A program made the translations under genes and the position numbers. A DNA stretch of 64,000 nucleotides from Crossaster papposus. Taxonomy: Eukaryota > Echinodermata > Asteroidea > Velatida > Solasteridae. Where the stretch lies: contig JBAIAA010000899.1 of the NCBI GenBank assembly GCA_037893245.1, positions 124,001 through 188,000 of the forward strand, given 5' to 3'. Below the pieces are notes generated by a model. It saw only the letters and a list, made by a program, of their open reading frames with translations, searched no databases and was not told the DNA's origin. Position 1 is the first letter of the stretch. Each line of letters opens with the position of its first letter. Shown one piece after another: positions 1 through 64,000 of this stretch.

Positions 1-104
1 ATTTGATCTGATAACAAACAAAAATCACATTTATTATTATGTAAACGGAAAGAAGTGTGCAGTAGAAATAAACACCTGATGTGGGAACAAGCCCTCGAGT
101 TAAA

Positions 105-147
105 TATGTAGTAGTAGGGATATGCCGATTGTAGACCAAATCTTAAA
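105..147 (+). repeat. Representative module B (43 bp)
   Basis: A canonical B monomer. It starts TATGTAGTAGTAGGGATATG, contains CCGATTGTAGACC and ends AAATCTTAAA. About 35% GC. In the composite array it occurs once per block between A and C; from 60526 onward it forms its own tandem array at exactly 43-bp spacing. Its first six bases (TATGTA) and last five (TTAAA) are shared with A. Confidence 0.95.
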
Positions 148-191
148 AAACTCAATTTGATCTGATAACAAAAAAACCTCACCTTTATTAT

Positions 192-258
192 TATGTAAAG
201 GGAAAGAAGTGTGCAGTAGAAATAAACACCTGATGTGGGAACAAGCCCTCGAGTTAAA
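192..258 (+). repeat. Representative module A (67 bp)
   Basis: A canonical A monomer. It starts TATGTAAAGGGAAAGAAG, has AATAAA in its middle, then GATGTGGGAACAAG, and ends CCCTCGAGTTAAA. The CTCGAG near the 3' end is an XhoI site present in most copies. About 40% GC, the highest of the three modules. Head-to-tail A copies are spaced exactly 67 bp. Known variants in the window change GATGTGGG to GATGTCGG, AAAGAAGTG to AAATAAGTG, or CCCTCGAG to CTTTCGAG. Confidence 0.95.
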
Positions 259-2376
259 TATGTAAAGGGAAAGAAGTGTGCAGTAGAAATAAACACCTGA
301 TGTGGGAACAAGCCCTCGAGTTAAATATGTAGTAGTAGGGATATGCCGATTGTAGACCAAATCTTAAAATACTCAATTTGATCTGATAACCAAAAAAACT
401 CACATTTATTATTATGTAAAGGGAAAGAAGTGTGCAGTAGAAATGAACACCTGATGCGGGAACAAGCCATCGAGTTAAATATGTAGTAGTAGGGATATGC
501 CGATTGTAGACCAAATCTTAAAAAACTCAATTTGATCTGATAACAAAAAAAACTCACATTTATTATTATGTAAAGGGAAAGAAGTGTGCAGTAGAAATGA
601 ACACCTGATGTGGGAACAAGCCATCGAGTTAAATATGTAGTAGTAGGGATATGCCGATTGTAGACCAAATCTTAAAAAACTCAATATGATCTGATAACAA
701 AAAAAACTCACATTTATTATTATGTAAAGGGAAAGAAGTGTGCAGTAGAAATAAACACCTGATGTGGGAACAAGCAATCGAGTTAAATATGTAGTAGTAG
801 GGATATGCCGATTGTAGACCAAATCTTAAAAAACTCAATTTGATCTGATAACAAAAAAACCTCACATTTATTATTATGTAAAGGGAAAGAAGTGTGCAGT
901 AGAAATAAACACCTGATGTGGGAACAAGCCCTCGAGTTAAATATGTAGTAGTAGGGATATGCCGATTGTAGACCAAATCTTAAAAAAACTCAATTTGATC
1001 TGATAACAAACCAAAAATCACATTTATTATTATGTAAAGTGAAAGAAGTGTGCAGTAGAAATAAACACCTGATGTGGGAACAAGCCCTCGAGTTAAATAT
1101 GTAGTAGTAGGGATATGCCGATTGTAGACCAAATCTTAAAAAACTCAATTTGATCTGATAACAAACAAAAATCACATTTATTATTATGTAAACGGAAAGA
1201 AGTGTGCAGTAGAAATAAACACCTGATGTGGGAACAAGCCCTCGAGTTAAATATGTAGTAGTAGGGATATGCCGATTGTAGACCAAATCTTAAAAAACTC
1301 AATTTGATCTGATAACAAAAAAAACTCACCTTTATTATTATGTAAAGGGAAAGAAGTGTGCAGTAGAAATAAACACCTGATGTGGGAACAAGCCCTCGAG
1401 TTAAATATGTAAAGGGAAAGAAGTGTGCAGTAGAAATAAACACCTGATGTGGGAACAAGCCCTCGAGTTAAATATGTAGTAGTAGGGATATGCCGATTGT
1501 AGACCAAATCTTAAAATACTCAATTTGATCTGATAACCAAAAAAAATCACATTTATTATTATGTAAAGGGAAAGAAGTGTGCAGTAGAAATGAACACCTG
1601 ATGCGGGAACAAGCCATCGAGTTAAATATGTAGTAGTAGGGATATGCCGATTGTAGACCAAATCTTAAAAAACTCAATTTGATCTGATAACAAAAAAAAC
1701 TCACATTTATTATTATGTAAAGGGAAAGAAGTGTGCAGTAGAAATGAACACCTGATGTGGGAACAAGCCATCGAGTTAAATATGTAGTAGTAGGGATATG
1801 CCGATTGTAGACCAAATCTTAAAAAACTCAATATGATCTGATAACAAAAAAAACTCACATTTATTATTATGTAAAGGGAAAGAAGTGTGCAGTAGAAATA
1901 AACACCTGATGTGGGAACAAGCCCTCGAGTTAAATATGTAGTAGTAGGGATATGCCGATTGTATACCAAATCTTAAAAAACTCAATATGATCTGATAACA
2001 AAAAAAACTCACATTTATTATTATGTAAAGGGAAAGAAGTGTGCAGTAGAAATAAACACCTGATGTGGGAACAAGCCCTCGAGTTAAATATGTAAAGGGA
2101 AAGAAGTGTGCAGTAGAAATAAACACCTGATGTGGGAACAAGCCCTCGAGTTAAATATGTAGTAGTAGGGATATGCCGATTGTAGACCAAATCTTAAAAA
2201 ACTCAATTTGATCTGATAACAAAAAAAAATCACATTTATTATTATGTAAAGGGAAAGCAGTGTGCAGTAGAAATAAACACCTGATGTGGGAACAAGCCCT
2301 CGAGTTAAATATGTAAAGGGAAAGAAGTGTGCAGTAGAAATAAACACCTGATGTGGGAACAAGCCCTCGAGTTAAA

Positions 2377-2463
2377 TATGTAGTAGTAGGGATATGCCGA
2401 TTGTAGACTAAATCTTAAAATATGTAGTAGTAGGGATATGCCGATTGTAGACCAAATCTTAAA
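2377..2463 (+). repeat. B doublet
   Basis: Two B modules in tandem (2377-2420, 44 bp; 2421-2463, 43 bp). The first copy has GACTAAATCTTAAAA instead of GACCAAATCTTAAA, i.e. a substitution and an extra A. It is one of four such doublets in the first 7 kb. Confidence 0.92.
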
Positions 2464-3217
2464 AAACTCAATTTGATCTGATAACAACAAAAACTCACAT
2501 TTATTATTATGTAAAGGGAAAGCAGTGTGCAGTAGAAATAAACACCTGATGTGGGAACAAGCCCTCGAGTTAAATATGTAAAGGGAAAGCAGTGTGCAGT
2601 AGAAATAAACACCTGATGTGGGAACAAGCCCTCGAGTTAAATGTGTAAAGGGAAAGAAGTGTGCAGTAGAAATAAACACCTGATGTTGGAACAAGCCCTC
2701 GAGTTAAATATGTAGTAGTAGGGATATGCCGATTGTAGACCAAATCTTAAAAAACTCAATTTGATCTGATAACAAAAAAAACTCACATTTATTATTATGT
2801 AAAGGGAAAGCAGTGTGCAGTAGAAATAAACACCTGATGTGGGAACAAGCCCTCGAGTTAAATATGTAAAGGGAAAGAAGTGTGCAGTAGAAATAAACAC
2901 CTGATGTGGCAACAAGCCCTCGAGTTAAATATGTAGTAGTAGGGATATGCCGATTGTAGACCAAATCTTAAAAAACTCAATTTGATCTGATAACAAAAAA
3001 ACCTCACATTTATTATTATGTAAAGGGAAAGCAGTGTGCAGTAGAAATAAACACCTGATGTGGGAACAAGCCCTCGAGTTAAATATGTAAAGGGTAAGAA
3101 GTGTGCAGTAGAAATAAACACCTGATGTGGGAGCAAGCCCTCGAGTTAAATATGTAAAGGAAAAGAAGTGTGCAGTAGAAATAAACACCTGATGTGGGAA
3201 CAAGCCCTCGAGTTAAA

Positions 3218-3304
3218 TATGTAGTAGTAGGGATATGCCGATTGTAGACTCAATCTTAAAATATGTAGTAGTAGGGATATGCCGATTGTAGACCAAATCT
3301 TAAA
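3218..3304 (+). repeat. B doublet
   Basis: Two B modules (3218-3261, 44 bp; 3262-3304). The first carries GACTCAATCTTAAAA, close to the diagnostic variant of the 2377 doublet, so these doublets probably share one origin. Confidence 0.92.
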
Positions 3305-3348
3305 AAACTCAATTTGATCTGATAACAAAAAAAACTCACATTTATTAT

Positions 3349-3817
3349 TATGTTAAGGGAAAGAAGTGTGCAGTATAAATAAACACCTGATGTGGGAACA
3401 AGCCCTCGAGTTAAATATGTAAAGGGAAAGAAGTGTGCAGTAGAAATAAACACCTGATGTGGGAACAAGCCCTCGAGGTAAATATGTAAAGGGAAAGAAG
3501 TGTGCAGTAGAAATACACACCTGATGTGGGAACAAGCCCTATAGTTAAATATGTAATGGGAAAGAAGTGTGCAGTAGAAATAAACACCTGATGTGGGAAC
3601 AAGCCCTAGAGGTAAATATGTAAAGGGAAAGAAGTGTGCAGTAGAAATAAACACCTGATGTGGGAACATGCCCTCGAGTTAAATATGTAAAGGGAAATAA
3701 GTGTGCAGTAGAAATAAAAACCTGATGTGGGAACAAGCCCTCGAGTTAAATATGTAAAGGGAAAGAAGTGTGCAGTAGAAATAAACACCTGATGTTGGAA
3801 CAAGCCCTCGAGTTAAA
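3349..3817 (+). repeat. Run of 7 A modules
   Basis: 469 bp = 7 x 67 between a C and a B. Members carry private changes such as TATGTTAAGGG, CCCTATAGTTAAA, CCCTAGAGGTAAA and AACATGCCC. Confidence 0.93.
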
Positions 3818-4125
3818 TATGTAGTAGTAGGGATATGCCGATTGTAGACCAAATCTTAAAAAACTCAATTTGATCTGATAACAAAAACAACTCACATTTA
3901 TTATTATGTAAAGGGAAAGCAGTGTGCAGTAGAAATAAACACCTGATGTGGGAACAAGCCCTCGAGTTAAATATGTAAAGGGAAAGAAGTGTGCAGTAGA
4001 AATAAACACCTGATGTGGGAACAAGCCCTCGAGTTAAATATGTAGTATTAGGGATATGCCGATTGTAGACCAAATCTTAAAAAACTCAATTTGATCTGAT
4101 AACAAAAAAACCTCACATTTATTAT

Positions 4126-4661
4126 TATGTAAAGGGAAAGAAGTGTGCAGTAGAAATAAACACCTGATGTGGGAACAAGCCCTCGAGTTAAATATGTAAA
4201 GGGAACGAAGTGTGCAGTAGAAATAAACACCTGATGTGGGAACAAGCCCTCGAGTTAAATATGTAAAGGGAAAGAAGTGTGCAGTAGAAATAAACACCTG
4301 ATGTGGGAACAAGCCCTTGAGTTAAATATGTAAAGGAAACGAAGTGTGCAGTAGAAATAAACACCTGATGTGGGAACATGCCCTCGAGTTAAATATGTAA
4401 AGGGAAAGAAGTGTGCAGTAGAAATACACACCTGATGTGGGAACAAGCCCTCGAGTTAAATATGTAAAGGGAAAGAAGTGTGCAGTAGAAATAAACACCT
4501 GATGTGGGAACATGCCCTCGAGTTAAATATGTAAAGGGAAAGAAGTGTGCAGTAGAAATAAACACCTGATGTGGGAACAAACCCTCGAGTTAAATATGTA
4601 AAGGGAAAGAAGTGTGCAGTAGAAATAAACACCTGATGTGGGAACAAGCCCTCGAGTTAAA
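4126..4661 (+). repeat. Run of 8 A modules
   Basis: 536 bp = 8 x 67 between a C and a B. Several copies have AACATGCCC instead of AACAAGCCC, and two have GGAACGAAG or GGAAACGAAG near the start. Confidence 0.93.
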
Positions 4662-4969
4662 TATGTAGTAGTAGGGATATGCCGATTGTAGACCAAATCT
4701 TAAAAAACTCAATTTGATCTGATAACAACAAAAACTCACATTTATTATTATGTAAAGGGAAAGAAGTGTGCAGTAGAAATAAACACCTGATGTGGGAACA
4801 AGCCCTCGAGTTAAATATGTAAAGGGAAAGAAGTGTGCAGTAGAAATAAACACCTGATGTGGGAACAAGCCCTCGAGTTAAATATGTAGTAGTAGGGATA
4901 TGCCGATTGTAGACCAAATCTTAAAAAACTCAATTTGATCTGATAACAAAAAAAACTCAAATTTATTAT

Positions 4970-5438
4970 TATGTAAAGGGAAAGAAGTGTGCAGTAGAAA
5001 TAAACACCTGATGTGGGAGCAAGCCCTCCAGTTAAATATGTAAAGGGAAAGAAGTGTGCAGTAGAAATAAACACCTGATGTCGGAACAAGCCCTCGAGTT
5101 AAATATGTAAAGGGAAATAAGTGTGCAGTAGAAATAAACACCTGATGTCGGAACAACCTTTCGAGTTAAATATGTAAAGGGAAAGAAGTGTGCAGTAGAA
5201 ATAAACACCTGATGTCGGGACAAGCCCTCGAGTTAAATATGTAAAGGGAAAGAAGTGTGCAGTAGATATAAACACCTGATGTCGGAACAAGCCCTCGAGT
5301 TAAATATGTAAAGGGAAAGAAGTGTGCACTAGAAATAAACACCTGATGTGGAAACAAGCCCTCGAGTTAAATATGTAAAGGGAAAGAAGTGTGCAGTAGA
5401 AATAAACACCTGATGTAGGAACAAGCCCTCGAGTTAAA
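4970..5438 (+). repeat. Run of 7 A modules (first GATGTCGG variants)
   Basis: 469 bp = 7 x 67. This is the first run with the GATGTCGG variant and with AAATAAGTG. One copy has AACAACCTTTCGAG, a likely relative of the later CAAGCTTTCGAG type. Confidence 0.9.
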
Positions 5439-5726
5439 TATGTAGTAGTAGGGATATGCCGATTGTAGACCAAATCTTAAAAAACTCAATTTGATCTGAT
5501 AACAAACAAAACTCACATTTATTATTATGTAAAGGGAAAGAAGTGTGCAGTAGAAATAAACACCTGATGTGGGAACAAGCCCTCGAGTTAAATATGTAAA
5601 GGGAAAGTAGTGTGCAGTAGAAATAAACAACTGATGTGGGAGCAAGCCCTCGAGTTAAATATGTAAAGGAAAAGAAGTGTGCAGTAGAAATAAACACCTT
5701 ATGTGGGAACAAGCCCTCGAGTTAAA

Positions 5727-5813
5727 TATGTAGTAGTAGGGATATGCCGATTGTAGACTAAATCTTAAAATATGTAGTAGTAGGGATATGCCGATTGTAG
5801 ACCAAATCTTAAA
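5727..5813 (+). repeat. B doublet
   Basis: Two B modules (5727-5770, 44 bp; 5771-5813). The first has the GACTAAATCTTAAAA variant shared with 2377 and 6280. Confidence 0.92.
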
Positions 5814-6279
5814 AAACTCAATTTGATCTGATAACAAAAAAAACTCACATTTATTATTATGTAAAGGGAAAGAAGTGTGCAGTATAAATAAACACCTGAT
5901 GTGGGAACAAGCCCTCGAGTTAAATATGTAAAGGGAAAGAAGTGTGCAGTAGAAATAAACACCTGATGTGGGAACAAGCCCTCGAGTTAAATATGTAGTA
6001 TTAGGGATATGCCGATTGTAGACCAAATCTTAAAAAACTCAATTTGATCTGATAACAAAAAAACCTCACATTTATTATTATGTAAAGGGAAAGAAGTGTG
6101 CAGTAGAAATAAACACCTGATGTGGGAACAAGCCCTCGAGTTAAATATGTAAAGGGAACGAAGTGTGCAGTAGAAATAAACACCTGATGTGGGAACAAGC
6201 CCTCGAGTTAAATATGTAAAGGGAAAGAAGTGTGCAGTAGAAATAAACACCTGATGTGGGAACAAGCCCTCGAGTTAAA

Positions 6280-6366
6280 TATGTAGTAGTATGGATATGC
6301 CGATTGTAGACTAAATCTTAAAATATGTAGTAGTAGGGATATGCCGATTGTAGACCAAATCTTAAA
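6280..6366 (+). repeat. B doublet
   Basis: Two B modules (6280-6323, 44 bp; 6324-6366). The first has GACTAAATCTTAAAA and also TAGTATGGATATG. It lies 3062 bp from the 3218 doublet and belongs to the 3062-bp-spaced duplication. Confidence 0.92.
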
Positions 6367-7848
6367 AAACTCAATTTGATCTGATAACAAAAAAAACTCA
6401 CATTTATTATTATGTAAAGGGAAAGAAGTGTGCAGTATAAATAAACACCTGATGTGGGGACAAGCCCTGGAGTTAAATATGTAAAGGGAAAGAAGTGTGC
6501 AGTAGAAATAAACACCTGATGTGGGAACAAGCCCTCGAGGTAAATATGTAAAGGGAAAGAAGTGTGCAGTAGAAATACACACCTGATGTGGGAACAAGCC
6601 CTAGAGTTAAATATGTAATGGGAAAGAAGTGTGCAGTAGAAATAAACACCTGATGTGGGAACAAGCCCTAGAGGTAAATATGTAAAGGGAAAGAAGTGTG
6701 CAGTAGAAATAAACACCTGATGTGGGAACATGCCGTCGAGTTAAATATGTAAAGGGAAAGAAGTGTGCAGTAGAAATAAAAACCTGATGTGGGAACAAGC
6801 CCTCGAGTTAAATATGTAAAGGGAAAGAAGTGTGCAGTAGAAATAAACACCTGATGTTGGAACAAGCCCTCGAGTTAAATATGTAGTAGTAGGGATATGC
6901 CGATTGTAGACCAAATCTTAAAAAACTCAATTTGATCTGATAACAAAAAAAACTCACATTTATTATTATGTAAAGGGAAAGAAGTGTGCAGTAGAAATAA
7001 ACACCTGATGTGGGAACAAGCCCTCGAGTTAAATATGTAAAGGGAAAGAAGTGTGCAGTAGAAATAAACAACTGATGTGGGAACAAGCCCTCGAGTTAAA
7101 TATGTAGTAGTAGGGATATGCCGATTGTAGACCAAATCTTAAAAAACTCAATTTGATCTGATAACAACAAAAACTCACATTTATTATTATGTAAAGGGAA
7201 AGAAGTGTGCAGTAGAAATAAACACCTGATGTGGGAACAAGCCCTCGAGTTAAATATGTAAAGGGAAAGAAGTGTGCAGTAGAAATAAACACCTGATGTG
7301 GGAACAAGCCCTCGAGTTAAATATGTAGTAGTAGGGATATGCCGATTGTAGACCAAATCTTAAAAAACTCAATTTTATCTGATAAAACAAAAACCTCACA
7401 TTTATTATTATGTAAAGGGAAAGAAGTGTGCAGTAGAAATAAACACCTGATGTGGGAACAAGCCCTCGAGTTAAATATGTAAAGGGAAAGAAATGTGCAG
7501 TAGAAATAAACACCTGATGTTGGAACAAACCCTGGAGTTAAATATGTAGTAGTGGGGATATGCCGATTGTAGACCAAATCCTAAAAAACTCAATTTGATC
7601 TGATAACAAAAAAACTCACATTTATTATTATGTAAAGGGAAAGAAGTGTGCAGTAGAAATAAACACCTGATGTGGGAACAAGCCCTCGAGTTAAATATGC
7701 AAAGGGAAAGAAGTGTGCAGTATAAATAAACACCTGATGTGGGAACAAGCCCTCGAGTTAAATATGTAGTAGTAGGGATATGCCGATTGTAGACCAAATC
7801 TTAAAAAACTCAATTTGATCTGATAACAAAAAAACTCACATTTATTAT

Positions 7849-8451
7849 TATGTAAAGGGAAAGAAGTGTGCAGTAGAAATAAACACCTGATGTCGGAACA
7901 AGCCCTCGAGTTAAATATGTAAAGGGAAATAAGTGTGCAGTAGAAATAAACACCTGATGTCGGAACAAACCCTCAAGTTAAATATGTAAAGGGAAAGAAG
8001 TGTGCAGTAGAAATAAACACCTGATGTGGGAACAAGCCCTCGAGTTAAATATGTAAAGGGAAAGAAGTGTGCAGTAGAAATAAACACCTGATGTGGGAAC
8101 AAGCCCTCGAGTTAAATATGTAAAGGGAAATAAGTGTGCAGTAGAAATAAACACCTGATGTCGGAACAAGCTTTCGAGTTAAATATGTAAAGGGAAAGAA
8201 GTGTGCAGTAGAAATAAACACCTGATGTCGGGACAAGCCCTCGAGTTAAATATGTAAAGGGAAAGAAGTGTGCAGTAGAAATAAACACCTGATGTCGGAA
8301 CAAGCCCTCGAGTTAAATATGTAAAGGGAAAGAAGTGTGCAGTAGAAATAAACACCTGATGTGGGAACAAGCCCTCGAGTTAAATATGTAAAGGGAAAGA
8401 AGTGTGCAGCAGAAATAAACACCTGATGTGGGAACAAGCCCTCGAGTTAAA
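7849..8451 (+). repeat. Run of 9 A modules
   Basis: 603 bp = 9 x 67 inside copy 1 of the 1284-bp duplication. It mixes GATGTGGG and GATGTCGG copies and includes one CAAGCTTTCGAG copy, which makes a HindIII site and loses XhoI. Confidence 0.93.
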
Positions 8452-9132
8452 TATGTAGTAGTAGTGATATGCCGATTGTAGACCAAATCTTAAAAAACTC
8501 AATTTGATCTGATAACAACAAAAACTCACATTTATTATTATGTAAAGGGAAAGAAGTGTGCAGTAGAAATAAACACCTGATGTGGGAACAAGCCCTCGAG
8601 TTAAATATGTAGTAGTAGGGATATGCCGATTGTAGACCAAATCTTAAAAAACTCAATTTTATCTGATAAAACAAAAACCTCACATTTATTATTATGTAAA
8701 GGGAAAGAAGTGTGCAGTAGAAATAAACACCTGATGTGGGAACAAGCCCTCGAGTTAAATATGTAAAGGGAAAGAAATGTGCAGTAGAAATAAACACCTG
8801 ATGTTGGAACAAACCCTGGAGTTAAATATGTAGTAGTGGGGATATGCCGATTGTAGACCAAATCCTAAAAAACTCAATTTGATCTGATAACAAAAAAACT
8901 CACATTTATTATTATGTAAAGGGAAAGAAGTGTGCAGTAGAAATAAACACCTGATGTGGGAACAAGCCCTCGAGTTAAATATGCAAAGGGAAAGAAGTGT
9001 GCAGTATAAATAAACACCTGATGTGGGAACAAGCCCTCGAGTTAAATATGTAGTAGTAGGGATATGCCGATTGTAGACCAAATCTTAAAAAACTCAATTT
9101 GATCTGATAACAAAAAAACTCACATTTATTTT

Positions 9133-9735
9133 TATGTAAAGGGAAAGAAGTGTGCAGTAGAAATAAACACCTGATGTCGGAACAAGCCCTCGAGTTAAAT
9201 ATGTAAAGGGAAATAAGTGTGCAGTAGAAATAAACACCTGATGTCGGAACAAACCCTCAAGTTAAATATGTAAAGGGAAAGAAGTGTGCAGTAGAAATAA
9301 ACACCTGATGTGGGAACAAGCCCTCGAGTTAAATATGTAAAGGGAAAGAAGTGTGCAGTAGAAATAAACACCTGATGTGGGAACAAGCCCTCGAGTTAAA
9401 TATGTAAAGGGAAATAAGTGTGCAGTAGAAATAAACACCTGATGTCGGAACAAGCTTTCGAGTTAAATATGTAAAGGGAAAGAAGTGTGCAGTAGAAATA
9501 AACACCTGATGTCGGGACAAGCCCTCGAGTTAAATATGTAAAGGGAAAGAAGTGTGCAGTAGAAATAAACACCTGATGTCGGAACAAGCCCTCGAGTTAA
9601 ATATGTAAAGGGAAAGAAGTGTGCAGTAGAAATAAACACCTGATGTGGGAACAAGCCCTCGAGTTAAATATGTAAAGGGAAAGAAGTGTGCAGCAGAAAT
9701 AAACACCTGATGTGGGAACAAGCCCTCGAGTTAAA
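9133..9735 (+). repeat. Run of 9 A modules
   Basis: 603 bp = 9 x 67, the copy-2 counterpart of the run at 7849 with the same order of variants. Confidence 0.93.
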
Positions 9736-9822
9736 TATGTAGTAGTAGTGATATGCCGATTGTAGACCAAATCTTAAAAAACTCAATTTGATCTGATAAC
9801 AACAAAAACTCACATTTATTAT

Positions 9823-12805
9823 TATGTAAAGGGAAAGAAGTGTGCAGTAGAAATAAACACCTGATGTGGGAACAAGCCCTCGAGTTAAATATGTAAAGGG
9901 AAAGAAGTGTGCAGTAGAAATAAACACCTGATGTGGGAACAAGCCCTCGAGTTAAATATGTAGTAGTAGGGATATGCCGATTGTAGACCAAATCTTAAAA
10001 AAATCAATTTGATCTGATAACAAAAAAAATCACATTTATTATTATGTAAAGGGAAAGAAGTTTGCAGTAGAAATAAACACCTGATGTGGGAACAAGCCCT
10101 CGAGTTAAATATGTAGTAGTAGGGATATGCCGATTGTAGACCAAATCTTAAAAAACTCAATTTGATCTGATAACAAAAAAACCTCACATGTATTATTATG
10201 TAAAGGGAAAGAAGTGTGCAGTAGAAATAAACACCTGATGTGGGAGAAAGCCCTCGAGTTAAATATGTAGTAGTAGGGATATGCCGATTGTAGACAAAAT
10301 CTCAAAAAACTCAATTTGATCTGATAAAACAAAAACCTCACATTTATTATTATGTAAAGGGAAAGAAGTGTGCAGTAGAAATAAACACCTGATGTGGGAA
10401 CAAGCCCTCGAGTTAAATATGTAAAGGGAAAGAAGTGTGCAGTAGAAATAAACACCTGATGTGGGAACAAGCCCTCGAGTTAAATATGTAGTAGTAGGGA
10501 TATGCCGATTGTAGACCAAATCTTAAAAAACTAAATTTGATCTGATAACAAAACAAACTCACATTTATTATTATGTAAAGGGTAAAAAGTGTGCAGTAGA
10601 AATAAGCACCTGATGTGGGAACAAGCCCTCGAGTTAAATATGTAAAGGGAAAGAAGTGTGCAGTAGAAATAAACACCTGATGTGGGAGAAAGCCCTCGAG
10701 TTAAATATGTAGTAGTAGGGATATGCCGATTGTAGACAAAATCTCAAAAAACTCAATTTGATCTGATAAAACAAAAACCTCACATTTATTATTATGTAAA
10801 GGGAAAGAAGTGTGCAGTAGAAATAAACACCTGATGTGGGAACAAGCCCTCGAGTTAAATATGTAAAGGGAAATAAGTGTGCAGTAGAAATAAACACCTG
10901 ATGTGGGAACAAGCCCTCGAGTTAAATATGTAGTAGTAGGGATATGCCGATTGTAGACCAAATCTTAAAAAACTCAATTTGATCTGATAACAAAACAAAC
11001 TCACATTTATTATTATGTAAAGGGTAAAAAGTGTGCAGTAGAAATAAGCACCTGATGTGGGAACAAGCCCTCGAGTTAAATATGTAAAGGGAAAGAAGTG
11101 TGCAGTAGAAATATACACCTGATGTGGGAACAAGCCCTCGAGTTAAATATGTAAAGGGAAAGAAGTGTGCAGTAGAAATAAACACCTGATGTGGACAAAA
11201 GCCCTCGAGTTAAATATGTAGTAGTAGGGATATGCCGATTGTAGACAAAATCTCAAAAAACTCAATTTGATCTGATAACAAAAAAACTCACATTTATTAT
11301 TATGTAAAGGGAAAGAAGTGTGCAGTAGAAATAAACACCTGATGTCGGAACAAGCCCTCGAGTTAAATATGTAAAGGGAAAGAAGTGTGCAGTAGAAATA
11401 AACACCTGATGTCGGAACAAGCCCTCGAGTTAAATATGTAAAGGGAAAGAAGTGTGCAGTAGAAATAAACACCTGATGTGGGAACAAGCCCTCGAGTTAA
11501 ATATGTAAAGGGAAAGAAGTGTGCAGTAGAAATAAACACCTGATGTGGGAAGAAGCCCTCGAGTTAAATATGTAGTAGTAGGGATATGCCGATTGTAGAC
11601 CAAATCTTAAAAAACTCAATTTGATCTGATAACAAAAAAAGCTCACATGTATTATTATGTAAAGGGAAAGAAGTGTGCAGTAGAAATAAACACCTGATGT
11701 GGGAACAAGCCCTCGAGTTAAATATGTAAAGGGAAAGAAGTGTGCAGTAGAAATAAACACCTAATGTGGGAACAAGCCCTCGAGTTAAATATGTAGTAGT
11801 AGGGATATGCCGATTGTAGACCAAATCTTAAAAAACTCAATTTGATCTGATAACAAAAAAACTAACATTTATTATTATGTAAAGGGAAAGAAGTGTGCAG
11901 TATAAATAAACAACTGATGTGGGAACAAGCCCTCGAGTTAAATATGTAAAGGGAAAGAAGTGTGCAGTAGAAATAAACACCTGATGTCGGAACAAGCCCT
12001 CGAGTTAAATATGTACAGGGAAATAAGTGTGCAGTAGAAATAAACACCTGATGTCGGAACAAGCTTTCGAGTTAACTATGTAAAGGGAAAGAAGTGTGCA
12101 GTAGAAATAAACACCTGATGTCGTAACAAGCCCTCGAGTTAAATATGTAAAGGGAAAGAAGTGTGCAGTATAAATAAACACCTGATGTGGGAACAAGCCC
12201 TCGAGTTAAACATGTAAAGGGAAAGAAGTGTGCAGTAGAAATAAACACCTGATGTAGGAACAAGCCCTCGAGTTAAATATGTAGTAGTAGGGATATGCCG
12301 ATTGTAGACCAAATCTTAAAAAAATCAATTTGATCTGATAACAAACAAAACTCACATTTATTATTATGTAAAGGGAAAGAAGTGTGCAGTAGAAATAAAC
12401 ACCTGATGTGGGAACAAGCCCTCGAGTTAAATATGTAAAGGGAAAGAAGTGTGCAGTAGAAATAAACAACTGATGTGGGAACAAGCCCTCGAGTTAAATA
12501 TGTAGTAGTAGGGATATGCCGATTGTAGACCAAATCTTAAAAAACCCAATTTGATCTGATAACAACAAAAACTCACATTTATTATTATGTAAAGGGAAAG
12601 AAGTGTGCAGTAAAAATAAACACCTGATGTTGGAACAAGCCCTCGAGTTAAATATGTAAAGGGAAAGAAGTGTGCAGTAGAAATAAACACCTGATGTGGG
12701 AACAAGCCCTGGAGTTAAATATGTAGTAGTAGGAATATGCCGATTGTAGACCAAATCCTAAAAAACTCAATTTGATCTGATAACAAAAAAACTCACATTT
12801 ATTAT
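9823..12805 (+). repeat. Mixed composite region with 442-bp repeat
   Basis: A1BC to A6BC blocks. Sequence of about 10230-10650 recurs about 442 bp later (two 221-bp blocks), marked by GTGGGAGAAAGCCC, GACAAAATCTCAAAA, the C1 linker, then GGTAAAAAGTG and AAATAAGCACC. Two A runs lie here: 11301-11568 (4 copies) and 11876-12277 (6 copies). GTGGGAAGAAGCCC and GTGGACAAAAGCCC are private A variants. Confidence 0.85.
11876..12277 (+). repeat. Run of 6 A modules
   Basis: 402 bp = 6 x 67. It contains GATGTCGG copies, one CAAGCTTTCGAG copy followed by GTTAACTATG, and one GATGTAGG copy. The same ordered set recurs in the 3297-bp duplication, so the two are related. Confidence 0.92.
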
Positions 12806-14041
12806 TATGTAAAGGGAAAGAAGTGTGCAGTAGAAATAAACACCTGATGTGGGAACAAGCCCTCGAGTTAAATATGTAAAGGGAAAGAAGTGTGCAGTAG
12901 AAATAATCACCTGATGTGGGAACAAGCCCTCGAGTTAAATATGTAGTAGTAGGGATATGCCGATTGTAGACCAAATCTTAAAAAACTCAATTTGATCTGA
13001 TAACAAAAAAACCTCACATTTATTATTATGTAAAGGGAAAGAAGTGTGCAGTAGAAATAAACACCTGATGTGGGAACAAGCCCTCGAGTTAAATATGTAA
13101 AGGGAAAGAAGTGTGCAGTAGAAATTAACAACTGATGTGGGAACAATCCCTCGAGTTAAATATGCAGTAGTAGGGATATGTCGATTGTAGACCAAATCTT
13201 AAAAAACTCAATTTGATCTGATAACAACAAAAACTCACATTTATTATTATGTAAAGGGAAATAAGTGTGCAGTAGAAATAAACACCTGATGTGGGAACAA
13301 GCCCTCGAGTTAAATATGTAAAGGGAAAGAAGTGTGCAGTAGAAATAAACACCTGATGTGGGAACAAGCCCTCGAGTTAAATATGTAAAGGGAAAGAAGT
13401 GTGCAGTAGAAATAAACACCTGATGTGGGAAAAAGCTCGAGTTAAATATGTAGTAGTAGGGATATGCCGATTGTAGACAAAATCTCAAAAAACTCAATTT
13501 GATCTGATAAAACAAAAACCTCACATTTATTATTATGTAAAAGGAAAGAAGTGTGCAGTAGAAATAAACACCTGATGTGGGAACAAGCCCTCGTGTTAAA
13601 TATGTAAAGGGAAAGAAGTGTGCAGTAGAAATAAACACCTGATGTGGGAACAAGCCCTCGAGTTAAATATGTAGTAGTAGGGATATGCCGATTGTAGACC
13701 AAATCTTAAAAAACTCAATTTGATCTGATAACAAAACAAACTCACATTTATTATTATGTAAAGGGTAAAAAGTGTGCAGTAGAAATAAACACCTGATGTG
13801 GGAACAAGCCCTCGAGTTAAATATGTAAAGGGAAAGAAGTGTGCAGTAGAAATAAACACCTGATGTGGGAACAAGCCCTCGAGTTAAATATGTAAAGGGA
13901 AAGAAGTGTGCAGTAGAAATAAACACCTGATGTGGGAAAAAGCCCTCGAGTTAAATATGTAGTAGTAGGGATATGCCGATTGTAGACAAAATCTCAAAAA
14001 ACTCAATTTGATCTGATAACAAAAAAACTCACATTTATTAT

Positions 14042-14510
14042 TATGTAAAGGGAAAGAAGTGTGCAGTAGAAATAAACACCTGATGTCGGAACAAGCCCTC
14101 GAGTTAAATATGTAAAGGGAAAGAAGTGTGCAGTAGAAATAAACACCTGATGTCGGAACAAGCCCTCGAGTTAAATATGTAAAGGGAAAGAAGTGTGTAG
14201 TAGAAATAAACACCTGATGTGGGAACAAGCCCTCGAGTTAAATATGTAAAGGGAAATAAGTGTGCAGTAGAAATAAACACCTGATGTCGGAACAAGCTTT
14301 CGAGTTAACTATGTAAAGGGAAAGAAGTGTGCAGTAGAAATAAACACCTGATGTCGGAACAAGCCCTCGAGTTAAATATGTAAAGGGAAAGAAGTGTGCA
14401 GTAGAAATAAACACCTGATGTGGGAACAAGCCCTCGAGTTAAACATGTAAAGGGAAAGAAGTGTGCAGTAGAAATAAACACCTGATGTAGGAACAAGCCC
14501 TCGAGTTAAA
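14042..14510 (+). repeat. Run of 7 A modules
   Basis: 469 bp = 7 x 67 in copy 1 of the 3297-bp duplication; its counterpart is at 17339-17807. It has GATGTCGG copies, one CAAGCTTTCGAG copy and GTTAAACATG junctions. Confidence 0.92.
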
Positions 14511-15392
14511 TATGTAGTAGTAGGGATATGCCGATTGTAGACCAAATCTTAAAAAACTCAATTTGATCTGATAACAAACAAAACTCACATTTATTATTAT
14601 GTAAAGGGAAAGAAGTGTGCAGTAGAAATAAACACCTGATGTGGGAACAAGCCCTCGAGTTAAACATGTAAAGGGAAAGAAGTGTGCAGTAGAAATAAAC
14701 ACCTGATGTAGGAACAAGCCCTCGAGTTAAATATGTAGTAGTAGGAATATGCCGATTGTAGACCAAATCTTAAAAAACTCAATTTGATCTGATAACAAAC
14801 AAAACTCACATTTATTATTATGTAAAGGGAAAGAAGTGTGCAGTAGAAATAAACACCTGATGTGGGAACAAGCCCTCGAGTTAAATATGTAAAGGGAAAG
14901 AAGTGTGCAGTAGAAATAAACACCTGATGTGGGAAAAAGCCCTCGAGTTAAATATGTAGTAGTAGGGATATGCCGATTGTAGACAAAATCTCAAAAAACT
15001 CAATTTGATCTGATAACAAAAAAACTCACATTTATTATTATGTAAAGGGAAAGAAGTGTGCAGTAGAAATAAACACCTGATGTCGGAACAAGCCCTCGAG
15101 TTAAATATGTAAAGGGAAAGAAGTGTGCAGTAGAAATAAACACCTGATGTCGGAACAAGCCCTCGAGTTAAATATGTAAAGGGAAAGAAGTGTGTAGTAG
15201 AAATAAACACCTGATGTGGGAACAAGCCCTCTAGTTAAATATGTAAAGGGAAAGAAGTGTGCAGTAGAAATAAACACCTGATGTGGGAACAAGCCCTCGA
15301 GTTAAATATGTAGTAGTAGGGATATGCCGATTGTAGACCAAATCTTAAAAAACTCAATTTGATCTGATAACAAAAAAACTCACATTTAGTAT

Positions 15393-15794
15393 TATGTAAA
15401 GGGAAAGAAGTGTGCAGTATAAATAAACACCTGATGTGGGAACAAGCCCTCGAGTTAAATATGTAAAGGGAAAGAAGTGTGCAGTAGAAATAAACACCTG
15501 ATGTCGGAACAAGCCCTCGAGTTAAATATGTAAAGGGAAATAAGTGTACAGTAGAAATAAACACCTGATGTCGGAACAAGCTTTCGAGTTAACTATGTAA
15601 AGGGAAAGAAGTGTGCAGTAGAAATAAACACCTGATGTCGGAACAAGCCCTCGAGTTAAATATGTAATGGGAAAGAAGTGTGCAGTAGAAATAAACACCT
15701 GATGTGGGAACAAGCCCTCGAGTTAAACATGTAAAGGGAAAGAAGTGTGCAGTAGAAATAAACACTTGATGTAGGAACAAGCCCTCGAGTTAAA
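15393..15794 (+). repeat. Run of 6 A modules
   Basis: 402 bp = 6 x 67, preceded by a C with CATTTAGTATTAT. It includes GTGTACAG, CAAGCTTTCGAG, TAATGGG and CACTTGATG variants. Its counterpart is at 18690-19091. Confidence 0.91.
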
Positions 15795-17338
15795 TATGTA
15801 GTAGTAGGGATATGCCGATTGTAGACCAAATCTTAAAAAACTCAATTTGATCTGATAACAAACAAAACTCACATTTATTATTATGTAAAGGGAAAGAAGT
15901 GTGCAGTAGAAATAAACACCTGATGTGGGAACAAGCCCTCGAGTTAAATATGTAAAGGGAAAGAAGTGTGCAGTAGAAATAAACAACTGATGTGGGAACA
16001 AGCCCTCGAGTTAAATATGTAGTAGTAGGGATATGCCGATTGTAGACCAAATCTTAAAAAAATCAATTTGATCTGATAACAACAAAAACTCACATTTATT
16101 ATTATGTAAAGGGAAAGAAGTGTGCAGTAGAAATAAACACCTGATGTGGGAACAAGCCCTCGAGTTAAATATGTAAAGGGAAAGAAGTGTGCAGTAGAAA
16201 TAATCACCTGATGTGGGAACAAGCCCTCGAGTTAAATATGTAGTAGTAGGGATATGCCGATTGTAGACCAAATCTTAAAAAACTCAATTTGATCTGATAA
16301 CAAAAAAACCTCACATTTATTATTATGTAAAGGGAAAGAAGTGTGCAGTAGAAATAAACACCTGATGTGGGAACAAGCCCTCGAGTTAAATATGTAAAGG
16401 GAAAGAAGTGTGCAGTAGAAATTAACAACTGATGTGGGAACAATCCCTCGAGTTAAATATGCAGTAGTAGGGATATGTCGATTGTAGACCAAATCTTAAA
16501 AAACTCAATTTGATCTGATAACAACAAAAACTCACATTTATTATTATGTAAAGGGAAATAAGTGTGCAGTAGAAATAAACACCTGATGTGGGAACAAGCC
16601 CTCGAGTTAAATATGTAAAGGGAAAGAAGTGTGCAGTAGAAATAAACACCTGATGTGGGAACAAGCCCTCGAGTTAAATATGTAAAGGGAAAGAAGTGTG
16701 CAGTAGAAATAAACACCTGATGTGGGAAAAAGCTCGAGTTAAATATGTAGTAGTAGGGATATGCCGATTGTAGACAAAATCTAAAAAAACTCAATTTGAT
16801 CTGATAAAACAAAAACCTCACATTTATTATTATGTAAAAGGAAAGAAGTGTGCAGTAGAAATAAACACCTGATGTGGGAACAAGCCCTCGTGTTAAATAT
16901 GTAAAGGGAAAGAAGTGTGCAGTAGAAATAAACACCTGATGTGGGAACAAGCCCTCGAGTTAAATATGTAGTAGTAGGGATATGCCGATTGTAGACCAAA
17001 TCTTAAAAAACTCAATTTGATCTGATAACAAAACAAACTCACATTTATTATTATGTAAAGGGTAAAAAGTGTGCAGTAGAAATAAACACCTGATGTGGGA
17101 ACAAGCCCTCGAGTTAAATATGTAAAGGGAAAGAAGTGTGCAGTAGAAATAAACACCTGATGTGGGAACAAGCCCTCGAGTTAAATATGTAAAGGGAAAG
17201 AAGTGTGCAGTAGAAATAAACACCTGATGTGGGAAAAAGCCCTCGAGTTAAATATGTAGTAGTAGGGATATGCCGATTGTAGACAAAATCTCAAAAAACT
17301 CAATTTGATCTGATAACAAAAAAACTCACATTTATTAT

Positions 17339-17807
17339 TATGTAAAGGGAAAGAAGTGTGCAGTAGAAATAAACACCTGATGTCGGAACAAGCCCTCGAG
17401 TTAAATATGTAAAGGGAAAGAAGTGTGCAGTAGAAATAAACACCTGATGTCGGAACAAGCCCTCGAGTTAAATATGTAAAGGGAAAGAAGTGTGTAGTAG
17501 AAATAAACACCTGATGTGGGAACAAGCCCTCGAGTTAAATATGTAAAGGGAAATAAGTGTGCAGTAGAAATAAACACCTGATGTCGGAACAAGCTTTCGA
17601 GTTAACTATGTAAAGGGAAAGAAGTGTGCAGTAGAAATAAACACCTGATGTCGGAACAAGCCCTCGAGTTAAATATGTAAAGGGAAAGAAGTGTGCAGTA
17701 GAAATAAACACCTGATGTGGGAACAAGCCCTCGAGTTAAACATGTAAAGGGAAAGAAGTGTGCAGTAGAAATAAACACCTGATGTAGGAACAAGCCCTCG
17801 AGTTAAA
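17339..17807 (+). repeat. Run of 7 A modules
   Basis: 469 bp, the copy-2 counterpart of the run at 14042. Confidence 0.92.
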
Positions 17808-18689
17808 TATGTAGTAGTAGGGATATGCCGATTGTAGACCAAATCTTAAAAAACTCAATTTGATCTGATAACAAACAAAACTCACATTTATTATTATGTA
17901 AAGGGAAAGAAGTGTGCAGTAGAAATAAACACCTGATGTGGGAACAAGCCCTCGAGTTAAACATGTAAAGGGAAAGAAGTGTGCAGTAGAAATAAACACC
18001 TGATGTAGGAACAAGCCCTCGAGTTAAATATGTAGTAGTAGGAATATGCCGATTGTAGACCAAATCTTAAAAAACTCAATTTGATCTGATAACAAACAAA
18101 ACTCACATTTATTATTATGTAAAGGGAAAGAAGTGTGCAGTAGAAATAAACACCTGATGTGGGAACAAGCCCTCGAGTTAAATATGTAAAGGGAAAGAAG
18201 TGTGCAGTAGAAATAAACACCTGATGTGGGAAAAAGCCCTCGAGTTAAATATGTAGTAGTAGGGATATGCCGATTGTAGACAAAATCTCAAAAAACTCAA
18301 TTTGATCTGATAACAAAAAAACTCACATTTATTATTATGTAAAGGGAAAGAAGTGTGCAGTAGAAATAAACACCTGATGTCGGAACAAGCCCTCGAGTTA
18401 AATATGTAAAGGGAAAGAAGTGTGCAGTAGAAATAAACACCTGATGTCGGAACAAGCCCTCGAGTTAAATATGTAAAGGGAAAGAAGTGTGTAGTAGAAA
18501 TAAACACCTGATGTGGGAACAAGCCCTCTAGTTAAATATGTAAAGGGAAAGAAGTGTGCAGTAGAAATAAACACCTGATGTGGGAACAAGCCCTCGAGTT
18601 AAATATGTAGTAGTAGGGATATGCCGATTGTAGACCAAATCTTAAAAAACTCAATTTGATCTGATAACAAAAAAACTCACATTTAGTAT

Positions 18690-19091
18690 TATGTAAAGGG
18701 AAAGAAGTGTGCAGTATAAATAAACACCTGATGTGGGAACAAGCCCTCGAGTTAAATATGTAAAGGGAAAGAAGTGTGCAGTAGAAATAAACACCTGATG
18801 TCGGAACAAGCCCTCGAGTTAAATATGTAAAGGGAAATAAGTGTACAGTAGAAATAAACACCTGATGTCGGAACAAGCTTTCGAGTTAACTATGTAAAGG
18901 GAAAGAAGTGTGCAGTAGAAATAAACACCTGATGTCGGAACAAGCCCTCGAGTTAAATATGTAATGGGAAAGAAGTGTGCAGTAGAAATAAACACCTGAT
19001 GTGGGAACAAGCCCTCGAGTTAAACATGTAAAGGGAAAGAAGTGTGCAGTAGAAATAAACACTTGATGTAGGAACAAGCCCTCGAGTTAAA
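18690..19091 (+). repeat. Run of 6 A modules
   Basis: 402 bp, the copy-2 counterpart of the run at 15393. Confidence 0.9.
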
Positions 19092-19399
19092 TATGTAGTA
19101 GTAGGGATATGCCGATTGTAGACCAAATCTTAAAAAACTCAATTTGATCTGATAACAAACAAAACTCACATTTATTATTATGTAAAGGGAAAGAAGTGTG
19201 CAGTAGAAATAAACACCTGATGTGGGAACAAGCCCTCGAGTTAAATATGTAAAGGGAAAGAAGTGTGCAGTAGAAATAAACAACTGATGTGGGAACAAGC
19301 CCTCGAGTTAAATATGTAGTAGTAGGGATATGCCGATTGTAGACCAAATCTTAAAAAAATCAATTTGATCTGATAACAACAAAAACTCACATTTATTAT

Positions 19400-22209
19400 T
19401 ATGTAAAGGGAAAGAAGTGTGCAGTAGAAATAAACACCTGATGTTGGAACAAGCCCTCGAGTTAAATATGTAAAGGGAAAGAAGTGTGCAGTAGAAATAA
19501 ACACCTGATGTGGGAACAAGCCCTCGAGTTAAATATGTAGTAGTAGGGATATGCCGATTGTAGACCAAATCTTAAAAAACTCAATTTGATCTGATAAAAA
19601 AAAAACCTCAGATTTATTATTATGTAAAGGGAAAGAAGTGTGCAGTAGAAATAAACACCTGATGTGGGAACAAGCCCTCGAGTTAAATATGTAAAGGGAA
19701 AGAAATGTGCAGTACAAATAAACACCTGATGTGGGAACAAGCCCTGGAGTTAAATATGTAGTAGTAGGAATATGCCGATTGTAGACCAAATCCTAAAAAA
19801 CTCAATTTGATCTGATAACAAAAAAACTCACATTTATTATTATGTAAAGGGAAAGAAGTGTGCAGTAGAAATAAACACCTGATGTGGGAACAAGCCCTCG
19901 AGTTAAATATGTAAAGGGAAAGAAGTGTGCAGTAGAAATAATCACCTGATGTGGGAACAAGCCCTCGAGTTAAATATGTAGTAGTAGGGATATGCCGATT
20001 GTAGACCAAATCTTAAAAAACTCAATTTGATCTGATAACAAAAAAAACTCACATTTATTATTATGTAAAGGGAAAGAAGTGTGCAGTAGAAATAAACACC
20101 TGATGTGGGAACAAGCCCTCGAGTTAAATATGTAAAGGGAAAGAAGTGTGCAGTAGAAATAAACAACTGATGTGGGAACAAGCCCTCGAGTTAAATATGT
20201 AGTAGTAGGGATATGTCGATTGTAGACCAAATCTTAAAAAACTCAATTTGATCTGATAACAACAAAAACTCACATTTATTATTATGTAAAGGGAAAGAAG
20301 TGTGCAGTAGAAATAAACACCTGATGTGGGAACAAGCCCTCGAGTTAAATATGTAAAGGGAAAGAAGTGTGCAGTAGAAATAAACACCTGATGTGGGAAC
20401 AAGCCCTCGATTTAAATATGTAAAGGGAAAGAAGTGTGCAGTAGAAATAAACACCTGATGTGGGAACAAGCCCTCGAGTTAAATATGTAGTAGTAGGGAT
20501 ATGCCGATTGTAGACCAAATCTTAAAAAACTCAATTTGATCTGATAACAAAAAAAACTCACATGTATTATTATGTAAAGGGAAAGAAGTGTGCAGTAGAA
20601 ATAAACACCTGATGTGGGAACAAGCCCTCGAGTTAATTATGTAAAGGGAAAGAAGTGTGCAGTAGAAATAAACACCTGATGTGGGAAAAAGCCCTCGAGT
20701 TAAATATGTAGTAGTAGGGATATGCCGATTGTAGACAAAATCTCAAAAAACTCAATTTGATCTGATAAAACAAAAACCCCACATTTATTATTATGTAAAA
20801 GGAAAGAAGTGTGCAGTAGAAATAAACACCTGATGTGGGAACAAGCCCTCGAGTTAAATATGTAAAGGGAAGGAAGTGTGCAGTAGAAATAAACACCTGA
20901 TGTGGGAACAAGCCCTCGAGTTAAATATGTAGTAGTAGGGATATGCCGATTGTAGACCAAATCTTAAAAAACTCAATTTGATCTGATAACAAAACAAACT
21001 CACATTTATTATTATGTAAAGGGTAAACAGTGTGCAGTAGAAATAAACACCTGATGTGGGAACAAGCCCTGGAGTTAAATATATAAAGGGAAAGAAGTGT
21101 GCAGTAGAAATAAACACCTGATGTGGGAACAAGCCCTCGAGTTAAATATGTAAAGGGAAAGAAGTGTGTAGTAGAAATAAACACCTGATGTGGGAACAAG
21201 CCCTCGAGTTAAATATGTAAAGGGAAAGAAGTGTGCAGTAGAAATAAACACCTGATGTGGGAACAAGCCCTCGAGTTAAATATGTAGTGGTAGGGATATG
21301 CCGATTGTAGACCAAATCTTAAAAAACTCAATTTGATCTGATAACAAAAAAAGCTCACATGTATTATTATGTAAAGGGAAAGAAGTGTGCAGTAGAAATA
21401 AACACCTGATGTGGGAACAAGCCCTCGAGTTAAATATGTAGTAGTAGGGATATGCCGATTGTAGACCAAATCTTAAACAATTCAATTTGATCTGATAACA
21501 AAAAAACTCACATTTATTATTATGTAAAGGGAAAGAAGTGTGCAGTATAAATAAACACCTGATGTGGGAACAAGCCCTCGAGTTAAATATGTAAAGGGAA
21601 AGAAGTGTGCAGTAGAAAAAAACACCTGATGTCGGAACAATCTCTCGAGTTAAATATGTAAAGGGAAATAAGTGTGCAGTATAAATAAACACCTAATGTG
21701 GGAACAAGCCCTCGAGTTAAATATGTAGTAGTAGGGATATGCCGATTGTAGACCAAATCTTAAAAAACTCAATTTGATCTGATAACAAAAAAACTCACAT
21801 GTATTATTATGTAAAGGGAAAGAAGTGTGCAGTATAAATAAACACCTGATGTGGGAACAAGCCCTCGAGTTAAATATGTAAAGGGAAAGAAGTGTGCAGT
21901 AGAAATAAACACCTGATGTCGGAACAAGCCCTCGAGTTAAATATGTAAAGGGAAATAAGTGTGCAGTAGAAATAAACACCTGATGTCGGAACAAGCTTTC
22001 GAGTTAAATATGTAAAGGGAAATAAGTGTGCAGTAGAAATAAACACCTGATGTCGGAACAAGCCCTCGAGTTAAATATGTAAAGGGAAAGAAGTGTGCAG
22101 TAGAAATAAACACCTGATGTGGGAACAAGCCCTCGAGTTAAACATTTAAAGGGAAAGAAGTGTGCAGTAGAAATAAACACCTGATGTGGGAACAAGCCCT
22201 CGAGTTAAA
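19400..22209 (+). repeat. Mixed composite region
   Basis: Blocks related to both the 12-16 kb repeat (AAATAATCACC, ATATGTCGATTG, GACAAAATCTCAAAA) and the next duplication. Private changes include CTCGATTTAAATATG (about 20406), GAAGGAAGTG (about 20870), GTAGTGGTAGGG (about 21285) and TTAAACAATTC (about 21474). A nine-copy A run starts at 21808. Confidence 0.85.
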
Positions 22210-22410
22210 TATGTAAAGGGAAATAAGTGTGCAGTAGAAATAAACACCTGATGTCGGAACAAGCTTTCGAGTTAAATATGTAAAGGGACAGAAGTGTGCA
22301 GTAGAAATAAACACCTGATGTGGGAACAAGCCCTCGAGTTAAATATGTAAAGGGAAAGAAGTGTGCAGTAGAAATAAACACCTGATGTGGGAACAAGCCC
22401 TCGAGTTACA
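21808..22410 (+). repeat. Run of 9 A modules
   Basis: 603 bp = 9 x 67. It includes two CAAGCTTTCGAG copies, a TTAAACATTTAAAGGG junction and a GGGACAGAAG copy, and ends GAGTTACATATG before B. Confidence 0.92.
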
Positions 22411-22937
22411 TATGTAGTAGTAGGGATATGCCGATTGTAGACCAAATCTTAAAAAACTCAATTTGATCTGATAACAAAAAAAACTCATATTTATTATTAT
22501 GTAAAGGAAAAGAAGTTTGCAGTAGAAATAAACACCTGATGTGGGAACAAGCCCTCGAGTTAAATATGTAAAGGGAAAGAAGTGTGCAGTAGAAATAAAC
22601 AACTGATGTGGGAACAAGCCCTCGAGTTAAATATGTAGTAGTAGGGATATGCCGATTGTAGACCAAATCTTAAAAAACTCAATTTGATCTGATCACAAAA
22701 AAACTCACATTTATTATTATGTAAAGGGAAAGAAGTGTGCAGTAGAAATAAACACCTGATGTGGGAACAAGCCCTCGAGTTAAATATGTAAAGGGAAAGA
22801 AGTGTGCAGTAGAAATAAACACCTAATGTGGGAACAAGCCCTCGAGTTAAATATGTAGTAGTAGCGATATGCCGATTGTATACCAAATCTTAAAAAACTC
22901 AATTTGATCTGATAACAAAACAACTCACATTTATTAC

Positions 22938-23339
22938 TATGTAAAGGGAAAGAAGTGTGCAGTAGAAATAAACACCTGATGTCGGAACAAGCCCTCGAGT
23001 TAAATATGTAAAGGGAAATAAGTGTGCAGTAGAAATAAACACCTGATGTCGGAACAAGCTTTCGAGTTAAATATGTAAAGGGAAAGAAGTGTGCAGTAGA
23101 AATAAACACCTGATGTCGGAACAAGCCCTCGAGTTAAATATGTAAAGGGAAAGAAGTGTGCAGTAGAAATAAACACCTGATGTGGGAACAAGCCCTCGAG
23201 TTAAACATGTAAAGGGAAAGAAGTGTGCAGTAGAAATAAACACCTGATGTGGGAAAAAGCCCTCGAGTTAAATATGTAAAGGGAAAGAAGTGTGCAGTAG
23301 AAATAAACACCTCATGTGGGAACAAGCCCTCGAGTTAAA
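22938..23339 (+). repeat. Run of 6 A modules
   Basis: 402 bp = 6 x 67 in copy 1 of the 2194-bp duplication. Contains GATGTCGG, CAAGCTTTCGAG, TTAAACATG, GGGAAAAAGCCC and CACCTCATG variants. Its counterpart starts at about 25132. Confidence 0.91.
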
Positions 23340-23425
23340 TATGTAGTAGTAGGGATATGCCGATTGTAGACCAAATCTTAAAAAACTCAATTTGATCTGA
23401 TAACAAAAAAACTCACATTTATTAT

Positions 23426-24028
23426 TATGTAAAGGGAAAGAAGTGTGCAGTATTAATAAACACCTGATGTGGGAACAAGCCCTCGAGTTAAATATGTAAA
23501 GGGAAAGAAGTGTGCAGTAGAAATAAACACCTGATGTGGGAACAAGCCCTCGAGTTAAATATGTAAAGGGAAAGAAGTGTGCAGTAGAAATAAACACCTG
23601 ATGTGGGAACAAGCCCTCGAGTTAAACATTTAAAGGGAAAGAAGTGTGCAGTAGAAATAAACACCTGATGTCGGAACAAGCTTTCGAGTTAAATATGTAA
23701 AGGGAAATAAGTGTGCAGTAGAAATAAACACCTGATGTCGGAACAAGCTTTCGAGTTAAATATATAAAGGGAAAGAAGTGTGCAGTATAAATAAACACCT
23801 GATGTCGGGACAAGCCCTCGAGTTAAATATGTCAAGGGAAAGAAGTGTGCAGTAGAAATAAACACCTGATGTCGGAACAAGCCCTCGAGTTAAATATGTA
23901 AAGGAAAAGAAGTGTGCAGTAGAAATAAACACCTGATGTGGGAACAAGCCCTCGAGTTAAATATGTAAAGGGAAAAAAGTGTGCAGTAGAAATAAACACC
24001 TGATGTGGGAACAAGCCCTCGAGTTAAA
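23426..24028 (+). repeat. Run of 9 A modules
   Basis: 603 bp = 9 x 67. It has two consecutive CAAGCTTTCGAG copies, and AATATATAAAGGG and ATGTCAAGGG starts. Its counterpart at 25620 has one fewer module. Confidence 0.91.
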
Positions 24029-25619
24029 TATGTAGTAGTAGCGATATGCCGATTGTAGACCAAATCTTAAAAAACTCAATTTGATCTGATAACAAAAAAC
24101 ACTCATATTTATTATTATGTAAAGGGAAAGAAGTGTGCAGTAGAAATAAACACCTGATGTGGGAACAAGCCCTCGAGTTAAATATGTAAAGGGAAAGAAG
24201 TGTGCAGTAGAAATAAACAACTGATGTGGGAACAAGCCCTCGAGTTAAATATGTAGTAGTAGGGATTTGCCGATTGTAGACCAAATCTTAAAAAACTTAA
24301 TTTGATCTGATCACAACAAAAACTCACATTTATTATTATGTAAAGGGAAAGAAGTGTGCAGTAGAAATAAACACCTGATGTGGGAACAAGCCCTCGAGTT
24401 AAATATGTAAAGGGAAATAAGTGAGCAGTAGAAATAAACACCTGATGTCGGAACAAGCTTTCGAGTTAAATATGTAAAGGGACAGAAGTGTGCAGTAGAA
24501 ATAAACACCTGATGTGGGAACAAGCCCTCGAGTTAAATATGTAAAGGGAAAGAAGTGTGCAGTAGAAATAAACACCTGATGTGGGAACAAGCCCTCGAGT
24601 TACATATGTAGTAGTAGGGATATGCCGATTGTAGACCAAATCTTTAAAAACTCAATTTGATCTGATAACAAAAAAAAATCATATTTATTATTATGTAAAG
24701 GAAAAGAAGTTTGCAGTAGAAATAAACACCTGATGTGGGAACAAGCCCTCGAGTTAAATATGTAAAGGGAAAGAAGTGTGCATTAGAAATAAACAACTGA
24801 TGTGGGAACAAGCCCTCGAGTTAAATATGTAGTAGTAGGGATATGCCGATTGTAGACCAAATCTTAACAAACTCAATTTGATCTGATCACAAAAAAACTC
24901 ACATTTATTATTATGTAAAGGGAAAGAAGTGTGCAGTAGAAATAAACACCTGATGTGGGAACAAGCCCTCGAGTTAAATATGTAAAGGGAAAGAAGTGTG
25001 CAGTAGAAATAAACACCTAATGTGGGAACAAGCCCTCGAGTTAAATATGTAGTAGTAGCGATATGCCGATTGTAGACCAAATCTTAAAAAACTCAATTTG
25101 ATCTGATAACAAAACAACTCACATTTATTACTATGTAAAGGGAAAGAAGTGTGCAGTAGAAATAAACACCTGATGTCGGAACAAGCCCTCGAGTTAAATA
25201 TGTAAAGGGAAATAAGTGTGCAGTAGAAATAAACACCTGATGTCGGAACAAGCTTTCGAGTTAAATATGTAAAGGGAAAGAAGTGTGCAGTAGAAATAAA
25301 CACCTGATGTCGGAACAAGCCCTCGAGTTAAATATGTAAAGGGAAAGAAGTGTGCAGTAGAAATAAACACCTGATGTGGGAACAAGCCCTCGAGTTAAAC
25401 ATGTAAAGGGAAAGAAGTGTGCAGTAGAAATAAACACCTGATGTGGGAAAAAGCCCTCGAGTTAAATATGTAAAGGGAAAGAAGTGTGCAGTAGAAATAA
25501 ACACCTCATGTGGGAACAAGCCCTCGAGTTAAATATGTAGTAGTAGGGATATGCCGATTGTAGACCAAATCTTAAAAAACTCAATTTGATCTGATAACAA
25601 AAAAACTCACATTTATTAT

Positions 25620-26155
25620 TATGTAAAGGGAAAGAAGTGTGCAGTATTAATAAACACCTGATGTGGGAACAAGCCCTCGAGTTAAATATGTAAAGGGAAA
25701 GAAGTGTGCAGTAGAAATAAACACCTGATGTGGGAACAAGCCCTCGAGTTAAATATGTAAAGGGAAAGAAGTGTGCAGTAGAAATAAACACCTGATGTCG
25801 GAACAAGCCCTCGAGTTAAATATGTAAAGGGAAATAAGTGTGCAGTAGAAATAAACACCTGATGTCGGAACAAGCTTTCGAGTTAAATATGTAAAGGGAA
25901 AGAAGTGTGCAGTAGAAATAAACACCTGATGTCGGGACAAGCCCTCGAGTTAAAGATGTCAAGGGAAAGAAGTGTGCAGTAGAAATAAACACCTGATGTC
26001 GGAACAAGCCCTCGAGTTAAATATGTAAAGGGAAAGAAGTGTGCAGTAGAAATAAACACCTGATGTGGGAACAAGCCCTCGAGTTAAATATGTAAAGGGA
26101 AAAAAGTGTGCAGTAGAAATAAACACCTGATGTGGGAACAAGCCCTCGAGTTAAA
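25620..26155 (+). repeat. Run of 8 A modules
   Basis: 536 bp = 8 x 67, the counterpart of the nine-copy run at 23426. The loss or gain of one whole module fits unequal exchange in register. Confidence 0.91.
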
Positions 26156-26530
26156 TATGTAGTAGTAGGGATATGCCGATTGTAGACCAAATCTTAAAAA
26201 ACTCAATTTGATCTGATAACAAAAAACACTCATATTTATTATTATGTAAAGGGAAAGAAGTTTGCAGTAGAAATAAACACCTGATGTGGGAACAAGCCCT
26301 CGAGTTAAATATGTAAAGGGAAAGAAGTGTGCAGTAGAAATAAACAACTGATGTGGGAATAAGCCCTCGAGTTAAATATGTAGTAGTAGGGATTTGCCGA
26401 TTGTAGACCAAATCTTAAAAAACTTAATTTGATCTGATCACAACAAAAACTCACATTTATTATTATGTAAAGGGAAAGAAGTGTGCAGTAGAAATAAACA
26501 CCTGATGTGGGAACAAGCCCTCGAGTTAAA

Positions 26531-27038
26531 TATGTAAAGGGAAAGAAGTGTGCAGTAGAAATAAACACCTGATGTGGGAACAAGCCCTCGAGTTAAATAT
26601 GTAGTAGTAGGGATATGCCGATTGTAGACCAAATCTTAAAAAACTCAATTTGATCTGATAAAAAAAAAACCTCACATTTATTATTATGTAAAGGGAAAGA
26701 AGTGTGCAGTAGAAATAAACACCTGATGTGGGAACAAGCCCTCGAGTTAAATATGTAAAGGGAAATAAGTGTGCAGTAGAAATAACACCTGATGTGGGAA
26801 CAAGCCCTCGAGTTAAATATGTAGTAGTAGGGATATGCCGATTGTAGACCAAATCTTAAAAAACTCAATTTGATCTGATAACAAAAAAACCTCACATTTA
26901 TTATTATGTAAAGGGAAAGAAGTTTGCAGTAGAAATAAACACCTGATGTGGGAACAAGCCCTCGAGATAAATATGTAAAGGGAAAGAAGTGTGCAGTAGA
27001 AATAAACAACTGATGTGGGAACAAGCCCTCGAGTTAAA
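26531..27038 (+). repeat. Composite blocks with a 66-bp A
   Basis: Two A2BC-type blocks. The A module near 26755-26820 reads GAAATAACACCTG, one A shorter than normal, so it is 66 bp. Another A ends CTCGAGATAAATATG. No other content. Confidence 0.82.
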
Positions 27039-27346
27039 TATGTAGTAGTAGGGATATGCCGATTGTAGACCAAATCTTAAAAAACTCAATTTGATCTGAT
27101 AACAAACAAAAACTCACATGTATTATTATGTAAAGGGAAAGAAGTGTGCAGTAGAAATAAACACCTGATGTGGGAACAAGCCCTCGAGTTAAATATGTAA
27201 AGGGAAAGAAGTGTGCAGTAGAAATAAACACCTGATGTGGGAACAAGCCCTCGAGTTAAATATGTAATAGTAGGGATATGCCGATTGTAGACCAAATCTT
27301 AAAAAACTCAATTTGATCTGATAACAAAAAAACTCACATTTATTAT

Positions 27347-28083
27347 TATGTAAAGGGAAAGAAGTGTGCAGCAGAAATAAACACCTGATGTGGGAACAAG
27401 CCCTCGAGTTAAATATGTAAAGGGAAAGAAGTGTGCAGTAGAAATAAACACCTGATGTCGGAACAAGCCCTCGAGTTAAATATGTAAAGGGAAATAAGTG
27501 TGCAGTAGAAATAAACACCTGATGTCGGAACAAGCTTTCGAGTTAAATATGTAAAGGGAAAGAAGTGTGCAGTAGAAATAAACACCTGATGTCGGAACAA
27601 GCCCTCGAGTTAAATATGTAAAGGGAAAGAAGTGTGCAGTAGAAATAAACACCTGATGTGGGAACAAGCCCTCGAGTTAAACATGTAAAGGGAAAGAAGT
27701 GTGCAGTAGAAATAAACACCTGATGTCGGAACAAGCCCTCGAGTTAAATATGTAAAGGGAAATAAGTATGCAGTAGAAATAAACACCTGATGTCGGAACA
27801 AGCTTTCGAGTTAAATATGTAAAGGGAAAGAAGTGTGCAGTAGAAATAAACACCTGATGTCGGGACAAGCCCTCGAGTTAAATATGTAAAGGGAAAGAAG
27901 TGTGCAGTAGAAATAAACACCTGATGTCGGAACAAGCCCTCGAGTTAAATATGTAAAGGGAAAGAAGTGTTCAGTAGAAATAAACACCTGATGTGGGAAC
28001 AAGCCCTCGAGTTAAATATGTAAAGGGAAAGAAGTGTGCAGTAGAAATAAACAAATGATGTGGGAACAAGCCCTCGAGTTAAA
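27347..28083 (+). repeat. Run of 11 A modules
   Basis: 737 bp = 11 x 67 between a C and a B. Contains a high share of GATGTCGG copies and two CAAGCTTTCGAG copies. Confidence 0.93.
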
Positions 28084-28391
28084 TATGTAGTAGTAGGGAT
28101 ATGCCGATTGTAGACCAAATCTTAAAAAACTCAATTTGATCTGATAACAAAAAAAAACTCACATGTATTATTATGTAAAGGGAAAGAAGTGTGCAGTAGA
28201 AATAAACACCTGATGTGGGAACAAGCCCTCGAGTTAAATATGTAAAGGGAAAGAAGTGTGCAGTAGAAATAAACACCTGATGTGGGAACAAGCCCTCGAG
28301 TTAAATATGCAGTAGTAGGGATATGCCGATTGTAGACCAAATCTTAAAAAACTCAATTTGATCTGATAACAAAAAAACTCACATTTATTAT

Positions 28392-29195
28392 TAAGTAAAG
28401 GGAAAGAAGTGTGCAGCAGAAATAAACACCTGATGTGGGAACAAGCCCTCGAGTTAAATATGTAAAGGGAAAGAAGTGTGCAGTAGAAATAAACACCTGA
28501 TGTCGGAACAAGCCCTCGAGTTAAATATGTAAAGGGAAATAAGTGTGCAGTAGAAATAAACACCTGATGTCGGAACAAGCTTTCGAGTTAAATATGTAAA
28601 GGGAAAGAAGTGTGCAGTAGAAATAAACACCTGATGTCGGAACAAGCCCTCGAGTTAAATATGTAAAGGGAAAGAAGTGTTCAGTAGAAATAAACACCTG
28701 ATGTGGGAACAAGCCCTCGAGTTAAACATGTAAAGGGAAAGAAGTGTGCAGTAGAAATAAACACCTAATGTCGGAACAAGCCCTCGAGTTAAATATGTAA
28801 AGGGAAATAAGTATGCAGTATAAATAAACACCTGATGTCGGAACAAGCTTTCGAGTTAAATATGTAAAGGGAAAGAAGTGTGCAGTAGAAATAAACACCT
28901 GATGTCGGGACAAGCCCTCGAGTTAAATATGTAAAGGGAAAGAAGTGTGCAGTAGAAATAAACACCTGATGTGGGAACAAGCCCTCGAGTTAAATATGTA
29001 AAGGGAAAGAAGTGTGTAGTAGAAATAAACACCTGATGTCGGGACAAGCCCTCGAGTTAAATATGTAAAGGGAAAGAAGTGTGCAGTAGAAATAAACACC
29101 TGATGTGGGAACAAGCCCTCGAGTTAAATATGTAAAGGGAAAGAAGTGTGCAGAAGAAATAAACACCTGATGTGGGAACAACCCCTCGAGTTAAA
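28392..29195 (+). repeat. Run of 12 A modules
   Basis: 804 bp = 12 x 67. The first copy starts TAAGTAAAGGG instead of TATGTAAAGGG. Equal longest A run in the window. Confidence 0.93.
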
Positions 29196-31674
29196 TATGT
29201 AGTAGTGGGGATATGCCGATTGTAGACCAAATCTTAAAAAACTCAATTTGATCTGATAAAAAAAAAACCTCACATTTATTATTATGTAAAGGGAAAGAAG
29301 TGTGCAGTAGAAATAAACACCTGATGTGGGAACAAGCCCTCGAGTTAAATATGTAAAGGGAAAGAAATGTGCAGTAGAAATAAACACCTGATGTGGGAAC
29401 AAGCCCTGGAGTTAAATATGTAGTAGTAGGGATATGCCGATTGTAGACCAAATCCTAAAAAACTCAATTTGATCTGATAACAAAAAAACTCACATTTATT
29501 ATTATGTAAAGGGAAAGAAGTGCGCAGTAGAAATAAACACCTGATGTGGGAACAAGCCCTCGAGTTAAATATGTAAAGTGAAAGAAGTGTGCAGTAGAAA
29601 TAAACACCTGATGTGGAAACAAGCCCTCGAGTTAAATATGTAGTAGTAGGGATATGCCGTTTGTAGACCAAATCTTAAAAAACTCAATTTGATCTGATAA
29701 CAAAAAAACCTCACATTTATTATTATGTAAAGGGAAATAAGTGTGCAGTAGAAATAAACACCTGATGTGGGAACAAGCCCTCGAGTTAAATATGTAAAGG
29801 GAAAGAAGTGTGCAGTAGAAATAAACACCTGATGTGGGAACAAGCCCTCGAGTTAAATATGTAGTAGTAGGGATATGCCGATTGTAGACCAAATCTTAAA
29901 AAACTCAATTTGATCTGATAAAACAAAAACCTCACATTTATTATTATGTAAAGGGAAAGAAGTGTGCAGTAGAAATAAACACCTGATGTGGGAACAAGCC
30001 CTCGAGTTAAATATGTAAAGGGAAAGAAATGTGCAGTAGAAATAAACACCTGATGTGGGAACAAGCCCTGGAGTTAAATATGTAGTAGTAGGGATATGCC
30101 GATTGTAGACCAAATCTTAAAAAACTCAATTTGATCTGATAACAAAAAAACCTCACATGTATTATTATGTAAATGGAAAGAAGTGTGCAGTAGAAATAAA
30201 CACCTGATGTGGGAACAAGCCCTCGAGTTAAATATGTAAAGGGAAAGAAGTGTGCAGTAGAAATAAACACCTGATGTGGGAACAAGCCCTCGAGTTAAAT
30301 ATGTAAAGGGAAAGAAGTGTGCAGTAGAAATAAACACCTGATGTGGGAACAAGCCCTCGGGTTAAATATGTAGTAGTAGGGATATGACGATTGTAGACCA
30401 AATCTTAAAAAACTCAATTTGATCTGATAACAAAACAAACTCACATTTATTATTATGTAAAGGGAAATAAGTGTGCAGTAGAAATAAACACCTGATGTGG
30501 GAACAAGCCCTCGAGTTAAATATGTAAAGGGAAAGAAGTGTGCAGTAGAAATAAACACCTGATGTGGGAACAAGCCCTCGAGTTAAATATGTAAAGGGAA
30601 AGAAGTGTGCAGTAGAAATAAACACCTGATGTGGGAACAAGCCCTCGAGTTAAATATGTAAAGGGAAAGAAGTGTGCAGTAGAAATAAACACCTGATGTG
30701 GGAAATAGCCCTCGAGATAAATATGTAGTAGTAGGGATATGCCGATTGTAGACCAAATCTTAAAAAAACTCAATTTGATCTGATAACAAAACAAACTCAC
30801 ATTTATTATTATGTAAAGGGAAATAAGTGTGCAGTAGAAATAAACACATGATGTGGGAACAAGCCCTCGAGTTAAATATGTAAAGGGAAAGAAGTGTGCA
30901 GTAGAAATAAACACCTGATGTGGGAACAAGCCCTCGAGTTAAATATGTAAAAGGAAAGAAGTGTGCAGTAGAAATAAACACCTGATGTGGGAACAAGCCC
31001 TCGAGTTAAATATGTAGTAGTAGGGATATGCCGATTGTAGACCAAATCTTAAAAAAACTCAATTTGATATGATAAAACAACAACCTCACATTTATTATTA
31101 TGTAAAGGGAAAGAAGTGTGCAGTAGAAATAAAGACCTGATGTGGGAACAAGCCCTCGAGTTAAATATGTAAAGGGAAAGAAATGTGCAGTAGAAATAAA
31201 CACCTGATGTGGGAACAAGCCCTGTAGTTAAATATGTAGTAGTAGGGATATGCCGATTGTAGACCAAATCTTAAAAAACTCAATTTGATCTGATAACAAA
31301 AAAACCTCACATGTATTATTATGTAAAGGGAAAGAAGTGTGCAGTAGAAATAAACACCTGATGTGGGAACAAGCCCTCGAGTTAAATATGTAAAGGGAAA
31401 GAAGTGTGCAGTAGAAATAAACACCTGATGTGGGAACAAGCCCTCGAGTTAAATATGTAGTAGTAGGGATATGCCGATTGTAGACCAAATCTTAAAAAAC
31501 TCAATTTGATCTGATAAAACAAAAACCTCACATTTATTATTATGTAAAGGGAAAGAAGTGTGCAGTAGAAATAAACACCTGATGTGGGAACAAGCCCTCG
31601 AGTTAAATATGTAAAGGGAAATAAATGTGCAGTAGAAATAAACACCTGATGTGGGAACAAGCCCTCGAGTTAAA
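29196..31674 (+). repeat. Composite segment, copy 1 of a 4.76-kb-spaced duplication
   Basis: A2BC and A3BC blocks with C subtypes C1, C2 and C3. The part up to about 30.5 kb recurs at 33960-35.3 kb (4763-bp spacing, after one A-run indel in the first C), sharing TAGTAGTGGGG, CAAGCCCTGG, AAGTGCGCAG, TAAAGTGAAAG and ATATGACGATTG. The part about 31.0-31.67 kb recurs near 36.4-37.1 kb (5427-bp spacing). The change of spacing shows inserted blocks between the two. Confidence 0.85.
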
Positions 31675-31717
31675 TATGTAGTAGTAGGGATATGCCGATT
31701 GTAGACCAAATCTTAAA

Positions 31718-32026
31718 AAACTCAATTTGATCTGATAACAAACCAACAATCACATTTATTATTATGTAAAGTGAAAGAAGTGTGCAGTAGAAATAAACAC
31801 CTGATGTGGGAACAAGCCCTCGAGTTAAATATGTAGTAGTAGGGATATGCCGATTGTAGACCAAATCTTAAAAAACTCAATTTGATCTGATAACAAACAA
31901 AAATCACATTTATTATTATGTAAACGGAAAGAAGTGTGCAGTAGAAATAAACACCTGATGTGGGAACAAGCCCTCGAGTTAAATATGTAGTAGTAGGGAT
32001 ATGCCGATTGTAGACCAAATCTTAAA
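31718..32026 (+). repeat. Island of early-type sequence
   Basis: C (45 bp, ACAAACCAACAATCAC), A with TAAAGTGAAAG, B, C (ACAAACAAAAATCAC), A with TAAACGGAAAG, B. The only other place with this ordered set is about 985-1294, 30732 bp upstream (ACAAACCAAAAATCAC there). Flanking blocks here are late-type, with C2 starting from 32027. Confidence 0.88.
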
Positions 32027-33155
32027 AAACTCAATTTGATCTGATAACAAAAAAACCTCACATGTATTATTATGTAAAGGGAAAGAAGTGTGCAGTAGAA
32101 ATAAACACCTGATGTGGGAACAAGCCCTCGAGTTAAATATGTAAAGGGAAAGAAGTGTGCAGTAGAAATAAACACCTGATGTGGGAACAAGCCCTCGAGT
32201 TAAATATGTAAAGGGAAAGAAGTGTGCAGTAGAAATAAACACCTGATGTGGGAACAAGCCCTCGGGTTAAATATGTAGTAGTAGGGATATGACGATTGTA
32301 GACCAAATCTTAAAAAAACTCAATTTGATCTGATAACAAAACAAACTCACATTTATTATTATGTAAAGGGAAATAAGTGTGCAGTAGAAATAAACACATG
32401 ATGTGGGAACAAGCCCTCGAGTTAAATATGTAAAGGGAAAGAAGTGTGCAGTAGAAATAAACACCTGATGTGGGAACAAGCCCTCGAGTTAAATATGTAA
32501 AGGGAAAGAAGTGTGCAGTAGAAATAAACACCTGATGTGGGAACAAGCCCTCGAGTTAAATATGTAAAGGGAAAGAAGTGTGCAGTAGAAATAAACACCT
32601 GATGTGGGAACAAGCCCTCGAGTTAAATATGTAGTAGTAGGGATATGCCGATTGTAGACCAAATCTTAAAAAACTCAATTTGATCTGATAACAAAACAAA
32701 CTCACATTTATTATTATGTAAAGGGAAATAAGTGTGCAGTAGAAATAAACACCTGATGTGGGAACAAGCCCTCGAGTTAAATATGTAAAGGGAAAGAAGT
32801 GTGCAGTAGAAATAAACACCTGATGTGGGAACAAGCCCTCGAGTTAAATATGTAGTAGTAGGGATATGCCGATTGTAGACCAAATCTCAAAAAACTCAAT
32901 TTGATCTGATAAAACAAAAACCTCACATTTATTATTATGTAAAGGGAAAGAAGTGTGCAGTAGAAATAAACACCTGATGTGGGAACAAGCCCTCGAGTTA
33001 AATATGTAAAGGGAAAGAAGTGTGCAGTAGAAATAAACACCTGATGTGGGAACAAGCCCTCGAGTTAAATATGCAGTAGTAGGGATATGCCGATTGTAGA
33101 CCAAATCTTAAAAAACTCAATTTGATCTGATAACAAAAAAACTCACATTTATTAT

Positions 33156-33959
33156 TATGTAAAGGGAAAGAAGTGTGCAGCAGAAATAAACACCTGATGT
33201 GGGAACAAGCCCTCGAGTTAAATATGTAAAGGGAAAGAAGTGTGCAGTAGAAATAAACACCTGATGTCGGAACAAGCCCTCGAGTTAAATATGTAAAGGG
33301 AAATAAGTGTGCAGTAGAAATAAACACCTGATGTCGGAACAAGCTTTCGAGTTAAATATGTAAAGGGAAAGAAGTGTGCAGTAGAAATAAACACCTGATG
33401 TCGGAACAAGCCCTCGAGTTAAATATGTAAAGGGAAAGAAGTGTTCAGTAGAAATAAACACCTGATGTGGGAACAAGCCCTCGAGTTAAACATGTAAAGG
33501 GAAAGAAGTGTGCAGTAGAAATAAACACCTAATGTCGGAACAAGCCCTCGAGTTAAATATGTAAAGGGAAATAAGTATGCAGTATAAATAAACACCTGAT
33601 GTCGGAACAAGCTTTCGAGTTAAATATGTAAAGGGAAAGAAGTGTGCAGTAGAAATAAACACCTGATGTCGGGACAATCCCTCGAGTTAAATATGTAAAG
33701 GGAAAGAAGTGTGCAGTAGAAATAAACACCTGATGTGGGAACAAGCCCTCGAGTTAAATATGTAAAGGGAAAGAAGTGTGCAGTAGAAATAAACACCTGA
33801 TGTCGGGACAAGCCCTCGAGTTAAATATGTAAAGGGAAAGAAGTGTGCAGTAGAAATAAACACCTGATGTGGGAACAAGCCCTCGAGTTAAATATGTAAA
33901 GGGAAAGAAGTGTGCAGTAGAAATAAACACCTGATGTGGGAACAACCCCTCGAGTTAAA
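33156..33959 (+). repeat. Run of 12 A modules (distant copy)
   Basis: 804 bp = 12 x 67, matching the run at 28392 at 4764-bp spacing in length and variant order (CAGCAGAAAT, GTGTTCAG, CACCTAATGTCGG, AAGTATGCAGTATAAAT). It is the last long A run; beyond it only one to three A copies per block occur. Confidence 0.92.
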
Positions 33960-36900
33960 TATGTAGTAGTGGGGATATGCCAATTGTAGACCAAATCTTA
34001 AAAAACTCAATTTGATCTGATAAAAAAAAACCTCACATTTATTATTATGTAAAGGGAAAGAAGTGTGCAGTAGAAATAAACACCTGATGTGGGAACAAGC
34101 CCTCGAGTTAAATATGTAAAGGGAAAGAAATGTGCAGTAGAAATAAACACCTGATGTGGGAACAAGCCCTGGAGTTAAATATGTAGTAGTAGGGATATGC
34201 CGATTGTAGACCAAATCCTAAAAAACTCAATTTGATCTGATAACAAAAAAACTCACATTTATTATTATGTAAAGGGAAAGAAGTGCGCAGTAGAAATAAA
34301 CACCTGATGTGGGAACAAGCCCTCGAGTTAAATATGTAAAGTGAAAGAAGTGTGCAGTAGAAATAAACACCTGATGTGGAAACAAGCCCTCGAGTTAAAT
34401 ATGTAGTAGTAGGGATATGCCGATTGTAGACCAAATCTTAAAAAACTCAATTTGATCTGATAACAAAAAAAACTCACATTTATTATTATGTAAAGGGAAA
34501 TAAGTGTGCAGTAGAAATAAACACCTGATGTGGGAACAAGCCCTCGAGTTAAATATGTAAAGGGAAAGAAGTGTGCAGTAGAAATAAACACCTGATGTGG
34601 GAACAAGCCCTCGAGTTAAATATGTAGTAGTAGGGATATGCCGATTGTAGACCAAATCTTAAAAAACTCAATTTGATCTGATAAAACAAAAACCTCACAT
34701 TTATTATTATGTAAAGGGAAAGAAGTGTGCAGTAGAAATAAACACCTGATGTGGGAACAAGCCCTCGAGTTAAATATGTAAAGGGAAAGAAATGTGCAGT
34801 AGAAATAAACACCTGATGTGGGAACAAGCCCTGGAGTTAAATATGTAGTAGTAGGGATATGCCGATTGTAGACCAAATCTTAAAAAACTCAATTTGATCT
34901 GATAACAAAAAAACCTCACATGTATTATTATGTAAAGGGAAAGAAGTGTGCAGTAGAAATAAACACCTGATGTGGGAACAAGCCCTCGAGTTAAATATGT
35001 AAAGGGAAAGAAGTGTGCAGTAGAAATAAACACCTGATGTGGGAACAAGCCCTCGAGTTAAATATGTAAAGGGAAAGAAGTGTGCAGTAGAAATAAACAC
35101 CTGATGTGGGAACAAGCCCTCGAGTTAAATATGTAGTAGTAGGGATATGACGATTGTAGACCAAATCTTAAAAAACTCAATTTGATCTGATAACAAAACA
35201 AACTCACATTTATTATTATGTAAAGGGAAATAAGTGTGCAGTAGAAATAAACACCTGATGTGGGAACAAGCCCTCGAGTTAAATATGTAAAGGGAAAGAA
35301 GTGTGCAGTAGAAATAAACACCTGATGTGGGAACAAGCCCTCGAGTTAAATATGTAGTAGTAGGGATATGCCGATTGTAGACCAAATCCTAAAAAACTCA
35401 ATTTGATCTGATAAAACAAAAACCTCACATGTATTATTATGTAAAGGGAAAGAAGTGTGCAGTAGAAATAAACACCTGATGTGGGAACAAGCCCTCGAGT
35501 TAAATATGTAAAGGGAAAGAAATGTGCAGTAGAAATAAACACCTGATGTGGGAACAAGCCCTGGAGTTAAATATGTAGTAGTAGGGATATGCCGATTGTA
35601 GACCAAATCTTAAAAAACTCAATTTGATCTGATAACAAAAAAACCTCACATGTATTATTATGTAAAGGGAAAGAAGTGTGCAGTAGAAATAAACACCTGA
35701 TGTGGGAACAAGCCCTCGAGTTAAATATGTAAAGGGAAAGAAGTGTGCAGTAGAAATAAACACCTGATGTGGGAACAAGCCCTCGAGTTAAATATGTAAA
35801 GGGAAAGAAGTGTGCAGTAGAAATAAACACCTGATGTGGGAACAAGCCCTCGAGATAAATATGTAGTAGTAGGGATATGCCGATTGTAGACCAAATCTTA
35901 AAAAAACTCAATTTGATCTGATAACAAAACAAACTCACATTTATTATTATGTAAAGGGAAATAAGTGTGCAGTAGAAATAAACACATGATGTGGGAACAA
36001 GCCCTCGAGTTAAATATGTAAAGGGAAAGAAGTGTGCAGTAGAAATAAACACCTGATGTGGGAACAAGCCCTCGAGTTAAATATGTAAAAGGAAAGAAGT
36101 GTGCAGTAGAAATAAACACCTGATGTGGGAACAAGCCCTCGAGTTAAATATGTAGTAGTAGGGATATGCCGATTGTAGACCAAATCTTAAAAAAACTCAA
36201 TTTGATATGATAAAACAACAACCTCACATTTATTATTATGTAAAGGGAAAGAAGTGTGCAGTAGAAATAAACACATGATGTGGGAACAAGCCCTCGAGTT
36301 AAATATGTAAAGGGAAAGAAGTGTGCAGTAGAAATAAACACCTGATGTGGGAACAAGCCCTCGAGTTAAATATGTAAAAGGAAAGAAGTGTGCAGTAGAA
36401 ATAAACACCTGATGTGGGAACAAGCCCTCGAGTTAAATATGTAGTAGTAGGGATATGCCGATTGTAGACCAAATCTTAAAAAAACTCAATTTGATATGAT
36501 AAAACAACAACCTCACATTTATTATTATGTAAAGGGAAAGAAGTGTGCAGTAGAAATAAAGACCTGATGTGGGAACAAGCCCTCGAGTTAAATATGTAAA
36601 GGGAAAGAAATGTGCAGTAGAAATAAACACCTGATGTGGGAACAAGCCCTGTAGTTAAATATGTAGTAGTAGGGATATGCCGATTGTAGACCAAATCTTA
36701 AAAAACTCAATTTGATCTGATAACAAAAAAACCTCACATGTATTATTATGTAAAGGGAAAGAAGTGTGCAGTAGAAATAAACACCTGATGTGGGATCAAG
36801 CCCTCGAGTTAAATATGTAAAGGGAAAGAAGTGTGCAGTAGAAATAAACACCTGATGTGGGAACAAGCCCTCGAGTTAAATATGTAGTAGTAGGGATATG

Positions 36901-37101
36901 CCGATTGTAGACCAAATCTTAAAAAACTCAATTTGATCTGATAAAACAAAAACCTCACATTTATTATTATGTAAAGGGAAAGAAGTGTGCAGTAGAAATA
37001 AACACCTGATGTGGGAACAAGCCCTCGAGTTAAATATGTAAAGTGAAATAAATGTGCAGTAGAAATAAACACCTGATGTGGGAACAAGCCCTCGAGTTAA
37101 A
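33960..37101 (+). repeat. Composite segment, copy 2 of the 4.76-kb-spaced duplication
   Basis: Counterpart of 29.2-31.7 kb with extra blocks. Two consecutive blocks carry linker C4 (near 36206 and 36494, one 288/289-bp step apart), where the upstream counterpart has one (near 31066). A chimeric C lies at 35394-35437. Confidence 0.84.
35394..35437 (+). repeat. Chimeric C module (C1 left, C2 right)
   Basis: Left half reads GATAAAACAAAAACCTCAC as in C1; right half reads CATGTATTATTAT as in C2. C1 modules otherwise continue CATTTATT. A recombination or conversion breakpoint within the linker is the simplest explanation. Confidence 0.8.
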
Positions 37102-38095
37102 TATGTAGTAGTAGGGATATGCCGATTGTAGACCAAATCTTAAAAAACTCAATTTGATCTGATAACAAAAAAACCTCACATGTATTATTATGTAAAGGGA
37201 AAGAAGTGTGCAGTAGAAATAAACACCTGATGTGGGAACAAGCCCTCGAGTTAAATATGTAAAGGGAAAGAAGTGTGCAGTAGAAATAAACACCTGATGT
37301 GGGAACAAGCCCTCGAGTTAAATATGTAAAGGGAAAGAAGTGTGCAGTAGAAATAAACACCTGATGTGGGAACAAGCCCTCGAGTTAAATATGTAGTAGT
37401 AGGGATATGCCGATTGTAGACCAAATCTTAAAAAACTCAATTTGATCTGATAACAAAACAAACTCACATTTATTATTATGTAAAGGGAAATAAGTGTGCA
37501 GTAGAAATAAACACCTGATGTGGGAACAAGCCCTCGAGTTAAATATGTAAAGGGAAAGAAGTGTGCAGTAGAAATAAACACCTGATGTGGGAACAAGCTC
37601 TCGAGTTAAATATGTAGTAGTAGGGATATCCCGATTGTAGACCAAATCTTAAAAAACTCAATTTGATCTGATAAAACAAAAACCTCACATTTATTATTAT
37701 GTAAAGGGAAAGAAGTGTGCAGTAGAAATAAACACCTGATGTGGGAACAAGCCCTCGAGTTAAATATGTAAAGGGAAAGAAGTGTGCAGTAGAAATAAAC
37801 ACCTGATGTGGGAACAAGCCCTCGAGTTAAATATGTAGTAGTAGGGATATGCCGATTGTAGACCAAATCTTAAAAAACTCAATTTGATCTGATAAAACAA
37901 AAACCTCACATTTATTATTATGTAAAGGGAAAGAAGTGTGCAGTAGAAATAAACACCTGATGTGGGAACAAGCCCTCGAGTTAAATATGTAAAGGGAAAG
38001 AAATGTGCAGTAGAAATAAACACCTGATGTGGGAACAAGCCCTCGAGTTAAATATGTAGTAGTAGGGATATGCCGATTGTAGACCAAATCTTAAA

Positions 38096-38139
38096 AAACT
38101 CAATTTGATCTGATAACAAAAAAACCTCACATGTATTAT
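38096..38139 (+). repeat. Representative module C (44 bp linker)
   Basis: A C module of the common late subtype C2. It starts AAACTCAATTTGATCTGAT, carries GATAACAAAAAAACCTCAC and ends CATGTATTATTAT. Roughly 20% GC, mostly A-runs, and the usual site of GATC in the repeat. Length varies between 44 and 46 bp through A-run slippage. It is always flanked by B on the left and A on the right. Subtypes seen: C1 (GATAAAACAAAAACCTCAC), C2 (above), C3 (GATAACAAAACAAACTCAC) and C4 (GATATGATAAAACAACAAC). Confidence 0.93.
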
Positions 38140-39997
38140 TATGTAAAGGGAAAGAAGTGTGCAGTAGAAATAAACACCTGATGTGGGAACAAGCCCTCGA
38201 GTTAAATATGTAAAGTGAAAGAAGTGTGCAGTAGAAATAAACACCTGATGTGGGAACAAGCCCTCGAGTTAAATATGTAGTAGTAGGGATATGCCGATTG
38301 TAGACCAAATCTTAAAAAACTCAATTTGATCTGATAAAACAAAAACCTCACATTTATTATTATGTAAAGGGAAAGAAGTGTGCAGTAGAAATAAACACCT
38401 GATGTGGGAACAAGCCCTCGAGTTAAATATGTAAAGGGAAATAAATGTGCAGTAGAAATAAACACCTGATGTGGGAACAAGCCCTCGAGTTAAATATGTA
38501 GTAGTAGGGATATGCCGATTGTAGACCAAATCTTAAAAAACTCAATTTGATCTGATAACAAAAAAACCTCACATGTATTATTATGTAAAGGGAAAGAAGT
38601 GTGCAGTAGAAATAAACACTTGATGTGGGAACAAGCCCTCGAGTTAAATATGTAAAGGGAAAGAAGTGTGCAGTAGAAATAAACACCTGATGTGGGAACA
38701 AGCCCTCGAGTTAAATATGTAAAGGGAAAGAAGTGTGCAGTAGAAATAAACACCTGATGTGGGAACAAGCCCTCGAGTTAAATATGTAGTAGTAGGGATA
38801 TGCCGATTGTAGACCAAATCTTAAAAAACTCAATTTGATCTGATAACAAAACAAACTCACATTTATTATTATGTAAAGGGAAATAAGTGTGCAGTAGAAA
38901 TAAACACCTGATGTGGGAACAAGCCCTCGAGTTAAATATGTAAAGGGAAAGAAGTGTGCAGTAGAAATAAACACCTGATGTGGGAACAAGCCCTCGAGTT
39001 AAATATGTAGTAGTAGGGATATGCCGATTGTAGACCAAATCTTAAAAAACTCAATTTGATCTGATAACAAAAAAACCTCACATGTATTATTATGTAAAGG
39101 GAAAGAAGTGTGCAGTAGAAATAAACACCTGATGTGGGAACAAGCCCTCGAGTTAAATATGTAAAGTGAAAGAAGTGTGCAGTAGAAATAAACACCTGAT
39201 GTGGGAACAAGCCCTCGAGTTAAATATGTAGTAGTAGGGATATGCCGATTGTAGACCAAATCTTAAAAAACTCAATTTGATCTGATAAAACAAAAACCTC
39301 ACATTTATTATTATGTAAAGGGAAAGAAGTGTGCAGTAGAAATAAACACCTGATGTGGGAACAAGCCCTCGAGTTAAATATGTAAAGGGAAATAAATGTG
39401 CAGTAGAAATAAACACCTGATGTGGGAACAAGCCCTCGAGTTAAATATGTAGTAGTAGGGATATGCCGATTGTAGACCAAATCTTAAAAAACTCAATTTG
39501 ATCTGATAACAAAAAAACCTCACATGTATTATTATGTAAAGGGAAAGAAGTGTGCAGTAGAAATAAACACCTGATGTGGGAACAAGCCCTCGAGTTAAAT
39601 ATGTAAAGGGAAAGAAGTGTGCAGTAGAAATAAACACCTGATGTGGGAACAAGCCCTCGAGTTAAATATGTAAAGGGAAAGAAGTGTGCAGTAGAAATAA
39701 ACACCTGATGTGGGAACAAGCCCTCGAGTTAAATATGTAGTAGTAGGGATATGCCGATTGTAGACCAAATCTTAAAAAACTCAATTTGATCTGATAACAA
39801 AACAAACTCACATTTATTATTATGTAAAGGGAAATAAGTGTGCAGTAGAAATAAACACCTGATGTGGGAACAAGCCCTCGAGTTAAATATGTAAAGGGAA
39901 AGAAGTGTGCAGTAGAAATAAACACCTGATGTGGGAACAAGCCCTCGAGTTAAATATGTAGTAGTAGGGATATGCCGATTGTAGACCAAATCTTAAA

Positions 39998-40041
39998 AAA
40001 CTCAATTTGATCTGATAAAACAAAAACCTCACATGTATTAT
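39998..40041 (+). repeat. Chimeric C module (C1 left, C2 right)
   Basis: Same C1/C2 chimera as at 35394. It sits at the start of the shortened 731-bp unit of the 951-bp array, where one 221-bp block is missing, linking the chimera to a length change. Confidence 0.83.
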
Positions 40042-43000
40042 TATGTAAAGGGAAAGAAGTGTGCAGTAGAAATAAACACCTGATGTGGGAACAAGCCCTC
40101 GAGTTAAATATGTAAAGTGAAAGAAGTGTGCAGTAGAAATAAACACCTGATGTGGGAACAAGCCCTCGAGTTAAATATGTAGTAGTAGGGATATGCCGAT
40201 TGTAGACCAAATCTTAAAAAACTCAATTTGATCTGATAACAAAAAAACCTCACATGTATTATTATGTAAAGGGAAAGAAGTGTGCAGTAGAAATAAACAC
40301 CTGATGTGGGAACAAGCCCTCGAGTTAAATATGTAAAGGGAAAGAAGTGTGCAGTAGAAATAAACACCTGATGTGGGAACAAGCCCTCGAGTTAAATATG
40401 TAAAGGGAAAGAAGTGTGCAGTAGAAATAAACACCTGATGTGGGAACAAGCCCTCGAGTTAAATATGTAGTAGTAGGAATATGCCGATTGTAGACCAAAT
40501 CTTAAAAAACTCAATTTGATCTGATAACAAAACAAACTCACATTTATTATTATGTAAAGGGGAAATAAGTGTGCAGTAGAAATAAACACCTGATGTGGGA
40601 ACAAGCCCTCGAGTTAAATATGTAAAGGGAAAGAAGTGTGCAGTAGAAATAAACACCTGATGTGGGAACAAGCCCTCGAGTTAAATATGTAGTAGTAGGG
40701 ATATGCCGATTGTAGACCAAATCTTAAAAAACTCAATTTGATCTGATAACAAAAAAACCTCACATGTATTATTATGTAAAGGGAAAGAAGTGTGCAGTAG
40801 AAATAAACACCTGATGTGGGAACAAGCCCTCGAGTTAAATATGTAAAGGGAAAGAAGTGTGCAGTAGAAATAAACACCTGATGTGGGAACAAGCCCTCGA
40901 GTTAAATATGTAAAGGGAAAGAAGTGTGCAGTAGAAATAAACACCTGATGTGGGAACAAGCCCTCGAGTTAAATATGTAGTAGTAGGGATATGCCGATTG
41001 TAGACCAAATCTTAAAAAACTCAATTTGATCTGATAACAAAACAAACTCACATTTATTATTATGTAAAGGGAAATAAGTGTGCAGTAGAAATAAACACCT
41101 GATGTGGGAACAAGCCCTCGAGTTAAATATGTAAAGGGAAAGAAGTGTGCAGTAGAAATAAACACCTGATGTGGGAACAAGCCCTCGAGTTAAATATGTA
41201 GTAGTAGGGATATGCCGATTGTAGACCAAATCTTAAAAAACTCAATTTGATCTGATAACAAAAAAACCTCACATGTATTATTATGTAAAGGGAAAGAAGT
41301 GTGCAGTAGAAATAAACACCTGATGTGGGAACAAGCCCTCGAGTTAAATATGTAAAGTGAAAGAAGTGTGCAGTAGAAATAAACACCTGATGTGGGAACA
41401 AGCCCTCGAGTTAAATATGTAGTAGTAGGGATATGCCGATTGTAGACCAAATCTTAAAAAACTCAATTTGATCTGATAAAACAAAAACCTCACATTTATT
41501 ATTATGTAAAGGGAAAGAAGTGTGCAGTAGAAATAAACACCTGATGTGGGAACAAGCCCTCGAGTTAAATATGTAAAGGGAAATAAATGTGCAGTAGAAA
41601 TAAACACCTGATGTGGGAACAAGCCCTCGAGTTAAATATGTAGTAGTAGGGATATGCCGATTGTAGACCAAATCTTAAAAAACTCAATTTGATCTGATAA
41701 CAAAAAAACCTCACATGTATTATTATGTAAAGGGAAAGAAGTGTGCAGTAGAAATAAACACCTGATGTGGGAACAAGCCCTCGAGTTAAATATGTAAAGG
41801 GAAAGAAGTGTGCAGTAGAAATAAACACCTGATGTGGGAACAAGCCCTCGAGTTAAATATGTAAAGGGAAAGAAGTGTGCAGTAGAAATAAACACCTGAT
41901 GTGGGAACAAGCCCTCGAGTTAAATATGTAGTAGTAGGGATATGCCGATTGTAGACCAAATCTTAAAAAACTCAATTTGATCTGATAACAAAACAAACTC
42001 ACATTTATTATTATGTAAAGGGAAATAAGTGTGCAGTAGAAATAAACACCTGATGTGGGAACAAGCCCTCGAGTTAAATATGTAAAGGGAAAGAAGTGTG
42101 CAGTAGAAATAAACACCTGATGTGGGAACAAGCCCTCGAGTTAAATATGTAGTAGTAGGGATATGCCGATTGTAGACCAAATCTTAAAAAACTCAATTTG
42201 ATCTGATAAAACAAAAACCTCACATTTATTATTATGTAAAGGGAAAGAAGTGTGCAGTAGAAATAAACACCTGATGTGGGAACAAGCCCTCGAGTTAAAT
42301 ATGTAAAGGGAAAGAAGTGTGCAGTAGAAATAAACACCTGATGTGGGAACAAGCCCTCGAGTTAAATATGTAGTAGTAGGGATATGCCGATTGTAGACCA
42401 AATCTTAAAAAACTCAATTTGATCTGATAAAACAAAAACCTCACATTTATTATTATGTAAAGGGAAAGAAGTGTGCAGTAGAAATAAACACCTGATGTGG
42501 GAACAAGCCCTCGAGTTAAATATGTAAAGGGAAATAATTGTGCAGTAGAAATAAACACCTGATGTGGGAACAAGCCCTCGAGTTAAATATGTAGTAGTAG
42601 GGATATGCCGATTGTAGACCAAATCTTAAAAAACTCAATTTGATCTGATAACAAAAAAACCTCACATGTATTATTATGTAAAGGGAAAGAAGTGTGCAGT
42701 AGAAATAAACACCTGATGTGGGAACAAGCCCTCGAGTTAAATATGTAAAGGGAAAGAAGTGTGCAGTAGAAATAAACACCTGATGTGGGAACAAGCCCTC
42801 GAGTTAAATATGTAAAGGGAAAGAAGTGTGCAGTAGAAATAAACACCTGATGTGGGAACAAGCCCTCGAGTTAAATATGTAGTAGTAGGAATATGCCGAT
42901 TGTAGACCAAATCTTAAAAAACTCAATTTGATCTGATAACAAAACAAACTCACATTTATTATTATGTAAAGGGAAATAAGTGTGCAGTAGAAATAAACAC

Positions 43001-43096
43001 CTGATGTGGGAACAAGCCCTCGAGTTAAATATGTAAAGGGAAAGAAGTGTGCAGTAGAAATAAACACCTGATGTGGGAACAAGCCCTCGAGTTAAA

Positions 43097-46000
43097 TATG
43101 TAGTAGTAGGGATATGCCGATTGTAGACCAAATCTTAAAAAACTCAATTTGATCTGATAAAACAAAAACCTCACATTTATTATTATGTAAAGGGAAAGAA
43201 GTGTGCAGTAGAAATAAACACCTGATGTGGGAACAAGCCCTCGAGTTAAATATGTAAAGGGAAAGAAATGTGCAGTAGAAATAAACACCTGATGTGGGAA
43301 CAAGCCCTGGAGTTAAATATGTCGTAGTAGCGATATGCCGATTGTAGACCAAATCTTAAAAAACTCAATTTGATCTGATAACAAAAAAACCTCACATGTA
43401 TTATTATGTAAAGGGAAAGAAGTGTGCAGTAGAAATAAACACCTGATGTGGGAACAAGCCCTCGAGTTAAATATGTAAAGGGAAAGAAGTGTGCAGTAGA
43501 AATAAACACCTGATGTGGGAACAAGCCCTCGAGTTAAATATGTAAAGGGAAAGAAGTGTGCAGTAGAAATAAACACCTGATGTGGGAACAAGCCCTCGAG
43601 ATAAATATGTAGTAGTAGGGATATGCCGATTGTAGACCAAATCTTAAAAAACTCAATTTGATCTGATAACAAAACAAACTCACATTTATTATTATGTAAA
43701 GGAAAATAAGTGTGTAGTAGAAATAAACACATGATGTGGGAACAAGCCCTCGAGTTAAATATGTAAAAGGAAAGAAGTGTGCAGTAGAAATAAACACCTG
43801 ATGTGGGAACAAGCCCTCGAGTTAAATATGTAGTAGTAGGGATATGCCGATTGTAGACCAAATCTTAAAAAAACTCAATTTGATATGATAAAACAACAAC
43901 CTCACATTTATTATTATGTAAAGGGAAAGAAGTGTGCAGTAGAAATAAAGACCTGATGTGGGAACAATCCCTCGAGTTAAATATGTAAAGGGAAAGAAAT
44001 GTGCAGTAGAAATAAACACCCGATGTGGGAACAAACCCTGTAGTTAAATATGTAGTAGTAGGGATATGCCGATTGTAGACCAAATCTTAAAAAACTCAAT
44101 TTGATCTGATAACAAAAAAAACTCACATTTATTATTATGTAAAGGGAAATAAGTGTGCAGTAGAAATAAACACCTGATGTGGGGACAAGCCCTCGAGTTA
44201 AATATGTAGTAGTAGGGATATGCCGATTGTAGACCAAATCTTAAAAAACTCAATTTGATCTGATAAAACAAAAACCTCACATTTATTATTATGTAAAGGG
44301 AAAGAAGTGTGCAGTATAAATAAACACCTGATGTGGGAACAAGCCCTCGAGTTAAATATGTAAAGGGAAAGAAATGTGCAGTAGAAATAAACACCTGATG
44401 TGGGAACAAGCCCTCGAGTTAAATATGTAGTAGTAGGGATATGCCGATTGTAGACCAAATCTTAAAAAACTCAATTTGATCTGATAACAAAAAAACCTCA
44501 CATGTATTATTATGTAAAGGGAAAGAAGTGTGCAGTAGAAATAAACACCTGATGTGGGAACAAGCCCTCGAGTTAAATATGTAAAGGGAAAGAAGTGTGC
44601 AGTAGAAATAAACACCTGATGTGGGAACAAGCCCTCGAGTTAAATATGTAAAGGGAAAGAAGTGTGCAGTAGAAATAAACACCAGATGTGGGAACAAGCC
44701 CTCGAGTTAAATATGTAGTAGTAGGGATATGCCGATTGTAGACCAAATCTTAAAAAACTCAATTTGATCTGATAACAAAACAAACTCACATTTATTATTA
44801 TGTAAAGGGAAATAAGTGTGCAGTAGAAATAAACACCTGATGTGGGAACAAGCCCTCGAGTTAAATATGTAAAGGGAAAGAAGTGTGCAGTAGAAATAAA
44901 CACCTGATGTGGGAACAAGCCCTCGAGTTAAATATGTAGTAGTAGGGATATGCCGATTGTAGACCAAATCTTAAAAAACTCAATTTGATCTGATAAAACA
45001 AAAACCTCACATTTATTATTATGTAAAGGGAAAGAAGTGTGCAGTAGAAATAAACACCTGATGTGGGAACAAGCCCTCGAGTTAAATATGTAAAGGGAAA
45101 GAAATGTGCAGTAGAAATAAACACCTGATGTGGGAACAAGCCCTGGAGTTAAATATGTAGTAGTAGGGATATGCCGATTGTATACCAAATCTTAAAAAAC
45201 TCAATTTGATCTGATAACAAAAAAACCTCACATGTATTATTATGTAAAGGGAAAGAAGTGGGCAGTAGAAATAAACACCTGATGTGGGAACAAGCCCTCG
45301 AGTTAAATATGTAAAGGGAAAGAAGTGTGCAGTAGAAATAACCACCTGATGTGGGAACAAGCCCTCGAGTTAAATATGTAAAGGGAAAGAAGTGTGCAGT
45401 AGAAATAAACACCTGATGTGGGAACAAGCCCTCGAGATAAATATGTAGTAGTAGGGATATGCCGATTGTAGACCAAATCTTAAAAAACTCAATTTGATCT
45501 GATAAAACAAAAACCTCACATTTATTATTATGTAAAGGGAAAGAAGTGTGCAGTAGAAATAAACACCTGATGTGGGAACAAGCCCTCGAGTTAAATATGT
45601 AAAGGGAAAGAAATGTGCAGTAGAAATAAACACCTGATGTTGGAACAAGCCCTGGAGTTAAATATGTAGTAGTAGCGATATGCCGATTGTAGACCAAATC
45701 TTAAAAAACTCAATTTGATCTGATAACAAAAAAACCTCACATGTATTATTATGTAAAGGGAAAGAAGTGTGCAGTAGAAATAAACACCTGATGTGGGAAC
45801 AAGCCCTCGAGTTAAATATGTAAAGGGAAAGAAGTGTGCAGTAGAAATAAACACCTGATGTGGGAACAAGCCCTCGAGTTAAATATGTAAAGGGAAAGAA
45901 GTGTGCAGTAGAAATAAACACCTGATGTGGGAACAAGCCCTCGAGATAAATATGTAGTAGTAGGGATATGCCGATTGTAGACCAAATCTTAAAAAACTCA

Positions 46001-49000
46001 ATTTGATCTGATAACAAAACAAACTCACATTTATTATTATGTAAAGGAAAATAAGTTTGTAGTAGAAATAAACACATGATGTGGGAACAAGCCCTAGAGT
46101 TAAATATGTAAAGGGAAAGAAGTGTGCAGTAGAAATAAACACCTGATGTGGGAACAAGCCCTCGAGTTAAATATGTAAAAGGAAAGAAGTGTGCAGTAGA
46201 AATAAACACCTGATGTGGGAACAAGCCCTCGAGTTAAATATGTAGTAGTAGGGATATGCCGATTGTAGACCAAATCTTAAAAAACTCAATTTGATATGAT
46301 AAAACAACAACCTCACATTTATTATTATGTAAAGGGAAAGAAGTGTGCAGTAGAAATAAAGACCTGATGTGGGAACAATCCCTCGAGTTAAATATGTAAA
46401 GGGAAAGAAATGTGCAGTAGAAATAAACACCCGATGTGGGAACAAACCCTGAAGATAAATATGTAGTAGTAGGGAAATGCCGATTGTAGACCAAATCTTA
46501 AAAAACTCAATTTGATCTGATAACAAAAAAACCTCACATGTATTATTATGTAAAGGGAAAGAAGTGTGCAGTAGAAATAAACACCTGATGTGGGAACAAG
46601 CCCTCGAGTTAAATATGTAAAGGGAAAGAAGTGTGCAGTAGAAATAAACACCTGATGTGGGAACAAGCCCTCGAGTTAAATATGTAGTAGTAGGGATATG
46701 CCGATTGTAGACCAAATCTTAAAAAAACTCAATTTGATCTGATAACAAAAAAAACTCACATTTATTATTATGTAAAGGGAAATAAGTGTGCAGTAGAAAT
46801 AAACACCTGATGTGGGAACAAGCCCTCGAGTTAAATATGTAGTAGTAGGGATATGCCGATTGTAGACCAAATCTTAAAAAACTCAATTTGATCTGATAAA
46901 ACAAAAACCTCACATTTATTATTATGTAAAGGGAAAGAAGTGTGCAGTAGAAATAAACACCTGATGTGGGAACAAGCCCTCGAGTTAAATATGTAAAGGG
47001 AAAGAAATGTGCAGTAGAAATAAACACCTGATGTGGGAACAAGCCCTCGAGTTAAATATGTAGTAGTAGGGATATGCCGATTGTAGACCAAATCTTAAAA
47101 AACTCAATTTGATCTGATAACAAAAAAACCTCACATGTATTATTATGTAAAGGGAAAGAAGTGTGCAGTAGAAATAAACACCTGATGTGGGAACAAGCCC
47201 TCGAGATAAATATGTAGTAGTAGGGATATGCCGATTGTAGACCAAATCTTAAAAAACTCAATTTGATCTGATAACAAAACAAACTCACATTTATTATTAT
47301 GTAAAGGAAAATAAGTGTGTAGTAGAAATAAACACATGATGTGGGAACAAGCCCTAGAGTTAAATATGTAAAGGGAAAGAAGTGTGCAGTAGAAATAAAC
47401 ACCTGATGTGGGAACAAGCCCTCGAGTTAAATATGTAAAGGGAAAGAAGTGTGCAGTAGAAATAAACACCTGATGTGGGAACAAGCCCTCGAGTTAAATA
47501 TGTAGTAGTAGGGATATGCCGATTGTAGACCAAATCTTAAAAAAATCAATTTGATCTGATAACAAAACAAACTCACATTTATTATTATGTAAAGGGAAAT
47601 AAGTGTGCAGTAGAAATAAACACCTGATGTGGGAACAAGCCCTCGAGTTAAATATGTAAAGGGAAAGAAGTGTGCAGTAGAAATAAACACCTGATGTGGG
47701 AACAAGCCCTCGAGTTAAATATGTAGTAGTAGGGATATGCCGATTGTAGACCAAATCTTAAAAAACTCAATTTGATCTGATAAAACAAAAACCTCACATT
47801 TATTATTATGTAAAGGGAAAGAAGTGTGCAGTAGAAATAAACACCTGATGTGGGAACAAGCCCTCGAGTTAAATATGTAAAGGGAAAGAAATGTGCAGTA
47901 GAAATAAACACCTGATGTGGGAACAAGCCCTGGAGTTAAATATGTAGTAGTAGGGATATGCCGATTGTAGACCAAATCTTAAAAAACTCAATTTGATCTG
48001 AAAACAAAAAAACCTCACATGTATTATTATGTAAAGGGAAAGAAGTGGGCAGTAGAAATAAACACCTGATGTGGGAACAAGCCCTCGAGTTAAATATGTA
48101 AAGGGAAAGAAGTGTGCAGTAGAAATAACCACCTGATGTGGGAACAAGCCCTCGAGTTAAATATGTAAAGGGAAAGAAGTGTGCAGTAGAAATAAACACC
48201 TGATGTGGGAACAAGCCCTCGAGATAAATATGTAGTAGTAGGGATATGCCGATTGTAGACCAAATCTTAAAAAAACTCAATTTGATCTGATAACAAAACA
48301 AACTCACATTTATTATTATGTAAAGGGAAATAAGTGTGCAGTAGAAATAAACACATGATGTGGGAACAAGCCCTCGAGTTAAATATGTAAAGGGAAAGAA
48401 GTGTGCAGTAGAAATAAACACCTGATGTGGGAACAAGCCCTCGAGTTAAATATGTAAAAGGAAAGAAGTGTGCAGTAGAAATAAACACCTGATGTGGGAA
48501 CAAGCCCTCGAGTTAAATATGTAGTAGTAGGGATATGCCGATTGTAGACCAAATCTTAAAAAACTCAATTTGATCTGATAACAAAAAAACCTCACATGTA
48601 TTATTATGTAAAGGGAAAGAAGTGTGCAGTAGAAATAAACACCTGATGTGGGAACAAGCCCTCGAGTTAAATATGTAAAGGGAAAGAAGTGTGCAGTAGA
48701 AATAAACACCTGATGTGGGAACAAGCCCTCGAGTTAAATATGTAGTAGTAGGGATATGCCGATTGTAGACCAAATCTTAAAAAACTCAATTTGATCTGAT
48801 AAAACAAAAACCTCACATTTATTATTATGTAAAGGGAAAGAAGTGTGCAGTAGAAATAAACACCTGATGTGGGAACAAGCCCTCGAGTTAAATATGTAAA
48901 GGGAAAGAAATGTGCAGTAGAAATAAACACCTGATGTGGGAACAAGCCCTCGAGTTAAATATGTAGTAGTAGGGATATGCCGATTGTAGACCAAATCTTA

Positions 49001-52000
49001 AAAAACTCAATTTGATCTGATAACAAAAAAACCTCACATGTATTATTATGTAAAGGGAAAGAAGTGTGCAGTAGAAATAAACACCTGATGTGGGAACAAG
49101 CCCTCGAGTTAAATATGTAAAGTGAAAGAAGTGTGCAGTAGAAATAAACACCTGATGTGGGAACAAGCCCTCGAGTTAAATATGTAGTAGTAGGGATATG
49201 CCGATTGTAGACCAAATCTTAAAAAACTCAATTTGATCTGATAAAACAAAAACCTCACATTTATTATTATGTAAAGGGAAAGAAGTGTGCAGTAGAAATA
49301 AACACCTGATGTGGGAACAAGCCCTCGAGTTAAATATGTAAAGGGAAATAAATGTGCAGTAGAAATAAACACCTGATGTGGGAACAAGCCCTCGAGTTAA
49401 ATATGTAAAGGGAAAGAAGTGTGCAGTAGAAATAAACACCTGATGTGGGAACAAGCCCTCGAGTTAAATATGTAGTAGTAGGGATATGCCGATTGTAGAC
49501 CAAATCTTAAAAAACTCAATTTGATCTGATAACAAAACAAACTCACATTTATTATTATGTAAAGGAAAATAAGTGTGTAGTAGAAATAAACACATGATGT
49601 GGGAACAAGCCCTCGAGTTAAATATGTAAAGGGAAAGAAGTGTGCAGTAGAAATAAACACCTGATGTGGGAACAAGCCCTCGAGTTAAATATGTAGTAGT
49701 AGGGATATGCCGATTGTAGACCAAATCTTAAAAAACTCAATTTGATATGATAAAACAACAACCTCACATTTATTATTATGTAAAGGGAAAGAAGTGTGCA
49801 GTAGAAATAAAGACCTGATGTGGGAACAATCCCTCGAGTTAAATATGTAAAGGGAAAGAAATGTGCAGTAGAAATAAACACCCGATGTGGGAACAAACCC
49901 TGTAGTTAAATATGTAGTAGTAGGGATATGCTGATTGTATACCAAATCTTAAAAAACTCAATTTGATCTGATAACAAAAAAACCTCACATGTATTATTAT
50001 GTAAAGGGAAAGAAGTGTGCAGTAGAAATAAACACCTGATGTGGGAACAAGCCCTCGAGTTAAATATGTAAAGGGAAAGAAGTGTGCAGTAGAAATAAAC
50101 ACCTGATGTGGGAACAAGCCCTCGAGTTAAATATGTAGTAGTAGGGATATGCCGATTGTAGACCAAATCTTAAAAAACTCAATTTGATCTGATAAAACAA
50201 AAACCTCACATTTATTATTATGTAAAGGGAAAGAAGTGTGCAGTAGAAATAAACACCTGATGTGGGAACAAGCCCTCGAGTTAAATATGTAAAGGGAAAG
50301 AAATGTGCAGTAGAAATAAACACCTGATGTGGGAACAAGCCCTCGAGTTAAATATGTAGTAGTAGGGATATGCCGATTGTAGACCAAATCTTAAAAAACT
50401 CAATTTGATCTGATAACAAAAAAAACTCACATGTATTATTATGTAAAGGGAAAGAAGTGTGCAGTAGAAATAAACACCTGATGTGGGAACAAGCCCTCGA
50501 GTTAAATATGTAGTAGTAGGGATATGCCGATTGTAGACCAAATCTTAAAAAACTCAATTTGATCTGATAACAAAAAAACCTCACATGTATTATTATGTAA
50601 AGGGAAAGAAGTGTGCAGTAGAAATAAACACCTGATGTGGGAACAAGCCCTCGAGTTAAATATGTAAAGGGAAAGAAGTGTGCAGTAGAAATAAACACCT
50701 GATGTGGGAACAAGCCCTCGAGTTAAATATGTAGTAGTAGGGATATGCCGATTGTAGACCAAATCTTAAAAAACTCAATTTGATCTGATAAAACAAAAAC
50801 CTCACATTTATTATTATGTAAAGGGAAAGAAGTGTGCAGTAGAAATAAACACCTGATGTGGGAACAAGCCCTCGAGTTAAATATGTAAAGGGAAAAAAAT
50901 GTGCAGTAGAAATAAACACCTGATGTGGGAACAAGCCCTCGAGTTAAATATGTAGTAGTAGGGATATGCCGATTGTAGACCAAATCTTAAAAAACTCAAT
51001 TTGATCTGATAACAAAAAAACCTCACATGTATTATTATGTAAAGGGAAAGAAGTGTGCAGTAGAAATAAACACCTGATGTGGGAACAAGCCCTCGAGTTA
51101 AATATGTAAAGTGAAAGAAGTGTGCAGTATAAATAAACACCTGATGTGGGAACAAGCCCTCGAGTTAAATATGTAGTAGTAGGGATATGCCGATTGTAGA
51201 CCAAATCTTAAAAAACTCAATTTGATCTGATAAAACAAAAACCTCACATTTATTATTATGTAAAGGGAAAGAAGTGTGCAGTAGAAATAAACACCTGATG
51301 TGGGAACAAGCCCTCGAGTTAAATATGTAAAGGGAAATAAATGTGCAGTAGAAATAAACACCTGATGTGGGAACAAGCCCTCGAGTTAAATATGTAGTAG
51401 TAGGGATATGCCGATTGTAGACCAAATCTTAAAAAACTCAATTTGATCTGATAACAAAAAAACCTCACATGTATTATTATGTAAAGGGAAAGAAGTGTGC
51501 AGTAGAAATAAACACCTGATGTGGGAACAAGCCCTCGAGTTAAATATGTAAAGGGAAAGAAGTGTGCAGTAGAAATAAACACCTGATGTGGGAACAAGCC
51601 CTCGAGTTAAATATGTAAAGGGAAAGAAGTGTGCAGTAGAAATAAACACCTGATGTGGGAACAAGCCCTCGAGTTAAATATGTAGTAGTAGGGATATGCC
51701 GATTGTAGACCAAATCTTAAAAAACTCAATTTGATCTGATAACAAAACAAACTCACATTTATTATTATGTAAAGGGAAATAAGTGTGCAGTAGAAATAAA
51801 CACCTGATGTGGGAACAAGCCCTCGAGTTAAATATGTAAAGGGAAAGAAGTGTGCAGTAGAAATAAACACCTGATGTGGGAACAAGCCCTCGAGTTAAAT
51901 ATGTAGTAGTAGGGATATGCCGATTGTAGACCAAATCTTAAAAAACTCAATTTGATCTGATAAAACAAAAACCTCACATTTATTATTATGTAAAGGGAAA

Positions 52001-53955
52001 GAAGTGTGCAGTAGAAATAAACACCTGATGTGGGAACAAGCCCTCGAGTTAAATATGTAAAGGGAAAGAAGTGTGCAGTAGAAATAAACACCTGATGTGG
52101 GAACAAGCCCTCGAGTTAAATATGTAAAGGGAAAGAAGTGTGCAGTAGAAATAAACACCTGATGTGGGAACAAGCCCTCGAGTTAAATATGTAGTAGTAG
52201 GGATATGCCGATTGTAGACCAAATCTTAAAAAACTCAATTTGATCTGATAAAACAAAAACCTCACATTTATTATTATGTAAAGGGAAAGAAGTGTGCAGT
52301 AGAAATAAACACCTGATGTGGGAACAAGCCCTCGAGTTAAATATGTAAAGGGAAAGAAATGTGCAGTAGAAATAAACACCTGATGTGGGAACAAGCCCTG
52401 GAGTTAAATATGTAGTAGTAGCGATATGCCGATTGTAGACCAAATCTTAAAAAACTCAATTTGATCTGATAACAAAAAAACCTCACATGTATTATTATGT
52501 AAAGGGAAAGAAGTGTGCAGTAGAAATAAACACCTGATGTGGGAACAAGCCCTCGAGTTAAATATGTAAAGGGAAAGAAGTGTGCAGTAGAAATAAACAC
52601 CTGATGTGGGAACAAGCCCTCGAGTTAAATATGTAAAGGGAAAGAAGTGTGCAGTAGAAATAAACACCTGATGTGGGAACAAGCCCTCGAGATAAATATG
52701 TAGTAGTAGGGATATGCCGATTGTAGACCAAATCTTAAAAAACTCAATTTGATCTGATAACAAAACAAACTCACATTTATTATTATGTAAAGGAAAATAA
52801 GTGTGTAGTAGAAATAAACACATGATGTGGGAACAAGCCCTCGAGTTAAATATGTAAAGGGAAAGAAGTGTGCAGTAGAAATAAACACCTGATGTGGGAA
52901 CAAGCCCTTGAGTTAAATATGTAAAAGGAAAGAAGTGTGCAGTAGAAATAAACACCTGATGTGGGAACAAGCCCTCGAGTTAAATATGTAGTAGTAGGGA
53001 TATGCCGATTGTAGACCAAATCTTAACAAACTCAATTTGATATGATAAAACAACAACCTCACATTTATTATTATGTAAAGGGAAAGAAGTGTGCAGTAGA
53101 AATAAAGACCTGATGTGGGAACAATCCCTCGAGTTAAATATGTAAAGGGAAAGAAATGTGCAGTAGAAATAAACACCCGATGTGGGAACAAACCCTGTAG
53201 TTAAATATGTAGTAGTAGGGATATGCCGATTGTAGACCAAATCTTAAAAAACTCAATTTGATCTGATAACAAAAAAACCTCACATGTATTATTATGTAAA
53301 GGGAAAGAAGTGTGCAGTAGAAATAAACACCTGATGTGGGAACAAGCCCTCGAGTTAAATATGTAAAGGGAAAGAAGTGTGCAGTAGAAATAAACACCTG
53401 ATGTGGGAACAAGCCCTCGAGTTAAATATGTAGTAGTAGGGATATGCCGATTGTAGACCAAATCTTAAAAAACTCAATTTGATCTGATAACAAAAAAAAC
53501 TCACATTTATTATTATGTAAAGGGAAATAAGTGTGCAGTAGAAATAAACACCTGATGTGGGAACAAGCCCTCGAGTTAAATATGTAGTAGTAGGGATATG
53601 CCGATTGTAGACCAAATCTTAAAAAACTCAATTTGATCTGATAAAACAAAAACCTCACATGTATTATTATGTAAAGGGAAAGAAGTGTGCAGTAGAAATA
53701 AACACCTGATGTGGGAACAAGCCCTCGAGTTAAATATGTAAAGGGAAAGAAGTGTGCAGTAGAAATAAACACCTGATGTGGGAACAAGCCCTCGAGTTAA
53801 ATATGTAGTAGTAGGGATATGCCGATTGTAGACCAAATCTTAAAAAACTCAATTTGATCTGATAACAAAACAAACTCACATTTATTATTATGTAAAGGGA
53901 AATAAGTGTGCAGTAGAAATAAACACCTGATGTGGGAACAAGCCCTCGAGTTAAA
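43097..53955 (+). repeat. Mosaic composite region
   Basis: A1-A3 blocks with linkers C1 to C4 in changing order. Long matches recur at several spacings: about 43.3-43.9 kb with 45.7-46.2 kb (2345 bp), and 44.7-45.3 kb with 47.5-48.1 kb (2787 bp). C4 blocks occur near 43882, 46292, 49744 and 53039, each followed by GACCTGATG, AACAATCCC, CACCCGATG and CAAACCCTG variants. No unique insert was seen. Confidence 0.85.
53624..53667 (+). repeat. Chimeric C module (C1 left, C2 right)
   Basis: Third instance of a C1 left half joined to the CATGTATT right half of C2. It follows a short A1BC block. Confidence 0.8.
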
Positions 53956-56900
53956 TATGTAAAGGGAAAGAAGTGTGCAGTAGAAATAAACACCTGATGT
54001 GGGAACAAGCCCTCGAGTTAAATATGTAGTAGTAGGGATATGCCGATTGTAGACCAAATCTTAAAAAACTCAATTTGATCTGATAAAACAAAAACCTCAC
54101 ATTTATTATTATGTAAAGGGAAAGAAGTGTGCAGTAGAAATAAACACCTGATGTGGGAACAAGCCCTCGAGTTAAATATGTAAAGGGAAAGAAATGTGCA
54201 GTAGAAATAAACACCTGATGTGGGAACAAGCCCTGGAGTTAAATATGTAGTAGTAGGGATATGCCGATTGTAGACCAAATCTTAAAAAACTCAATTTGAT
54301 CTGATAACAAAAAAAACTCACATGTATTATTATGTAAAGGGAAAGAAGTGGGCAGTAGAAATAAACACCTGATGTGGGAACAATCCCTCGAGTTAAATAT
54401 GTAAAGGGAAAGAAGTGTGCAGTAGAAATAACCACCTGATGTGGGAACAAGCCCTCGAGTTAAATATGTAAAGGGAAAGAAGTGTGCAGTAGAAATAAAC
54501 ACCTGATGTGGGAACAAGCCCTCGAGATAAATATGTAGTAGTAGGGATATGCCGATTGTAGACCAAATCTTAAAAAAACTCAATTTGATCTGATAACAAA
54601 ACAAACTCACATTTATTATTATGTAAAGGGAAATAAGTGTGCAGTAGAAATAAACACATGATGTGGGAACAAGCCCTCGAGTTAAATATGTAAAGGGAAA
54701 GAAGTGTGCAGTAGAAATAAACACCTGATGTGGGAACAAGCCCTCGAGTTAAATATGTAAAAGGAAAGAAGTGTGCAGTAGAAATAAACACCTGATGTGG
54801 GAACAAGCCCTCGAGTTAAATATGTAGTAGTAGGGATATGCCGATTGTAGACCAAATCTTAAAAAACTCAATTTGATCTGATAACAAAAAAACCTCACAT
54901 GTATTATTATGTAAAGGGAAAGAAGTGTGAAGTAGAAATAAACATCTGATGTGGGAACAAGCCCTCGAGTTAAATATGTAAAGGGAAAGAAGTGTGCAGT
55001 AGAAATAAACACCTGATGTGGGAACAAGCCATCGAGTTAAATATGTAGTAGTAGGGATATGCCGATTGTAGACCAAATCTTAAAAAACTCAATTTGATCT
55101 GATAAAACAAAAACCTCACATTTATTATTATGTAAGAGAAAGAAGTGTGCAGTAGAAATAAACACCTGATGTGGGAACAAGCCCTCGAGTTAAATATGTA
55201 AAGGGAAAGAAATGTGCAGTAGAAATAAACACCTGATGTGGGAACAAGCCCTCGAGTTAAATATGTAGTAGTAGGGATATGCCGATTGTAGACCAAATCT
55301 TAAAAAACTCAATTTGATCTGATAACAAAAAAACCTCACATGTATTATTATGTAAAGGGAAAGAAGTGTGCAGTAGAAATAAACACCTGATGTGGGAACA
55401 AGCCCTCGAGTTAAATATGTAAAGGGAAAGAAGTGTGCAGTAGAAATAAACACCTGATGTGGGAACAAGCCCTCGAATTAAATATGTAAAGGGAAAGAAG
55501 TGTGCAGTAGAAATAAACACCTGATGTGGGAACAAGCCCTCGAGTTAAATATGTAGTAGTAGGGATATGCCGATTGTAGACCAAATCTTAACAAACTCAA
55601 TTTGATCTGATAACAAAACAAACTCACATTTATTATTATGTAAAGGGAAATAAGTGTGCAGTAGAAATAAACACCTGATGTGGGAACAAGCCCTCGAGTT
55701 AAATATGTAAAGGGAAAGAAGTGTGCAGTAGAAATAAACACCTGATGTGGGAACAAGCCCTCGAGTTAAATATGTAGTAGTAGGGATATGCCGATTGTAG
55801 ACCAAATCTTAAAAAACTCAATTTGATCTGATAAAACAAAAACCTCACATTTATTATTATGTAAAGGGAAAGAAGTGTGCAGTAGAAATAAACACCTGAT
55901 GTGGGAACAAGCCCTCGAATTAAATATGTAAAGGGAAAGAAGTGTGCAGTAGAAATAAACACCTGATGTGGGAACAAGCCCTCGAGTTAAATATGTAGTA
56001 GTAGGGATATGCCGATTGTAGACCAAATCTTAAAAAACTCAATTTGATCTGATAAAACAAAAACCTCACATTTATTATTATGTAAAGGGAAAGAAGTGTG
56101 CAGTAGAAATAAACACCTGATGTGGGAACAAGCCCTCGAGTTAAATATGTAAAGGGAAAGAAATGTGCAGTAGAAATAAACACCTGATGTGGGAACAAGC
56201 CCTGGAGTTAAATATGTAGTAGTAGGGATATGCCGATTGTAGACCAAATCTTAAAAAACTCAATTTGATCTGATAACAAAAAAAACTCACATGTATTATT
56301 ATGTAAAGGGAAAGAAGTGGGCAGTAGAAATAAACACCTGATGTGGGAACAATCCCTCGAGTTAAATATGTAAAGGGAAAGAAGTGTGCAGTAGAAATAA
56401 CCACCTGATGTGGGAACAAGCCCTCGAGTTAAATATGTAAAGGGAAAGAAGTGTGCAGTAGAAATAAACACCTGATGTGGGAACAAGCCCTCGAGATAAA
56501 TATGTAGTAGTAGGGATATGCCGATTGTAGACCAAATCTTAAAAAAACTCAATTTGATCTGATAACAAAACAAACTCACATTTATTATTATGTAAAGGGA
56601 AATAAGTGTGCAGTAGAAATAAACACATGATGTGGGAACAAGCCCTCGAGTTAAATATGTAAAGGGAAAGAAGTGTGCAGTAGAAATAAACACCTGATGT
56701 GGGAACAAGCCCTCGAGTTAAATATGTAAAAGGAAAGAAGTGTGCAGTAGAAATAAACACCTGATGTGGGAACAAGCCCTCGAGTTAAATATGTAGTAGT
56801 AGGGATATGCCGATTGTAGACCAAATCTTAAAAAACTCAATTTGATCTGATAACAAAAAAACCTCACATGTATTATTATGTAAAGGGAAAGAAGTGTGAA

Positions 56901-57893
56901 GTAGAAATAAACATCTGATGTGGGAACAAGCCCTCGAGTTAAATATGTAAAGGGAAAGAAGTGTGCAGTAGAAATAAACACCTGATGTGGGAACAAGCCA
57001 TCGAGTTAAATATGTAGTAGTAGGGATATGCCGATTGTAGACCAAATCTTAAAAAACTCAATTTGATCTGATAAAACAAAAACCTCACATTTATTATTAT
57101 GTAAGAGAAAGAAGTGTGCAGTAGAAATAAACACCTGATGTGGGAACAAGCCCTCGAGTTAAATATGTAAAGGGAAAGAAATGTGCAGTAGAAATAAACA
57201 CCTGATGTGGGAACAAGCCCTCGAGTTAAATATGTAGTAGTAGGGATATGCCGATTGTAGACCAAATCTTAAAAAACTCAATTTGATCTGATAACAAAAA
57301 AACCTCACATGTATTATTATGTAAAGGGAAAGAAGTGTGCAGTAGAAATAAACACCTGATGTGGGAACAAGCCCTCGAGTTAAATATGTAAAGGGAAAGA
57401 AGTGTGCAGTAGAAATAAACACCTGATGTGGGAACAAGCCCTCGAATTAAATATGTAAAGGGAAAGAAGTGTGCAGTAGAAATAAACACCTGATGTGGGA
57501 ACAAGCCCTCGAGTTAAATATGTAGTAGTAGGGATATGCCGATTGTAGACCAAATCTTAACAAACTCAATTTGATCTGATAACAAAACAAACTCACATTT
57601 ATTATTATGTAAAGGGAAATAAGTGTGCAGTAGAAATAAACACCTGATGTGGGAACAAGCCCTCGAGTTAAATATGTAAAGGGAAAGAAGTGTGCAGTAG
57701 AAATAAACACCTGATGTGGGAACAAGCCCTCGAGTTAAATATGTAGTAGTAGGGATATGCCGATTGTAGACCAAATCTTAAAAAACTCAATTTGATCTGA
57801 TAAAACAAAAACCTCACATTTATTATTATGTAAAGGGAAAGAAGTGTGCAGTAGAAATAAACACCTGATGTGGGAACAAGCCCTCGAATTAAA
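53956..57893 (+). repeat. 1969-bp tandem duplication, apparently identical
   Basis: Copy 1 is 53956-55924 and copy 2 is 55925-57893. Every stretch compared has the same bases, including rare changes: AAGTGGGCAG, AATAACCACC, CTCGAGATAAATATG, GTGTGAAGTAG, AACATCTGATG, TATGTAAGAGAAAG and CTCGAATTAAA. I found no difference by eye. A partial third copy follows. Either very recent amplification or an assembly duplication. Confidence 0.88.
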
Positions 57894-60525
57894 TATGTAA
57901 AGGGAAAGAAGTGTGCAGTAGAAATAAACACCTGATGTGGGAACAAGCCCTCGAGTTAAATATGTAGTAGTAGGGATATGCCGATTGCAGACCAAATCTT
58001 AACAAACTCAATTTGATCTGATAACAAAACAAACTCACATTTATTATTATGTAAAGGGAAATAAGTGTGCAGTAGAAATAAACACCTGATGTGGGAACAA
58101 GCCCTCGAGTTAAATATGTAAAGGGAAAGAAGTGTGCAGTAGAAATAAACACCTGATGTGGGAACAAGCCCTCGAGTTAAATATGTAGTAGTAGGGATAT
58201 GCCGATTGTAGACCAAATCTTAAAAAACTCAATTTGATCTGATAAAACAAAAACCTCACATTTATTATTATGTAAAGGGAAAGAAGTGTGCAGTAGAAAT
58301 AAACACCTGATGTGGGAACAAGCCCTCGAGTTAAATATGTAAAGGGAAAGAAGTGTGCAGTAGAAATAAACACCTGATGTGGGAACAAGCCCTCGAGTTA
58401 AATATGTAGTAGTAGGGATATGCCGATTGTAGACCAAATCTTAAAAAACTCAATTTGATCTGATAAAACAAAAACCTCACATTTATTATTATGTAAAGGG
58501 AAATAAGTGTGCAGTAGAAATAAACACCTGATGTGGGAACAAGCCCTCGAGTTAAATATGTAAAGGGAAAGAAATGTGCAGTAGAAATAAACACCTGATG
58601 TGGGAACAAGCCCTCGAGTTAAATATGTAGTAGTAGGGATATGCCGATTGTAGACCAAATCTTAAAAAACTCAATTTGATCTGATAACAAAAAAACCTCA
58701 CATGTATTATTATGTAAAGGGAAAGAAGTGTGCAGTAGAAATAAACACCTGATGTGGGAACAAGCCCTCGAGTTAAATATGTAAAGGGAAAGAAGTGTGC
58801 AGTAGAAATAACCACCTGATGTGGGAACAAGCCCTCGAGTTAAATATGTAAAGGGAAAGAAGTGTGCAGTAGAAATAAACACCTGATGTGGGAACAAGCC
58901 CTCGAGATAAATATGTAGTAGTAGGGATATGCCGATTGTAGACCAAATCTTAAAAAAACTCAATTTGATCTGATAACAAAACAAACTCACATTTATTATT
59001 ATGTAAAGGGAAATAAGTGTGCAGTAGAAATAAACACATGATGTGGGAACAAGCCCTCGAGTTAAATATGTAAAGGGAAAGAAGTGTGCAGTAGAAATAA
59101 ACACCTGATGTGGGAACAAGCCCTCGAGTTAAATATGTAAAAGGAAAGAAGTGTGCAGTAGAAATAAACACCTGATGTGGGAACAAGCCCTCGAGTTAAA
59201 TATGTAGTAGTAGGGATATGCCGATTGTAGACCAAATCTTAAAAAACTCAATTTGATCTGATAACAAAAAAACCTCACATGTATTATTATGTAAAGGGAA
59301 AGAAGTGTGCAGTAGAAATAAACATCTGATGTGGGAACAAGCCCTCGAGTTAAATATGTAAAAGGAAAGAAGTGTGCAGTAGAAATAAACACCTGATGTG
59401 GGAACAAGCCCTCGAGTTAAATATGTAGTAGTAGGGATATGCCGATTGTAGACCAAATCTTAAAAAACTCAATTTGATCTGATAACAAAAAAACCTCACA
59501 TGTATTATTATGTAAAGGGAAAGAAGTGTGCAGTAGAAATAAACACCTGATGTGGGAACAAGCCATCGAGTTAAATATGTAGTAGTAGGGATATGCCGAT
59601 TGTAGACCAAATCTTAAAAAACTCAATTTGATCTGATAAAACAAAAACCTCACATTTATTATTATGTAAGAGAAAGAAGTGTGCAGTAGAAATAAACACC
59701 TGATGTGGGAACAAGCCCTCGAGTTAAATATGTAAAGGGAAAGAAATGTGCAGTAGAAATAAACACCTGATGTGGGAACAAGCCCTCGAGTTAAATATGT
59801 AGTAGTAGGGATATGCCGATTGTAGACCAAATCTTAAAAAACTCAATTTGATCTGATAACAAAAAAACCTCACATGTATTATTATGTAAAGGGAAAGAAG
59901 TGTGCAGTAGAAATAAACACCTGATGTGGGAACAAGCCCTCGAGTTAAATATGTAAAGGGAAAGAAGTGTGCAGTAGAAATAAACACCTGATGTGGGAAC
60001 AAGCCCTCGAATTAAATATGTAAAGGGAAAGAAGTGTGCAGTAGAAATAAACACCTGATGTGGGAACAAGCCCTCGAGTTAAATATGTAGTAGTAGGGAT
60101 ATGCCGATTGTAGACCAAATCTTAACAAACTCAATTTGATCTGATAACAAAACAAACTCACATTTATTATTATGTAAAGGGAAATAAGTGTGCAGTAGAA
60201 ATAAACACCTGATGTGGGAACAAGCCCTCGAGTTAAATATGTAAAGGGAAAGAAGTGTGCAGTAGAAATAAACACCTGATGTGGGAACAAGCCCTCGAGT
60301 TAAATATGTAGTAGTAGGGATATGCCGATTGTAGACCAAATCTTAAAAAACTCAATTTGATCTGATAACAAAAAAACCTCACATGTATTATTATGTAAAG
60401 GGAAAGAAGTGTGCAGTAGAAATAAACACCTGATGTGGGAACAAGCCCTCGAGTTAAATATGTAAAGGGAAAGAAGTGTGCAGTAGAAATAAACACCTGA
60501 TGTGGGAACAAGCCCTCGAGTTAAA
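57894..60525 (+). repeat. Partial third copy of the 1969-bp unit
   Basis: About 58.6-59.3 kb matches 56.2-56.9 kb at 2411-bp spacing and about 59.6-60.3 kb matches 57.0-57.7 kb at 2565-bp spacing; the difference is one inserted 154-bp A1BC-size block. Markers include AATAACCACC, TATGTAAGAGAAAG (about 59665) and CTCGAATTAAA (about 60006). The composite array ends here. Confidence 0.85.
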
Positions 60526-62641
60526 TATGTAGTAGTAGGGATATGCCGATTGTAGACCAAATCTTAAATATGTAGTAGTAGGGATATGCCGATTGTAGAC
60601 CAAATCTTAAATATGTAGTAGTAGGGATATGCCGATTGTAGACCAAATCTTAAATATGTAGTAGTAGGGATATGCCGATTGTAGACCAAATCTTAAATAT
60701 GTAGTAGTAGGGATATGCCGATTGTAGACCAAATCTTAAATATGTAGTAGTAGGGATATGCCGATTGTAGACCAAATCTTAAATATGTAGTAGTAGGTAT
60801 ATGCCGATTGTAGACCAAATCTTAAATATGTAGTAGTAGGGATATGCCGATTGTAGACCAAATCTTAAATATGTAGTAGTAGTAGGGATATGCCGATTGT
60901 AGACCAAATCTTAAATATGTAGTAGTAGGGATATGCCGATTGTAGACCAAATCTTAAATATGTAGTAGTAGGGATATGCCGATTGTAGACCAAATCTTAA
61001 ATATGTAGTAGTAGGGATATGCCGATTGTAGACCAAATCTTAAATATGTAGTAGTAGGGATATGCCGATTGTAGACCAAATCTTAAATATGTAGTAGTAG
61101 GGATATGCCGATTGTAGACCAAATCTTAAATATGTAGTAGTAGGGATATGCCGATTGTAGACCAAATCTTAAATATGTAGTAGTAGGGATATGCCGATTG
61201 TAGACCAAATCTTAAATATGTAGTAGTAGGGATATGCCGATTGTAGACCAAATCTTAAATATGTAGTAGTAGGTATATGCCGATTGTAGACCAAATCTTA
61301 AATATGTAGTAGTAGGGATATGCCGATTGTAGACCAAATCTTAAATATGTAGTAGTAGTAGGGATATGCCGATTGTAGACCAAATCTTAAATATGTAGTA
61401 GTAGGGATATGCCGATTGTAGACCAAATCTTAAATATGTAGTAGTAGGGATATGCCGATTGTAGACCAAATCTTAAATATGTAGTAGTAGGGATATGCCG
61501 ATTGTAGACCAAATCTTAAATATGTAGTAGTAGGGATATGCCGATTGTAGACCAAATCTTAAATATGTAGTAGTAGGGATATGCCGATTGTAGACCAAAT
61601 CTTAAATATGTAGTAGTAGGGATATGCCGATTGTAGACCAAATCTTAAATATGTAGTAGTAGGTATATGCCGATTGTAGACCAAATCTTAAATATGTAGT
61701 AGTAGGGATATGCCGATTGTAGACCAAATCTTAAATATGTAGTAGTAGGGATATGCCGATTGTAGACCAAATCTTAAATATGTAGTAGTAGGGATATGCC
61801 GATTGTAGACCAAATCTTAAATATGTAGTAGTAGGGATATGCCGATTGTAGACCAAATCTTAAATATGTAGTAGTAGGGATATGCCGATTGTAGACCAAA
61901 TCTTAAATATGTAGTAGTAGGGATATGCCGATTGTAGACCAAATCTTAAATATGTAGTAGTAGGGATATGCCGATTGTAGACCAAATCTTAAATATGTAG
62001 TAGTAGGGATATGCTGATTGTAGACCAAATCTTAAATATGTAGTAGTAGGGATATGCCGATTGTAGACCAAATCTTAAATATGTAGTAGTAGGGATATGC
62101 CGATTGTAGACCAAATCTTAAATATGTAGTAGTAGGGATATGCCGATTGTAGACCAAATCTTAAATATGTAGTAGTAGGGATATGCCGATTGTAGACCAA
62201 ACCTTAAATATGTAGTAGTAGGGATATGCCGATTGTAGACCAAATCTTAAATATGTAGTAGTAGTAGGGATATGCCGATTGTAGACCAAATCTTAAATAT
62301 GTAGTAGTAGGGATATGCCGATTTTAGACCAAATCTTAAATATGTAGTAGTAGGGATATGCCGATTGTAGACCAAATCTTAAATATGTAGTAGTAGGGAT
62401 ATGCCGATTGTAGACCAAATCTTAAATATGTAGTAGTAGGGATATGCCGATTGTAGACCAAATCTTAAATATGTAGTAGTAGGGATATGCCGATTGTAGA
62501 CCAAATCTTAAATATGTAGTAGTAGGGATATGCCGATTGTAGACCAAATCTTAAATATGTAGTAGTAGGGATATGCCGATTGTAGACCAAATCTTAAATA
62601 TGTAGTAGTAGGGATATGCCGATTGTAGACCAAATCTTAAA
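60526..62641 (+). repeat. Tandem array of 49 B modules
   Basis: 2116 bp = 49 x 43 + 9; the nine extra bases are three units with one additional TAG (starting at 60870, 61346 and 62252). GTAGGTATATG variants lie near 60795, 61271 and 61661. The first two markers of each kind are 476 bp apart (10 x 43 + 46), showing an 11-unit higher-order repeat at the left end. Confidence 0.95.
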
Positions 62642-62752
62642 AAACTCAATTTGATCTGATAACAAAACAAATTCACATTTATTATTATGTAAAGGGAAAG
62701 AAGTGTGCAGTAGAAATAAACACCTGATGTGGGAACAAGCCCTCGAGTTAAA
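62642..62752 (+). repeat. Single C-A pair inside the B array
   Basis: C (62642-62685) with AACAAAACAAATTCACATTT, then one A (62686-62752). The AAATTCAC form of C was seen only here and at 63398. The following B starts TTTGTAGTAG instead of TATGTAGTAG and ends ATCTGAAA. Confidence 0.94.
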
Positions 62753-63397
62753 TTTGTAGTAGTAGGGATATGCCGATTGTAGACCAAATCTGAAATATGT
62801 AGTAGTAGGGATATGCCGATTGTAGACCAAATCTTAAATATGTAGTAGTAGGGATATGCCGATTGTAGACCAAATCTTAAATATGTAGTAGTAGGGATAT
62901 GCCGATTGTAGACCAAATCTTAAATATGTAGTAGTAGGGATATGCCGATTGTAGACCAAATCTTAAATATGTAGTAGTAGGTATATGCCGATTGTAGACC
63001 AAATCTTAAATATGTAGTAGTAGGAATATGCCGATTGTAGACCAAATCTTAAATATGTAGTAGTAGGGATATGCCGATTGTAGACCAAATCTTAAATATG
63101 TAGTAGTAGGGATATGCCGATTGAAGACCAAATCTTAAATATGTAGTAGTAGGGATATGCCGATTGTAGACCAAATCTTAAATATGTAGTAGTAGGGATA
63201 TGCCGATTGTAGACCAAATCTTAAATATGTAGTAGTAGGGATATGCCGATTGTAGACCAAATCTTAAATATGTAGTAGTAGGGATATGCCGATTGTAGAC
63301 CAAATCTTAAATATGTAGTAGTAGGGATATGCCGATTGTAGACCAAATCTTAAATATGTAGTAGTAGGGATATGCCGATTGTAGACCAAATCTTAAA
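62753..63397 (+). repeat. Tandem array of 15 B modules
   Basis: 645 bp = 15 x 43. Private variants: TTTGTAG start (62753), ATCTGAAA end (first unit), GTAGGTATATG (about 62979), GTAGGAATATG (about 63021) and GATTGAAGACC (about 63120). Confidence 0.95.
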
Positions 63398-63508
63398 AAA
63401 CTCAATTTGATCTGATAACAAAACAAATTCACATGTATTATTATGTAAAGGGAAAGAAGTGTGCAGTAGAAATAAACACCTGATGTGGGAACAAGCCCTC
63501 GAGTTAAA
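63398..63508 (+). repeat. Second single C-A pair inside the B array
   Basis: C (63398-63441) with AACAAAACAAATTCACATGT, then one A (63442-63508). It shares AAATTCAC with the pair at 62642, 756 bp upstream, so the two are probably duplicates; they differ at CATTT versus CATGT. Confidence 0.94.
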
Positions 63509-64000
63509 TATGTAGTAGTAGGGATATGCCGATTGTAGACCAAATCTTAAATATGTAGTAGTAGGGATATGCCGATTGTAGACCAAATCTTAAATATGTA
63601 GTAGTAGGGATATGCCGATTGTAGACCAAATCTTAAATATGTAGTAGTAGGGATATGCCGATTGTAGACCAAATCTTAAATATGTAGTAGTAGGGATATG
63701 CCGATTGTAGACCAAATCTTAAATATGTAGTAGTAGGGATATGCCGATTGTAGACCAAATCTTAAATATGTAGTAGTAGGTATATGCCGATTGTAGACCA
63801 AATCTTAAATATGTAGTAGTAGGGATATGCCGATTGTAGACCAAATCTTAAATATGTAGTAGTAGGGATATGCCGATTGTAGACCAAATCTTAAATATGT
63901 AGTAGTAGGGATATGCCGATTGTAGACCAAATCTTAAATATGTAGTAGTAGGGATATGCCGATTGTAGACCAAATCTTAAATATGTAGTAGTAGGGATAT
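63509..64000 (+). repeat. Tandem array of 11 B modules and a part unit
   Basis: 492 bp = 11 x 43 + 19, cut by the window end. One GTAGGTATATG variant lies near 63778, 799 bp from the one at 62979. Confidence 0.95.

Follow-up and report, generated by a model that had tools for sequence, protein, structure and literature searches.

A three-module satellite array with only five junction types in a 64-kb window of Crossaster papposus

In a stretch of 64,000 nucleotides from Crossaster papposus (contig JBAIAA010000899.1, positions 124,001 to 188,000; here the window, with coordinates counted from its first base), satellite modules of three kinds, A, B and C, follow one another in the strict order (A)n-(B)m-C-A. 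This order is probably a record of the junctions that were ever founded in the array: a series of A-B-C units in which A>A and B>B joints arose, and which thereafter changed by homologous exchange. Joint types form a closed set because exchange between matched modules keeps both flanking junctions, and this closure under homologous exchange means that the order needs just an A-B-C unit and the founding of A>A and B>B.

For the decomposition, a dynamic programme was supplied with module models (A of 67 bp, B of 44 bp, C of 43 bp) and charged every step from one module to another equally. This order-free procedure resolves the whole 64 kb (1..64000) into 1,144 modules (609 A, 306 B and 229 C), which tile all 64,000 bases head to tail on the + strand, without other sequence; TRF reports periods of 67, 154, 221 and 43 over the window. 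A modules are 65-68 bp long, B modules 43-45 and C modules 42-44, apart from a first C of 37 and a last B of 19, cut at the window start and end, respectively. Copies differ from the module models by a mean of 1.09 (A), 0.62 (B) and 1.88 (C) edits, with a maximum of 6, and modules of modal length have mean identities to consensus of 0.957-0.984. The window is therefore satellite DNA in the usual sense: closely similar units repeat head to tail on one strand over 64 kb. By reading of the sequence and the module models, an example of A (67 bp) lies at 38..104, flanked by C and B, and is followed by a B of 44 bp at 105..148 and a C of 43 bp at 149..191, which together form a unit with a computed length of 154 bp. 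The first A>A pair comes directly after it, at 192..325 (A 192-258, A 259-325), where TRF detects a 67-bp period over 192-331. These and all features described below are on the + strand.

Only five junction types occur among the 1,143 joints of this decomposition: A>A (380), A>B (229), B>B (77), B>C (228) and C>A (229). Random order with equal composition would be expected to yield 162.9 B>A, 121.9 A>C, 45.8 C>C and 61.3 C>B joints, and the order-free decomposition of the 64-kb window has none of any of these. A first-pass annotation, made by reading the sequence, had proposed the (A)n-(B)m-C-A order and named module decomposition with a table of transitions as the way to check it; within the window, that table upholds the rule, with none of the four absent types. 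C is single throughout, with B before it and A after it, as had been claimed, and B>A and A>C are missing as stated, together with C>B, which had gone unmentioned. The annotated copy-number ranges, 1-12 for A and 1-49 for B, are reproduced exactly by the run-length count, although the description of B as a multiplying module needs qualification, only 7 of 229 B runs holding more than one B. A direct pattern search of the window found no match to any absent joint type on the + strand at up to 2 edits, and no joint of any type on the - strand at up to 4. With 4 edits allowed on the + strand, five of seven absent-joint patterns do match (B>A 317 and 9 times, A>C 173 and 11, C>B 157), whereas neither of the two C>C patterns does; these 4-edit matches, which were not inspected singly, are taken as allowed joints caught by the looser matching.

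The first-pass annotation had further held that simple exchange would not obviously give such an order. This stands for exchange that is blind to homology and falls for exchange between matching modules, as seen in simulations of a 600-module array in which rates, size and offsets were chosen by the analyst and founding of the C>C/B>A pair was left out. Under homology-blind exchange, each of the 200 simulated arrays showed all nine junction types within 300 steps, and this mode was rejected as an explanation. When exchange was confined to matching modules, none of 200 arrays gained any absent type over 3,000 exchange steps, a test that ran mostly on founder-less arrays because single founders were mostly lost (in single-founder simulations A>A was left in 1 of 200 arrays and B>B in 3 of 200, never both).

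Selection, or a sequence-specific signal such as protein binding that requires the A-B-C order, could also hold modules in place, and an order without exception in 1,143 joints is what such a constraint would leave. The A module contains short motifs reminiscent of factor sites: TGTGGGAA (500 occurrences), CACCTG (553) and AATAAACA (578) are found on the + strand, in most A modules, and each is absent from the - strand. They resemble Su(H)/CSL, E-box and forkhead sites, a resemblance that is likely due to chance. Copy numbers, however, range widely, from 1 to 12 for A and from 1 to 49 for B, and closure accounts for the order without selection. Furthermore, the CENP-B core, TTCGNNNNANNCGGG, characteristic of CENP-B-box satellites, has no exact match on either strand of the window, and an Rfam scan of 1-8000 gave no match. 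An order kept by selection or by such a signal is a very improbable explanation.

The sequences at the joints bear on how the two additional junction types may have been founded. Each junction type falls at one module position, with the exception of B>B, which has two forms, and point variants bring the number of distinct 28-base forms to 19 to 41 per type. The commonest joints (the slash marking the module boundary) are GTTAAA/TATGTAAAGG for A>A, GTTAAA/TATGTAGTAG for A>B, TTATTAT/TATGTAAAGG for C>A and CTTAAAA/AACTCAA for B>C. The six joints that are not parental in an A-B-C array form three reciprocal pairs, namely A>A/C>B, B>B/A>C and C>C/B>A. For the first pair, the longest stretch in common near the two boundaries is TATGTA (6 bp, 67 apart), which is also the unit's longest exact repeat once spacings of 26 bp or less are disregarded; for the second it is TTAAA (5 bp, 43 apart), one of nine 5-bp repeats of the unit at spacings of 30 or more; and the ends of C, which would serve the third, have only TTA (3 bp) in common. 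Among 14,630 position pairs at least 30 bp apart, 0.1% share at least 6 bases and 0.83% share at least 5. The two doubled segments are thus the two that have short repeats at their ends, a correspondence that is good for A and suggestive for B, because TTAAA is one of nine such repeats.

Taken together with the block duplications described below, the demonstrated junction counts, joint positions, short repeats at the joints and closure are the observations from which we infer an A-B-C ancestor, an order of events and a recombination pathway. The array would have begun as an ordinary satellite with a 154-bp basic unit, A-B-C. An early illegitimate exchange at TATGTA, at copies 67 bp apart, would have doubled A and founded A>A, and another at TTAAA, at copies 43 bp apart, would have doubled B and founded B>B. 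Later growth, shrinkage and homogenisation would have proceeded by exchange between matching modules, through unequal crossing over or out-of-register break-induced replication, such that numbers of A and B shift and whole blocks are copied while no new junction type appears. C would have stayed single because C>C was never founded.

The multiple B runs are confined to two parts of the window, four doublets before 6.4 kb and runs after 60526. The 44-bp form of the B>B joint, CTTAAAA/TATGTAG, accounts for 4 joints, which are those of the four doublets between 2377 and 6367 (2377..2464, 3218-3305, 5727-5814 and 6280-6367). In the first B of all four, T replaces the second C of GACCAAATC, and this common variant makes it probable that the doublets derive from one event. 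The 43-bp form, CTTAAA/TATGTAG, is seen at 73 joints, three of them with an extra GTA, and makes up the long runs: one of 49 B at 60526..62642, of which 36 are identical, one of 15 at 62753..63398, and one of 12 at 63509..64000, whose last B is cut at the window end. Two joint forms, together with the variant common to the doublets, suggest that B>B was founded once or twice. The long B runs look as if they had expanded recently. Among the classes compared, their copies (60526-64000) show the least variation, with a pi of 0.0081 over 67 copies of modal length.

Exchange in register has left visible traces in the form of four tandem block duplications of 17-57 modules, with lags of 951-3,297 bp, identified by a block search that covered starts up to 60500 and tolerated a few differing modules. 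The largest, at 12806..19687, has a lag of 3,297 bp, or 57 modules, and includes stretches of 2,661 and 699 bp that recur exactly at that lag; the others lie at 53956..57960 (lag 1,969 bp, 35 modules, with an exact repeat of 2,068 bp), 7255..9889 (1,284 bp, 22 modules) and 38053..39998 (951 bp, 17 modules). Exact repeat pairs of at least 400 bp number 82, the longest being of 2,661 bp, when 150-base words that occur 60 times or more are skipped. Exact repeats as long as 2,661 and 2,068 bp, as well as long B runs, are prone to error in assembly, and collapsed or misjoined repeats could in principle have generated the run lengths or the block duplications. Such an artefact is very improbable, given that the related blocks have private variants and differences between copies; the five-junction rule, which extends over 1,143 joints, is in any case independent of the larger layout.

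A runs of four or more are confined to the region from 3349 to about 33960, and from there to 60.5 kb A runs hold 1-3 copies. One of the two longest, with 12 A, extends over 28392..29195 (its end calculated as 12 x 67), and the other begins at 33156. The A variant series of these two long runs match at most positions. The runs at 27347, 28392 and 33156 open with the same four-module series twice over, as judged at three variable sites, and have a variant series in common in which modules have been changed, gained or lost. Within single A runs of the window, the search turned up no tandem block of differing A variants, whether exact or near-exact. Mean identity between A copies is nearly flat with distance (0.9708 at lag 1 and 0.9705 at lag 400), and homogenisation is therefore not only local. 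In comparisons of up to 150 of about 200 copies per class, identity is 0.9792 between first copies, 0.9685 between last copies and 0.9729 between first and last. A variant tied to position is found at A site 18, where A is present in 18% of last copies and in none of the first, in runs of at least two.

The diversity of A evokes a different history, in which a 67-bp A satellite existed first and took one B-C insertion, after which A-B-C units spread. The putative insert would measure 81 bp, with TATGTA on both sides in the manner of a 6-bp target-site duplication, and it has no obvious terminal inverted repeats by eye. Over the window, A copies inside runs of at least 6 form the A class of highest diversity (pi 0.0438, as compared to 0.0156-0.0293 for first, last and single copies and both A of AABC, the lowest value being that of the first A of AABC), and just 5 of 44 internal haplotypes of long A runs recur in runs of 1-3, both of which would fit an older A array. 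Internal A diversity nevertheless falls from 0.0418 at 2.5-34 kb to 0.0092 at 34-60.5 kb, and, once its A/C-rich stretch is set aside, C has a diversity close to that of first A (pi 0.0229 and 0.0216, respectively), so that B-C does not look clearly younger. An A-first origin is unlikely on these data, and as it would leave the same junction types and the same closure, sequence alone cannot separate the two histories. C itself is the most variable module, chiefly in the A/C-rich stretch at positions 21-29; in addition, its site 37 varies between T and G, G being present in 26% of the 195 C copies that are 43 bp long.

Under the preferred reading, of an A-B-C array with founded A>A and B>B joints, the frequency with which each joint should appear can be compared with simulation. 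When duplications and deletions were founded equally, mean joint shares were 0.0033 for A>A, 0.0052 for B>B, 0.0027 for C>B and 0.0031 for A>C; no extra joint was present in 66 of 200 arrays, and A>A and B>B were the only additions in 7 of 200, a frequency matched by two other pairs. The real shares (380 A>A and 77 B>B among 1,143) are far above the simulated ones. The neutral model does not account for the lack of C>B and A>C, the deletion joints, which arose in simulation about as often as the duplications. Chance may be enough to explain their absence from one array, and a bias toward duplication, for example through break-induced replication, is possible. PMC8997354 presents unequal exchange as favouring neither duplications nor deletions, with growth needing some further force. 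It is quite unlikely, though worth stating, that the missing C>B and A>C joints, reciprocal to A>A and B>B, reflect duplication that was one-sided, for which break-induced replication or rolling-circle reinsertion would be candidates, or else the loss of units without A or B. If this were true, the array would preserve evidence for telling growth by replication apart from reciprocal crossing over.

Several searches and side observations concern the nature of the sequence itself. A tRNA search returned nothing, and no match was obtained in an exact scan of viral contigs with part of A and part of B, in an exact scan of genome contigs with the end of A plus the start of the next module, in a distant-similarity blastn search of plasmids and phages with 1862-2600, or in a search of the full text of 5.39 million papers with four module strings. 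As these are viral and prokaryotic collections and paper texts, the misses say little about eukaryotic satellites. The titles and opening parts of abstracts of the papers retrieved contained no recognisable description of the array, which is filed as an unnamed satellite of ordinary kind. Folding of one 154-base stretch gave a z-score of 1.31, no better than shuffles. The + strand is purine-rich throughout (62.5% A+G), with a GC skew of 0.22-0.31 and an AT skew of 0.10-0.28 in 4-kb steps. There are 66 ORFs of at least 100 aa, all on the - strand, the longest of 188 aa; they were taken to be not genes but, probably, frames that the repeat leaves open.

Internal subrepeats in variable number are also a feature of rDNA spacers. 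Such spacers adjoin rRNA genes; in the present window, which is array throughout, the Rfam scan of 1-8000 gave no match. In VfSat8 of Vicia faba the subrepeats are irregular, as reported in PMC5895790. The present array is like VfSat8 in that an internal segment varies in number while the remainder of the unit is single, and differs from both VfSat8 and rDNA spacers in that two different segments are amplified in one unit. The excerpts of PMC8997354 describe the work of Smith (1976), in which satellite arrays evolve by unequal exchange: a tandem duplication is founded without extensive homology, and is followed by growth, shrinkage and homogenisation as matching copies exchange out of register. 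The array resembles that picture, with the difference that two different segments were doubled within one unit, which makes the joint types countable and sortable into reciprocal pairs. For alpha satellite higher-order repeats, the same excerpts give unequal exchange or break-induced replication as the explanation. Here, too, multi-module blocks are copied as one; unlike in alpha satellite, A, B and C are, on inspection, not divergent versions of a single monomer, AABC copies show no clear split into first and last A classes, and the CENP-B core has no exact match.

The choice between reciprocal and replication-based growth of satellites is described as unsettled in the excerpts of PMC8997354. 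The array illustrates neatly how satellite modules can come to stand in an order that looks strict through homologous exchange and a few founding duplications, with no further rule. Junction types sorted into reciprocal pairs, and counted in other arrays, would provide a test of reciprocal crossing over against one-sided, replication-based duplication.
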